This document shows, piece by piece, positions 1 to 64,000 of a stretch of 64,000 nt of DNA. Source of the stretch: Euborellia annulipes (taxonomy: Eukaryota > Arthropoda > Insecta > Dermaptera > Anisolabididae); contig JAKCPI010001877.1 of NCBI GenBank assembly GCA_023213315.1, positions 62,001 to 126,000 of the forward strand. Direction: 5' to 3'. Under the pieces are notes generated by a model that was given only the letters and a program-made list of their open reading frames with translations, did not search any database and had not been told where the DNA came from. Made by a program: the position numbers and the translations under genes. Numbering within the stretch: position 1 is the stretch's first letter; each line of letters starts with the position of its first letter.

Positions 1-640
1 TTTTTTTTTTTTTTTAAAGAAATGTAGCCCGAGAATTAGCACAAAATTTCCGCTTCTTGTTTTTGAAGTTAATCAGTTAATAAAAGGAGAATCGGTTCAC
101 TTAATCTACTATGTTGAGATTGAGAAAATCTATTAGGAAGAGGGAGAGTGTGTTTTTTTGAATTAATTCTAGAACCAGCTTGGCTCATCCTAAGCGACTA
201 CGCACCTAGTTTGTAATAAAAGCCTACCAATTGATAGACTCTCAGATATTAATTAATAGGGACAGACGGACTCACTGACTATTGAGGGGCTCATTTATAT
301 ATTAATGGTTATATTAAACATTTATACCATTTATCATAGAGAATTAATTAATTTGTATATATATTAACATAACAATAGCATGAAGTGAATGATTTATGGC
401 TCTGGGGAGAGCATATTAGTGAAAATAAGAAGAAATTTATTTAAATTTGCTTTTGGGGGTAGTAATTCAAAAATTATGGGGTGCAATATTCAGTGACCGT
501 CAAAAAATGCGTAACGCTTTGTTGTTGTCTACGACGGTGTTTTCAACGTGGAATTTTTTTTTTTTTTATAAATGCCAATAATTTAAATTTTTGAATATGT
601 ATGTTGGGCATTAGAATTTTAAAAAGCTTAAATAGGCATG
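1..640. other. AT-rich DNA without recognised features
   Basis: Begins with a T homopolymer cut by the window edge. No open frame, RNA gene or repeat that I can match elsewhere in the window. Confidence 0.6.
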
Positions 641-960
641 TGAAAAAAAAGACCAGATATCTTAAAGCCAGTGTAATTAACATATACAAATTGAAATTTT
701 TTCTAGGAAAAATACTCGGATCTCCAAATGCCTAAATGGGAAGGTCAACAAATTCCTGAAATCCAGAATTTTACCATAGGAAATGAAAGCATTGAGTTTT
801 ATTTGCTTTATGAAAAATCAAAGAAAAACCAAGCTTAATTATAATAATTTTCAATTGAAAATTTTTTTATATAATAAAATTTGTCATTTGAATTTATGTT
901 TAAGAAAAGACGAGGGAACGCCGCAGTGCCAAGCCACCCCCCCCTGGCTAGGGGCAAAGC
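640..960 (+). mobile_element. Helitron-like fragment with CTAG 3' end
   Basis: The block around 702-785 (GGAAAAATACTCGG, then CATAGGAAATG) resembles 59690-59790, so this is a repeated family. The right end shows GCCA, a C-run loop, TGGC and then CTAG at 955-958, which fits a Helitron 3' terminus (short hairpin followed by CTRR). The 5' end is not recognisable. The family assignment is an inference from end structure; no Rep/helicase coding is present. Confidence 0.4.
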
Positions 961-1020
961 TCGAGTTTAGTTAAATGACAGATTTAATAAATTATAATAG
1001 CCTATCTTTAAGAAATTTTT

Positions 1021-1413
1021 ACTTTCTCTTACCTCTATATATGTATATGTTAATATATATATAGAGAAAGTATTCGATTCATGTCAAAAATTCGATGTCG
1101 AGATTTTGCTGGATCTACACGTTTTGAGGTCCCCTGAATCCAAAAAAGTGGTTTTCGCGACATGGCCTGTCTGTCTGTGGGTGTGAACAAAATATCTCAA
1201 GAACCAAAAGAACTAAGAGGTTAAAATTTTATTTTTAAGTAAGTCACTCCCCTGGGACTTAACAGAAGCTTTTAAACAAAATCGGCCAAAGAGTACTAGT
1301 ACTTTACTGGTATACTTTTTCAGTTTTTTCCGATTTTTTCAAAATTCTCTCCAACGATTTTGATTAAAATTCATAAATTAATTATTTTTTGATGGTCTTT
1401 TAAATGTATATTC
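1021..1413 (-). mobile_element. Family H element, truncated copy
   Basis: Minus-strand copy of the dominant repeat of this window. It starts with the 3' hairpin (ACTTTCTCTTACC, then an AT palindrome, then GAGAAAGTA) and runs through the GTCTGTCTG microsatellite and the AGTACTAGTACT block. It stops before the 5' hairpin, where a SINE head begins. No coding capacity. Confidence 0.75.
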
Positions 1414-1475
1414 GCCCTTGACCCGTGGCTCAGAAGTGTCTAACGTCTCACCTCTCCTAACCAACTAATAATCAA
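1412..1475 (+). mobile_element. SINE head fragment
   Basis: GACCCGTGGCTCAGAAG resembles the head of the better preserved SINE at 59338-59522 (GACCCATGGCTCAGAGA) and corresponds to a tRNA-type A box. The B box and tail are not recognisable, so this is a truncated copy. Confidence 0.35.
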
Positions 1476-1479
1476 AACC

Positions 1480-2765
1480 CGCCAAGAAAGTGCGTTCCCT
1501 TTTTGTTATTTCTTTAATTAGAATATAAAAGTAAGAAAAAAAAAATTTTTTTTTACATATTTTTTTTTTTTTTTATAAATTTCTCAATCACAACTTGTGA
1601 ATAAATTGAGATTGTTCCCGTTCTTCGCTTTTAATTTAATTTATATATATCATAGAATAATATCTGAAAAAAAAAACGTATTATTATTAAAGAAATTCAT
1701 TTTTTTTTTTAAGCTTTTTTGGTCTTTAAGAATTTAAAAAAGGTATTAAACAAATTTAAAAAAATAATAATAGACTTTCGCTTATTTTTTATTCATATGT
1801 TCGCACATTTACAAAATTCCTGGCGATATTTCGGCTTTAAAACGTAGTAAAGGTCATAAAGTAAGATTTTTTCTAATAACATATTGACTGAGGATGGTTA
1901 TGAGATGGATGCGGCGAAAATATCATTTGAAATTTTGTAAATATAAAAAATGATTTACCAAATTTATAAAATTTAGAACGATTCTTTGAATTCTGAAAAG
2001 AACCACAAATGCATATTTAAATTTTATATTTTAAAAATACTACAGGAAGCCAAAGTGAAAAACATTTTTAACGCCCCTACTCAGAACACGTCAATTAGAT
2101 AGAAGAATCATCGGCGACAAGAACAAATTTTGTTTTATTTTTCACCTTGGTTATAGCCGAGCATTTTCACTCTAACCATCAAATGAAAAATCATAAATTC
2201 TAAATATTTTTTTTTTATTATTTATTCGTTTGGCTTCTATTCAAAATAAAAAAAAAGTTAGCAATTTATTTGGATGCAAAATTGAAAGATGAATGAGATT
2301 TCAACAACTGCGCGCACGTGTAGCCAGAATAGGAAACGTCAATAAATTTATTACTTACAACTTCAATTATTTTCTTCATCAGCATCTTCGAAAAATAATT
2401 CAAAAAGTATATAAACGAGAAAAGAGGTGTTGATGTCGAATACCATTTGCATAATCTCCTTGTCGGAATTCAACCAATAAAGCTCATAAGATCTCTTTAT
2501 GGCCATTTTTAAATAAGAAAAAAAAAATTAGTATTTATTTATAGAGCACGTCCCTTGGCAACGTCGGGCAATTTCATTTTTAAAAAAGATATATTTTATC
2601 AATTTTGGAGATTAGAGGTCAGCTGCCATGTCTCCATCGGTGATTAAATATGTAATGCTCCGTCATTACATCTCCATCTTTACAATAGTTAGCTTGTTTA
2701 TGTTTATTATTTAGCATTCTTTGGAGTCATCCATATTTATATTTTGATATAATAAAATACAAGAC
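1480..2765. other. AT-rich stretch with one degenerate fold-back
   Basis: Mostly featureless A/T-run DNA. At 1806-1942 two short arms (ATTTACAAAATT near 1806 and AATTTTGTAAAT near 1931) are inverted. The right part holds CTGAGGA at 1888-1894 and GAAAATATC from 1916, a weak echo of the hammerhead-like cores seen elsewhere, without a clear stem II. Confidence 0.35.
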
Positions 2766-2767
2766 TT

Positions 2768-2792
2768 TCTAAAAAATCTGGTGTGACTGGTA
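2768..2792 (+). repeat. Stub of family H 5' end
   Basis: Only the first bases of the family H 5' hairpin (TCTGGTGTGACTGG) after an A-run are present, with no other part of the element. Minus-strand SINE-tail-like sequence (CATCTTAGCCCATTTAGAC) follows around 2831. The rest to 3440 is AT-rich without features. Confidence 0.45.
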
Positions 2793-3441
2793 GCATTAGA
2801 TTGATGACATAATTTACAATAGTTTCCGCATCTTAGCCCATTTAGACTTTAAACGATACTTATATTAATTACGATACAATGTTACAAATTTTCAAGGGAT
2901 ATTCATAAGCAAGTATAGGAAGTTACATAAACTGTTTATAAATTTTACATTCGGGTATATGAAAAATTTCATATACTAAAAATGAAGTTTCATAAACCAA
3001 TTTACTAAAAGTTTCATAAACCGGTTTATGAAAAATGTCATACTCAATTAAAAAAAAAAAAAAAAACGCCTCTCGAGAGGTTTGAACTCGAGCTCTTGTT
3101 TTCTTCTCGTCACATGTATGACGCTTTTAACGTCTCGACGTCTTACGTTGTTAAAAAAAATCACACTTTTTATGCTATTTAAAATTTTTTCTTACTTAAT
3201 AAACCAGTATATGTTGAGGTATGTTTATTTTTCGCTATATATGATCATATTTATTTGTATGATCGTAATATGTGCAAAGATAATGAATTATTTATAGACA
3301 ATCTTATGACCAAAACCCCATCGAAACAGAAAGCTTGCCAACTACTTGCTGTTACAAATAAATATGAACATAAATAAATAAATTGATTAATTTAACATGT
3401 ACAGCATAAAATAAACATACAGTACCGCAACATCTGACAAT

Positions 3442-3489
3442 TTGCTTGTCCTGAAGATGTATGCGATAAACTTTCGAAACGTCAGCAAT
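3442..3489 (+). ncRNA. Hammerhead-like core, single arm
   Basis: CTGAAGA (3451-3457, fits CUGANGA) is followed by an 18-nt segment and GAAAC-GTC (3476-3483). AGCAA (3484-3488) can pair with TTGCT (3442-3446), leaving four unpaired bases. Stem II is poor. The downstream sequence (AGCAATTAAATATTTTTT) resembles that after other cores in this window. No inverted partner arm is seen, so this may be a solo remnant of a Penelope-like repeat. Confidence 0.4.
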
Positions 3490-3582
3490 TAAATATTTTT
3501 TATTTATCAAGGCTTTTCCCAGAAAGGTCTTGTCCATTCTTCGAATTAAATATCTACAGCTAATCAACTCAAGATATTGAGG

Positions 3583-3680
3583 ATTAGGGCCCAACCGAAA
3601 CAAGCATTTTCACCCGAAACCGAATTTCGGCTTCAATTTTAGTTGCGGCCGAAATCGTAATCGAAACATGTTTTTAACTT
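3583..3680 (+). mobile_element. hAT-like terminal fragment
   Basis: GGGCCCAACCGAAAC followed by alternating CCGAAACCG / TTTCGGC blocks resembles the subterminal repeats of hAT-type elements, as in the hAT at 59187-60026. No second end or target duplication was found. Confidence 0.3.
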
Positions 3681-3689
3681 TTTATTAAC

Positions 3690-4124
3690 TAGGACATCCC
3701 TCCCTAGAATAGGAGAGGTTGGATAAAAGGAGCCGGTTGGAACCAGAAATAAGGATTATTTCTCTAGCTAGAAACGAACGCATGAAGAGGAGTTAGAGAT
3801 AGGAAATAACGTAACTTCGCGGGGTGCCGGTAGATGGCTACAGTCAGAGGCCGGTTGGGTTTGAGGTGTTTGTGCACGTAATCAGCTCACGGGATTCCAA
3901 TAGGAATTTCAAATAATAAAAAAAGAGCATTTTAAATTGTGAAAAATAAAAAAAAGTCCATCTTTGGCTGATTTCATTTAAAAGCTTATTTTTATGCCTC
4001 ATATAACATTTCATCCCCTTCCCGAATGCTTTATTTTGACACAGACCGACAATTTAGCGGACCCACTTTTTTGAGCTATAAGGGAATATAATTATAAAAT
4101 AACCACTATTTGTTAGTTCAAGAA

Positions 4125-4155
<31 letters not shown>

Positions 4156-4550
4156 CTTTCCCTATAGAAAAGAATAAATGTGAATAAACATTCCATATAC
4201 GATGCGATATGATTTTTGTCATTAGTCTCTCTCTCGCCTTTTGAATCGATTCTTAATGTTCCTCAGAGATTTCAGTGAATATCTGAGAGAAGAAAGGAAG
4301 GGGAGAGGGAGGGGGGAGTGTCTGCATTCACACCATCCGCTGATTGCTCGTTCGTTCGCACTTGACATGTGAATGACGTCAAGAGCTCTTTCCCCCTCTC
4401 TCTTCATTTATGCGCCTCTGGGGGAGAATGAACGTCTTTGTGAATATGCAACACATTCACCATGTCTTTTTTTTTTTTGCTTTTATTGTATACCAATAGA
4501 GATAGAGAGGGGTCGAGATTATTATAAACTATCTGCTCAACCCGCCTTCT
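3690..4550. other. Unique DNA with a pyrimidine-rich, CRE-containing patch
   Basis: Region 3690-3900 is less AT-rich than its surroundings but has no recognisable product. At 4372-4379 a perfect TGACGTCA sits beside purine- and pyrimidine-rich runs (4270-4420). This could be a regulatory patch, but a single motif is weak evidence. Short frames here are accidental. Confidence 0.3.
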
Positions 4551-4556
4551 CTTTTT

Positions 4557-5207
4557 ACTTTCTCTTATCTCTATATATATGTTAATATATATATAGAGAG
4601 AAAGTATTGGTTTCATGTCAAAAATTCGATGTCGAGATTTTGATGGATATACACGTTTTGAGGTCCCCTGAATCCAAAAAAGTGGTTTTCGCGACATGGT
4701 CTGTCTGTCTGTCTGTGAACAAAATATCTCAAGAACCAAAAGAGCTATGAGATTGAAATTTTATATCTAAGTTAGGCACCCTCCTAGGGCGTGAAAATAA
4801 GCTTTTAATCAAAATGGGGCAAAGAGTACTAATACTTTACTGATGTACTAGTACATTTCAGTTTTTTCGGTTTTCTCAAAATTCGCTCCAACGATTTTGA
4901 TTAAAATTCAAAAATCAATTATTTTTTAGATGCTCTTTAAAATGTATATTCTCATTTTGCCATTGAAATCTTTTGAAGACCAATTTACTCTTGTAATTTA
5001 TAGAAAAGATAAGATATGGTTGCCATGGTAACAAAATATAAATAAACAAATAGTTTATAAATTTTTCAAATTCAAATGTACCGTACTGTCGGAAACTAAA
5101 TATATGTCGACACAAAAAATCTGGTGTGACAAGCACAGAACACAACTTTCGATTACCGAAGGTAAGAGAAAGTTGTGTGCTGTGCGCCAGTCACACCAGA
5201 TTTTTTT
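4557..5207 (-). mobile_element. Family H element, complete copy
   Basis: Reference-quality copy of 651 bp. Read on the minus strand it has a 5' hairpin (TCTGGTGTGAC...GTCACACCAGA, inner arms with ACTTTC), a body with AGTACTAGTAC, a GACAGACAGAC microsatellite, GACCTCAAAACGTGTATAT, and a terminal hairpin ending AAGAGAAAGTA. CTTTCTCTTACC inside the 5' hairpin is the inverse of the GGTAAGAGAAAG near 3' ends, a subterminal inverted repeat. There is no open frame and no target duplication. Paired hairpins, central microsatellite and lack of TSD suggest a HINE (non-autonomous Helentron relative). Confidence 0.75.
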
Positions 5208-5209
5208 AA

Positions 5210-5905
5210 ATAATAGTCGTCCAATGTTTATTTTAGAAATAATTATTATTTTCAAAAAAAATAAACTTTCTCTGATAGAGAAAAAAGAAACGCAGTTAGG
5301 GATGATTTATGAAGGTGGGTGGGTGTAATACTCCTCCCTCCCCCCTCCCTACTCCTTTTGCACTCGATTGCCGATTACCTTGCTAGCCAAATAGACTTCG
5401 ATTATGATTTATTGAGTTAGCCTAAAAAAAAAAAAATAATAATAAAAATGTAATTTATGAATTCTAATTTTTTTCTTTCTTTTTTTTTTTAAAGAGAATA
5501 AATTATTCGTTAAAGGCGGGCGGAATATTATTATTAAGGTCATAGGAAAATAAGAAAAAAAAGAGCTGAGGAGGCTGAGGAGGGAGGGGAGGGGGAGAGG
5601 GTGGAATAATTAAAAACTTTATGAAAGAGAATTGTTTATATTATTTTAATTAAATCGCTAAGTCGCTTGCTTTTATCAAATAGCAGCTTTTATAACTTAA
5701 AATAAAAATTATATTTAAAAGATATTGAATTCACTCTGAGTCTGGAAGGGCAAGGAAGACCCCAGAGCCATGGTGTTGTTGTTTACTTAAAAATAAAATT
5801 TTGTTTGTCTGGATTATTTTCTTTGAAACATTTGTTATTCACGTGGTTTTGAGCTCGAGTTGAAATTTTGCGTTGGCTTTGATACCTACGGACAGTGAAT
5901 AAGTC
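5210..5905. other. AT-rich DNA with a purine-rich run
   Basis: Holds A/T runs and a GA-rich segment (5568-5605). No gene or recognised repeat seen. Confidence 0.5.
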
Positions 5906-5907
5906 GT

Positions 5908-6372
5908 TAACAAAATCGGCCAAAGAATACTAGAATTTTACTGATGTACACTTTTTCACTTTTTTTCGATTTTCTCAAAATTTGCTCCATCGATTTTGAT
6001 TAAAATTCAAAAATCAATTATTTTTTAGATGCTCTTTCAAATGTATATCTTCTGAAGCTCGCTTTGCTCTTGAACTCCATAGGAGAGATAAGAGAAATGG
6101 TTGCTATGGTAACAAAATATAAATATTTTTAAATTTTACATTGTGTTGTATGAAAGGAGAGCAGGTTAGCACTCCCCTTGACAAGGATGGAATTTATAAC
6201 TGGGTTAAGGCACCCTGGACCATTTTTATTATTATTGTTATTGCTATTTTGTTTTTTGTATTTGTTTTTGTAATAATGTTTTTGTATTTATATTGTTATG
6301 GCGGGTAGCCAAAAAAAAAAAAAATAAAAAAAAAAAAAATTTTACATCTTGAATTCAAATGTACTGTAGGCC
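5908..6372 (-). mobile_element. Family H fragment interrupted by a retroposon
   Basis: Covers the central part of family H on the minus strand: GGCCAAAGAATACTAG, the CAAAAATCAATTATTTTTTA block and the ATGGTAACAAAATATAAATAT block. It continues after a 195-bp insertion at 6142-6336 into CTTGAATTCAAATGTACTG. The interruption shows that the family H copy is older than the retroposon. Confidence 0.7.
6142..6336 (+). mobile_element. Poly-A retroposon with 11-bp TSD
   Basis: The insert is bounded by the direct repeat AAATTTTACAT at 6131-6141 and 6337-6347, and it ends in an A-rich tail. Other family H copies show the uninterrupted target (AAATTTTACATCTTGAATTC), so the borders are secure. I see no tRNA-type promoter, so it is probably the 5'-truncated 3' end of a LINE rather than a SINE. 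No coding remnant is recognised. Confidence 0.75.
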
Positions 6373-6379
6373 TACTATT

Positions 6380-7335
6380 GGAATCTGAATCAGTAATAAA
6401 TAAAAAACAAAAATCAATTTTATTGAACTTTGTTTAATCGGATCTCCTGATAATTTAGCCCAAGGAAGAGTTGGTACCTTCTCATGTGTACGGTCACATA
6501 TATTTATAAAACTTCAGACGCCTTTTCTCGAATTGTTGAATTTCGTAGTTCGCCACTATGATTCTCACCAGGCGATATAACCATAGGATTCATAAAAAAT
6601 AGAAAATTTTTTTAAAGTTTGACTATTCGATCTTGAATTTTAATTGAATATTATAATAACCCTCCCTCGCTTTCTCTCTTTTTTTCTTGTCACAACGTAA
6701 TCCCGTCTCGTTTCTTTTTTTTTTTTTTTGTGAGACAAAAATGGCCAGATTTGTTACATATGTAGAAAAGATAAATAATACTAGATGCGAACAACTTTTT
6801 TCTAAATAGAAGCAGCATCTTATAAAAAGATAAAAATATACATACATGCACACATTCATATAACCAACAGCGATAAATCTTTTCAAGCAACTGCGGGAGG
6901 GGGGGGGGGTCGGATTTATAAGAAATCTCCCAGAGAGAGAGAGAGAGAGAGAAACTTTTTTCACTAAATCTCTCAATGGTGATTCATGGAAAAAGAGAAA
7001 TTACTCAAGAAATAGTTTATACAAAAAAATCTTGATGTAATAAATATAGGAGACCTGGGAAAAGTTTTTAAGACTTTTTATAGAAGAGAGGAAGAAATTC
7101 AATTGAAGAAGGAGAAATATAATAGAAAGCTTACTTTATGTTGGGATTACTTTTAGAAATAGTTTAAATTATATTGAGTTATCAATCCGTCTTTAGAGTG
7201 TTTGACTAATGAAAGAGCAACTTGTGTGTCGTGCTATTACGAGTATACGAGAAAGTCTAACAAACTGGTGCTTTGGTACTCCTTATGAAAGTGTACGGGA
7301 AATTATAAAAGATATTTCTTGATTATTAGGCAAAA
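6380..7335. other. AT-rich DNA; repeat fragment and GA microsatellite
   Basis: 6495-6590 resembles the repeat at 31840-31910 (CTTTTTCTCGA..TTGTTGAATTTCG, GCGATAT). A (GA)n run lies at 6933-6952. Frames here are broken and low-complexity. Confidence 0.4.
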
Positions 7336-7337
7336 AA

Positions 7338-8033
7338 TTTGGTTTGACTGGTCGCACACCAGATTTTTTTGTGTCGAGATATATTTAGTTTCCCATAGAA
7401 CCTTAGTTCTAAACTTGACCACTTGCGTTTCATAGATGGCGCTGAGAATGCTGGAAACTATTTCTTTCCTTTGAAGTACAAGAGTAAAGTGTGCTTCAAA
7501 CAATTTTGAGAGCAAAATGAGAATATACATTTTAAAGAGCATCTAAAAAATAGTTGATATATAAATTGAAAACAAATTTGTTCCAGTGAATTTTGAGAAA
7601 TTCGAAAAAAAAAGTGAAAAAGTTCATCAGTAAAGAGTACTTCAAACTATTTTCATGAAAAAGTTTACTGATAGTTTTTAAAGCGCTTCTAAAAAATAGT
7701 TGATTTATGAATTTTAATCAAAATTGCTAGAGCAAATTGTGAGAAATCCGAAAAAAACTGAAAAAGTACTTCAATAAAGTACTAGTACTTTTTGTTCAAA
7801 AGCTTAATTTAACTGTCTGGGATGGTGCTTAACATAAATATACAATTTCAACCTCGTAGCTCATTTCCTTCATGCCTTAAATCATCATACATAGACGGAT
7901 CAATTTGAGGGATCCACTTTTTTGGGTTCAGGGGGTCTCAAAACGTGTATATCCATCAAAATCTCGACATCGAATTTTTGACATGTATCCAATACTTTCT
8001 CACTATATAGTACAATATAGATAAGAGAAAGTA
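7338..8033 (+). mobile_element. Family H element, divergent subfamily copy
   Basis: The 5' hairpin is collapsed: its central part is deleted but the outer arms remain. An extra internal duplication repeats the CATCAGTAAAG..ACTTCAAAC block. The body ends with TCTCGACATCGAATTTTTG, CAATACTTTCTC and a terminal AAGAGAAAGTA. This subfamily layout recurs in the copy at 56022-57750. Confidence 0.7.
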
Positions 8034-8034
8034 A

Positions 8035-9340
8035 AAAATAATTCTTATGCCCGCTGGCTTTGGCATTTGGCATCCAAAGGCTTTGTTTTTGTTTTTTTTT
8101 TGCTGCTTCAGTAATTGCTCTTCCTATTTTCTAACATCAACACTAACTTCTTTCCAAATAATAAAATTTAAGTAGAATGTTCACACCATCTGGTTTTAAA
8201 TCGATTGGTGTGGTTGGCTTCAGACGAGTGTGTCTACTATAAAACCAGCCCTTTTTTTTTTTTTTTTTTGTTCGAAAATGGAACTCTTTGATCTTGAAGT
8301 TTTGACGTCATTAAAAAAAAATTCTTCAAGATTTATTTTTATATCATTTAAAAATATTTAAAATGTTTTTCAATTGACTTGTCCTAAAACCACAGAAAAA
8401 ACAGCGCAAGAAATTATCATCAGAACAATTAGAGGATTACTATGCTTTTTAATTGCAATTATATATTACGAAAAAATAAGTTATAGGATTTGTCGTGAGC
8501 GAACTATTAAGTTTTTACTCTGATTAAAATGCATTTCAGACCCCATGATGGTGCTAAATCGAGCGAAACCAGTTAACTGCAGTCAGATCTAATAAATCCT
8601 GATAATAAAATATTATTGTACTATATTTTATTAATCTAATGCCTCAAACTGGAGCACATACTTCAAGCAGAGTAATCCTCCAATTAGTCTGATCACAAAT
8701 GTATTTTTCATCTACACGTTGAAATCGGCAAATAAAATATGATAAATTAATGAAGTGAGAAACGGTTTGATAACTATTTAATTCAGTATTATGCAAACTT
8801 AATCAACAGGTTGAAGAAAATTATACATAACACACACACACACACATTCGATAGGTAAACAAATTTATTTACCTTGTTTCTTGGTTAATTGATTTAGTAA
8901 TTAACATCAATCAAAGGGTAAGAAAAATATCAAAGATTTCACTACGGTCGTGTGATCTTAAGCATCCACTCATTTATTTTTATTTTTTCCAGAAGTGTGA
9001 GGTAATATATGTTTTTAAAACATTCTAAATGAAGATAGAGTTAATTTGTAATCCCAAAAAATGGCATTGTGGAAAGTATTAGCCATCTCACTCATTCATT
9101 CGCTGATTGTGACAAAGCTAATTTTTTTTTTAATTTTAAATACAAAAAATGCAATTATATACTCTACATGAACATGTCTATAGATATTTTTTAATTATAA
9201 ATTTTAATAGTTTTTTTTTTTTTTCATGCAATATAAAATCTTTTTGTATTATATTTCTCAACCGGAGAACGTGAAATAACTTTTCTTGTTTTGTTTAAAA
9301 TATATATATATAAGCCTATATATATATATATATATATATG
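8035..9340. other. AT-rich DNA without recognised features
   Basis: Contains a (CA)n run near 8830-8847, several long T-runs and a (TA)n tract at 9300-9340 that borders the next palindrome. Nothing gene-like. Confidence 0.5.
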
Positions 9341-9349
9341 TTCTGGAAG

Positions 9350-10226
9350 GTTTCCGCGACTGGATGTATGGAAGATAATTTTCTCGGTTGAGTCGCGTGT
9401 GATGTGAGATTCTCGACTTTCCTCTCCTTTTGGAGCATTTTCAAGAGTATGGAATTAGGTGGGAATTGTTGGGGTAGATTGTTTACGGGGTCGCAGTCTT
9501 GCTGGTCCCCAGGTCAATTTGGATGCCTCAGAGGCTTGGTTTGGTCTCTGAGAGCAGGAGGAAGGTTGAGGTGTGTGTAATTGCGTTTGTGTTCGGTTTG
9601 GGTTGACTAAAGGGCCTCAGTCTGCCTCCCCAAGTCGATGTGTTATTGGTTTGGTTAGTGGATGTGTTAGGAGATTGGGTTTGTTTCTGAGATTTGGATT
9701 GGGTGTGTGTATGTGTGATCGTGTCTGTGTTTGATTTAGGTTGACTTTGGGGCTCAATCTGCCTACTCCCCCAGTCGATGTATTGCCGGATGTTTCACAA
9801 GCCTCGGAAACATCCGGCAATACATCGACTGGGGGAGTAGGCAGATTGAGGCCCCAAAGTCAACCTAAATCAAACACAGACACGATCACACATACACACC
9901 CAATCCAAATCTCAGAAACAAACCCAATCTCCTAACACATCCACTAACCAAACCAATAACACATCGACTTGGGGAGGCAGACTGAGGCCCCGTAGTCAAC
10001 CCAAACCGAACACAAACGCAATTACACCACTCCAACCTTTCCTCCTCCTCTCAGAGACCAAACCAAGCTCCTGAGGCATCCAAACCGACCTGGGGACCAG
10101 CAAGACCGCGACCCCGTACACAATCCACCCCAACAATTCCCACCTAATTCCATACTCTTGAAAATGGCTCCAAAAGGAGAGCCGAAACGTCGAGTAAATC
10201 TCCACATCACACGACGGAACTTATCT
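9350..10226. mobile_element. Large near-perfect palindrome, Penelope-like fold-back
   Basis: Two arms of more than 400 bp (about 9350-9796 and 9807-10226) are inverted around a 10-base spacer at 9797-9806. Each arm holds two diverged tandem copies of about 137 bp (ACATCGACT..GGGG..GGCAGA.TGAGGCCCC). The palindrome is much richer in G+C than its flanks, which are TA repeats on both sides. A hammerhead-like core lies near each outer end. The orientation (core, then outer sequence) matches the smaller fold-backs, so I place it with the Penelope-like class. Open frames within are accidental. Confidence 0.6.
10153..10196 (+). ncRNA. Hammerhead-like motif, degenerate box 1
   Basis: TACTC (10153-10157) pairs with GAGTA (10192-10196) as stem I. 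Box 1 is TTGAAAA, two changes from CUGANGA. GGCTCC / GGAG-AGCC with an AAAA loop forms stem II with a small bulge. GAAAC-GTC follows at 10184-10191. The mirrored motif on the minus strand of the left arm (about 9405-9450) reads GGAAAGTC, so it is more decayed. Confidence 0.4.
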
Positions 10227-10229
10227 TCA

Positions 10230-10292
<63 letters not shown>

Positions 10293-12080
10293 TTTTATAT
10301 TTATTCAAACATCAAAGATTCTATTTCCACGTGCAAAAAAAAAAGAACTACACCCTAAATGCTATTACAAAAGGGTCAGAAGAATGCTTCATATTATTGG
10401 AAAAGAGGAACTACCTCATAAAATCCATCCACTCATTATAACCAATTACAAATGAACATATCTAAATTTTATTTAACCTAAAATTGCCTATTATTAAATA
10501 GACGATGTTATGCATGAAGGAACCAAGCGCCATTATGATCGGAATTGAGATAAGATCGCCATCTTGTAGGGAAAACCTCTTTATTTAAATCATAACATTA
10601 TTACTCTGTGCACTTTTTTTTTTATATAAAACAAGAAAAAATTGGAAAATGGGAAATCAATAGACGCATGTTAAAAACTGAGAACAATAGTCTATTTATT
10701 TAGTAATTGAAGATTTGAATCATTTAAAATTATTTTAAAAATTATATTTTCTTAATTTCAAAATTGAATAATGAAATTATTTTTTATAATTCGTCATATA
10801 TATTAAATTTCAACTTTCTTTTTTTGTCGTCACGGCTTGTAACGCGACATGCTGATAGAGGAGCGAAAAAATTTGAGGCCATCAAGTTTCACTTTGTTTG
10901 TTTACAATTGTGCAAATGAAATGCCCCTTATCTCAGATTTAGATTAATGGCGCTTGGTTCCTTCGACCAAATATGATTTTGTCAAAAAAAAAACTCCCTT
11001 AAATCTTCTGTCTTCGCCATTATTAATCCCGCGGTGCGGGATGCCTTAAATAGATTAACAAAAGTTTTTATTTTAACTTTCGAAATGGAAAGAAAATAAT
11101 TTATTTGTCATAAGATCACCAGCCATTTTGCCAGCGATATCGGAAATGAAAAAAAGCTAGAACTAAAATCATCTTTCTCTAGAGGTTTTTCTTTTCATTA
11201 TTATGCAGTAGCTTGAGGTTACTTGTCGTACTTTAGGCTGTTTGAGGTGCCTTGGGAAAAGTCTATTATAAATAATAAAATTTTTGTTGGAAACTTTATT
11301 TTTGGCCGACTAAATTACAGGTTTCTGTCTGTAAAGCCATTTTCAAGGACCGAAATACACAACGTTCTATTGTATTATAGATTTTTATATAAACCGTAAT
11401 TCATTATGGCAATAAGGGGTCGTCCACATATTACGTAACGCCTCAAATATCTCAAAAACTATTCGACAAAGAAAAACGAAAGTCCCATTTACATAATTAC
11501 TTTTTTATATTCTAAAAGAATCTATAATCAAAGTGATTATTTTTTTTTTCGAGAGAATTATACAGCAAAGAATGTAGTTGAGTGAAAAAAAAGAGAAAGT
11601 AGGATGAGAGTAAAGCAGTGCAATATAAATCCATAAATAAATCCTAGTAATAATTAATCCTCTCCGAATACGTAAGCATTTGTTGTTTAATTCAATAAAT
11701 TCACTCTAATCTGAAAATCTCTATTAACATTGAATTCAATTCATCCCCCTGCCATTTGAGGATATCGTTATCCTCCTCCTCCTCCTCCTCCGCCTCCGCC
11801 TCTTCTATGAAATTGTAAATTTTCATTAAAATATAATTACATTTACTTGGATTCGATTTGCATGTTTATTTATTTATATTTCTAAGTTAGTTATTTATAA
11901 TTATCTAAATATCGTTGATTAGATGTGTGGGAGGAAGATCGTCAAATTTATTTTGTTGTTTTGGCAAATAAACTCTCGGAATTACTTACTTAATAACATT
12001 ATATGTACGTATTTAAACAAGAAATTATGAAATCTTCTTTTATGAAAATAAATATTGAGATAAAATGTTTGAGTGTCTAA
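10230..12080. other. AT-rich DNA; TA repeat and CCT repeat
   Basis: A (TA)n tract lies at 10235-10290. (CCT)n/(CCG) triplets lie at 11770-11802. The remainder is A/T-run DNA without a gene; frames are short and low-complexity. Confidence 0.5.
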
Positions 12081-12082
12081 AG

Positions 12083-12354
12083 CAGTGGTTTCCAAACTTT
12101 ATGTTACCACGCCTCCCTTAAAAATAATTAATCTTATGATGCCTCCCCCCTCCCCCATTTTGTAAATTAATAAAAAAACAAAAATTTTTAATGCTAAAAA
12201 ATATAAATATATATAAAAATATTTTTTTTATTAATTCTTATTTATATTAAAACTAGCAATCATTTGGTCCTGGGGGCCAATATTCGCGCCTCTCCTTAGA
12301 CTAGTCCGCGTCTCCCTAGGGCCTCCCCAGCGCCTCACAGTTTAGAAAACGCTG
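12083..12354. mobile_element. hAT-type MITE
   Basis: Starts CAGTGGTTTCCAAACT and ends AGTTTAGAAAACGCTG, imperfect inverted termini of the hAT CAGNG type, 272 bp apart, without coding. The left flank is GTCTAAAG (12075-12082). The right flank here (GCATAAGG) matches only 5 of 8, while an exact GTCTAAAG follows a second right end at 14253; see findings. Confidence 0.6.
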
Positions 12355-12356
12355 GC

Positions 12357-12584
12357 ATAAGGGTATTTTATGGCTGGTGGAATTCGTATAATATCAGGAA
12401 TGAAAGTTAGAAAAAACAAAGCCAGAATTTTTTCGTTAAAAATATATTTTAATAGCTGAAGATTCGGCCTTGGTCAAAGTCATCCTAGGATGACCACTAA
12501 CAGCTCCGAGGATGGCTTTGAACAAAGCTGAAACGTCAGCTGTTAAAATATATTTTTAAAGATTTTTCTAACTTTCATTCCTGA
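12357..12584. mobile_element. Penelope-like mini fold-back A
   Basis: Inverted arms from TCAGGAATGAAAG (12394) to CTTTCATTCCTGA (12584), preceded by a roughly 37-nt unpaired extension (ATAAGGGTATTTTATGGCTG). The arms and extension are homologous to the ends of the protein-bearing element at 14381-15856, which ties this palindrome to a Penelope-like source. No coding sequence remains. It abuts the hAT right end. Confidence 0.7.
12498..12545 (+). ncRNA. Best hammerhead-ribozyme-like motif
   Basis: Stem I is TAACAGCT (12498-12505) with AGCTGTTA (12538-12545), 8 bp perfect. Box 1 is CCGAGGA (CUGANGA with U4 to C). Stem II is GGCTTT / AAAGCT with loop GAAC (12514-12529), 6 bp with one G-U. Box 2 is GAAAC (12530-12534), then the cleavage triplet GTC (12535-12537). 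There is no loop for stem III; ACGT is self-complementary, so two molecules could share a 4-bp stem III. Type I hammerheads of Penelope-like elements are the known precedent. The U4 change may reduce activity. Confidence 0.65.
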
Positions 12585-12605
12585 AGAAAAATATTTTTCT
12601 CAAAT

Positions 12606-12853
12606 CATATTTTCACGCCCTAGGGGGGTACCTGACTTAAATATAAAATTTCAACCTCCTAGCTCAATTCCTTCATGCTTTAAATTGAACCCAAACAGAC
12701 ACACAGACAGACCATGTCGCGAAAACCACTTTTTTGGATTCAAGGGACCTCAAAATGTGTATATCCATCAAAATCTCGACATCGAATTTTTGACATGAAT
12801 CCAATACTTTCTCTCTCTATATATTAACATATATATAGAGGTAAGAGAAAGTA
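12606..12853 (+). mobile_element. Family H 3' fragment
   Basis: Begins inside the element (TTTTCACGCCCTAGGGG) and runs to the 3' hairpin and terminal AAGAGAAAGTA, including ACACACAGACAGACC and the GACCTCAAAA block. It lies directly beyond the mini fold-back A. Confidence 0.75.
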
Positions 12854-12854
12854 A

Positions 12855-14148
12855 AAATTCAAATCCGAATTGAGATTAGTTCTATATACAAAAAGATGCG
12901 GTAACTCACCCCAGTAAAATTCTAAGTGGACTAATCATATCTTACTTTTCTAACTAATGAAAAAATCTCTACAAAATTCTGCAAGGGATCGATGGGTTCC
13001 TAAGTTACCCAGTGTTATTATTATCTGTTTATGAGAGTTTTGAAATTTTCAAGAATTAATTCCGCCCCGGTAATAAGAAATTTTAGAATGACATTAAAAT
13101 GTTTCTTCTCACTATGCTATTTGCTAAATATTGAAAATAAATTTTAACAGAATGCATTTATTTTTTAGTAAAAGTATTAAAAAACATTAATATCCTTATG
13201 CATTATAGGGGATGAGGCATTAACCAGGGGGGGGGGGTTAATGCCTTCATACCTCCCCCCTCCCTTTAAGGAAATGCGAGCCTTCACCGCGAAATTACTC
13301 TCAAAATAATTTGAATACATTTATAAATAATTATTTTAATTTTTATTTTATTTTAATTTTCAACCCTTAATCCACTCCTGTGTAAAAGTATATCAAGTGT
13401 GAGTATGAATGAGAAAGTGTTTTTAAAAAAAAAGTAAAAAATAAATAAATAAATAAATAAATAAAAAATAAAAAACTAATTTTTTTTCAATGACACCTAC
13501 ACTCCCCCTCCCCTTTCAACAGCTTATATTCTCCCTTTACCCTTAGTGAAATACAAAATATTTAATTTCATATTCAAAAGAATCGTTTTTCGCAGTCAAA
13601 TTATTTGTTTCTATCATTGTTTTTTTTTTTTCAACGATAAAATGCATAATAATTACCTTTAATAAGACTCTCAAGAGGGTGTGTTTGCTGACGGTGTGGC
13701 CAGGGTGGGTTACACTATATTAATTATTCACTTTGATTCACTTTAAACACAAAAAAGAGAGCAACGCCTGCATCCCGGCAACGCGCTCGACTCGACTGGA
13801 CGAGAGATTCGTCTCTCTCTGTTTATAGGAATAAAACAGATGAAAATAACAATTCCCTTTTTATTAAAAGTAAAAAAATACCTTTTGCTCTAATCTAACT
13901 GTATTTAGAGTTGGAAAAGAATGTCAACAAGTGATTTGGAATATTCCAAGGCCTTTCTTAAATAATCAACCCTTCATCCCCTAATCAAAATAATAATCAA
14001 CCCTATTTTTTGAATGTTTTATATTTATTTGGCTTCAATTTAGCTAAAATAAATTAAAAAAACATTTTTTTTAATTTTGCAACCCCTAATTTAATCTTTT
14101 TTTTTTTTTTTTTAAACACTCACACATTTTATTTATAAAACTACACGA
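12855..14148. other. Mostly unique DNA
   Basis: 13225-13237 is a G-run, and an (AAAT)n run lies at 13437-13465. 13670-13830 is less AT-rich and non-repetitive but shows no open frame or splice pattern I can defend. Confidence 0.4.
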
Positions 14149-14149
14149 A

Positions 14150-14252
14150 GCAATCATTTGGGAAATTGATCTTGGTGGCCAATATTCGCGCCTCCCCTTA
14201 GACTAGTCCGCGCCTCCCTAGGGAGGCGCGCCTCACAGTTTGGAAAACGCTG
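14150..14252. mobile_element. Right-end fragment of the same hAT
   Basis: Copies the right 100 bp of the MITE at 12240-12354 (CCAATATTCGCGCCTC, AGACTAGTCCGCG) and ends AGTTTGGAAAACGCTG. It is followed by GTCTAAAG at 14253-14260, identical to the left flank of the MITE at 12075-12082. Confidence 0.6.
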
Positions 14253-14481
14253 GTCTAAAGACAAACAGAATAATTCTTTGAGTACTTTGCATCCAATCCT
14301 GGTCAACTCAAGGTTTTTTTGGTTGACCTATTTGGTCATACAAATGGGTTGAGCTTTTAGTTTATTATAAATTTAAAGACTGTATAAGGGTATTTTATGG
14401 CTGGTGAAATTTGTATCAGGAATGAAAGTACGAAGAAAAATGCAGCCAGAATTTTTTTCTTTAAAAATATATTTCAACAGC

Positions 14482-14523
14482 TAGCTGACATTTCGGCTTT
14501 GGTCAAAGCCATCCTCGGAGCTA
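14482..14523 (-). ncRNA. Hammerhead-like motif in the 3' region
   Basis: On the minus strand: stem I TAGCT/AGCTA (14519-14523 with 14482-14486), box 1 CCGAGGA (14512-14518), stem II GGCTTT-GACC-AAAGCC (14495-14510), 6 bp perfect, then GAAAT (14490-14494) and GTC (14487-14489). It is sense with respect to the Penelope-like ORF, as expected if it processes the element's RNA. Confidence 0.55.
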
Positions 14524-14913
14524 TAAACAATGAAACGAAACATTTCTTTTTACAATTATTGCTTAACAATCATTTTTTTAAAAAACTTTTTTCCTCCTAG
14601 AATGAAAATCATACCTGCTGTTGGTCTTCATATACATATATTTTGAATTGTATCCGGTATTAAAATTAATTTTAGGATATAACATCAGGGAAAAAAGTTT
14701 TCTGTTCAAGATCAACTTTTTCCTTCTTCTATCACCAATACAATATATTTATTTTTTTTTTTTTTTTTGTGCCTAATGTGATAATTGACTCAGGGCAGTA
14801 CAATTTTATCTAATGTATTTTTAGATTTTGTAGTTAGTTTTTATACAAATGAATTTTAATCCCGGATTTATTAAACATGTTTCTTATTTTTTGCGCTAGG
14901 TGGCATAGCAGGC

Positions 14914-15600
14914 TTATTTTGTGACATTTTTTAAAACACCTCTATATAAAAGCACGGTGGTATTATAATCTTTTTTAAAATTCACCGTCCTGTTTAGGTA
15001 GATATGGATGGATTCCAAAATAAGCCTTTTAAACAGATTTTCCTCTGTCTGAAGTATTTCGACGGACTCAAAATCGAAGACATGATTTAGCTCAGTCGCA
15101 TGCCGAGACAGAGCAACAGTATCTTCTTTATTTTTAACATTGCTCTTGTGTTGTGAAATTCTTTTGTGAAGATACTGGCACGTCTGCCCAACATACGACA
15201 GCTCACAGTCCTTACAATTTATTTTATAAATCACATTTGATTTCTGCAACAAGGGAGTTGGAGTCTTGTTGCTGTACAAGAAGGACAATGTATTGGCTGG
15301 TCTAAAAGCGATTCTTAGTCCATCATTCAACCGGCATAGATATTTTTTTATATCTTCAGACAGGCTCGGAATATATGTCAAGCTTTTATAGACAATTTTA
15401 TTAACATTAGTTACAGGCATTATTTTGTTATTATTAGTCAGGTTGGAAGGATTCACATTCATCTTTTTCGACATGTAAATATTGATTATTTTACAAATAA
15501 AATATCTAGGATAGCTGTTATCCATTAGCAGTCTTTTGATTTTATTTATACACTCCTGATGGAATTCGGGGTCGGACAATCTAATTGCTCGGTCAATCAA
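14914..15600 (-). pseudogene. Penelope-like protein C-terminus with GIY-YIG nuclease
   Basis: An uninterrupted frame of 228 codons is the C-terminal part of a Penelope-like retroelement protein. Residues 1-45 (IRLSDPEFHQE..INKIK) match the segment after the reverse transcriptase; residues 46-120 are the linker. From 121 a GIY-YIG nuclease domain follows: VIY at 123-125, cysteines of NCKDC near 129-132, YVG at 136-138, R147 in KRISQHK, H167 and catalytic-type E196. In these elements the nuclease nicks the target for primed reverse transcription. The RT palm is missing because the frame runs into the inverted arm at 15600, so the first methionine is not a real start. No frameshift in the remaining part suggests a fairly young insertion. 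Confidence 0.85.
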
Positions 15601-15746
15601 GTTAAAAATAATACCGGATACAATTCAAAATATATGTATATGAAGACCAACAGCAGGTATGATTTTCATTCTAGGAGGAAAAAAGTTTTTTAAAAAAATG
15701 ATTGTTAAGCAATAATTGTAAAAAGAAATGTTTCGTTTCATTGTTT

Positions 15747-15790
15747 ATAGTCCGAGGATGGCTTTGACCAAAGCCGAAACGTCAGCTAGC
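15747..15790 (+). ncRNA. Hammerhead-like motif in the inverted arm
   Basis: CCGAGGA (15752-15758), stem II GGCTTT-GACC-AAAGCC (15760-15775) and GAAAC-GTC (15776-15783), then AGCTA. One base of the upstream stem I strand is lost compared with the partner arm at 14519-14523 (TATAGT instead of TATAGCT), so stem I has a bulge. Unlike the partner, this copy keeps the ACGT dimer segment. Confidence 0.5.
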
Positions 15791-15954
15791 TGTTGAAATA
15801 TATTTTTAAAGAAAAAATTCTGGCTGCATTTTTCTTCGTACTTTCATTCCTGATACAAATTTAAAGACCTTTACGAATTTAGATTCTTAAATATTTGAGT
15901 TTAAAGAACAGATCAGATAATTACTCAAAAGAAGGACATTTAAAGAAGAAAAAA

Positions 15955-16427
15955 TCTGGAGTGACTGGTTATAAATATGGGAAAATATTTATATTTTATT
16001 GCCAGGGCAACCATTTCTCCTATCTTTCCTATGAACTAGTACAGTGGTTTCCAAACTTTATGTTACAACGCCTCCCGTAAAAAATATTTTTAAAGAGTTT
16101 CTAAAAAATAATTGATTTATGAATTTTATTCAAAATCCTTAAGCAAATTTTGAAAAAATCGAATAAAACTGAAAAAGTACATCGTACATCAGTAAAGTAC
16201 TAGTACTTTTTGGCCGATTTTGTTCAAAAGCTTATTTTCACGCCTCAAAGAGGCGCCTAATTTAAATATAAAATGTCACAGACTGACAATTTTGCGACGC
16301 TTGCTTTTTCCGACTCAGGGGACCTCAAAACGTGTATGTCCATCAAAATCTCGACATCGAATTTTTGACATGAATCCAATACTTTCTCTCTACATACATT
16401 ACATACTGTATATAGGTGGAGAAAGTA
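15955..16427 (+). mobile_element. Family H element with internal deletion
   Basis: Starts TCTGGAGTGACTGGT; most of the 5' hairpin is lost. The ATGGGAAAATATTTATATTT block follows, then a hAT end fragment at 16042-16083, then the second half of family H to the 3' hairpin. The GACA microsatellite is reduced. Confidence 0.65.
16042..16083 (+). mobile_element. hAT left-end fragment
   Basis: CAGTGGTTTCCAAACTTTAT plus the following GCCTCCC block copies the left end of the MITE at 12083. It sits inside a family H copy and has no matching right end nearby. Confidence 0.5.
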
Positions 16428-16429
16428 AA

Positions 16430-17726
16430 ATTATTCCAGAATTGGTATATAATTCAGATTTAAAATCTGCAAAGGGAAACGCCAATGTCCCCGATAGACT
16501 GGAGTTCCCGGGTTCAATTTTCAAGAGCCAAGGGATGTTTGGCCCACATATAACAAATTTGTTTATTTTTTTAATTTACCAGAAATTTTAACCCAGAAAA
16601 AGCGTGTTTGAAAACAAACTATTATTGTACAATAATTTTATATTTTCTTCTTACTAATGGCTTACTATTATATTTTTCATAAAATGGAGATTTTATTTTT
16701 ATTTTTTATTCCCCCAATGAAATTCCAAGACATATTCAAAGAGTAGCTATTGTATTTGTAGATATTTATTAACAAACTTTGAATTTTCAACTAATTCTAA
16801 AGATTAATTACAGTTTCTACCTTCGATCAAACTTTGCTGACAACTTATGTACATGGAAATTAAGTTTTTTTTTTTTGTTCTACGCTATAATCAATATGCT
16901 CTAAAGATATTTCAATTATTAACACGAGTCGGGCCGTGGGGAGGGGGAGGGGGAGGGATTTCCAATAAACCAAGATGTAATCCCCTCCTCTCAGACTTCC
17001 ATACATCCCCTCTCCTGGTTAGGACCCTTAAAATGATGATTCATTAATCTGATGTTTTCCTCCTTCGCCTTTGGCGAGCAATTGCAAAATTTTAAAGTTT
17101 TAAATTTCCCTCTCTGACTCCACTCCCTTTTACTCTGGCAAATCAGCGAGCGCCCTGACAGACACAAAAACACTACACGAGTCAGTTGCTGGTGCTTGAT
17201 GATGATAATGATGGGAGTGAATGAATCTGTTATGAAGTGGCAAATGAGTGAGTTCGATTGCACGGAGAACTTTTAAAACATTGAAAATTATAAGTTTAGT
17301 TTGACAACGATAATATTTCCATTCAACTGTCATCACGACAAGTCACTGATAGAAGGATGACTATAACAGAATCATTTTTAGTACAAATTTCAAACCAATT
17401 GTGAAAGAGATATTCAAACACTGTAGCAGCAGACTTCTCGCTTAATGTTCAAGAGCTAAACTTGAGAATTTGAAGTTGTTTCGTCGTTTCTGGATGGTTT
17501 TTTCATCTCCTTAATTTTTATTTTTTTCTACGAAGAAAATATTTATAATGTATTATTCCCAGGTGGAATTAATGTTTCGGTTGTAAATCAATGGTATCAA
17601 TAAAAGAAAGCGGAGGAGATTTCTGTCCTGACAGTGTCAGCACGTACACAGTACGCAGACAGAGAGTGGACTTGAATTATTCACAATTCCCAAAAGAGTC
17701 GAGAGCATAAAATGAGAGAACTAGGA

Positions 17727-17760
<34 letters not shown>

Positions 17761-18420
17761 ATATAGACAACAACATCTTGATAAGGGACATTGATAGCGG
17801 TCAGGACTCTCAACTTTGAATAGAGGGCTTTCAATTAGTAAAGTGGATAATATATCATTCATAATAATTATTATACAAGAACCAAGTTGCAGAACTCACC
17901 AACTGGGAAATTGATCAGCTTGTTAAACCCACCATATTTCGTCTTGAGTAAATAAATCCTAATCCAGAGTTTGTTGAAGGCATTTGTCCCGGTGATGAGA
18001 CCCACAGTCTAAAATAACCCTTTGATATTTCTCAACATCCATGTCCTTATAGGATTTAAAAATATTGTAGTCCTTGTATATTACAAGTTTGTTGAAATGA
18101 AACTATGTTACTGTAGATAAAGAAAACTCTGAAAATTTGAGAATGAAATTTTCTTATATAATATCATCAAGGAAGGGTTGCAAATGCAGAGATTGGCAGC
18201 CAAATTTTTTTCTTTAAATAATAGAGGTCATCTTCAGGGCCTAAAAAGTTTCAAAAAAGTAGATATATTTGCTTTAGGCAGCTATATGTAATGATGCTTA
18301 TCAAATGAGAGATCTTGCAATATCTTTGCATTTACAATCCTTCCTTGATATAACTCTACAGACAACTACAATACGGTATCTGATCATTTTCATAGTTTTT
18401 TTAAGTATAAATAATTTTTA
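16430..18420. other. Unique DNA with GA microsatellite
   Basis: 16930-17260 and 17590-17700 are moderately complex and non-repetitive. A (GA)n tract lies at 17731-17757. I find no frame with a recognisable domain. This could be intron, intergenic or regulatory DNA. Confidence 0.4.
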
Positions 18421-18520
18421 ACTTCTTCTTACCTATATACAGTATGTTGATATAGGCCTAAGTATATAGAGAAATAATTGCAAAAATTCGATTTGATGGA
18501 AATACACGTTTTTAATCCTT
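18421..18520 (-). mobile_element. Family H 3'-end fragment
   Basis: CTTCTTACCTATATAC, a degenerate terminal hairpin, then CAAAAATTCGATTTGATGG and ATACACGTTTTT are the decayed 3' end of family H on the minus strand. It stops after 100 bp. Confidence 0.5.
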
Positions 18521-19834
18521 TTTTTGTCTATTAATGTGGCCCTGGTGAACACATTCATGCCGAAATAAGTGTCATATTGCGTAAACTTGTAGGTCGACAA
18601 TACTCTGAAAAAATAAAAAAGATAATATTAATTATTTTGTATCTCTGGATTTCCATTTCAATGAAAATTGTCCTATGGGTGGTGGTTAGCCCAGTGATTC
18701 ATCTAACAAAATTTTTTGAGTTTTTGTCGTAAACTACAGTAAAAAAATTGACTCACCCCTCTTGTTGGGTTTTCTGGTCAAAATATCTTTGCTATTAATT
18801 AATTATTATTATTTTTTTTTTTTTTAATAAATTTATTTACAAAATATGTGATCTAGTCTTACAAACTGTTTTATTAAGATGTGTATTTATTAAAAATATA
18901 TTTCTTATAAAAAATAATTTCATTGAATCTGTACACATTCTAGCAAGCATGTATTCTGCTCTTTAAAAAAGGACATAACCAAAAATTTCTAATCTGTCGC
19001 TTATCTGCAGTTGCCGAAACACATTTTCGATAATTTCGTATACGAAGGGTCATTTAAATGGATAGCACGCCTACTGAAGCTGCTAAATTTGTTACTTTAT
19101 TGCAACATGGACTCTGGACTGCATAATCACTAATCATGGATACAAAGCAAAAGAAGATTTGTAGGCTTATTCGCCATTTATGCAACTTAAAGCGTTACAA
19201 AACGCTTCATTGAATATACTTTTGGAGCTTTTCTCAACAGTAATAAGAGAGAAGAGACTGTATTTCTCTAATGACTCTGTAGTTGTATGTGAAGTTTGGA
19301 AACTAACCCCATCGAGGGTCATAATCTATCTCTGCTTACAGATAAGCTGTATAGAAATTCCAAAACAAAAAAATAATAATTATAATCGAAATTGAAATGA
19401 AATCGTGTACGGTTTAATGAAATTCTGGTAGAGGGAGGTTAAATGACAACCTCCTTTAAGAGGAAAAGGCCAAATGAGTTTGTTATTTTTTCTCTCTCTC
19501 TCTCTCTCTATCCATTTAATTACTCTTCTCCTCTTCTTTCATTATTGAAAAGGAGAAAACGGAAACGGGAAGGAAGTTATAATTTTGTTTCTATCAAGAT
19601 AAAGATAAGCCCAACTAGAAATTGTTTTCATGAAATTTGCTCAACTTTCTTCTCTCTCTCTCTCTCTTTCCTTTTGATCTATGAATAAATTATCCTAGAG
19701 TGAAAATTTTATCAAAAGGTTGGTGAATTGTGTGGATATACTACGATATTAGTGTTATGTAATTCTCCAGGGCCCTGGTAAAAACATGTAGGCCTACACT
19801 AAATTTTTTAAATTAATAGTTGAACCAAATTCTA
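18521..19834. other. AT-rich DNA without recognised features
   Basis: Contains (CT)n runs at 19490-19508 and 19651-19668. Short frames have no recognisable domain. Confidence 0.45.
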
Positions 19835-20157
19835 CAATTATTTATTTATTTATTTATTTACAACAGGCAACTTGCCCAATTTACAATTAATATTCAATAA
19901 TTAAGTTATTTTTTTAACAATCTTAATTTTGCTTCTTTTTTGAATTGATTTATTGTTGGAGCGTTCAGGGACGGGCAATCACTATCATTGCCCAATCTCG
20001 ACAATCTATTTATTGGTGAGCAAAGACCATACGACGTTCTGTGTGGTTCGATCTTAAATGTTCTTAAACATCTAAACGAGTATGTTTGCTCGTTGAAATT
20101 AAACAAAGATTTCAATCGCGAAGATGAAAAGTTATCATTGTAGATATTGTATAGCAC
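19835..20157 (-). pseudogene. LINE 3' end: reverse transcriptase C-terminus
   Basis: A minus-strand frame (20157-19906, 83 codons) ends in RTSYG..SP.NRL.RL.ND, the pattern at the C-terminus of jockey/CR1-type non-LTR reverse transcriptases. Downstream on the same strand is GGGCAAGTTGCCTGTTG and an (AAAT)n tail (about 19838-19862), typical of a non-LTR 3' end. The element is truncated at its 5' side near 20160. The clade cannot be fixed from this short piece. Confidence 0.6.
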
Positions 20158-20321
20158 ACAGGCGTCAATATAGTCTCTGCTCGATTATGAGAATAATATT
20201 AAAATCAAAGTTTTTTTTGGCTCTATAAATAAGTTGAAATTTGTCCGTTTTCGTGTCTTTATTTCTGACTGTGGCACAGAGCCCTCCAATTTTTTTGTTT
20301 TAAGTACGTATGAGTATAATT

Positions 20322-20602
20322 TTCTTATATGGACCCTGTTATGCAATGGTATGTCAAAGACCAAAAAATTCAAAATTGAGTTAAGCACGGAATATTGTTT
20401 CAAATGCTATAATTAATAATATTTTTTATGAAATATGTCCTAAAAAAAATTATATTTAATGTTACTTGCACAATTGACAACAAAAATTAGATATTATATA
20501 ATTTTTATAATCCAATGAAAAGAAAAAATTTTAATGTTGATTTTCTCAAAACTCGATGTTTGGTCTTTGACACACCATTGCATAACAGGGTCCATATAAG
20601 AA
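20322..20602. mobile_element. TIR element of 281 bp
   Basis: Inverted termini of 44 bp (20322-20365 and 20559-20602) are nearly identical; the core is GGACCCTGTTATGCAATGG. The interior is AT-rich and non-coding, so this is MITE-like. The inverted sequence continues into ATAT on both sides, so target duplication and superfamily cannot be read. Confidence 0.7.
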
Positions 20603-20604
20603 GA

Positions 20605-21170
20605 GAATAAAAAAAATCATATTAATAAATACAATGTTATAAGTGAAATATTTAGAAAAAACTTAATAGAAAATAAAACTTCAATATGTATTGTTTTTAA
20701 TTTCTCTTTTACGTTTTAATAAATATCGATAGTTTCCCGGGGACATTCCACACGCTTGTTTTTCGGAGTCATCCATCTGAAACTCTACCGTGATTTGGCA
20801 CAGTTTAATAGCTCTTGGTGGCTGTTGCTTTACTTTCTTGCCAGGCGTGAATTTCAATAAAAACTTTTGATTGAAATAACATTTCGTTTTCAGCAAAGTT
20901 CCCGGCGGCCCTTGTTAAAGAATGTTGTTGGACATTAAATAAAAGATTATCGAATTTTAAGGAGGGGATAAAAAAAGAGAGAGGGAATAAATAATTAGAC
21001 ATAATTTAATGATATTTAAAGGATTAAGTCATATCCGGCTTTACGGAGGCGTGACGTCATTTTCCCAGCTCCCATGGGAGGAAAAACTCTGCTATTTTGC
21101 TTCTTGAGGATTAGTGGAAAATTATTTTATGCTATAAAAAATGGGAATGCCCTTAAAACGGTTTCTTTTT
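20605..21170. other. Unique DNA with complex patch
   Basis: 20690-20945 is noticeably more complex than its flanks. It is not repeated in the window and is not part of a recognised transposon. A short minus-strand frame there (71 codons) has no domain I know. A perfect GTGACGTCA occurs near 21050. A conserved non-coding or exon origin is possible but unproven. Confidence 0.3.
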
Positions 21171-21171
21171 T

Positions 21172-21232
21172 ACTTTCTCTTACCTATATATGTTAATATA
21201 AAGATTATTGCATTCATGTCAAAAATTCGGCT
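21172..21232 (-). mobile_element. Family H 3'-end stub
   Basis: Terminal hairpin (ACTTTCTCTTACC) and CATGTCAAAAATTCGG only. It lies about 50 bp before a full copy in the same orientation. Confidence 0.6.
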
Positions 21233-21279
21233 AATTAAAATCTTTTAGTCTAATAGTGGTCACATCCCTTTTTATTTTT

Positions 21280-21426
21280 ACTTTCTCTTACCTATGTATA
21301 TATGTAATATATATATAGAGAGAAAGTATTGGTTCATGTCAAAAATTCGATGTCGAGATTTTGATGGATATTCACGTTTTGAGGTCCCCTGAATCCAAAA
21401 AAGTGGTTTTCGCGACATGGTCTGTC

Positions 21427-21458
<32 letters not shown>

Positions 21459-21972
21459 GGTGTGTGGGTGTGTGGGTGTGTCTGTGTTCAATTTTAAGCA
21501 TGAAGGAATTGAGCTAGGAGGTTGAAATTCTATATTTAAGTTAAACCCCCCGGGACCGGAAAAATAAGCTTTTAATCAAAATCGGCCAAAGAGTACTAGT
21601 ACTTTACTGATGTACTTTTTCAGTTTTTTTCGATTTTCTCAAAATTTGCTCCAACGATTTTTTTTAAAATTCAAAAATCAATTATTTTTTAGATTCTCTA
21701 TAAAATGTATATTCTCATTTTGTGATTGAAATCTTCTGAAGACCACTTTACTCTTGTACTCCATAGAAAAGATAGGAGAAATGGTTGCCATGGTATCAAA
21801 ATATAAAAATATTTTCCCATACTTATAAATTTTACATCTTGAATTCAATTGTACCCTACTGTCGGAAACTAAATACATGTCGACACAAAAATCTGGTGTG
21901 ACAAGCACAGTACACAACTTTCGATTACCGAAGGTAAGAGAAAGTTGTGTGCTGTGCGCCAGTCACACCAGA
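21280..21972 (-). mobile_element. Family H element, complete copy
   Basis: Both terminal hairpins are present. The microsatellite is expanded into a (TG)n/(GTGGG)n tract at 21426-21485, which makes this copy long (693 bp). The 5' hairpin (21892-21972 on the minus strand) is intact with perfect outer arms. Confidence 0.75.
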
Positions 21973-21974
21973 TT

Positions 21975-22420
21975 TTTTAAATATAAAATATGTAATGTTG
22001 ATCCTTCTCTATCATCATCAGGACAATTAATTTTCTATGGGAAAAATACCGGAAATTACATGGAAATGGTGTATGACGTCATACGTGTGTGAGTGTGCAC
22101 TGGTGGACATTTATTTCCATTTGCGTGTGGAGAGAGGATTTTAGGTTTATAAAATGAGAAAGAGAGAGAGAAAATTTGATCAGTGATATGGATTTAGGAG
22201 TTTAAATTCACAGCTATTAATATCGCTCTCTCTCTCTCTCTCCCTGGAGAGATGGCTCTCTCTGGCTTTAAATCGAAACGTTTTATCGTTATTTAGGACT
22301 TTAATATATAGCAGTCAGAAGTCTTAGGGACAGAAAGGAAAAAATAAAAAATTTCAGGGAGAAATTTGGGAGAGGAGAAACAAAAAATTATATCCGATGA
22401 CAGATGCCATTTTATTTTTT
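21975..22420. other. AT-rich DNA with GA/CT tracts
   Basis: (GA)n at 22157-22169 and (CT)n at 22226-22240 are inverted to each other. Nothing else is recognised. Confidence 0.45.
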
Positions 22421-23005
22421 ACTTTCTCTTACCTCTACATATGTTAATATATATAGAGAGAAAGTATTGGATTCATGTCAAAAATTCGATGTCGAGATTT
22501 TGATAGATATACTCATTTTGAGGTCCCCTGAATCCAAAAAAAGTGGTTTTCGCAACATGGTCTGTCTGTCTGTGTGTCTGAACAAAATTTCTCAAAAACG
22601 AAAAGAGCTAGGAGGTTGAAATTTTATATTCAAGTTAGGGATCCTTCCTGGGACGTGACATGAAGCTTTTGAACAAAATTAGCCAAAGAGTACTAGTACT
22701 TTACTGATGTAGTTTTTCAGTTTTTTTCGATTTTCTCAAAATTCGCACCAACGATTTTGATTAAAATTTAAAAATCAATTATTTTTTAGATGCTCTTTAA
22801 AAGGTATATTCTCATTTTGCCATTGAAATCTTCTGAAGACCACTTTACTCTTGGGATTCAGAGGAAAGATAGGAGAAATGGCTGCCATGGTAACAAAATA
22901 TAAATATTTTCCCATACTTATAAATTTTACATCTTGAAATTCGAATGTACCGTACTGTCGGAAACTAAATAAATGTCGACACAAAAAATCTGGTGTGACA
23001 AGCAC
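22421..23005 (-). mobile_element. Family H element, 5' hairpin truncated
   Basis: Begins with ACTTTCTCTTACC and runs through the whole body to TCTGGTGTGACAAGCAC, so only one side of the 5' hairpin remains. The microsatellite is short (GTCTGTCTGTCTG). Confidence 0.75.
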
Positions 23006-23009
23006 TTTT

Positions 23010-23500
23010 ATAATTTACAATAATTTTATTGAAAATACAATAATATTACGGCCCAGATACAATAATTATTTTTCACAGGTCTGCCAACACTGATTCCGAT
23101 AAAAAATCTTCTAAAAAATTATTTTTTTATTTGCTCGACCATCTACCACAGAAATCTGAGTAAACCTACTCTTTTTCTTTCAAATACTATACGCTCTAGC
23201 TGTTTCTACAAATATTATCTTCTAAGTTTCTAAATTTGATTCCATATAGAGACATACATCAGAATTATTACTGCTTTTGTTCCAGAAGAAGCTGAGAAAA
23301 TTGATATTTTTATTGGCGAGTATTTTTACTGCCTACTGGGAGTTGATTCACTCCTTAATTAACTCCTTAAACTTGTAGAGTGTAGAGATTTTTTTTCAAT
23401 AACTCTTAGCCTGTGGATAGTTTAGAGCAGCGTTTTTCAACATGTGGTAAATGAGTTGCTGATTGGTGGTACACGAAAAATAATCACTAATCACGGACAT
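23010..23500. other. AT-rich DNA with a possible hAT terminus
   Basis: CAGCGTTTTTCAACATGTGG at 23429-23448 looks like a hAT-type left terminus, but I found no right end. The rest is unrecognised. Confidence 0.3.
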
Positions 23501-23503
23501 AAA

Positions 23504-23801
23504 AAAAATAAAATAAAAAAAAGATTTTTAAAAAATGCTTTTATTTAAATTGAACTAAAAAGAGAGAAATAAGAGAGAAATAATTTAATTGTTCTTGTTA
23601 AAATTTTTTAATATTTGACTTAAAATAAAAGCGTGGGGCGCTTCGAAGTGATTCCGAGGCTCGCGCCCCACGCTTTTATTTTAAGTCATAAATATTAAAA
23701 AATTTTAACAAGAACAATTAAATTATTTCTCTCTTATTTCTCTCTTTTTAGTTCAATTTAAATAAAAGCATTTTTTTAAAAATCTTTTTTTTATTTTATT
23801 T
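23504..23801. repeat. Fold-back of 138-bp arms beside a satellite
   Basis: Near-perfect inverted arms (23504-23641 and 23663-23801) with a 21-bp spacer. The arms are AT-rich outside and end inside with GCGTGGGGCGC / GCGCCCCACGC. The outer arm sequence TTAAATAAAAGCATTT recurs at 25292, just past the satellite array, so fold-back and array may be one element. No hammerhead-like core seen. Confidence 0.7.
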
Positions 23802-23846
23802 TTATTTTAAGCTTTTTAGTCTTTTAGTCTTATCAAAAATCATCAA

Positions 23847-25277
23847 TATGATAAAGTACCACATTAGTTTGGCCTGTATTGATTTGGTTCAATTGAAAAA
23901 TTATTCATTATCATAAAAAAATGACTCGTAAATATCAAAATTCAAAACTATAGTTAATAGGGCCTTATTTGCGTGAGGCTTCAAATAAAGTACCACATTA
24001 GTTTGGTCTATTTTGATCAAAACCACCATATAGTGGCGTCATCAAAAATGACTCTTAAGTATTACATTTCACACCTTTAGCCCATCGGGAAGTCTTTTGA
24101 AATTACATTAATTCGCGAAGGGTTTCAAATAAAGTACCACATTAGTTTGGTCTATTTTGATCAAAACCACCATATAGTGGCGTCATCAAAAATGACTCTT
24201 AAGTATTACATTTCACACCTTTAGCCCATCAGGAAGTCTTTTGAAATTACATTAATTCGCGAAGGGTTTCAAATAAAGTACCACATTAGTTTGGTCTATT
24301 TTGATCAAAACCACCATATAGTGGCGTCATCAAAAATGACTCCTTAAGTATTACATTTCACACCTCTAGCCCATCGGGAAGTCTTTGGAAATTACATTAA
24401 TTTGCGAAGGGTTTCAAATAAAGTACCACATTAGTTTGGTCTATTTTAATCAAAACCACCATATAGTGGCGTCATCAAAAATGACTCTTAAGTATTACAT
24501 TTCACACCTCTAGCCCATCGGGAAGTCTTTTGAAATTACATTAATTTGCGAAGGGTTTCAAATAAAGTACCACATTAGTTTGGTCTATTTTGATCAAAAC
24601 CACCATATAGTGGCGTCATCAAAAATGACTCTTAAGTATTACATTTCACACCTCTAGCCCATCGGGAAGTCTTTTGAAATTACATTAATTTGCGAAGGGT
24701 TTCAAATAAAGTACCACATTAGTTTGGTCTATTTTGATCAAAACCACCATATAGTGGCGTCATCAAAAATGATCCTTAAGTATTACATTTCACACCTCTA
24801 GCCCATCGGGAAGTCTTTGGAAATTACATTAATTTGCGAAGGGTTTCAAATAAAGTACCACATTAGTTTGGTCTATTTTAATCAAAACCACCATATAGTG
24901 GCGTCATCAAAAATGACTCTTAAGTATTACATTTCACACCTCTAGCCCATCGGGAAGTCTTTTGAAATTACATTAATTCGCGAAGGGTTTCAAATAAAGT
25001 ACCACATTAGTTTGGTCTATTTTGATCAAAACCACCATATAGTGGCGTCATCAAAAATGACTCTTAAGTATTACATTTCACACCTCTAGCCCATCGGGAA
25101 GTCTTTTGAAATTACATTAATTCACGAAGGGTTTCAAATAAAGTACCACATTAGTTTGGTCCATTTTGGTAAAACCAAACTCACAATTTGCGTCATCAAA
25201 AATGACTCTTAAATATCAAATTTCACACCTCTAGCTCATCGGGAAGTGTCCTTAACAAAGCCATAAAGTTGGTGACC
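23847..25277 (+). repeat. 144-bp tandem satellite, about 10 units
   Basis: Unit starts (TCAAATAAAGTACC) fall at 23981, 24125, 24269, 24414, 24558, 24702, 24846, 24990 and 25134, a period of 144 (once 145); a diverged unit begins near 23847. Middle units differ by a few bases, the first and last much more, which is the usual edge decay. Each unit holds CACCATATAGTGGCGTCATC with a short palindrome. Shared variants recur every third unit. Confidence 0.9.
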
Positions 25278-25279
25278 TT

Positions 25280-26205
25280 GAAAGAGTAAGTTAAATAAAA
25301 GCATTTAAAAATAAAAAAAAATTTATCATAAAAAATATAAAACTTTTTTCCTATATTTCATAAAAATTATTTTAATTTATAATATTTTACAGTAAAATTG
25401 TTAATATGAACAGTGGATGATCGAAAATCCGTCGTTTAGGTGTGTTTCAATGTAATTTGCCTCAATAATTCCCTTTTGACTACTATAAGATCTACGAAAG
25501 TAAAATTATTAAAATCCGCTTCTTCCTTTTCTTCAATTGTTTGGTCCGTTAAACATTCGGCAGTGATGTATCTGAATTATCCCCCCTCTAAGTGACTATT
25601 GGAGTAACTCATTAAATAGAAATTGCCTAAATGATATACAGCTTGGGCGGACGAGGGGGTGAAGGGAGGGGTGGAGGGAGTATTTCTTGTTTCATTTTGT
25701 ATTCCTTGGAATTATTTAATGTGTCAGGTTTCTCTACTTTTAAAATATTTGCGCCAGCCACACCGTTTTATTAATAATTCATGTCACAGTTTGTTTTTGC
25801 AAATAAATTTCCAGTTTTACGACCAACTTACAACAACAAGAAGAAAGACTAAAAAGGGAATGAATGAAAGGGAGGGGGGGGGGTAGAGGGTGTCGACGTC
25901 GTTTTAGTTTTAATTACAAGACAGACGAGACGAAAGAGAAAAAAAAAAAGAAAATGGAGAAATTTAAAAGTGACATTTTATTATTTCTTAAGATTTATCG
26001 ATAAATTAGTGTATAATTATAAATTTAAGTGTTATGGGATAATTAAGAAATTTAATTAATATTCATCCTTATTTGTGTTTGTGTTTATTGCGCTATTCAT
26101 TTAAAGTAAGGGGAAGATGAAAATGGACGCGAAAAGAAATATTTTGTAATTTCCTTTTAAATTCGTTAAAATTATCGCTAAAAAAAATTTTGTTTTCCAA
26201 GAAAA
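25280..26205. other. AT-rich DNA with G-rich patch
   Basis: 25645-25685 and 25870-25890 are G-rich. No gene or matched repeat, apart from the satellite-border motif at 25292. Confidence 0.45.
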
Positions 26206-26210
26206 AAAAA

Positions 26211-26520
26211 TCAAAATTATTAATCCACGGTTATTGGATCCATAAAATGACGCTTTATCTTATCTACATCATCTAATTTTCAATTTTGTTTTTATAAACG
26301 TTAAGTTAGTAAGCGCAGGGTTGTCCAATCGGCTTGCTTATTATCCGGCCTTTTTTCTATTCTTCAGTAATCAAATTGTTGCATAAACAATTTATAGCTG
26401 AGTTGTTATATTAATAAGAGGGTAAAAATGAGAAATGCAGCTAAGGTTATTTCTTTATTTGGTTAATTCACACAGCTGACACGGAACCGAAACGTCAGCT
26501 GTGTGAATTAACCAAATAAA
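26211..26520 (+). repeat. Direct duplication, left copy
   Basis: 310 bp, nearly identical to 26810-27118. It contains the left part of a fold-back (TTAATTCACACAGCTGAC / GTCAGCTGTGTGAATTAA) but is cut at ACCAAATAAA, where a SINE begins. An A-run precedes both copies. Confidence 0.85.
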
Positions 26521-26809
26521 GGCCCACGGGGCGTGGTGTAGAGGTTAGCGTGCTAACCTCATATACCAAACGTCGCGGGTTCGGACCCCAGGCAGTCCGA
26601 TGATTTTATTTAAGCATCTGGTATCCAGATGGCTTAAATAAAAATGCCTGGACCCTAATATATATAAATTCATAAATAACGGTTATCGTAAATGTCTTAT
26701 ATGGCCTGAGCTGCCGAAAAGACAGTGTGAATGTGTGTGTGAGTGTGAGTGTGAATGAGAAAAAAGTGTGAATGTTTAAAAAAAAAAAAACAAAAAAAAA
26801 AAAAAAAAA
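26521..26809 (+). mobile_element. tRNA-derived SINE
   Basis: The head has an RNA polymerase III type A box (TGGTGTAGAGGTTAGC) and B box (GGGTTCGGACCCC), spaced as in a tRNA. The body (GGCCTGAGCTGCCGAAAAGAC) and a GTGTGAATG-rich tail with poly-A follow. Similar tails occur at 43663-43735 (minus) and 13395. It lies exactly between the two duplicated copies, so no simple TSD is visible. It would need LINE enzymes to move. Confidence 0.75.
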
Positions 26810-27118
26810 TCAAAATTATTAATCAACGGTTATTGGATCCATAAAATGACGCTTTATCTTATCTACATCATCTAATTTTCAATTTTGTTTTTATAAACGT
26901 TAAGTTAGTAAGCGCAGGGTTGTCCAATCGGCTTGCTTATTATCCGGCCTTTTTCTATTCTTCAGTAATCAAATTGTTGCATAAACAATTTATAGCTGAG
27001 TTGTTATATTAATAAGAGTGTAAAAATGAGAAATGCAGCTAAGGTTATTTCTTTATTTGGTTAATTCACACAGCTGACACGGAACCGAAACGTCAGCTGT
27101 GTGAATTAACCAAATAAA
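26810..27118 (+). repeat. Direct duplication, right copy
   Basis: Right copy of the unit at 26211-26520. Here the fold-back continues uninterrupted to 27161, so this copy represents the state before SINE insertion. Confidence 0.85.
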
Positions 27119-27161
27119 GAAATAACCTTAGCTGCATTTCTCATTTTTACCCTCTTATTAA
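26976..27161. mobile_element. Penelope-like mini fold-back with 12-bp TSD
   Basis: Flanked by AGTAATCAAATT at 26964-26975 and 27162-27173. An unpaired extension of about 34 nt (26976-27009) is followed by inverted arms from TAATAAGAG to CTCTTATTA. The centre is CAGCTGAC-ACGGAACC-GAAAC-GTCAGCTG: box 2 plus GTC are present but box 1 is collapsed, and the arms meet at the GTC that would be the cleavage site. The core is repeated in the duplicate at 26471-26500. Confidence 0.7.
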
Positions 27162-27174
27162 AGTAATCAAATTA

Positions 27175-29590
27175 TGATCATAATAATCCCTTGACACTTT
27201 TTACAATGAATCGCATTTGTGCTTAACACTTGTTATAAATGATTGAAAATTAACAAAATCTGTCATGAAGTTAAATGAAATATCGAATTCTGAATACTGC
27301 TAGGATTTTATCAATCAAAAATTAACACCCTATTCACTCAAAGGGGTCACGGAATTAATGACAATTAATTGGGGGTAAAACGAGGCCCCCACAAGAGACG
27401 GAGAATTTTTGTTATGATTGTTGTGAGAGCGGCTTTACTACTTATTTAAATAAATAAATATATTGAGCTCTCTGAATGGAATATTCGCACATTTCATAAT
27501 AATCTATCAATTTTAGTTTTATTAAAACGCCAGCTGTTCCGCTTCACAGGCGGCTTCCATTTCAAAAGATCTTGTAGTTTTAATTGTATTTACCCGTCGG
27601 CTTTATCTCGCTACATAATCTTAATACAACAATTCCTATTACCAAGGGTTTATAATATTATTAAAACGCATGAATGAGGAGCCACCATGTTCTAAATACT
27701 GTAAATAAATTATAGAATACCTCATAACAATAAATAACAAGCTCGCCTTTGGTGGATTACCCATTCAGTGGTTATAGTTATTTTTCAAACATTTGAATTT
27801 ACTAGTAAATCTTGTCTATAGTTTAAATGGTAGCTCGCTTATTATTATTTTTTTTATTACCCAAGGATTGAGAAACTCCCCGAGAGATAAAGAGATAGTC
27901 TATTCTATTTTATAGATAGTTGTGTTGAATGCTCTTTAGTGCAAACTCTCTCAGAAAAAGAGAAAAATGATTCTTTATATCAAATACATTCAAGTTAGGA
28001 TTATCGAACTTGACATCTCTTCTCTGCTTTAAAAAAAAATAAAGAAGAAAAAGAGAGAAGAAAATTGGAGGATGTAAAAAAACGAAGAAGAAATAAAAAC
28101 AATTAAAAGTGTGTCGTGTAGTGTCTCTGACAATTAATCTTCAGAGTTTTTCTTATTTAAATGAGCTCCACGCCATTTGGAGTAGAGTTTTTGGAGAAGG
28201 AACAAGTGGAATGCATTCTGAGTTTTTCAATTGAAGAAAAATTTTCAAATCCTTTTTGTATTTTTCCCATCTTAGAGGGTAGTTCACTAGTATTTTTTTT
28301 TCCTTTTTTGTTTCATCGCACTATATTCTAGTAGACTTATAATCAATCGTAAGCTTAATCCAAAGGGGATTGTGATCGATTTCTTTTTTTAACAGTTTTT
28401 CAAATTAAAATAAATGTAAAGCGATTAGAATGGATAAGCAACCAAATTTGTTCGACGTTTAGAGCGCTTCTTCTGCTTAAGCTAAAACTAATATCAAATA
28501 ATATTGAGCAGTGAGTTTGATTTTGATTTTTCCTCATAAAGACAAAAATTGCGTATTATCACCAGGAATGGTGAGAACCATCCTTTTGAATTTAAATCCG
28601 AAAATCCGATCCAGGTTTTTCAGATCTCAATTGAAATTCTTTTTTTTTTTTTTTGAGGGATCTTGGATCTGGATCGAAATCATTTTTGCCCTAGATCTAT
28701 GATCGGTTCGCTTATCCAGTTTAGCAGATCGAACTTTTTAAAGAACTTTGCACATCTCTCATTTTCACATATTGAATAGAAATATGTGACCATTTGTAAA
28801 AATCGTTAGCTCTTGTGGCCTCCTATTCCTAGGATCAGATTGTTTGGTCTTGCCTAACAAGAATCCTTACCGTTCGCTAAGCCCGCTTGGCATATTAGTT
28901 TTTCACAAACTGTTTCCTCATTTTTTGATTAATACACAATTCGATAATTTAAAAAATGACAATCAAATATCCAATATACGGGTGATAAGGTGAAGAGCAA
29001 TTATTTAATCCCCCAGGCTCTGAGGATAGAAAAACGAAGAAATAAAGGTGGGCATTTGTATTCAACCTCTAAGCGATTCGATTCTTTTCCATATGGATAA
29101 GGCGAGTGCCGTCAACGTCGAGCTGTTTCCGGGTCGCGATAAGTACGTCGTTGACGACATACACATATTCCATTTTCTCTCTCTGTGTGTGGCGCTAATG
29201 TACCCGAGTGATGAAAAAAAAAAAGAAACCGAGTCAGTCATTCGATCCTATTAAAAATTCTCTTAGCGTAGAAGAAAGTAACAATAAATAAAGGCTTGGT
29301 AATGAATGAAACCATCCAAGGGAATTTTTATTTCGATGAGTTAAATTGCCTATTATGTGGTTGGGAAAAAAGAGCTTCGTGGTTTGTTTGTAACCTGACG
29401 TTAAAATTAAAAAAAAAAAATAAAATAAACTAGAGGAAAAGTTGATTAATTCCTTGAAATAAAAAGATTTGGTCCACGGGAATTGTGAAAATGTTGGTTC
29501 TTAATAAATATTCATGGGTCATTTTTTAAGAATCGTTACACACCAAATTTTGATTATTTTTGTAGACTCTCTTATAAATTTGTAGTTTCA
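27175..29590. other. AT-rich DNA; one complex patch
   Basis: 29041-29260 is more complex than its surroundings and holds a 68-codon plus-strand frame (29048-29254) without a known domain. It contains CG-rich words unusual for the window. Elsewhere I see only A/T runs. A repeat-like piece at 27685-27715 resembles 59905-59930. Confidence 0.35.
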
Positions 29591-29622
29591 TAACTTTTAA
29601 ACGAGATGAGATATCCATTTAA

Positions 29623-29829
29623 ATTCTTGAAATGGATAGCTGATGATATTAAAACAGCTTGGACGGGAGCTTTTCGAGAGCTAGTCGCACTCATCTTCTG
29701 GGAACGCAAATGATCAATCTGTATGCCCTGAAGATGAGTGCGACTAGCTCTCAAAACGTCGGCAACAAAATTTTTTATTATATCTAGCTGCGGTTCCTGG
29801 GAAGGCTTCAGTCCGAGCTTCTATTTTAA
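29623..29829. mobile_element. Probable Penelope-like mini fold-back
   Basis: A perfect 23-bp inverted pair (GAGAGCTAGTCGCAC.. near 29673 and its complement near 29730) sits within longer diverged arms. CCATTTAA at 29615-29622 and 29830-29837 is a possible degenerate TSD. Only the inner arms are strongly conserved. Confidence 0.55.
29724..29764 (+). ncRNA. Hammerhead-like motif with canonical box 1
   Basis: TGCC (29724-29727) and GGCA (29761-29764) form a 4-bp stem I directly against CTGAAGA (29728-29734) and GTC (29758-29760). Stem II GAG/CTC is short with a large loop. Box 2 reads AAAAC instead of GAAAC, so activity is doubtful. Downstream (GGCAACAAAATTTTTTATTA) resembles the sequence after the core at 3451. 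Confidence 0.45.
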
Positions 29830-29894
29830 CCATTTAACATTTTCACCGAAATATTTGGATTATCGATCTTTGTTAATACCATTGGAAAGTATTA

Positions 29895-29946
29895 AAGAGA
29901 AGTAAGTTTAGGGATGTCTCCGCCAAAGCCGGACGACGCGGCTAGT
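29895..29946 (+). mobile_element. Helitron-like 3' terminus
   Basis: CCGC (29920-29923) and GCGG (29938-29941) form a hairpin directly followed by CTAG (29942-29945). Hairpin plus CTRR is the Helitron 3' signature. The 5' end is not identified. Confidence 0.4.
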
Positions 29947-30221
29947 ATTTATAAAATACAAAAATGTATTTAATATAAATAAATGGCTATAAATTAATTT
30001 TGTATAATTTCTTTATAAACTTTGGTTTAATTAGTTTTTGAAAACTTTTCTTTAAACAAAATGCAAAGAAAATATTTACGAAAGAGAGAGAATTCATTAA
30101 AATTTATTAAACTTGCCGTTCTACTTGTTCAAATATTTCGCATTGATTTCTTTTAAAAATATTTCAAAGTCAATTCGGCATTTTTAGCTATGGGTATAGA
30201 CTTAAACGATACTTAATTACA

Positions 30222-30565
30222 GAGGCTTAGCGAGGGGGGAGGCAAGGGGAGGTGTCATCATGCCCCGGGCGCTAATCTCAAAGGGGCGCCAAATGGTCCG
30301 CAAAAGAAAAAAAATAATTTTAATGTCTGGGAAAATTTGGTTCCGCAAAAAAATAAAATTTTTCCGCAGGAAGGGGAAAAAATTCCGCAAAATTTAGCCT
30401 CTCTAAAAAAAAGGTAAAATGATTTGAAAAATTTTTGAGTTTGGGCCCTCCCCCAAAAAAAATTCTATATACGCCCATGTATAATATTATATGGTTTTCG
30501 AATGGGAGGGGGGGGAGGGGCGCTAAAAAGGTGCCCCGGGCGAGAGTTAAGCTCGCTACTCTATT
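30222..30565. mobile_element. Possible hAT-like non-autonomous element
   Basis: Begins CAGAGGCTTAGCGAGGGG and includes CCCCGGGCGCTAA and GGGGCGCCAAA. The right part has GGTGCCCCGGGCG and GTTAAGCTCGCTACTC, a weak inverse of the start. No clear target duplication. The frames on both strands here are artefacts of the G/C/A runs. Confidence 0.35.
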
Positions 30566-30584
30566 TTTTTTTTTTTTTTTTTTT

Positions 30585-31048
30585 TTTTTTTGTATCAAAG
30601 CCAATCAATACATAATTTGGGAATATTGTCTGTACAAAAAAAGAATGCAAAGACTATATTTTAGTAATGAAATATTTTAATCTTAACCCTCTTTACATAC
30701 TGTACGATTATTAAAGATTCTCCCATCTCCTCTTTAAAACACACACACCTTAGCTTAATTTTAATTAAAATTCAATATTAAATTTTCTTTTCTTTTTTTT
30801 TTGCAATAAAATTAACAACTTTAATAGAGTTCGTTCTTCTTCTTCTTTCATCTCAAAAAACACAAAAATTAATTATCTGATTACAATCTCTCTCTCGTAA
30901 ATTAATTTTCAACTAGGCCAGTGACCCTTAAGAATATTTGGACACCTTTCTGTATTAACGAACACAATTCGTTATTCATTTGCATTTTTTTTTTTTTTTG
31001 TACAGACAATATTCTCGAATTATGTATTGATTGGCTTTGATACAATAA
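30585..31048. repeat. Inverted repeat pair of about 65 bp
   Basis: TGTATCAAAGCCAATCAATA with following bases (30591-30650) is inverted at 30985-31048. About 335 bp separate the arms. Each arm is preceded or followed by a T/A homopolymer, so a twin retroposon insertion or a larger hairpin is possible. Confidence 0.6.
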
Positions 31049-31284
31049 AAAAATAAAGGGTCGGACTAAGCCGAGAGTACAACTTTGCCCACCCACTATT
31101 TAAGAGAAAATATTGCCCCCCCTCCCTAATGGTACGATGTTTATCATATTATATATCATTTTACTCGGGAGGAAGTCTAGTTTCTGAATATATAAAAAAA
31201 ATTATAGGTTATGTAAGAAAAAAAGTATTGACCCCCCCCCCTCTAGAACCTCCCTAATAATCCGATGTTTACCAAAAGCTTTTC

Positions 31285-31520
31285 AGCTCTTGTCCTTTAC
31301 CCCTAGTATATATGTGCAAAATTTCAAAACAATTGAATGAATAGTTTTTGAGTTTACGTTGACGAAAAAAATTATCACAGACATACGGACACACAAGCAC
31401 ACACACACACACACACACACAGACATAATTCCAAAAAAAAACTACTTAAATGGATTCTGGGGACCTAAAAACGCATTTTGGCAGCTTCAGTTCAATTTCG
31501 ATTTTTTTACAATTACATTA
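31285..31520 (+). repeat. Second microsatellite-bearing repeat family
   Basis: TTTCAAAACAATTGAATGAA, GTTTTTGAGTTTACGTTGAC, a (CA)n tract at 31396-31420, then GGGGACCTAAAAACGC and TTTTGGCAGCTTCAG. The same order is found inverted at 43480-43625. The layout (body, microsatellite, GGGGACCT-AAAACG) parallels family H, so this may be a distant relative. Confidence 0.5.
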
Positions 31521-31689
31521 ACTTTATCTACCCAGTAAATATGAAACACTATAGAGCCCTAATATATTTTTATTTTTTTGAGATTTCTGGTGTTTGAACC
31601 CTCATATCGCCTGCTTAGAATCATAGATCATAAATTCAACCCATTGAAAATAATTTAAAGAGAGAGTTCCTTGAGTGAGTGTTATGTTG

Positions 31690-31915
31690 GACCCAGGTGA
31701 ATTGAATTTTCAAGTCTATGAAACGTTGTTAAAACGTCTTCTCTTTTGAGGGTCACAGTGGCGAAAATATATTTCCATTCTTTGCTATTGATTCTGGCCT
31801 TTTGATTTGTTGCCCGGTTATTTAAATGTAGGCCTATATGTTTATAAAACTTTCCAACGCTTTTTCTCGAGTTATTGAATTTCGGCTTTCGCCACTCAGC
31901 AGGCGATATCTCCTC
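31690..31915 (+). repeat. Interspersed repeat with inverted ends
   Basis: Shares TTGATTTGTTGCCCGG, CTTTTTCTCGAGTTATTGAA and GCCACTCAGCAGGCGATAT with 60251-60511 (inverted) and 6495-6590. The better preserved copy at 60251 shows that the ends are inverted to each other. Confidence 0.55.
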
Positions 31916-31929
31916 ACACCTGATTATAA

Positions 31930-32590
31930 CCCTGCTCTTTTATACTGTTTGTTCAAAAAATGATTAATATTATTATTTTCTTTGTTTCAGGTAAGCTCCT
32001 TTTGTTCTTCTACTCGTACTTCAAATAAAACGTAAAAAAGGTAGAAATATCTAAATATATCATAATTTTTTATTACTTCATCAATATTCATCAATCTTTT
32101 TTTACATCTTTCTTACATAGGCTACATATCGTTTTTTTTTTTTTTTTTTTTTTTAATTGACCGACTTTTCGAGAAAGTCATCTTCCAGTACAATCCGTAA
32201 AATTATGTATTTATCGTCTCATCTTGTCGCCTTGGACAAAAGTGAAGAAGCAAATCGGTCTATCATAAGATCCGCCACTTGATGGGAAATAGGGGGAAAA
32301 ACAATAACAGTCAGACGTGACGAGACGAGTTAGCAAGCTTTCTGAATGGCTAGAGTAGGCATGAACAGTTTTAGCTAATACTTCTTAAGAAGAAAGAAAA
32401 ATTCAAAAGGGATATGAGCCGAAGTGACATAAAGAAGCAAAATCAACCTTGGCTCACGATCAAAATCCAATCATAAGACCTGACTAAAAAATACTTATTT
32501 TGTTGTGACGTCTTACAATGCATGTATAGTGGCAGGGTAGGGAGGCATGCACGAAAAAGTTAGCGGCTTAAATAACTCCTCTATTTAAAG
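31930..32590. other. AT-rich DNA without recognised features
   Basis: T-run at 32132-32154. 32155-32580 is of mixed composition but non-repetitive and has no convincing frame. Confidence 0.45.
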
Positions 32591-32602
32591 AGGTATAATT
32601 AT

Positions 32603-33023
32603 TTGATGAAATGGTGGATGCAGTCCAAATGAATATATTAAATAAAAGCAACTTGTGTTTTCTTTCTTGGACATAAAGTGACAGGTAGTATGTCGTTTTT
32701 TTCTGGTATAATTATTAAAAATCAATAAATTTTCAATAATATTTATTTTTTGGTTTACAGATGGGCTATTATGTTTCGGCCACCATGAGAGCCACCAAAA
32801 AAGAATTTTGAATTTTGACTAAATATCATCTTGTATTATATATATATGTATATTGTTTCAGTTCTGATGATGGCTCTCATGGTGGCCGAAACATGATAGC
32901 GCACCTGTAAACCAAAAATAAATATTTTTGAAAATTTATTGATTTTTAATAATTATAAGAAAAAAAACAACTACCTGTCACTTTATGTCAAAGAAAGAAA
33001 ACACAAGTTGCTTTTATTTAATT
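32603..33023. mobile_element. Penelope-like mini fold-back with 12-bp TSD
   Basis: Flanked by AGGTATAATTAT at 32591-32602 and 33024-33035. An unpaired extension of about 38 nt (32603-32640) precedes inverted arms of about 150-165 bp (AAATAAAAGCAACTTGTG ... CACAAGTTGCTTTTATTT). The left arm's inner end is GGCTATTATGTTTCGGCCAC, the right arm's is GTGGCCGAAACATGATAGC, so both arms hold the box 2 region. No coding sequence. Size, TSD length and extension match the protein-bearing element at 14381-15856. Confidence 0.8.
32864..32900 (+). ncRNA. Hammerhead-like motif with perfect CUGAUGA
   Basis: CTGATGA (32864-32870), stem II GGC..GCC (32872-32874 with 32885-32887, extendable by a G-U pair), then GAAAC (32888-32892). 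The following ATGATA departs from GTC; a cleavage triplet ATA would be needed, with a poor stem III. Probably decayed or inactive. Confidence 0.45.
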
Positions 33024-33039
33024 AGGTATAATTATGTTG

Positions 33040-33900
33040 AATATACGGTTAGAAAGAATGATTCTACAGCTAAAGATTTCACCATTTATTTATTTTTTCT
33101 ATTTTTACCGCGTATCTAATTGTAAAATTTAAACCTCTGGAGATTCCGAACGGTTAATCAGATCAAATTAAATGTGATGTCAATTTGTGCAGAAAAAACT
33201 ATAATTGACAATATAGAAAGAAAAAGTCTTATTTTAAATGGTACGCAGAGGCTGCTTCTAACATTCACTTGTAGAAAAGAAGCTCTAAAACTTCGATTTT
33301 TTATCTGAATCTAAACTCTCATTTTTTGAAAAGCGTTTTAAAGCCCTAACCAAAATTTTGTTACGTATCTAACAAACCCATTCTTTGAAGATGTTTTATC
33401 TTTAATAGCTATCTTTGAAGATAAAATAACAAGTAGCTCTCTTTCTAATTATATTTTTTTATATATTATGTATTTACAAGGGAGTAAATAAAAAAAAAAA
33501 ATAAAAAAAATAAAAATACATTAGAAGGGAATGATAAATCTCCTGCAAACAAACAAATAGCATTTATTTTATTTTGGTTGGTTTATGTCAAACACAGTCC
33601 ATTTAATATTTATATAGAATAAAAAGAGAGACAGAGAGAGAGAGAGAGAGAAATACCCTAGTACATCCACTTGGAGAGAGAGAAGGGCAAGCTATGTATG
33701 ATAAATCAAATAAATAAATCCGCAATCAAAATATCATAAACATACGATATAAATTGAGATATGAGTATGTTATGTGCACTCTTATGATCTAAATTTATTC
33801 ATAATTCGCCAAAGGGTGAGGATTTATTAAAGTTGATATAATTTATGTTTCTTAATCTGATAGTTTCTTAGGGCAATCACAAGGGCATATTACTTTAATA
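33040..33900. other. AT-rich DNA with GA microsatellite
   Basis: (GA)n at 33633-33652. No gene-like sequence found. Confidence 0.5.
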
Positions 33901-33905
33901 AATAT

Positions 33906-33965
33906 ACAGTCGGTCCTCTATTAACCGCCATGGGGGAGTTTTAAGCCTTGATTTTAGGCAACATA
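33906..33965 (+). mobile_element. Tigger/pogo-like left terminus
   Basis: TA followed by CAGTCGGTCCTCTATTAACC (33906-33925) resembles Tigger-type termini. No right end was found within the next kilobase, so this is a fragment. 33995-34228 is a short frame without a known domain. Confidence 0.35.
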
Positions 33966-34304
33966 CTCGTAATTGTATTTGGAAAATAATATAAGTGGAA
34001 GAGAAGGTGATGTTATGGAATGAAAAAGAGCAAGTACAGGTCCAGCAAATAAAGAGAACATTTGGATGCCAAATGCCTAAAGGGAGATGTTTCAGACAAA
34101 ATTTTATTTGTCCATCCCGAAAAACAAGCGCGTGGAATCAAATCACAATGGCCTCTGCAGCCAAAAACGTGAATGAAAAAAAAAAATTACAATATATTTT
34201 TTTATTATTAAGCTTATTACTCCGTTAACTAATTTTGTTTTTCTTATTTCATTAGTTTTATAGTTCCGGGTTGACCGAGCCCGAGCTCGGTCGTTTTTTT
34301 TTTT

Positions 34305-35150
34305 TTATAAAATTGGAAAATCTAAAAAAGTACATCAGTAAAGTACTAGTACTCGAGGGGCGCAATTTGATTTGTATAGAAGAAATAAGAAATAACAGTC
34401 CAGGGAGAGCTTTGAGGAATAGCAACATTACTGGGTGGTTACTTGGAGGAGTCAGTGTCTCATAAGAAAACTTTAATCAAGAGATATGAGAGAGTTGCCC
34501 AGGCGATGCGTAAGCCTTGGCAGCCTGGTGTCAATTAAAAATTATTATTATTATTTTCAACAAAATTAATAATAATCAAAAATTAGTATTTTAATAATAG
34601 AATTTAAATAATAAGTATTTTTCTACTAATTGGTCTTGTTGACATTATTAAATTTAATACATTGTAATTATTGATATAAAAAATTAAATTTACAAAATTG
34701 CACATTAATTAAAATTTAAATATTCGTAGAGAGATAAATGGTATTCTAATCTAAATCTGTGGGTCCTGGGTAAAGAGAGGAAGGGATTGGCCCCCTAAGC
34801 TTCGTCCATTATAAAATCTATAAAATTAATTCCAAGAAAATTGGAAAAAAACTAAAAAAAGTACACCAGTAAAGTACTAGTACTCGAGGTTCCTCGAAGA
34901 CGAGACCTAGCGCAATTTTTTTTCTATACCGGAACTAGGGAATATTTAATATTTGAGAGAAATCTTTGAAGGGAATTCCGAGAAAATTAGAAAAAAACTA
35001 AAAAAGTACACCAGTAAAGTACTAGTACTCGAATTTTCCCAAACATGAGACCTAGCACAATTCCATTTTGGGACCACAAATAGTATATATTTAAAATTTG
35101 AAAAAAAAATCGTTAGAGCCGTTTTCGAGAACTGATATGCTTATATATAA
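34305..35150 (+). repeat. Three family H-related blocks
   Basis: AAGTACATCAGTAAAGTACT or its near copy AAGTACACCAGTAAAGTACT occurs near 34330, 34858 and 35004, each followed by AGTACTCGA and, in two, a GAGACCTAGC.CAATT block. They share the AGTACTAGTACT core with family H but differ elsewhere. 34395-34560 ends in an (ATT)n run and may be a LINE tail. Confidence 0.45.
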
Positions 35151-35163
35151 ACAAACAAACGTA

Positions 35164-35370
35164 GAGTGAGGGACAATATTAAGTCCCACCCGTGTGTTTT
35201 CTACCTGTAATTATTTCATTGTTTTTATAAAAGAAAATTAAAATCTTTATTGGAAATTTTCTAAGTTTGAACCATGAAAGTTTCCATTAAAAAAAATATA
35301 TTTTTTTAAAAAGAATAAAATAATCACAAGTCGAAAACGTATGGGTGGGACTTAATAATGTCCCTCACTG
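35164..35370. mobile_element. mariner-like MITE with TA target
   Basis: 207 bp flanked by TA (35162-35163 and 35371-35372). Termini GAGTGAGGGACAATATTAAG and the inverse of CTTAATAATGTCCCTCACTG match over about 28 bp with two changes, continuing into GTCCCACCC. The interior is A/T-rich and non-coding. TIR plus TA duplication supports the Tc1/mariner/pogo group. Confidence 0.75.
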
Positions 35371-35379
35371 TACATTGCT

Positions 35380-36220
35380 TGTTTAATAGTATTAGATATA
35401 AAAAGAAGTCAGAAAATAAAACAGGCCTAGCTAATAGTTAAACATAAAGTTGAGTTTAAAAGTTCATTTAGACAGCAGATGGAGAAAGTCACAGTCACAG
35501 TCACTTAAACGCAATAAAAAAAAATTTAATTAAAATTTTTATTCTTCTTAAAAGACAGATATTAATTCATCTTAGTAAAGTCTATTTCGATGGAAGGATT
35601 AAATATTCCCTTCCCCCCTCTCCTTTATTTCTTCAAGAGGCTGGGTTCTTGTTTGCTGTATTTTACATAGATTATAATAAAAAAGAGTTACACACTCTCT
35701 CTCTCTCTGCTGAGATGAATTGAATGGATTTTGAATTCATTTCATTAATCATAATAATACTCTAATCAAGATTCGAACCCGGGGCACACCTGCTCTCTAC
35801 TCAATCATTGGGGCCACTTAAAGAGCGAGAGACTCTCGTGGGGTGAATTCAATTAAAGTGAATATTCCATTTGAAAATTGAACAGAAAAAATAATAATAA
35901 TCAAAGGCTGGAGACAAACGTAATCATTAATGATACTAAGGTTTGACCCAAGGGAAGTAGTTCTTGGATTCATTCCACTTTCTTACCTAAATTTGTAAAA
36001 TTTTATCAAATTTGTGAGATCAACTTTAATCACTATACACTACACAAGACCAGACATTTTGTCACAAACAGTCTGTTCTTGTGTGTCTTAAGCTGCTTAC
36101 ATATAAGGAAAAATTATTCTCTATAGAGCCTATGTAATTGTCCGAATTATATCAAATGCATTTCACTTCTTGACCTCTAGATTATGTATGCAAAGTTTCA
36201 AAACAATTGAATTATTAGTT
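35380..36220. other. AT-rich DNA; minus-strand tRNA-like word
   Basis: (CT)n at 35697-35707. GATTCGAACCCGGGGCAC at 35771-35788 is a reversed B-box-like word (GGGTTCGAATC), but no cloverleaf or SINE tail can be drawn. Otherwise unremarkable. Confidence 0.35.
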
Positions 36221-36225
36221 TATTC

Positions 36226-36675
36226 CTTAAATTTCTATGTAGTTTTTCAGGAGCATGCGCTGTTCGACGGCGGAGTCTCAGGAATTGTTGGAAGAATGAA
36301 ACTCAAACCATCAATTCATAGCAGAGACATTTATTGGTTGAGGATGCATCCTTTCGTTTCGACCAATTGTAGGCCTTCATAACCTTTTTATTACTTGTAA
36401 ATTATTAATAAAATGTCTCAAATTTCTAGACTTAAAAGGTTCTAAATAAGGCATACAATTGGTCGAAAAGATAGGATTTTATTTATTTATTATTTATTAT
36501 TATTATGGACCTAAGACACTTTGAACTGCGACCGAAACGATAGGATGCACCATCGTCAACCAATAAATGTCTCTGTTTTGAATTGATGGTTTGAGTTTCA
36601 TTCTCCCAACAACTCCTAAGAATCCGCCGTCGAATAGCGTAAGCACCTGACATAACTACATAGAAATTTTAGAAA
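36226..36675. mobile_element. Fold-back with GAAACGA motif
   Basis: Inverted arms of about 145 bp (36226-36370 and 36525-36675) share AAATTTCTATGTAG, GACGGCGGA.TCT.AG and ACATTTATTGGTTGA. The inner ends read GACCGAAACGATAGGATG (plus, near 36520) and its counterpart on the minus strand. Box 1 and a proper GTC are missing. Arm layout resembles the Penelope-like fold-backs, but no TSD was confirmed. Confidence 0.5.
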
Positions 36676-36906
36676 TACATGTGTATTATTATAAACAGGT
36701 GTAACATCCGCTTTAAGATTTTTAAATGGTTATTATTACGCCCTCTCAACCGCCAGCCATTGAGCTAAAATAGTTACAAAAATATTTTTGCAGTTAGTAA
36801 ATAATAAATTAACAAATTTACCACAGAAAAAGGCATCCATAACAATTTCTTATAAAATTCAAATAGAAATTATAAGTATCACATAACACAAAGAAGCATC
36901 ATTATT

Positions 36907-37112
36907 ACTATATATTATAAAGCGTTTATTTCCTGTGTAATGTAATCTGTTTAACAACGCTCTCGCTGATTGGCCAGAGTCAGAGGTGGGCGGAATCAGA
37001 GAAAGAAATTTAAAACTTTAAAATTTCCTAACAGAGAGCAAGAATAAATGTGATGCTTTTGCGAAAAGAACACAACCCCTGGAGGCCTGCCGAAGGCGGG
37101 TTTTGCCGCTAG
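36907..37112 (+). mobile_element. Short non-autonomous Helitron
   Basis: The 3' end has hairpin CCTGCC-GAA-GGCGGG (37086-37100), then TTTTGCCG and CTAG (37109-37112), the Helitron signature. The left end ACTATATATTATAAAGCG resembles TCTATATATAATAATAGCG at 59573, which begins a related element. No TSD and no coding sequence, as expected for such a derivative. Confidence 0.6.
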
Positions 37113-37114
37113 TT

Positions 37115-37770
37115 ATTAAATAATGGGATAAGAAACAAACTACTAGTTCAAAGGATCCTAGAGCAAAAATTAAAAAGATCTCTATATCTTTTTAGAAATC
37201 CATCTGGAGAGGCATTCACTGTATAATACATAATAAAGTTATTTGAGATTGATATGTATTTATGCAAAATCACAGGTGTTAATGGAATGAGATTCTAATG
37301 CATTTCAATTAGATGCTCTATCTCTATGTAGGTGTGTAGCTTAATGTTTATAATAATATTATCAATGCATTCTCGATAAATAATGCAATGGTCAAGAGTT
37401 ATAAAAAGCATATCGTCGGTGAACCAAGTATAATACGATATTTAAACAACAAAGTATTTAAAAAAGACACACGCCAAACGTGAAATAATATATTCAAAAA
37501 ACAAATTTAATGTCTTCTAATATGAGAGTTATCCATTGGTATGTACGCAAACTAACAGCTACAGAGACAAATAGAGTATTGAGATAAAAGAAAGTAATTT
37601 CTCTGTGAGAACGCCTAAGAGTTAGGCAACAAAAGAGAAAAGACAAAAGACTGGGCGGCTCCATCTTTGCGATCACGCATGCGCAGAGAAGGAGCTTTCT
37701 ACCAATTGTATCAAAAGGGGCGGAGCTTAATAATCGTCAAAAAGATGATAGAAAGGAATTGGAATAAAAA
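37115..37770. other. AT-rich DNA without recognised features
   Basis: No repeat or gene recognised; short frames only. 37660-37690 (CATCTTTGCGATCACGCATGC) resembles CATCATTGCATTCACGCATG near 53381, hinting at an unnamed repeat. Confidence 0.4.
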
Positions 37771-37772
37771 AA

Positions 37773-37902
37773 TCTGGTATGACTGGTCGCACAGCACACA
37801 ACTTTCTCTTACCTTCGGTAAACGAAAGTTATGCACTGTGCTTGTCTCACCAGATTTTTTGTGTCGAGATATATTTAGTTCCCATAGCACCTTAGTTCCA
37901 AA
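37773..37902 (+). mobile_element. Family H 5' end only
   Basis: Complete 5' hairpin (TCTGGTATGACTGGTCGC ... CTCACCAGA) plus GTGTCGAGATATATTTAGTT and a short downstream piece, then unrelated sequence. A 3'-truncated copy. Confidence 0.65.
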
Positions 37903-37991
37903 CTTTGTGTTTTCAAATGTATTTTAAATGTTGACTGCTTGAAATAAACTATGGTTATTTTTCAAAATTGTAATCTTATATTTGAATATTT

Positions 37992-38224
37992 GGACCGTTT
38001 ATTTTGAAAGTGGTGTAAGTCCATTTTCTATTGTTTCGAGAAAATGAAAGGTTAACATATCTGTTTATTAAAAAATCTATTTACTGACCAATTTTCAATT
38101 GTACAAAACATGGGAATTTTTTAAGAAATTTACCACTAGTTAGTTATACATAGAAAATTTACATTAATTTAAGCATATCTCATTAAAAAAAATGAACTTA
38201 CACCACTTTCAAAATAAACGGTCC
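37992..38224. mobile_element. MITE with perfect 29-bp TIRs
   Basis: GGACCGTTTATTTTGAAAGT and following bases (37992-38020) are perfectly inverted at 38196-38224. The subterminal GTGTAAGTCCA and inner block (TTGTTTCGAGAAAATGAAAG, GGTTAAC) resemble those of the MITE at 46021, whose outer termini are different. Flanking ATTT on both sides may be the target duplication. Non-coding. Confidence 0.75.
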
Positions 38225-38360
38225 ATTTTATACAGAAAAGAGAATCCTAAATAAATACAAAATCATAAGAATTTGAAAAAATGTTTTTAAATGTGTATAA
38301 AGTTCCAAAGGGGGCTGTTGGTGACCCCCTTTGAATCGAAATTTACATACAAATTCTAAT

Positions 38361-39214
38361 GAATTCAAGATGTAAAATTTATAACCATGGGAAAATATTT
38401 ATATTTTGTTACCATGGCAACCATTTCTCCTATGAAGTACAATAGTAAAGTGGTCTTCAGAAGATTTTAAAGGCAAAATGAGAAATTTTAAAGAACATCT
38501 AAAAAAAATCTGGTGTGACAAGCACAGCACACAACTCTCTGTGCTTTCAGACCAGATTTTTTGTGTCGACATATAAGTTATTTAGTTTCAGACAGTACGA
38601 TACATTCGATTTTCAAGATGTAAAATTTATAAACAGAAAAATATTTATATTTTGCTACCATGGCAACAATTTCTCCTATCTTTTCTATGGAGTACAAGAG
38701 TAAAGTGGTCTTCAGAAGATTTCAATGACAAAATGAGAATATACGTTTTAAAGAGAATCTAAAAAATAATTGATTTTTGAATTATAAAAAAAAAAATCGT
38801 TGGAGCAAATTTAGAGGAAATCGAAAAAAACTGAAAAAGTGCATCAGTAAAGTACTAGTACTCTTTGGCCGATTTTGATCAAAAGTTTCGTGTCACGTCC
38901 CATGGGGGTACCTAACTTAAATATAAAATTTCAAACTCCTAGCTCTTTTCGTTCTTGAAATATTTTGTTCACAGACAGACCATGTCACGAAAACCATTTT
39001 TTTGGATTCAGGGGACCTCAAAACGTGTATATCCATCAAAATCTCGACATCGAATTTTTGACATGAATCCAATATTTTCTCTCTATACCCAGTATATTAA
39101 CGTTTATCTATATATGCAATACCTATGGGTAAGAGAAAGTAAAAATCTGATATGACTGGTCCCATAGCAAACAACTTTCTCTTAACTTCGGTAATTGAAA
39201 GTTGTGTTGTGTGA
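38361..39214 (+). mobile_element. Nested and tandem family H copies
   Basis: Three pieces in one orientation. 38361-38508 is an older middle part (GAATTCAAGATGTAAAATTT to AACATCTAAAAAA). 38509-39141 is a near-complete copy inserted in its A-run, with a shortened 5' hairpin. 39146-39214 is a 5' hairpin starting four A's after the 3' end of the second piece. The head-to-tail junction (AAGAGAAAGTA-AAAA-TCTGATATGAC) is what rolling-circle-type elements often show. Confidence 0.7.
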
Positions 39215-39810
39215 AGTTTCACTTCTCTAGTGTGTAGTATAAAATACCCAGTGGATTTCCGATATGCCTATTTCTTAAAAGAAAGAAAGGGTAAAGAAAA
39301 ACAAATAATCATCTTAACTAACTCTCTCTTATAGGAATAAAGTTAATTCATCTTCATTCTCTTTTTAAGATCTAAAAACGTCGATATCTGATAATTTTAT
39401 AGAAGAAGAAGCATGAGGCAATGGAACAAAGCTTTCTTTTCAAAGACAAAAGTTCCATTAGAGAATAATTAAGATTCATTAATAAAAGGCGTAATAAAGA
39501 GAAGAAAGAAAAAAAATTCTTTTTTTTCTTGTATAAAAAGCAAATGAATTTGAAATAGCAATAGAGGGGGGGGGAGGCTAACACCTTATCTATCTCTCCA
39601 AGGAGTTTATCTTCTTACAAGTGTTTTGTTTGTTCCCCAAAGAGGAGGTTGAATTACAGCTTGCGATTGATTTCTTTTTATTTATTTTAAAATAAACAAG
39701 TGTTAAATTATTCATTTGTAGGAGGGAAGTTGCTGCCGAAATACTGAAGAGAAAAAGAATTAAAATCAAACGCGAAGGTCAGAGAGCATTTATAAGGGCT
39801 AGTCGGAAAT
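39215..39810. other. AT-rich DNA without recognised features
   Basis: G-run at 39569-39577. Nothing gene-like. Confidence 0.5.
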
Positions 39811-40163
39811 AGAGAGAAAGTATTGGATTCATGTTAAAAATTCGATGTCGAGGTTTTGATGGATATACATCTTTTGCAACCCCTGAGTCTAAAAAAGAGG
39901 GTTCCGCAAAATGATGTCTGTTTTTGGGAGTGTCTGTGACAAAATATCTCAAGAACGAAAAGAGTTAGGAAGTTGAAATTTTATATTTAAGTCAGGCACC
40001 CCCCTGGGATTGTCACGAAGCTTTTTAACAAAATTGGTCAAAGAGAACAAGTACTTTACTGATGCACTTTTTTAGTAATTTTTTTTTTTTTTTTCTCAAA
40101 ATTCGCAACAACGATTTTGTTTAAAATTCATAAAACAACTATTTTTTAGATTCTCTTTATTTT
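39811..40163 (-). mobile_element. Family H 3'-part copy
   Basis: Runs from AGAGAGAAAGTATTGG through CGATGTCGAGGTTTTGATGG to AACTATTTTTTAGATTCTC on the minus strand. The outer half of the 3' hairpin and the 5' half of the element are missing. Confidence 0.65.
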
Positions 40164-40164
40164 T

Positions 40165-42690
40165 AAATAAATTATATTCATATAAGGGATTATTGGGACA
40201 GAAAGTTATAATTTTTTTAATGAATTGTTAAAAAATTAAGGAAATTAATTTTTTTGTTATCCAGCTAATACAGCAATCTATCCCAAAAATTTTAATTTTT
40301 TTTAAATTTAAAAATAAATGTATTGTTATTATTAATCACATATTGATTAAGAAAATTTTAAAATAAGATTAGATGATTAATTTAAAAATTATCTGTCAAA
40401 TAGTTCGGCACTCTTGCAAGAGATGGCAGGCTAGTCTAACAGTAGGCACACTATTATCCTATATCTGACCTATATTTATATATTTTTTTGCTTTTATAAA
40501 AGATACATAATATAGGCCTATAATAACATTTATAAAGTATTTATTGTTAAAAGATCAATGAAAATCAACCAAATGCATAAATTATTAGCTGCCATTCTGA
40601 CATCTCTTGGCAAATTTTCGTAATAGGTTTTTTTTTTTTTTTTTTTTACATTTACACTACTAAACACCCTTAATACCAAAATAAGAAAAAGTTTTTAAAT
40701 TTTTAAATTCATTTTTTTTTTCTTATACCACAACCTAGGCTTTCTTTTCCTATAGTAGGTCCTATTTTGATTTTGATTTAATTATTTCAACCAAAAGAGC
40801 CAAATTCATACTTTAGAATTGAAATATTCTCCCCCATCAAATTTTTATGGGAGAAAACGTAACTTCAACAATTAACAAAGTAGAAATTAAAAAATATTTT
40901 GTTGAATGGCTGTGTTCTATACGAAATCTTCAAATAAGTTCGTCTCTTTAAATTTTATTTATTTATTAAAAGAGAACTGGATTTGTACGAGAAATTGATT
41001 AATCTTCCAGATTAAAATTAATTAATTTATTTATTTTCTTTCGGCATCTGAGGTCATTTTAAACCCCCTCTCTATCCAACCAAGAGATACATTGATAATC
41101 CCCTCCCCCCACACAGCTCAATTTTACAATTTTAAATCAATTTGGAGGATTTTATTTTATTTTTGTTTTTTGTTTTTTCAACAAAACTTTTATATCTTAA
41201 TATAGATATTCCAATAACGGATATTTTAAAATATCAATTGATAGCAGACTTGTTTCTTTATTTTTTTTTTTTCCTTCCTTATCAGAAGTCGTTTCTGTTT
41301 CGATTTCACGTCCTAGAGAACGTGCAATCCATCATTCAATATAATAAAATTCAACTTCCCTCTCTCTCGCCACTTACTTTTGATTGTAGCCTCTCTCTCT
41401 CTCTCTCTAGTTCAATATTGAATCTTTTTGATTTAAGAAAAAAAAAAAAAAAAAAAAACAGTGTGATCGAAGAACTACGTCAAAGATAACTGAGAAATGC
41501 AGAACTTATCAATGTAAAATTCCAATTGAATAATAATGTTCTGGATTATAGCGAACGAAAAAAGATAACGACTTGGTTACATGCTTCTTTTTATCTGTAA
41601 TCAAAATCATGATTGTTTTTAAAGATTTTATGGAAATTTGTTTGATTGCAAGTGAACAGAGAAAATTCATCCCTTTGATGGTTTAGAGAAAGATTAAAAG
41701 GGCTCGACCATGATGGCCCTTTTAGGGCCAGATTAAGAGGATTAGTGAATTACAACTTTATATATTATACATGTGTTTGTGTGGGTAACTCAAATGGAAG
41801 GAATTATTAATTAGCGCTGATGTGTCATGACAAGGGATCCGCAAGGTGTCCAAAAAAATCTAACCATGGTCACAACTCAGAGTGTGAAAAAACAGAATCC
41901 ACTCCAGGATGTCAGGAAAGTGACGAGGACTCTCCTTATAGTAGGTGAGAATCTAAGATTTCGAAAAGAATTCATTGAGAAGCAACACACGGAGACAATA
42001 TTAATAAGACGTTTCAATGTCTTTTAGAATCGTTAAATATTTGAGGAGATAATAATGGAGTTGTTTGTCCCAATAATTTTTAATGAGATACTTAATGCAG
42101 ATTGTTATCTCTATAGAAAAAGTTTCTTCTTATTTTCTCCGAGTGTCAATTTCCAGAGTCAAATGAACATTTGAAAGTTGAAGTGTGTGGGTGAAATGGT
42201 TGGCAATCGCACACTCTCTAATCTCTCTATCCCTGCGATTACTTCTTATGGCCCTTCCCTCAATATATAACTTAACGCGGTAATATAAAGTGGATTCAAA
42301 CCAAAATTCATGGCTTTTTAACTATGATAATTATGCAATAAAAGAAATCTCACAAAGAAGCTAGATATGAAAAGGTTGGAAATTACACTCCTAAATTATA
42401 ACACAGGATACTTCAGAAATGTATTTTTCTCTCACAAATAGAAAATATATCAATATTTTCTCTGTCGAGATATACGATATAATACAGTAAAATAGTAAGA
42501 AGGTACAAAAGAATAAGAATTCCGATGACACCAACAGCATCTCAATTTCCTATAGAAAATACACGAGCTACTAGATATCAGAAAGTGGCATTAGATGCAG
42601 AAAAAAAAATAATTAAAAAAAGGAAGAAATTTTTTGTTCTTCTTAACCAGAGCTAATCATATATTACTTAGGTGTTAAAAGTTAGCTATG
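40165..42690. other. AT-rich DNA without recognised gene
   Basis: Contains T/A homopolymers (40629-40647, 41439-41459) and (CT)n at 41391-41408. A 66-codon frame at 41827-42027 and a T-rich 115-codon frame at 41142-41489 have no domain I recognise. A short SINE-tail-like word occurs near 41041. Confidence 0.4.
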
Positions 42691-42705
42691 ATTAAGAAGA
42701 GCGGA

Positions 42706-43156
42706 CTTTGGGGTGCAGACAGCTCAAGGAATTCATACTCCGGCCTTAAGCTAGGAGGGCTCGCTTCTGCCTGAAACAAACTAGAGAGAAATTATCAACC
42801 TACTTAGGATTTGTTACAGGACACTGTAGGCTAAATAGACACCAAAAAATAATAGGTATAAAAGAGACCTATCTATGTAGAGGCTGCGAATTAGAAGATG
42901 AAACCCCAACACACATTATTTGTAGTTGCCCGGTGACACAAACTAGATGATCCACATTGGGAAGTACAATTTTGGAACCCAAGGATATTCATGCGATCTC
43001 CCCCAATAGGCTTCTAGATTTCTTTGCGAGATTGGGCTGGTTGAAAGGGCGTATAAGGATCTAGTAGCGATCTGGCACAAGGGGTCCACATTGGTGGCCT
43101 AAGTGCCTGGTCTCTCGAAAGCAAGGTGACCGCGCCAACATCTAATCCATCCATCC
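42706..43156 (+). pseudogene. 5'-truncated LINE with zinc-finger C-terminus
   Basis: Insertion of 451 bp bounded by AAGAAGAGCGGA at 42694-42705 and 43157-43168 (12-bp TSD), ending in an (ATCC)n tail. Translation gives GHCRLNRHQKIIGI, then CRGCELEDETPTHIICSCP, the C..C..H..C finger at the C-terminus of I/jockey-type LINE polyproteins; then a stop and, in another frame, NRLLDFFARLGWLKGR. Reverse transcriptase is lost by 5' truncation, typical of target-primed reverse transcription. Confidence 0.8.
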
Positions 43157-43479
43157 AAGAAGAGCGGAAACGTTTTGCAACTTCATTGCTTTTTTAAGGC
43201 TATTTTAGAGTTATGTTTTTATAAACAAAAGATTTATTTATCCCTCCAGACGGATGTTTTTTAGGAAATTTGGTCAGGAGCTGGACAGAAACTTCTTAAT
43301 TATTACGGCTGAGTTTGGTCCAGTGGAAGCTAAAAAAACCGTGATTCGCTATAATAATTTACTGCTTCTTTGAGACGATTAACTCATTGTTTTAATACCT
43401 AATTACAATCAGTGAGATCTATAAATTTGCTATGGTATATAGCCCAACCACCATAGGTTGGATAGGAAAATTAATGTAT

Positions 43480-43625
43480 TTGTAAAAAAATTGAACTGAA
43501 GCTGCCAAAATGCTTTTTGAGGTTCTCAAAATCCATTTAAATGATTGTAATTTTTTTCGTAAACGAAAACTCAAAAACTATTTATTCAATTGTTTTCTCT
43601 CGAATAAAATGATATATAATTTTTG
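43480..43625 (-). repeat. Second microsatellite repeat family, minus copy
   Basis: Inverse of the block at 31330-31500: TGAACTGAAGCTGCCAAAA, TGAGGTTCTCAAAATCC and AACGAAAACTCAAAAACTAT. The (CA)n part is absent. Confidence 0.5.
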
Positions 43626-43662
43626 TATCTACGCGACAAAAAAATATTTCATTTTATTTTAA

Positions 43663-43870
43663 TAAAAAAAACACTCACATTTTTTTCTCATTCACACTCA
43701 CACACACACACACACATTCACACAGTCTTTTAGGCGACAAAAATTTATTTGTATTGAATTGACTACCAATCCATTTAAATAAATAGGGGCGAGGTCTAAA
43801 TAGCCATAGATGCCGAAAAAGATCTTAAATAAAATAAAAAGTTCTTCTGTCGGCTTAGTCCGACCATTTT
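43663..43870. mobile_element. Two SINE tail fragments, facing
   Basis: 43663-43735 is the minus-strand GTGTGAATG-type tail of the SINE at 26521. 43740-43835 is a plus-strand SINE tail (GTCTAAATAGCCATAGATGC, CGAAAAAGATCTTAAA) like 59472-59512. GGCTTAGTCCGACC at 43854 is also found inverted near 31058. Confidence 0.5.
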
Positions 43871-43879
43871 TTTGCATCA

Positions 43880-44480
43880 ATCAGACTTTCTTTCAAGTTT
43901 TTTTTTTTTTTTTTGCTATTTGATAAAAAAAAAGAGATGTAAGAACAAATCAAATTTAAATAAAAAGGTTCGCTTTAGCTTTCAAAAAAAAAAAGAAAGG
44001 CCAACTACAAGAGTGGCTTCTTATTTAAAAGTCAAACAGGAAAAATAGAAATGGACATTCCAAAAAAAAGAAAAAATCATTTTCAATATGATTCTTCATA
44101 TTTAGATCTCGATAAACATTTTTCTAACCCGAAATGGACCTAATGTTAGGATATAAATTTTTGATTACCTTGCCTTGTAATTATTTTACATCTAGCCTTT
44201 TTAGAACGCTCAATTTTTAATGCAGTCCGCACAAATGAATTTCTTTATTTATTCTTTTCAAATGGAAAGCTCACAAAATCCCTTTCAAGAAAAGTCTTTA
44301 GATCTTTTCCGTTTTGATGTCTATTTTATTCATCTTTATCGATCAAAAAAAAAAATATATGTGATTTAAAAAAAAAAAAAAAAACTTTTTAACAAAATGA
44401 ATGAATGAATGGATATAGGTCGTGGGTGCGTAATGAAGAGGTAGAAATGTCTACCCCTCTATTTAATGATAACATACATA
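43880..44480. other. AT-rich DNA without recognised features
   Basis: Several A-runs and T-runs. No gene-like sequence. Confidence 0.5.
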
Positions 44481-44485
44481 TGCTC

Positions 44486-44622
44486 TCTAGAGAGAGAGAG
44501 AGAGAGAGAGAAGTGTGTTGTTTGGTATGTTTGGCGGAAGTGGCTGTGGTGGTGAAGGTCCAGGGCGGCTCCCATCGATCCGCCCGGGCTATGCTTGCCT
44601 GCCTGCCTGCCTGCCAATGATG

Positions 44623-44672
<50 letters not shown>
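44486..44672 (+). promoter_or_regulatory. GC-rich island between GAGA and CTCT tracts
   Basis: A (GA)n tract (44487-44512) and a (CT)n tract (44623-44670) flank about 110 bp of unusually GC-rich sequence with GGTGGTGAAGGTCCAGGGC, CCGCCCGGGC and four CTGCC repeats (44598-44614). In arthropods GAGA-factor binds such tracts at promoters and Polycomb elements. The inverted tracts could also pair. No TATA, initiator or downstream ORF was found, so a regulatory role is only a suggestion. Confidence 0.3.
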
Positions 44673-44674
<2 letters not shown>

Positions 44675-44689
44675 GCGCACCTGCACAGT

Positions 44690-45350
44690 ATCCTCTCTCA
44701 ATGGTGGCCACCATCATCAACTAATTGTGGCCCCATTGCATCGGGTCATCCATCCCCTCTTGGCGGAGGACGAAAAATGATTGCCAATCATCAAACTAAC
44801 ATGGTTTATTTAATACATGATAGGGATAGATAAATAGACTGGGGAACTACCCTACGTTAGTTAATTTCTCAATTTCAATCTCATTTATTAATAAACTATT
44901 AAATAGAAATTTCTAGTTGACATTAGTCTATTTTTAGACAAATATGGATGTGTATTTTTTTTATAATTGACACCAGTGGCGGATTAAAGGGACGGTCATA
45001 GTGTCTATGAGTTAGAATTCACAAAAAAGAGGAGCGGGGATCCGAAGTGAATTTAATATACAATGATATTTTAATATTTCTCGAGCACCTGAGGTCATTT
45101 AGATTTCAGATAGAAAAAAAAATTGTTTGGAACAAATTCTCTTGCGATTTGTTGATGTTGCGGCAACTATACTTCTCTTTTATTTTAGTTATTATAAGAT
45201 TTCTTAGATGACAAGATGTGGTATGATTGATATTTTTTTATAAAATAAAACCATTGATATAGGCCTACTTGTGTAATATTTGAGAAAAAATAAAATTTAA
45301 TTCGGTTTAATTTAAATTTCTAATATTTCAGGTTTTCATATCGTCGAAAT
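44690..45350. other. Unique AT-rich DNA
   Basis: 44700-44780 is of mixed composition; the rest is A/T-rich. A SINE-tail-like word (CACCTGAGGTCATTTAGA) lies near 45086. Confidence 0.4.
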
Positions 45351-45361
45351 ATTCGAAATTT

Positions 45362-45711
45362 AAAATAAATAAATTCATTACGACCCGCTTAGAGGCACCA
45401 GTCCTCGGTAGCTAGGTCCAACAAACACAATACAAATTTAAATACAATAACAAATACAACAAAACAAAACAAAAGGGGAAAAAATAGAAATGCATGCCCA
45501 TTAACAATCAACATGTTCATGCATTTCCATCGAAAGAAATAAAAAAAAAACAATTATCAAAAAATTCGCGCAAACCACGAAACCAGGAGTAAACGTCACA
45601 TTAACCATCCCGACATTCGCCTTAAGCTGTTAAGGAAAACCTGGCAAAAACCTTAACAAGGGTGGTATGACCTCTCTACCTCAACTATTCTCTGCGATCA
45701 AGAACTAAATA
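45362..45711 (-). mobile_element. Probable LINE 3' UTR fragment
   Basis: Less AT-rich than its flanks. On the minus strand it reads CTTAAGGCGAATGTCGGGAT, GTTAATGTGACGTTTACTCC, TACCGAGGACTGGTGCCTC and ends in AAAT repeats, suggesting a non-LTR 3' end. GAAATTT at 45355-45361 and 45712-45718 may be a 7-bp TSD. No protein motif is left. Confidence 0.4.
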
Positions 45712-45895
45712 GAAATTTCACACAACTAGCACATTAGGACTTGACAAAATTTATTATAGATTCAATCATAGGGGGCAGAGGACTATAATCCCAAGTATTG
45801 ACAGACAAACCGTTTTAAAATATTAAAAATACTAGATTATAAGTTTCAAAGATTTATTAAACTATATAGGGTAAGAGAAAATAAAAAATCAACTT

Positions 45896-45921
45896 TTTCG
45901 ACACTCATGTGTCATCATCAG
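45896..45921 (-). ncRNA. Hammerhead-like motif with perfect box 1 and stem II
   Basis: On the minus strand: CTGATGA (45915-45921), one T, stem II GACAC-ATGA-GTGTC (45900-45913), 5 bp perfect, then GAAA (45896-45899) and AAGTT. The expected GTC is replaced by GTT one base further on. A decayed mirror copy lies on the plus strand at 45942-45969 (CTGACATGA, GACA..TGTC, GAAATGCAT), so this is a small inverted pair of about 80 bp. Stem I is weak. Confidence 0.5.
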
Positions 45922-46020
45922 TTATTGAATCACTTTTGATGCTGACATGATGACAGATGAATGTCGAAATGCATAATGTTTCAACTAAAGCCTACGGTTG
46001 ATAGTTTAAATTTGAGCCCG

Positions 46021-46254
46021 TTAAAGCACAAATGGTGTAAGTCCAGTTTCCCTTGTTTTGAGATATAGAAGGGTTAACTAGAATGTTTATATAAAAATCA
46101 ACATTGCACTTTTTAATATTTTATTTATTAAAACTCCAGTAACAGGACTAGGATATACACAATTAGTGAATTAAACAGAACAAATTTTACTCTACACGGT
46201 ATCATGCCTAACTCAAAAATATAAAAAAGTGGAGTTACATCACTTGTGCTTTAA
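46021..46254. mobile_element. MITE with 25-bp TIRs and TTAA ends
   Basis: TTAAAGCACAAATGGTGTAA with following bases (46021-46045) is inverted at 46230-46254 with three changes. TTAA at both extremities could be a piggyBac-type target. The block GTAAGTCCA...GAAGGGTTAAC resembles the interior of the MITE at 37992. Non-coding. Confidence 0.7.
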
Positions 46255-46361
46255 TGATGCTCTTTAATGAATGTGACTTTTTGCTTTTTTATATATTCTT
46301 TTCTTCAAATGCCCCTTAAACGAGAGGTTCTGAAAATTTTTAGTTTCCCGACTGCCTAACC

Positions 46362-46512
46362 TTTTTTTTTTTTATTTTATTTAAGCTCTTTTCCGGCATC
46401 GGAGGCTATTCATTTCATTTGATTGGTAGCAAATTCAAATGAAATACATTTTTGTCGCATGGGACGGGATACGAACCCATGACTCCTAGCACAAGAGGCA
46501 TGCCTTAAACTT
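46362..46512 (-). mobile_element. tRNA-derived SINE
   Basis: On the minus strand: B box GGGTTCGTATCCC (near 46470-46484), then AAAAATGTATTTCATTTGAA, GCTACCAATCAAATG, GATGCCGGAAAAGAGCTTAAA and a poly-A-rich tail. Same family as 59338-59522. The head around the A box is partly lost. Confidence 0.6.
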
Positions 46513-46514
46513 GT

Positions 46515-47450
46515 AATCCAGGGATATTTAATTATATCTATTGGAAAGTGATATTTTTATAAGTCTTTTCGGCATCTTAGGCCATATAGACTCTTTATTT
46601 AATTATACGATATTTATACCATTTGATATTCAAATGATTTAAATAAATATTTTTCAGAAAAATATTAATCAAAATTAATTTTTGAATTCTAAATTCCCTA
46701 ATTATTTGTTAGACAAAGAGTTAGTCGATTACTTCTTTATTAAATAGCAACAAATTGAAAATATTAAAGTTGAAAATTCAAAGTGTTAAGTCATAGAGAA
46801 GAGAACACTTCCTTGCTTTTAAGCCATTAATACTAAGATCTCGCAAAAGTTGGTTAAGAAAACAATAACCATTAAGAGTAAATGGTTTCCTCCAATGTAA
46901 TGAATAGGCCAGCTACCTTTAAAATCAATGACATGAATTTGAATTTCAATTATTTTCTAATACAGTGAATTAAAAAAAAAATCGATTGAAATATGAGAGC
47001 AATTTGCAACTTATTTAATTTTCCTATTTTGTTGTTGTTGTTGTTGTTGTTATGGGGAAATAATAATAATAATAATAAATAAAAGAGACGGATGAATAGT
47101 CAATCGAACGGAAATTGACATCTCTCTATATACAGGGAGGCCCAATTTGTTATTTTATCAAGGTTGAATTGAATATCATATTTTGATAGTAGGAAAACGT
47201 TTTTTTTTTTTTTTTTTTTAATCATTTTGATAAAATAATGATTTGAAATATCGAATTATGATCCTTTCTAAATAAACACAAAATTTTAACTGTTCATATA
47301 TTATAGGTATAAATTCAATCATAATCAAGATTATTTATAATACAAAAATGTTCGTTTTTTTTTTTTCTATATTTTTGTTAAATAGAAAGCTGGGAAATAA
47401 AATTACTCTGACGCTCGGGTTGCTAATTAGTATTCAATTGAAAGAAAAAA
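46515..47450. other. AT-rich DNA; SINE scrap and triplet repeats
   Basis: A minus-strand SINE tail scrap (TCGGCATCTTAGGCCATAT) lies at 46569-46587. (TTG)n at 47032-47051 and (AAT)n at 47062-47078. No gene. Confidence 0.45.
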
Positions 47451-47453
47451 AAA

Positions 47454-48066
47454 TCTGGTGTGACTGGCGCACAGCACATAACTTTCTCTTACCCTCGGTA
47501 ATCGAAAGTTGTGTTCTGTGCTTGTCACATCAGATTTTTCGTGTCGACATATATTTAGTTTCCGACAGTACGGTACATTCGAATTTCAAGATGTAAAATT
47601 TATAAGTATGTGAAAATATTTATATTTTGTTACCATGGCAACCATTTCTCCTATATTTACTATGGAATACAAGAGTAAAGTGGTCTTCAGAAGATTTCAA
47701 TGACAAAATGAGAATATACATTTCAAAGAGAATCTAAAAAATAATTGATTTTTGAATTTAAAAAAAAAATGTTGGAGCAAATTTTGAGAAAATCGAAAAA
47801 AAACTGAAAAAGTGCATCAGTAAAGTACTATTACTCTTTGGTCGATTTTGTACAAAAGCTTAGTGTCACGTCCCATGGGGGTGCCTAACTTAAATATAAA
47901 ATTTCAACCTCCTAGCTCAATTCCTTCATGCTTTAAATTGAACCAAGACACACAGATAGACCATCTCTCGAAAACCACTTTTTTGAGGACCTCAAAACGT
48001 GTAGGCCTATATCCATCAAAATATCGACATCGTATATATTAACATATATATAGAGGTAAGAGAAAA
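47454..48066 (+). mobile_element. Family H element, near complete
   Basis: The 5' hairpin is intact: TCTGGTGTGACTGGCGCAC with inner ACTTTCTCTTACC and loop CTCGG. The body is complete to TATCGACATCG, where about 35 bp are deleted, joining directly to the TATATTAACATATATA hairpin. GACA microsatellite reduced. Confidence 0.75.
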
Positions 48067-48069
48067 TAA

Positions 48070-48635
48070 AAAAAGGAGAATACAAAGAAACATTTAATTC
48101 TCTCTTAATCTCGTTGAAGTATTATTGTTACGTGAGAAAAACGTATTTAATAGTGTTGTATTTTTCCCAAGTTTTTTTGTAAATGATAAAGCCGAGACCT
48201 CTAAATCTACTCGCTTGTCCCTCCCCTCTCCGATATTTGGCTATTTTTATGATCCAGGTGAAGGGAGAGGGTTTGTTTGTGCGCTCCGTAAATAAATATA
48301 TCGGCACTTTGACCCGGTCCAGTGGATAAATCCAAAATAAATAAATAGCACCAGACGTTTGTTTGAAGTTAATTTTCACTTTTTTTTTTTTTTACTTAGA
48401 TATAGTGAGGCTATTACTAATTTTATATATATTTTATCTCTAAAATATAAAAGCAAAAAGGAAGGAAGAAAAACGCTTAGGAGCATAAATTGATTTGAAA
48501 TATTTGATAGAAAAGAATTTTTCATAACTTGCTATTTAGTTACAAAGTTTTGAATAATATAATAAGTACATCTAAGATTGGTCAAATTTTCCGACGATTT
48601 TAAATTCTAGAATGACGATTAGCTGAGGGGATATA
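48070..48635. other. AT-rich DNA without recognised features
   Basis: Mixed sequence, no gene or repeat recognised; T-run at 48380-48393. Confidence 0.45.
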
Positions 48636-48636
48636 G

Positions 48637-49034
48637 CAAAAGCCGTTAGAACACGATTTACTACCGAGTTACTTTAGGCGGCAAGAGATGGCGTTAGGTT
48701 TTCCCATAGGGGTACAAGGGATTTATTCCATTTCATTTGAAAGATTCCAGGATTCCAGCTAATTAATTAAGGGTAGAAAATTAATTATTTTTTAACACAA
48801 AGATTACTAATTTAATTATCTATAAGATATAGAGCGAATTTTTTAAAAATATCTTTTATTTAATGCGATTAATCTAAAAAAAAAATTAATTTTTTTGAAA
48901 ATCAAAAAAAGGGCTTCTCTAAGTTGTAGATATTTTAAATAGCTTTAATTAAAAAAAAATTGAGGTCGATAGCTTCAAAATTGTGGCCCCTGGAATCTCC
49001 CAAAATTAGCACCACGAGACGCGCACTTTAAGCT
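48637..49034 (-). mobile_element. TIR element, uninterrupted copy
   Basis: Homologous in reverse to the element at 58959-60197: GGCGGCAAGAGATGGCGTTAG, CCAGCTAATTAATTAA, TAATTTAATTATCTATAAG, TTTTAAATAGCTTTAATTAA, GAGGTCGATAGCTTC, and GAGACGCGCACTTTA at the right end. The left end is diverged (AAAAGCCGTTAGAACACG). This copy shows the empty site of the hAT inserted in the other copy. Non-coding. Confidence 0.7.
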
Positions 49035-49087
49035 AATAATCCTGAGTTGAAGATAAATCGGGTTCAAATCCACCCAATGGCAAAAAA

Positions 49088-49215
49088 TCTGGTGTGACTG
49101 ATCGCACAGCACACAACTTTCTTTTATCCTTCGGCAAGAGAAAGTTGTGTACTGTGCTTGTCACAACAGATTTTTTGTGTTGAGATATTTTTAGTTTCCG
49201 ACAGTATAATATATA
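49088..49215 (+). mobile_element. Family H 5' end only
   Basis: 5' hairpin TCTGGTGTGACTGATCGC ... GTCACAACAGA and TTTTTAGTTTCCGACAGTA. It ends at a TATA run, with no further family H sequence until 49501. CGGGTTCAAATCCACCC just upstream (49068-49084) resembles a tRNA B box, but no tRNA can be folded. Confidence 0.6.
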
Positions 49216-49270
49216 GGCCTACATATGTATCGTTGCTTAATCAACATTGATTGAGCGAGCCATCATGTTG

Positions 49271-49311
49271 CAACGTTTCGGTCATCATTTATATTGTTGA
49301 CCCGTCTTCAG
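49271..49311 (-). ncRNA. Hammerhead-like motif
   Basis: On the minus strand: CTGAAGA (49305-49311), stem II GGTC/GACC (49299-49302 with 49280-49283) with a large loop, GAAAC (49275-49279), then GTT as triplet. ACGT is self-complementary here too. Stem I is weak. Nearby repeats of TGATG hint at an inverted partner around 49340-49420, but it is not convincing. Confidence 0.4.
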
Positions 49312-49500
49312 ATATTAAGAGAGAAAAGGGAAGGGAAAAATGATGAAACATCACGCTGGTTTAGTGATGTTGCCATGACATTTCATCCATCAATCATCAT
49401 CAATTGATGAAGCCATGTCACGCTTTAGTAAACTCCCTGTTTCATTTTTTTTTTTTTTTTTGCTTTTTTTCTACACCGAAACAAATCTTTAAATAAAAAA

Positions 49501-49748
49501 TCGGGTGTGACTGGTCGCACGACACAGAACTTTCTCTTTCCTTAGGGAATTGAATGTTGTGTTCTGTGCTTGTTTGTGCCTACATATATTTAGTTTTCGC
49601 CGATATATAAGAATTCAAGATGTATAAAATTTATAAACATGGGAAAATATATTTGTTACCATGGAAACTATTTCTCCTATCTTTACTATGAAGTACAAGA
49701 GAATAGTGTACTTCAAACAATTAAGAGAGCAAAAGGAGAATATACATT
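49501..49748 (+). mobile_element. Family H 5' part
   Basis: Diverged 5' hairpin (TCGGGTGTGACTGGTCGC), then ATTCAAGATGTATAAAATTT, GGAAACTATTTCTCCTATCT and GAAGTACAAGAGAATAGTG, ending in GAGAATATACATTTTT. The 3' half is missing. Confidence 0.6.
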
Positions 49749-49754
49749 TTTTTT

Positions 49755-50520
49755 TCCTATCTCTCAACAGAGATTAACTCCAATTACTGAGAGACGGAGG
49801 AGACATTGGCAATGTTTGAAAATTTTTACGACAAATGGGATTTGAACCCGAGTTGTGTATATTTTTTAAAATCAGGGACTCTTTTGACAGATATCCTATA
49901 ATTAGGCCTACAAGTTTTTATTTTTTATCTTGACTCTCACTTCTCTCATGTGTGTGGGTGTGTGTGCACGTGTTTGACTTCATTAAAAAGAAAGAAACAA
50001 TTCCTTTCATTTATTTAACAAGAGTCAATTAATAAGGGATTTATTAAAGAGAGAGAGTATTTTGAACTGGCGGAGGAGAGTTTAATATTTCAAAGCTTCG
50101 TTAGACAACCTATAACTCCTCGTTTCACAGTCCATTAATTATTTTCATTTTCTCTCACTCACTCACTCACTCAGAGCCCACAATTTCAACCAATCCTTAA
50201 CCCCCCCCCCCCCCTCCCAATTCAACTTTTTATCCCATTCTTCTTTCTCTCTCTTTATATAACTTGTCAAAAAAAAAACTTCTTATTTGAAGAAGAATCA
50301 AAAGTTGAAGAAAAGTAATATGCTTTGGGAAAATTAGTTTGTCTTTCTGCCCAAACATTTTTTAAAATGATCCCCTTTCTCTCTGTCCTCTCGGAAACAG
50401 GCAGAAATTATTTAATTAAAATTATTTTTTTAACTTTTGATAAAAAGAAAAGCTTAAGAGAGAGATTGTGTCAATTGGAAATTTAGCAAGTTTTCTTTAT
50501 ACAGTATATTTTTTAATATT
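49755..50520. other. AT-rich DNA with simple repeats
   Basis: (CTCA)n at 50155-50172 and a C-run at 50202-50214. No gene. Confidence 0.5.
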
Positions 50521-50532
50521 TAAATACATGAA

Positions 50533-51477
50533 GCTCCTCAGCCAGGCTATTCAGACTACCTAAAACATTCTCAATTTTCTCTGCGGAAATGACAGCCATC
50601 AAAGAAGCTATAAGATATACAATAGTTAACTCATATCAAAATATATTAATAATCACAGACTCCCAATCCACGTTAAAATCAATAAAATCCGTCAAAAACT
50701 CAAAGACTCAATAGCCTAGAATTTGAAATAGTCAATCTTCTAAAACAAGCGCATCAAACAAACCTGAATATTACAATAGGATGGACCAAAGGCCATGCAA
50801 ACAATACCGGAAACCACATTGCAGACCACCTAGCCAAACAAGCCTCTCTTTCCGGAAACCCACTCTCAGACCCCGCTCCTTGGACAGATATAATACCAAT
50901 CGTTAAAGCTCAACTCAAACAAGACTGGAAAAATAACTGGATCTACACCTCCGAAGTAAAAGGATCACATTTGGCAAGAATCAAAAACAACATAGGTCCC
51001 CCCATGGTTTCATTGCTATCCATCTCTTAATAGACCACAAATTATACTGCTCAATAGACTAAGGATAAACCATACACGCTGTCCTGCACATCTCCATAAA
51101 TTAGCAATAGTGTCCTCACCATTCTGTACATGTGACCATACAAGAATAGCCACTCCTCAACACCTCATCATGGAATGTCCACAATATAATCAGCAAAGAT
51201 ACAACCTCATCAATAAGCTCCAATCAATAGACCCGAATTTTAGAGATCCTCCCTTACATTGAAGAAAATATTAAGAAATCCAAACGAAGCAATAGTACAA
51301 GAATTCCACAATTTTATAATAGCCAACCAAATTCAAATATAACAGCATCACTCAGAAAACATTTTGTATAAGAATGTGATTTATATGAGTGTTTTTAGTA
51401 TTAATGTTATTTGTACTCTTTTATGATGGCAATGGCCACTGGCCGCCGAAAATAAATAAAAAAAAAAAAAAAAAAAA
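50533..51477 (+). pseudogene. 5'-truncated LINE with RNase H domain
   Basis: A 945-bp insertion flanked by AAATACATGAA at 50522-50532 and 51478-51488, with a poly-A end. The first frame encodes FSIFSAEMTAIKEA and IITDSQSTLKSI (RNase H catalytic E and D). After a stop comes GWTKGHANNTGNHIADHLAK (C-terminal RNase H), and then, past a frameshift near 50998, RINHTRCPAHLH and CTCDHTRIATPQHLIMECP, the C-terminal zinc finger. This order is that of jockey/I-type LINEs with RNase H. At least one stop and one frameshift make it non-functional. Confidence 0.85.
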
Positions 51478-51489
51478 AAATACATGAAC

Positions 51490-53035
51490 AGAGAATACAA
51501 AAATTATGAGTCAAGGGAGTCAAGATTAAAACCTCTGCTCTTGTTGGACTTTATACTCCCGGTGGCACATCCTTATTTTTCGGGTATATGGATTCATTAC
51601 CGTTACGCGACTCACATACACGATATATAATATCTTAAATATTATGGAGCCCTATAATGTCTAGTTTATTAATTACTTTTTAGGTTAAAGACACCATTTT
51701 TATGGATTAAATACTGCTATAAAATATTAAAAGCACCTCTAGACATGACATTAATTTTTAACAATATTAACTAAATGTTAACGCTTAGGCTTAAAAGTTT
51801 TTGCTTACAGAATAGTAATTTTAGGCAATGAAGTGTTAAAATGAATTAAAACTGTACAGATGTTAAAAGTTAACGTTTTTGCTTATATAGAATAGACCTG
51901 AGTGTGCGAGATACGTATTAAGTCAATAAAATAAATTGAAACAAATAAGCTAACGTAAAATTTATATTTCCTATAAAAATAATAAAATAATACAAATTCT
52001 TTTTATATAACCTCAATTCAATCTTTTTTCGATTTAATTCCTCAATAAAATTCTTTATTAAACCAACTATTTAAGAAAATAACTACTTTATTCAGAAAAG
52101 TATCTAATTAAAATAAAGAGGAGATTGAGAGTAATTAAAATTAAGAGTAAAAGGGAGGTCAGAGGTCAAAACAAACCAAGTTACGATCATTCACGGAAGA
52201 TTAATTCGTAAATTTAGAATAAACTTGCATTAATGTGTTTCCAAGTATTTTAATACAAATAGTGTGAATAGAAGGAGAGGGAGTGGGAGTTTGATAAATG
52301 AATAAAATCATGAAATTATAAGTGAGAGTGATGAGATGATAAGAAGACTTTTGAAAAGGGAAAGGAGGAGAGATAAGATGTAAAAACAATTATGATAAAA
52401 CTACGTTACATCAATTCAGTTCATTATTTTACATAATACTACGTGTAATGATGCATTTTAATAGCGAAATTTAATTAATCGTAAATCTTTTGCTAATTAC
52501 GAGAGATAAATCCCTTCCTATCAAATTTTACTTTCATCCTTGCATTTATTTTTCAATTTCTCTATTGTTTCAAGAAAAAATTGTTGGGATTAAGGATAAT
52601 TATAATCTCCCCCTGATCCTGTAATTATTATAATTAATTATATAATTAACCGATAATTGTTGGATCAAAAAGAAAATTGGATAGGTTATCATCCTAGAGT
52701 GTGGGTTTTTTGAAAAGAAAAAGCTCTACGCCATTTGGGATACCATTTTGGAATTCTTATTTCAACATTGAATCAATCGAATAGACCAATGGTTTCCAAA
52801 AGATGATCCGCGGTGATCTCTTAGTGGTCCACAAAATCTCAGTGAGAAATTAAATTATTTTGTATTTTACTTGACTTGCAGTAGCCTTTATCCTAATCTA
52901 GTTACTGCTTAAGTTTAGCAGATATAAATTACAATTATAATCTACAATTTGAGAATTTAAGGGTGCTTGGCAGTATAGTGCCCGATGAGGGTCCTTAAAA
53001 AATTTTGTTGGGAATCGGCTGGAAGAGACTATAAA
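51490..53035. other. AT-rich DNA; possible hAT scrap
   Basis: CAATGGTTTCCAAAAGATGA with ATCCGCGGTGATC near 52788-52815 looks like a hAT-type terminus, without a partner. The rest is A/T-rich with no gene. Confidence 0.4.
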
Positions 53036-53050
53036 ATTATTCATAAATAC

Positions 53051-53281
53051 TAAATAGGAGAAAAAAACAGCGCCTTTTTATCCACCATAAACACTATTTA
53101 TTTACAAATATTTCGGGTTGCTAAAGGGCAGCAAATAGTTTTGGTGGTGGATGTCGTCTATATTTTTGCCTCTGCAACCCGAAATATTTGCAAATAAATA
53201 GTGTGTATGCTGGATAAATAGGCGCTGGATTTTTTTCTCCTATTTATTAATCTCAACAACCTCCAGCCCAAACAATCAACG
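53051..53281. mobile_element. Penelope-like mini fold-back with 15-bp TSD
   Basis: Flanked by ATTATTCATAAATAC at 53036-53050 and 53282-53296. Inverted arms run from AAATAGGAGAAAAAAACAGC to its counterpart TTTTTTCTCCTATTT, and the unpaired extension of about 33 nt is at the right (53249-53281), so the element points the other way from those at 14381 and 32603. Both arms carry CAACCCGAAATATTTG, a box-2-like word; box 1 is not recognisable. Confidence 0.75.
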
Positions 53282-53299
53282 ATTATTCATAAATACAAT

Positions 53300-53865
53300 G
53301 GTAAGAATCTGGGAGCGCCTGATACTTAGGCAACTAGAGAGACAAATGGACTGAAGAGTACGCGTTTACTAGGAGCGACCATCATTGCATTCACGCATGC
53401 GCAGAAAGGAGGAGTTTTAATAGCTTTAATTTATCCACTTCTAACAAGAGGGCCGAAACAAATAATTGTTCTTATTCATATTAATTTAAATTAAGTTCAA
53501 AAAAAAAAATTCTAACTTGTTATTACAAATTATTATCCCTGGGTGCGTCTATGAACTAATAATTTAGAGTAAATATGGATTATTATAGTGTGAAAAAGAG
53601 TTAAAGTCGTCATCTCATTCATAAATTCTAAAATGTTGACATTGTTCTTGAATATAAAAATATAACTATTGGTTTATCGGAGGAAGAGAAGAAGATGGGA
53701 GCTTGATGTAATAAAGCTTCAAATGTTGTCACTTATCAGATATTTTCTCGTTTTTTTTTATGAAAATAATAAAATGTGAAATTGAGTACTAAAGATAAAA
53801 GAAATCATAAGGAAGAGATTCACTTCACTCAAAAATCCATCTTTTAATAATGATACTTATAAAAA
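53300..53865. other. AT-rich DNA without recognised features
   Basis: 53375-53420 shares CATTCACGCATGCGCAGA with a stretch near 37670. Nothing else is recognised. Confidence 0.4.
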
Positions 53866-53868
53866 AAA

Positions 53869-54533
53869 TCTGGTGGACTGGCGCACAGCACACAACTTTC
53901 TCTTACCTTAGGTAATCGAAAGTTGTGTTCTGTGCTTGTCACACCAGATTTTTTGTGTCGAAATATATTTAGTTTCCGCCAATATATTAGAAATTTAAGA
54001 TGTCAAAATTATAAACATGGGAAAATATTTATATTTTGTTACCATGGCAACCATTTCTCCTATCTTTCCTATGAAGCACAAGAGTAAAGTGTGCTTCAAA
54101 CAATTTTGAGGGCAAAACGAGAATATACATTTGAAAGAGCATCTAAAAAATAATTGATTTTTGAATTTTAATCAAAATCGTTAGAGCGAATTTTGAGAAA
54201 ATCGAAAAAAACTGAAAAAGTACATCAGTAAAGTACTAGTACTCTTTGGCCGATTTTGATTAAAAGCTTATTTTTCCGGTCCCGGGTGGTATTTAACTTA
54301 AATATAAAATTTCAACCTCGTAGTTCAATTCCTTCATGCTTAAAATTGAACACACACACACACACACAGACAGACAGACAGACAGACAGACCATGTCGCG
54401 AAAACCACTTTTTTGGATTCAGGGGACCTCAAAACATGAAGATCCATCAAAATCTCGACATCGAATTTTTGACATGAATCCAATACTTTCTCTCTATATA
54501 TATATTACATATATACATAGGTAAGAGAAAGTA
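53869..54533 (+). mobile_element. Family H element, complete copy
   Basis: 665 bp with both hairpins, AGTACTAGTACTCTTTGGCC, an expanded (CA)n(GACA)n microsatellite (54350-54390), GACCTCAAAACATG and the terminal AAGAGAAAGTA. A good plus-strand reference. No target duplication: it lies between A-runs. Confidence 0.8.
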
Positions 54534-54534
54534 A

Positions 54535-54890
54535 AAATGATTATAACCTTGAGCTAGGGTAGAGAAATTTGAAAATGTTTTTGATTTAAATAGAGTTTTA
54601 AGTTTGTTTCGTTGAATTATATATACCCAGTATTTAGGTCACGCTAAACAGTTTATTAAATAAATTAAACTCTAAAACTACTTAACAAATCTCATGCAGG
54701 TTTTCGGGGAGTGGTTTTAGACTATGATTGGGTGGGAAATATAATTTTGTTTCGGAGGCGTTATTTATATCTTGGGAATCAGTAGAAACAAAGTGACTTG
54801 TAGGCTTTCTGTAAATAATTGAAAAAAATAATATCAAAGGTGGAGGGGCTGCATTTTTAAAGCAAAATTAAGTTGCGCAGCTAGTAAATT
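54535..54890 (+). other. AT-rich DNA with CTAG-ended fragment
   Basis: 54700-54884 ends GCGCAGCTAGTAAATT; GCTGC (54849) and GCAGC (54878) could pair ahead of the CTAG, so this may be a decayed Helitron-like 3' end. Confidence 0.3.
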
Positions 54891-54893
54891 ATG

Positions 54894-55105
54894 GTTCGAT
54901 TATGGGAAAAAATAATCGATTATTCGATTATGGGAAAAAATCGATTATTCGATTATGGGGAAAAAAATCGATTATTCGATTATGGGGAAAAAACAATCGA
55001 TTATTCCGATATGGAAAGAACAATCGATTATCCGATTATGGGAAAAAATAATCGATTATTCCGATTATGGGAAAAACAATCGATTATTCCGATTATGAAA
55101 AAAAT
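54894..55105 (+). repeat. Minisatellite with ATCGATTATTCGATTATGGG units
   Basis: About eight units of 25-29 bp, each TTCGATTATGGGAAAAAA followed by ATCGATTA. Unit starts fall near 54894, 54923, 54948, 54975, 55004, 55031 and 55059. The palindrome ATCGAT and TAAT-type cores recur regularly, giving an array of potential homeodomain or Cut-type sites, though a simple slippage origin is enough to explain it. A 94-codon frame through it is an artefact. Confidence 0.85.
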
Positions 55106-55109
55106 AATG

Positions 55110-56018
55110 GATTATACCTTTTGTTCTGGTAAAATTTCCATTTTTCCCTCTCGCAAAAATCATTATATTCGTTAAATACAATTTTACTTTCTTTTGTTTT
55201 GTTTTAATTAATATAATATTTATGAGAGATATACACTTATAAAATTAATATACACAAACGAATATTTAAACAATATAAATGCAATATAAAACGAACCAAA
55301 AGCAAAATTAATGCAATAAAAACAAGCATATTGACGCAAAATTATTTCAAATATTAAAAGCAAAATCCAAATTCAAATCCTCTGCCTTAAAAATTAATAT
55401 GTATTTAATGCACAAGTTAAAAAGCATAGCGACCGAAGACACAGCTAGTTACAATTTTTATTAAAATCAAATCTCCAAGTAACATATATAAATATAAAAA
55501 AAGAGATTTTTTTAAAGACTTTTCGATAAAACTTTTTTTAGAACTCTTTTTTTATAAAGTCGCCAAGTTAAATTGGCTTTAAATAAGTGATAGTATTTTT
55601 TTTAATGGTGTTCAGAATGGCCTGTCTTTTAGTATTTTGTTAAAGTAAGCATAAAGTTAAAGACGCTATTTTAACACTCACTAAAATCATCGATAGCTAA
55701 ATCGATGCATACTGAATAAATCAAAGTTTCTAACTATCAACAAAGATTAATTTTAAATTCATGTTTAATATAGGTGTATTTAAATAAAAAAAAAATTATC
55801 TGATTTTTATGACACGGCTATAAATTAAAATTTTTATTTCCCCTCTAAACAACAACAATAATTGCACGCTAATTTTAAAATCGAAATTTATTGATCGGGG
55901 AGAAAGCGGGGACAAGACAAAAGGGGCCACGGCCGGGGGCCCGCCGCCGGGGGGGCGGCCGGCCCCCCAAAATAGATTTAAGATGAAATTTTAAATTAAA
56001 CAACATATCATACGTCAA
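55110..56018. other. AT-rich DNA with an extreme GC patch
   Basis: GAAGACACAGCTAG at 55435-55448 is a possible Helitron-like end. 55924-55970 is almost pure G/C (GGCCACGGCCGGGGGCCCGC and on) in otherwise A/T-rich sequence. I see no CpG island, rRNA or gene reason for it. Confidence 0.45.
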
Positions 56019-56481
56019 AAATCTGGTGTGACTGATCGCACCGCACACAACTTTCTCTTACCCTTCGCAAAAGAAAGTTGTGTAGAAGCTTGTCATACTA
56101 GATTTTTTGTGTGGAAATATATTAAACTTAACCACTTGTATTTCATAAGTAAAAATCTGAAATACTACATCAGTAAAGTGTACTTTAGACAAATCTCAAG
56201 GCAAAATTAGAATATACATTTTAAATAGGATCTAAAAAAATAATAGATTTATGAATTTTAATCAAAATCGTTAATCAATTTTGAGAAAATCAAAAAAAAA
56301 AAAAACTGAAAAAGTACATCAGTAAAAGGTACTTCAAACAAATTTCACGAAAAATTTTACTGATATACTTTTTAAAGAAAATGTAAAAAATAATTGATTT
56401 TTTGAATTTTAATCAAAATCGTTAGAGCCATTTTGAGAAATTTGAAAAAAACTGAAAAAGTACTTCAGTAAAGTACTAGTA

Positions 56482-57463
56482 GAGGTAAAGGTGGTAATAT
56501 GAGCCCTGTAGGTATTATGAGCCCCCAATATATCTCGTCATAGAGTTCACACAATCTAATGGGGATTGATGGAAACACTGTGTTCCGTTCTTTTTTAGGC
56601 ATCTAGAGAGCTTTGGTTCAGTTGTTGATGATAGATGGTGGATAAATCAGGTGTTTGTGTTTTCTTCTACTAAAAAACTTTGAAAGGTACCTATTTAGCC
56701 CTTAATTATGATTATTATTCGATTACATTTACTTTAATAGGCTACGCAATCTAATAGAGTAGGTTTTAAGCTTTGATTTAATGTAGGTGATAATTAATTT
56801 AGACAGTAACAAAGATAGAATATGCTTTGAGGAAATTCAATATGGCTATGTCGGTAATGTGAGCCCCCTTCTGTGCCTGGTATATGAGCCCCAATTTTTG
56901 ATGGTCCGTCAATACCGGAGAGTCCGTTTTGGAAATGTCAGTGGGAGTTGATAATCCCGGAGATGAGCATACTCCCTGTAAGTTTTATGTAGGACTTTAC
57001 TCTGCCAATCATCAAGGAGAACTGTGGATATAGTGCCTGATGTGTGAAATGTGGGCGCACAATGACTGTGCTGGGACTGAAAAAGATGTTTATATTTGTG
57101 ACTTTTGTAGATCATAAAATATTTTCTGTTTTCCAACTTATTTACACTAATATAGTTTTGTAATTAACAAAATACAATTTTCATAGAGGATATTTGTATT
57201 ACTAACCTCTTTTTAACACTCTTTTTCATGTATTTACTCTAGGGGCTCATAATACCAGCACAGAAAATTTTTTCAACAAAACGAACTTTTTTGATTTTTT
57301 GTTATTATTTCACTTTCTGTGTATTTAATCGACTGCATACTTTTTAAATATATTCATCAATTGTTATAGTTGAAGTTCAACACAAATAATTTAGCAAAAA
57401 TTATTTAAAAAAATTTATTATAACAAAAAAGAAACTAGGGGCTCATAATACCACCTTTACCTC
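56482..57463 (+). mobile_element. pogo-like DNA transposon, decayed
   Basis: 982 bp flanked by TA (56480-56481 and 57464-57465). The TIRs of 25 bp (GAGGTAAAGGTGGTAATATG and its inverse) differ at one base. The pre-insertion site is known from other family H copies. TA target, TIR and the finger-like remnant inside support a pogo/Tc1-mariner group element. Repeated ATGAGCCCC words occur inside. The DDE domain is not recognisable. Confidence 0.75.
56962..57116 (+). pseudogene. PHD-like zinc-finger remnant of pogo transposase
   Basis: Translation from 56962 gives FYVGLYSANHQGELWI, a stop, CLMCEMWAHNDCAG and VYICDFC before a final stop at 57114-57116. The pattern C-x2-C, W-x-H-x2-C, C-x2-C is that of a PHD-type finger, which many insect pogo-type transposases carry at the C-terminus after the DDE domain. 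The internal stop shows decay. The rest of the transposase cannot be traced by eye. Confidence 0.6.
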
Positions 57464-57879
57464 TACTTTTTGGCCGATTTTGGTCAAAAGCGACTGTCCG
57501 AGAGGATACCTAACTTAAGTATAAAATTTCAATCTCGTAACTCAATTCCTTCATTCTTAAAATTCTTACAGCACACACACACACACACACACACACCACA
57601 CAGACAGACAGACTTGATTTGAGGGACCCACTTTTTTGACTCAGGGGACCTCAAAACATGTATTTTCCATCAAAATCTCGACATCGAATTTTTGACATGA
57701 ATCTAAAACTTTCTATATATATTTCATATTGCCTATAGGTAAGAGAAAATAAAAATTGAAATAGGCCTACTTAATGTCGAAATATCGTTTAAAGGTTAAT
57801 GGCGCAAGATTCCCACAAAAATGGGAAAGCTGAATTTCAAATTAAAAGTGTTAGAGTCCTAAAGTAATAAAAACTTAGT

Positions 57880-57938
57880 GGATAGATAAAATCCATCAAA
57901 AGTTTTATGAGGCCCGCCACTGCGGGTTGTTTAGCTAG
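57880..57938 (+). mobile_element. Helitron-like 3' terminus
   Basis: Hairpin CCCGC-CACT-GCGGG (57913-57926), TTGTTTAG, then CTAG (57935-57938). Matches the pattern at 37086-37112. The upstream extent is unclear. Confidence 0.45.
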
Positions 57939-57944
57939 TAAACT

Positions 57945-58510
57945 CATAAACGCGAGGTGCCGAAGGCGAGTGATTAATAAAAAGTAAATATCAATCGCCG
58001 CTATATTTTGTGAATAATAAAATTTAATTTTTATGACTTTTGATACGATGTGAGTGAGTGTGTGTGTGTGTGTGTTTATCTTCTTTTGAAATGAACACAA
58101 TTTCAATTATTAAATATTTTTTATTCATATACGAAAATTAAATTATAACTCAATTCTTTTCAATTTAGCATTTCTAACCCCTTCCTCTCTCTCTCTAATA
58201 TAACAACAATATTATTTAATTTAACAAAAATTGATTTTCTTTCAAAAAATATTCTCTCTTTTTTTTTATTAACACTCAAATAGAGGGGGTGTTTAAATAT
58301 AGAGCTAGTTAGTCCTTGGGGATTGGCAAATTAATAAAAAAAAAAAAAAAAAAATACAACATTGAATGATTGAAGGAGCAAAGTTTTTTTTTTTTTTTTT
58401 TTTTTTATTTAAAGTTTAGGAAGATGAAAACTTTTTACTTTTATATGAACGCTAGCCAAGTCATAAAACAAAAAACCCAATCAGGTATTTCATTTTTCAT
58501 TTTTATTATT
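57945..58510. other. AT-rich DNA without recognised features
   Basis: (TG)n near 58053-58072 and long A/T runs at 58335-58354 and 58385-58406. No gene. Confidence 0.5.
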
Positions 58511-58527
58511 CAGTATTTATTTATTTA

Positions 58528-58850
58528 ATATTTTTCAGGATTCTGAGTTCAATATTTAATTCTTGATGTGCCGCAGTGACACCGTCAAATACTATATGTT
58601 CAGTAGGTAAAATTAAAAATTCTTCAATTTTTAATATTTTATTAAAAGTTTATACAGTTTCGATCCTGGACCATGGTCAGATCCTAAAAATATAATACAT
58701 ACAGGATCGAAACTGTATAAATTTGCAAATAACAGTCAGCCAAAACTTTTAATAAAATATTAAAAATTAATTAAAGAATTTTTAATTTCACCTACTGAAC
58801 ATCTAATATTTGACGGTGTCACTGCGGCTCATGAAGAATTAAATATTTAT
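58528..58850. mobile_element. Fold-back, probable Penelope-like class
   Basis: Inverted arms (about 58552-58680 and 58717-58845) share GCCGCAGTGACACCGTCAAA, TGTTCAGTAGGT and TTTTAATATTTTATTAAAAG. The inner ends read ACAGTTTCGATCCTG and CAGGATCGAAACTGT: GATCC/GGATC could be stem II before GAAAC, but box 1 and GTC are missing. TATTTATTTATTTA on both sides (58514-58527 and after 58850) may be a TSD, though it is low-complexity. Confidence 0.55.
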
Positions 58851-59337
58851 TTATTTATTTATTTATTTATTATTCAAAAATTGGCAATGAAGTTAAAAAA
58901 CTTTTTCGCTATAAGATATTAATATTCGATTTGGACTTAAAAAGTCACAATTAAATTTAAGGTGCGCGTCTCGGGGTGCTAATTTTGGGACTTTCCAGCT
59001 GCCACAACTTTGAAGCTATCGACCTCAAATTTTTTTTTAATTAAAGCTATTTAAAATATCTACAAATAATAGAAGCCCTTTTTTTGATTTTCGAAAAAAA
59101 AAAAAATTTTTTTAGATTAATCGCATTAAATAAATGATATTTTAAAAAAAGGAGCTCTATAAGTTGTAGATAATTAAATTAGGAATTAGGGTTTGGACCC
59201 CGGTGTAAACCGAAACCGGTAAGCCGGTTTTTTAACTAATTTTTAAAAACCGAGAAACCGAGTTTTCCCCGAAAAACCGAATTCGGTTTTTTTTTTTAAT
59301 TTTTCTTCAGTAATACTTGTATTCAAATTATAAATTA

Positions 59338-59522
59338 GCCCGTGACCCATGGCTCAGAGAGAAGACATTAGCTATCTAGTGGCTTGTGGTTTGGGGTTCG
59401 CTTCCCGGCCCAAGCGAGGAAAAATGTATTTCATTTTAATTGGCTAACAATCATTTGAAATATATTGTGATGGTGTCTAAATAGCCTTAAATGCCGAAAA
59501 AGACCTTAAACAAATTTAAAAA
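59338..59522 (+). mobile_element. tRNA-derived SINE with 13-bp TSD
   Basis: Bounded by AAATTATAAATTA at 59325-59337 and 59523-59535. Head with A-box-like TGGCTCAGAGAG and B box GGGGTTCGCTTCCC; body AAAAATGTATTTCATTTTAA; tail GTCTAAATAGCCTTAAATGC, CGAAAAAGACCTTAAAC. This is the best copy of the SINE family seen also at 46362 and 43740. 185 bp. Confidence 0.8.
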
Positions 59523-59572
59523 AAATTATAAATTATTTATATTTTTTCTCCTTTTATCCAATACTTAAATAA

Positions 59573-59925
59573 TCTATATATAATAATAGCGGAGTGTTTG
59601 TCTGTCTGTCCGTCCGTCTATCTCGCTCTGTTTGACCAACATTCCGTTGGAATGTCGAAATTTTGCAGTCTTATAGAGGACGTTATGGAGAGTCCAGGAA
59701 AAATACTCGGGTCCCGAAATTCCTATAATTTTTTGAGTTATTAATTCCTAAAGTTACGATTTCTCCCATAGGAAATGTATAAAGAAATATTTATGTATTT
59801 TTTGGATTTTTTGTATTCTATGAATGTAAACAAGGGATCTTTTTCCGTACCAAGCAATAAAATATTTCTAAAATATGTTGTATATCAAATAATTTAACGT
59901 CCAAAATGGTGGTGCGTTCTAAATA
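59573..59925 (+). mobile_element. Helitron-like 5' end fragment
   Basis: TCTATATATAATAATAGCGG, GTCTGTCTGTCCGTCCG, then AAAATACTCGGGTCCCG and CCCATAGGAAATG, shared with 640-800. A start with TC and AT repeats is like non-autonomous Helitrons. No 3' hairpin within the hAT interior. Confidence 0.45.
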
Positions 59926-60250
59926 CTGTAGATTCAGATGTTGAAAAAAACCGGTTTACCGGTTTTCCGCTTTGTAAAAAGCCGAAAAACCGGTTTTCAA
60001 AATTTTCCGGTTTTTTCCAAACCCTATTAGGAATCATTGTGTTAAAACATAATTAATTTTTTGCCTTTAATTAATTAGCTGGAAAGTCTAGAATTAAATG
60101 GAACAAGTTACGTGTATTTCAATGGGGGAACACTAACGCCATCTCGTGCCGCCTCGAGTCAATCGTGCTTTAACGGTTTTTCGAGACGCGCACCTTAAAT
60201 TGGTAGTTTAGTTGAAACATTATAAGTAGGGAAAATTAATTAATAACACA

Positions 60251-60511
60251 AGGTGATATCGTCTGCTGAGAATGCTGAATGGCGAAAATCCGAAATTGAA
60301 CAATTCGAGAAAAGGCGTTTGAAAGTATTATAGACATTTAATTAACTAGTCGGGCAACAAATGAATAGGCCAGAATCAATAGCAAAGAATGGATTTAGCC
60401 ACTTTGCCACTCAAAAGAGAAGACGTTTTAGCAACGTTTGCTAGGCTTAACACAAAAATTGAATTTTCGAGCTTTTTCCACTCAGCATACTCAGCAGGCT
60501 ATATATTTCAA
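60251..60511 (-). mobile_element. Element with 46-bp inverted ends
   Basis: GATATCGTCTGCTGAGAATG (60254) is inverted at CATACTCAGCAGGCTATAT (60488-60506), the arms continuing through GGCGAAAA..CGAAATT. The middle (GTCGGGCAACAAATGAATAG) matches 31790-31830 in reverse. Non-coding; superfamily unknown. Confidence 0.6.
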
Positions 60512-60514
60512 TAT

Positions 60515-61820
60515 TGGTATAAATATTTGAAATTTCTTAATATGTGTCTTTTTCAAAACTAATACAAATGAGCATCAAAGGGATTTATGCCAATAAATAG
60601 ACTATATTGAAACATATCACCTAATATTTTTAAACAAGTCATTTAAAAAATTTCGTGAATAGTCTATATACTATATTTTTTCTGGAAGACTAATTGTCCT
60701 CTAGGTCTCTGGATCTCCATTTACCGAGTCTTTGGTATTCTGGAGATTCCAGTTCTCTTCCCGGAGGCTAGGGAACAATTGGTCTACAGAAAAAGGCCTA
60801 TAATCATTAAAAATAATAAATAAATATTATCCTCCCCTTTTCGAATGCACCATTGCATCTCCTCCTCTCCTACACTAAAAATTTCGGGTGCCCTTAAACT
60901 TGGCATAGCCATTGGGTGGGGCTATAAATTTGTCAGTTTTTATTTTATCGGAAATTATCCAGATAAAGCAAAATAAAAAGCTACATACACTCATAACACA
61001 TACATTTATTTTTTACATAATTGGAGAGTTCGTTGCACTACTTTATTATATGTATACATATTAGTGCAATATATAAGAGTGCGGGGAAATAAAATTGAAT
61101 ACAAGAATTTGTAGATGAACAAACGGAAATTTAATCTCTATTTAATGATAAATTCAGCCAACTCCAGTATAGGAGATTTTCTTCATATGCTCGATTTAAT
61201 TTAATAAAATAAAATGAAATTAAATCTGTCTGACTGTTGTATGGTTTGATTTACGAAGTTAATTTGAAAAGAGGGCAGCCAAACGAAGGACGACTGCTTT
61301 TTCAAGCGTTTATTTGGCTAATTTTTTTTTTTTTTTTTTAATTTGTATATAGGTAGATGACCCATTTCTCTCTCCTGTTCAGCTAATGAGTTTATCCTTG
61401 AGCAAAGCCCAGCCTAGATAGATTATCAATTCAATCCCAGTTGCCAGTTAGAGGAGGGGCAGGCTTTACTTAACACTGATTGATCATTATCAAACAGTAA
61501 CCACACACACTCCGACATGCAACAAGACACATGTATCACACAATCACTCACTATTCCAGGCTATTTAGTCGATTTGCAAAAACAAAAAATATTTCCCTAT
61601 TAATTGAAAATAAGAACTGCGTACAGACGTACCAATTTTTTTTTCTGCTGTATAAGTTATATGAAAATACATGAATATGAATGGATAAAGTGTCTTCGAT
61701 CAAATTTAAGTGTCATTGGCTAGGCGATTCCCTTCATTACACAATGTCTTCTTGCATCATTACAAGTAGGACAAACACAGAGCTTCTTTCAAGCAAGCTG
61801 GTTCCCACATAATCATAAGT
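60515..61820. other. AT-rich DNA without recognised features
   Basis: T-run at 61321-61339. Several moderately complex stretches (60660-60780, 61360-61460) but no frame with a known domain. Confidence 0.45.
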
Positions 61821-61825
61821 ATTAT

Positions 61826-61883
61826 TTAATTCAACATTGATGAAGAGAAGCTCTTATGCTCCGAAATATCAGCAAAGAATTAA
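61826..61883 (+). ncRNA. Hammerhead-like motif, single
   Basis: TTGATGA (61837-61843, one change from CUGAUGA), a small stem AGAG/CTCT, then GAAATATC (61863-61870), where ATAT replaces the self-complementary ACGT and ATC would be the triplet. TTAATTC (61826-61832) and GAATTAA (61877-61883) form a distal 7-bp stem I across an internal loop. No inverted partner found. Confidence 0.4.
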
Positions 61884-61889
61884 TAAAAA

Positions 61890-62270
61890 AAATATATAAA
61901 ATTGTGTGTTAGACATTTTGTTTTATTTCAAAATATCGGTATTTATACTAAAAAAAAAAACCTTGGAAAATCAATCTGGAAAACAAATGCGGTCTAACTA
62001 ACTCTAACTCAAGCGAGTCATAGTGACTATTAAGAAAGAATGACGAGCTTGAGTTAGAGGATGCCTTAGGCAAGTAGAGGGGGTATTGCTTTTTTCCCAA
62101 AAAATAAGAATTTAAAGGTTTTTATTGTTAAAATAAGGGGAAATCTTATCAATTTTAAAGGATTTATTTTTGAATAAAAAGTCGATGAGATTTCTTGTAA
62201 AATTTAAAGGAAATTTTGCCATAATTACAGGATGATTTTCTCAAAAAGAACTTGAGGCGATTTCTTCTGT
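61890..62270. other. AT-rich DNA without recognised features
   Basis: Contains a short inverted pair (TAACTCAAGCGAGTCATAGT near 62006 and GACGAGCTTGAGTTAGAGG near 62042) and nothing else. Confidence 0.4.
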
Positions 62271-62275
62271 AAAAA

Positions 62276-62919
62276 TATGGTTTGAGTGGCGCACAGTACA
62301 CAACTTTTTCTTACCTTTGGTAATCGAAAGTTGTGTACTGTGCTTGTCGCACCAGATTATTTGTGTCGACATGTATTTAGTTTCCGACAGCAAGGTACAT
62401 TCGATTTTCAAGATGTATTGTAAAATTTATATGTGAAAATATTTATATTTTGTTACCATGGCAATCATTTCTCCTATCTTTCCTATGGAGTACAAGAGTA
62501 AAGTGGTCTTCAGAAGATTTCAATGACAAAATCACAACATTTTTAAGAGAATCAAAAAAAATAATTGATTTTGGAAATTTGAAAAAAAAATTTGTTGGAG
62601 CGAATTTTGAAAAAATCTAAAAAAACTGAAAAAGTTCCTCAGGAAAGTACTAGTACTCTTTGGCCGATTTTGTTCAAAAGCTTCGTGTCACGTCCCAGGG
62701 GGTACCTAACTTAAATATAGCTCTTTCCGTTCTTGAGATATTTTGTTCACAGACACACACACACAGACAGACCATGTCTCGAAAACCACTTTTTTGGATT
62801 CAGGGGACCACAAAACGTGTATATCCATCAAAATCTCGACATCGAATTTTTGACATGAATCCAATACTTTCTCTCTATATATTAACATATATATATATAT
62901 ATAGAGGTAAGAGAAAGTA
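62276..62919 (+). mobile_element. Family H element, complete copy
   Basis: Plus-strand copy of 644 bp with 5' hairpin (outer arms slightly mismatched: TATGGTTTGAG), AGTACTAGTACTCTTTGGCC, ACACACACAGACAGACC, GACATCGAATTTTTG and the 3' hairpin ending AAGAGAAAGTA. Confidence 0.8.
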
Positions 62920-62921
62920 AA

Positions 62922-64000
62922 ATAAAAGGAAACTTTGTCAATTTTATGGGGAGATTTTTTGAAAATTTTAAAGGATTTAATTTTACAAGATCGTTTTTTT
63001 TTCAGTGTAGGTTTATTAAAAGAGTAATAAGAAGAAACATTAATTTATTCAAAATTAATATATCAATAGCTACAGTAAATAAAAATTGATAAGAATAAAT
63101 CGAAATAACTAAAACAAAAAGATTTTATGGCATTTTAATGACGTCGACCAAACTACGAGACTTGAATATTTAAAAGAGAATTATTTATTAACTTTAATGT
63201 TGAGAGGGAATCGAGAAAATGCAGAGTGTCTATTAATTTTGAAATAATAACAGCTTCATGTTGTTGTTGTTATTTTCAACGTGAGTGGCATAATAATAAA
63301 TAGAGAGCTGCATCATCAGGTGCATTAGATGGAGAGAATAGAATCAAGCGGAAGTTTTTCATTAGAATAATTATTAAGGGTTGAATATTGATTTTGATTT
63401 GACTGCTTTTTAATGACATTCAATTAACATACTATAAATCTTACAAATCTAATAGTGTAATTTTTTCTTTCACATAACATACATTTTTAGGTTAAATTTT
63501 TAATATTATATCACCTCCCTTAGAAAAGCTATTGGTTAATTAAGACATTGGGGAAAATGTTAAACAATGATCAAATTTAAAGTTTCCCGTAGGTCCATTA
63601 TGGACATTAGGCAGGCCTAAGCCATCCTTACCACAAAAGGGCTTAGGAAGTCTTGAAATTAAACTTTAAATTGACCCGAATATAAAAGGTTAGTTAGTCA
63701 CACCAGTTTTTTCTGCCTCATAATTGCAATCAGTGAATTAATAATAAAACTCGTTGTTAATGCCGTTGGTTGCCCGAATATGACTTTTTAATAGTAAAAT
63801 ATGAATGCGTATTTTATTATTTATTTAAACTTTTTGAAATTATTGCTCAGTTTTATTACAATGATAATTGAACGAAATTTATTATTCTAAATAGAGCGCA
63901 AATGGCCAAATTTATCACAAATTATGCTATTTTAAAAACATAATAATAATGGTAATATATAATGCTAAAACATGCATTTATTTGGATGAATCTATTATGA
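62922..64000. other. AT-rich DNA to the window end
   Basis: No gene. A reversed family H end word (GTCACACCAG) occurs at 63698-63707 without the rest of the element. Confidence 0.5.

What the first reader, a model, noticed from the sequence alone, without database searches (positions are those of the whole stretch)
9350..61883. A dispersed set of Penelope-like fold-backs carrying hammerhead-like cores
At least nine inverted-repeat structures in 52 kb carry at their inner ends a GAAAC (or GAAAT) box, and several also CUGANGA plus GTC. One (14381-15856) still encodes a Penelope-like GIY-YIG protein; the others are protein-free. Four have direct 12-15 bp TSDs and an unpaired extension of about 33-40 nt at one end. 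That combination suggests a mobilised mini-element: two terminal repeats joined head to head with a ribozyme, moved by the autonomous Penelope-like machinery. Hammerheads in Penelope-like elements are known; a dispersed mini fold-back population with this fixed architecture is the part worth testing.
Basis: partly seen in the sequence, partly recalled or inferred. Interest (0 to 1): 0.8.

Follow-up and report, generated by a model that had tools for sequence, protein, structure and literature searches.

The report
Head-to-head Penelope retroelement fold-backs
The nine hairpin-like repeats are mostly short leftovers of Penelope-type jumping genes, probably made when the element copied its RNA into both ends of one DNA break; this fits known biology, but the one-sided tails and ribozyme-centred junctions are worth following up.

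Summary
The fold-backs are real. Four (FB3, FB4, FB6, FB8) have exact 12-15 bp direct target duplications and an unpaired 32-35 nt tail on one side only; none of 11 other palindromes tested has a direct repeat of 12 bp. FB3 encodes the C-terminal part of a Penelope-like (PLE) protein with a GIY-YIG domain. A covariance model from three FB2/FB3 sites plus a published Anolis PLE hammerhead ranked FB1, FB4, FB5 and a solo copy next in the window. Yet no Rfam hammerhead matches, no fold-back keeps all three canonical boxes, FB6 scores weakly, and FB7-FB9 are not found.

A dispersed mini-element is not supported: only FB2 and FB3 are close relatives, and their centres differ. Best reading: each arose at insertion. 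PLE protein cut both strands, both 3' ends primed reverse transcription at internal RNA sites about 33 nt apart, and two truncated cDNAs were joined head to head. Inverted terminal repeats, tail, target duplications and minimal hammerheads of PLEs are in print. Less expected are nine such structures in 50 kb and the hammerhead-like box at seven of nine junctions, in a set chosen for that box. The genome could not be searched.

The parts
9340..10225 (.). FB1: fold-back with arms about 420 nt, 10-nt central loop, flanked on both sides by (TA)n; left tail about 31 nt (9340-9370)
10151..10198 (+). FB1 right-arm hammerhead-like motif (TTGAAAA ... GAAACGTC)
   Evidence: covariance model R1, E 0.0011; folds as two helices
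9408..9451 (-). FB1 left-arm hammerhead-like motif, degenerate
   Evidence: model R2 E 0.016; not found with R1 at E<=10
12354..12584 (.). FB2: small fold-back of the same family as FB3; left tail homologous to that of FB3; no convincing target duplication
12499..12544 (+). FB2 right-arm hammerhead-like motif, CCGAGGA core, 8-bp stem I, 6-bp stem II, GAAACGTC
   Evidence: training site of R1
12451..12498 (-). FB2 left-arm motif, decayed
   Evidence: E 0.0043
14369..14380 (+). FB3 target duplication, left copy (AAATTTAAAGAC)
14381..14412 (-). FB3 tail, 32 nt, present on the left arm only
14413..14672 (-). FB3 left arm (terminal repeat at the 3' end of the element)
   Evidence: 98.1% substitution identity to right arm
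14480..14525 (-). FB3 left-arm hammerhead-like motif
   Evidence: training site
14917..15624 (-). 5'-truncated PLE ORF: C-terminal part with GIY-YIG nuclease; aligns to residues 163-393 of P0001
15599..15856 (+). FB3 right arm (inverted terminal repeat)
15746..15790 (+). FB3 right-arm hammerhead-like motif, stem I with one base lost
   Evidence: training site
15857..15868 (+). FB3 target duplication, right copy
26964..26975 (+). FB4 target duplication, left copy (AGTAATCAAATT)
26976..27161 (.). FB4: left tail 33 nt (26976-27008), arms 27009-27078 and 27092-27161, 13-nt centre with GAAAC; arms run into hammerhead stem I
27162..27173 (+). FB4 target duplication, right copy
26406..26521 (.). local duplicate of part of FB4, right arm cut short
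29638..29829 (.). FB5: fold-back; right tail about 40 nt (29790-29829), tentative; weak 8-bp duplication CCATTTAA at 29615-29622 and 29830-29837
   Evidence: (null p 0.22)
29720..29767 (+). FB5 right-arm hammerhead-like motif (CTGAAGA ... AAAACGTC)
   Evidence: E 0.074
3440..3490 (+). solo relative of FB5, not in a fold-back; keeps CTGAAGA, GAAAC and GTC
   Evidence: (E 0.21)
32591..32602 (+). FB6 target duplication, left copy (AGGTATAATTAT)
32603..33023 (.). FB6: left tail 34 nt (32603-32636), arms 32637-32795 and 32870-33022, hammerhead-like box at the inner ends (CTGATGA ... GAAACATG at 32864 +)
   Evidence: R1 E only 2.6
33024..33035 (+). FB6 target duplication, right copy
36221..36677 (.). 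FB7: fold-back with GAAACGA boxes, no clear duplication or one-sided tail; PLE assignment weak
   Evidence: not found by R1
53036..53050 (+). FB8 target duplication, left copy (ATTATTCATAAATAC)
53051..53281 (.). FB8: arms 53051-53137 and 53161-53246, right tail 35 nt (53247-53281), AC-rich; GAAAT boxes, no box 1
   Evidence: not found by R1
53282..53296 (+). FB8 target duplication, right copy
58514..58857 (.). FB9: fold-back with GAAACTGT boxes; low-complexity flanking repeat TATTTATTTATTTA; left tail about 27 nt, tentative; PLE assignment weak
   Evidence: not found by R1

Best explanation
The fold-backs are insertions of Penelope-like retroelements of several families, each made of two 5'-truncated copies joined head to head with 3' ends outward. 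Proposed steps: (1) PLE protein makes a staggered cut in AT-rich DNA, leaving 3' overhangs of 12-15 nt (inferred from the duplications). (2) Both 3' ends prime reverse transcription (shown in vitro for the Anolis element in print; inferred here). (3) Synthesis starts inside the RNA, downstream of the hammerhead, at one of two sites about 33 nt apart, so one arm can carry a tail the other lacks (tail shown here; start sites inferred from the published element). (4) Each cDNA stops after a short run, often in or just past the hammerhead, and the two ends are joined (inferred). The hammerhead is a passenger from the terminal repeat, mostly decayed here. Each fold-back forms anew at insertion and does not move as a unit. 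For FB7 and FB9 the assignment is weak.
For: GIY-YIG ORF between inverted repeats in FB3; the profile search lists 116 proteins (two of them the query's own rows), 43 with RT domain PF00078, and 15 of the 18 named by organism are from insects. Direct duplications of 12-15 bp in four, about 4e-6 by chance. Tails of 32-35 nt on one side only in those four; homologous tails in FB2 and FB3, so the tail is element sequence. The tail-less ends of FB2 and FB3 fall within 3 nt of each other, as fixed start sites predict. Model R1 ranked FB1R, FB2L, FB4 and its duplicate, FB5R and the solo site directly after its three training sites. Published: the Anolis PLE protein cleaves and extends both strands, starts at two internal sites, the tail is the stretch between them, and the hammerhead overlaps the ORF start (PMC11167929, parts 1-2 of 4 and passages); rotifer Penelope copies have head-to-head terminal repeats, a 31-bp tail on one, and 8-10 bp duplications in some (PMC3846280, passages). 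From presumed cleavage site to outer end: 30-73 nt without tail (six arms) and 69-106 nt with tail (five arms) in FB1-FB5 and FB8; Anolis, by my count, 82-89 nt to its main start site.
Against: Only 4 of 9 have a clean duplication. In FB6 (128 and 167 nt), FB7 (143 and 135) and FB9 (127 and 126) the distances to the outer ends are longer than in the Anolis element. FB7-FB9 are not found by R1 at E <= 10 and rest on architecture and a short box; FB6 has E 2.6. The second model gave FB6 E 7.4 and none for FB7 or FB8; its hit in FB9 (58527-58593 +, E 7.2) is on the wrong strand for that arm's box. FB1 has a near-perfect palindrome with a 10-nt loop, which self-priming explains equally well. In FB9 a stretch of about 24 nt in the right arm offsets the tail, so its tail is doubtful. 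One-sided tails were assigned by me; a tail on both arms or on neither looks alike. The Anolis paper saw no difference in start site between top and bottom strands, which does not forbid mixed use but gives no reason for one tail per insertion. No intact PLE lies in the window, and no further genomic copies could be obtained.
Confidence: 0.7

Rival explanations
1. Self-primed snap-back: a single target-primed cDNA folds on itself near the hammerhead, primes its own second strand, and the hairpin is ligated to the other side of the break.
For: Self-priming is proposed for Penelope in print from palindromes at inverted junctions, there on an antisense template (PMC3846280, passages). FB1 has a 10-nt loop; in FB4 the arms begin in hammerhead stem I around a single 13-nt centre.
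Against: The second arm would be a copy of the first, so both or neither should carry the tail; one-sided tails are seen in the four well-bounded cases. FB3 has an ORF on one side only, and FB2, FB5 and FB6 hold a box copy in each arm.
Confidence: 0.18
2. One reading: a protein-free unit of two terminal repeats plus ribozyme, transcribed and re-inserted as a whole by PLE proteins.
For: Outside FB3 no PLE protein was found; metazoan retrozymes show that non-autonomous hammerhead units exist and may depend on PLEs (PMC7761336, passages).
Against: Within the window no two fold-backs share a centre except a local duplicate of FB4; only FB2/FB3 are close, with different centres. A tail on one arm only would have to be kept through transcription of a palindrome. 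One window cannot exclude copies elsewhere.
Confidence: 0.05
3. Ordinary inverted-repeat DNA transposons or MITEs, or unrelated inversions, with GAAAC boxes by chance.
For: The window is full of palindromes (51 rows), including a 92-bp palindromic MITE-like family in five copies. CGAAA[CT] occurs 75 times on both strands, 15 inside the nine fold-backs, so the bare box is weak evidence. FB7 and FB9 could be of this kind.
Against: A one-sided tail breaks terminal symmetry; 12-15 bp duplications; a PLE ORF in FB3; tail homology FB2/FB3; all nine R1 matches at E < 0.3 lie in FB1-FB5, the FB4 duplicate or the solo relative of FB5.
Confidence: 0.07

Closest known systems
Penelope elements of the rotifer Adineta vaga with inverted pseudo-LTRs (PMC3846280, passages seen)
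   Same: Head-to-head terminal repeats, 31-bp tail optionally on one of them, short direct target duplications in some copies, 5'-truncated ORFs, palindromic junctions, solo repeats
   Different: The passages I saw describe mostly ORF-bearing copies, with 8-10 bp duplications; here no PLE protein was found outside FB3, and duplications are 12-15 bp
PAc (Poseidon) PLE of Anolis carolinensis (PMC11167929, parts 1-2 of 4 and passages seen)
   Same: Hammerhead overlapping the ATG, GAAACGUC without stem III, two internal start sites whose spacing gives the tail, cutting and extension of both strands
   Different: Biochemistry on an active element; fold-backs as an end product are not described in the parts I saw; copies here are decayed
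Metazoan retrozymes (PMC7761336, passages seen)
   Same: Non-coding, hammerhead-bearing, possibly PLE-dependent
   Different: Tandem units of about 150-300 bp with type I hammerheads, expressed as circular RNA; here inverted and decayed
Foldback elements and palindromic MITEs (recalled, not looked up)
   Same: Long inverted repeats, little or no coding sequence
   Different: Symmetrical ends; here a one-sided tail and PLE sequence

Membership tests
Penelope-like elements | GIY-YIG endonuclease in a single ORF | tested here: met
   FB3 only: PF01541 E 1e-6; relatives. In the other eight no PLE protein was found, so for them this is not met
Penelope-like elements | Telomerase-like reverse transcriptase | tested here: not met
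   FB3 ORF is 5'-truncated, beginning after the RT part of its relative P0001. No other PLE protein match in the window below E 1 (lowest 1.4)
Penelope-like elements | Terminal repeats, direct or inverted | tested here: met
   inverted; direct tandem copies not seen, and not searched for specifically
Penelope-like elements | Optional 30-40 nt tail at one terminal repeat | tested here: met
   32-35 nt in FB3, FB4, FB6, FB8; about 31 in FB1; homologous in FB2; tentative FB5, FB9; not seen FB7
Penelope-like elements | Short target-site duplication in AT-rich DNA | tested here: met
   4 of 9 exact 12-15 bp; 2 of 9 low-complexity; 3 of 9 none convincing
Penelope-like elements | Minimal hammerhead lacking helix III | tested here: inconclusive
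   R1 matches in FB1-FB5 (FB4 without box 1; FB2 and FB3 are training sites); FB6 E 2.6; none in FB7-FB9
Hammerhead ribozyme (Rfam) | Matches a curated covariance model | tested here: not met
   no hammerhead family at E <= 1 in the window or E <= 10 at FB2; whether Rfam detects minimal PLE forms was not calibrated
Hammerhead ribozyme | CUGANGA, GAAA and NUH together | tested here: not met
   in no fold-back; in solo site 3451 + and at 1888 + and 49311 -
Hammerhead ribozyme | Self-cleavage | not testable with these tools
   needs RNA assay
Metazoan retrozyme | Direct tandem hammerhead units | tested here: not met
   the motifs found lie in inverted pairs or alone; the tandem arrays listed are not at these sites
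TIR transposon or MITE | Symmetrical terminal inverted repeats | tested here: not met
   one-sided tails in FB3, FB4, FB6, FB8; FB7 shows no asymmetry

The most novel reading that the evidence does not exclude
The PLE hammerhead acts in integration at the DNA level: its self-complementary stems stop reverse transcription and let two opposing first-strand cDNAs anneal, so double-ended insertions close at the ribozyme. In addition, the two strands of one insertion obligatorily use different RNA start sites, so every fold-back has exactly one tail. This would give PLE hammerheads a role without RNA cleavage. Against the second part: no strand difference in start site was seen in vitro (PMC11167929).
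Probability: 0.09. Interest if true: 0.72.

Novelty: new member of a known kind. Interest (0 to 1): 0.4.

Why it matters
How PLEs complete insertion is open: published in vitro work shows cutting and extension of both strands but leaves later steps to be validated, and the hammerhead was dispensable for insertion there (PMC11167929). If the reading is right, each fold-back is a natural record of both ends of one event: target, stagger, both start sites and the junction. A genome survey of such fold-backs would test double-ended priming against self-priming and ask whether the hammerhead sets the junction.

Tried and rejected
Rfam hammerheads: none; the microRNA-family matches on the hairpins there are below gathering scores. 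Strict core scan: three hits, two in FB2/FB3 and one (22618 +) taken as chance; 100 shuffles average 0.08, largest 2. Palindromes 20315, 23501, 30578, 35135, 37950, 38749 and the five of the 92-bp family were set aside as not PLE: no R1 match at E <= 10 and no repeat of 12 bp; very short truncated PLE copies among them cannot be excluded, and the remaining rows were not examined one by one. Site near 61853 +: GAAATATC with TTGATGA, R2 E 1.9, arms 71 of 114 identical, best flanking repeat 8 bp; left out as unproven. Unequal decay of FB2 arms (9 versus 3 changes) is not significant, p 0.15. Relatives in viral contigs and genome contigs: none by tblastn; the 88 pattern hits, 80 of them listed, held no PLE by tblastn at E 1e-3. 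Hammerhead-coded protein N-termini among 116 relatives, by two patterns: none. Plasmids, with the FB3 left arm and tail only: no match. In one search I placed the decayed left boxes of FB1 and FB2 2-3 nt off; one search gives the corrected places. The inner ends of FB7 were set by hand; the ungapped arms end 14-17 nt on the outer side of the boxes.


Full report
What is there. The window looks eukaryotic (30-33% GC; a U6atac match at 6143; insect-like PLE protein). A self-comparison for inverted repeats gives 51 rows. Nine structures carry a GAAA-type box in the arms or centre and are called FB1 to FB9. For comparison I took 11 other palindromes: five of a 92-bp family and six singles.

Flanks. 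I measured the longest exact direct repeat around each of these 20. FB3, FB4 and FB6 have 12 bp and FB8 has 15 bp. FB1 lies in (TA)n and FB9 in TATT-like repeats, so theirs say little. FB2, FB5 and FB7 have 6, 8 and 7 bp, within chance. The 11 others have at most 10 bp. Random placements gave 12 bp or more in 2.1% of 4000 and in 97 of 6000, 80 of them not of low complexity; four or more of nine at 80/6000 is about 4e-6.

Tails. In the four well-bounded cases one arm is longer by 32 (FB3, left), 33 (FB4, left), 34 (FB6, left) and 35 nt (FB8, right). FB1 has about 31 nt on the left. FB2 has a left tail homologous to that of FB3. FB5 (right) and FB9 (left) are tentative, and FB7 shows none. If each arm chose a start site independently and evenly, half should be one-sided; 8 of 9 has probability 0.02, and 6 of 7 without the tentative two has 0.06. 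This is suggestive only, because I assigned the ends by hand.

Protein. FB3 holds a 236-aa open frame with a GIY-YIG domain. The single-sequence search gave two relatives; the profile search gave 116 including those two, 18 named by organism: 15 insects (such as Neodiprion, Coccinella, Diabrotica, Ooceraea), a mite, an amphioxus and a Wolbachia assembly from a weevil. The frame begins after the reverse transcriptase part. No other PLE protein match in the window is below E 1.

Hammerhead. No Rfam hammerhead matches. A strict core scan found the motif in FB2 and FB3, with CCGAGGA in place of CUGANGA, plus one other site, against 0.08 per shuffle. I built a covariance model from the three FB2/FB3 sites and the published Anolis motif and searched the window without filters. 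After the three training sites came FB1R (E 0.0011), FB2L (0.0043), FB4 and its local duplicate (0.037), FB5R (0.074) and the solo copy at 3440 (0.21). FB2L is of the training family. The FB4 match lacks box 1, so it supports stem I and GAAACGTC only. FB6R had E 2.6; FB7, FB8 and FB9 were not found. I had noticed most of these sites by their letters beforehand. A second model including these hits added FB1L at 0.016. Pair counts favour the two helices, 11 of 13 pairs with changes on both sides in 8 distinct sequences, but that alignment was fitted to the model. No fold-back keeps all three canonical boxes, so most copies are probably inactive; this was not tested.

Mechanism. The published Anolis PLE protein cuts and extends both strands, starts reverse transcription at two internal sites, and the tail is the stretch between them (PMC11167929; I saw parts 1-2 of 4 and passages). 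If both 3' ends of one break are used, with different start sites, the product has two outward-facing 3' ends, one tail, head-to-head 5' truncations in the centre, and a duplication set by a 3' overhang. That is what is seen in FB3, FB4, FB6 and FB8. It is inferred, not shown, for this genome. The same paper saw no difference in start site between strands and found the hammerhead dispensable for insertion, so neither obligatory asymmetry nor a need for cleavage is supported there. Self-priming, proposed in PMC3846280 (passages), explains FB1 and FB4 well but does not predict a tail on only one arm.

Against a mini-element. All-against-all comparison joins FB2 with FB3 (81-89%) and FB5 with the solo copy (76% over 75 nt); FB3 and FB4 share 72% over 61 nt, and other links are shorter or weaker, several of them AT-rich. 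FB2 and FB3 differ in centre and length. In seven of nine the pairing ends within 36 nt of the box on one side or the other; in FB1 and FB3 it runs about 375 and 178 nt past it. The set was chosen for having the box, so this clustering needs an unselected sample.

Known and new. Inverted terminal repeats, tail and target duplications (PMC3846280, PMC8969392) and minimal hammerheads (PMC6155905, PMC7761336, PMC11167929) of PLEs are in print; I saw passages of each, and parts 1-2 of the last. Eight paper searches listed no paper whose title or abstract start describes a dispersed protein-free fold-back population; only open-licence papers are held, and PMC4209133, PMC5785218 and PMC8557442 are not. 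The genome itself could not be searched.

Noticed in passing
21887-21977, 37767-37860, 47449-47539, 49081-49177, 53848-53971: A 92-bp palindromic MITE-like family (AAAAATCTGGTGTGAC...), copies 88-97% alike, best flanking direct repeat 5-6 bp.
   Followed up: partly
6143-6231 +: Match to U6atac minor spliceosomal RNA (72.4 bits, gathering score 33).
   Followed up: no
23980-25247: Tandem array of a 144-bp unit, 8.8 copies, 96% matches.
   Followed up: no
23501-23806: Palindrome with about 93% matching arms, AT-rich, best flanking repeat 6 bp; only weak AT-rich similarity to some fold-backs.
   Followed up: partly
49272-49311 -: Solo site with CTGAAGA, a 5-bp stem II and GAAACGTT, outside the fold-backs; stem I not evident; possible PLE relic.
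   Followed up: partly
61853-61877 +: Weak hammerhead-like site (TTGATGA ...
   Followed up: partly
38749-40159 and 4803-7661: Longer inverted arrangements of other repeats, with internal sequence.
   Followed up: no
50686-51030 +: ORF fragment with an RNase H domain (PF00075, E 7e-7), perhaps from another retroelement.
   Followed up: no
FB1, FB3, FB4, FB6, FB8 tails: In RNA sense the tail ends read AGAAC, ATACA, GCAAC, ATCAA and TCAACG, recalling the AC-rich start site of the Anolis element (ACAACACA); seen by eye, not tested.
   Followed up: no
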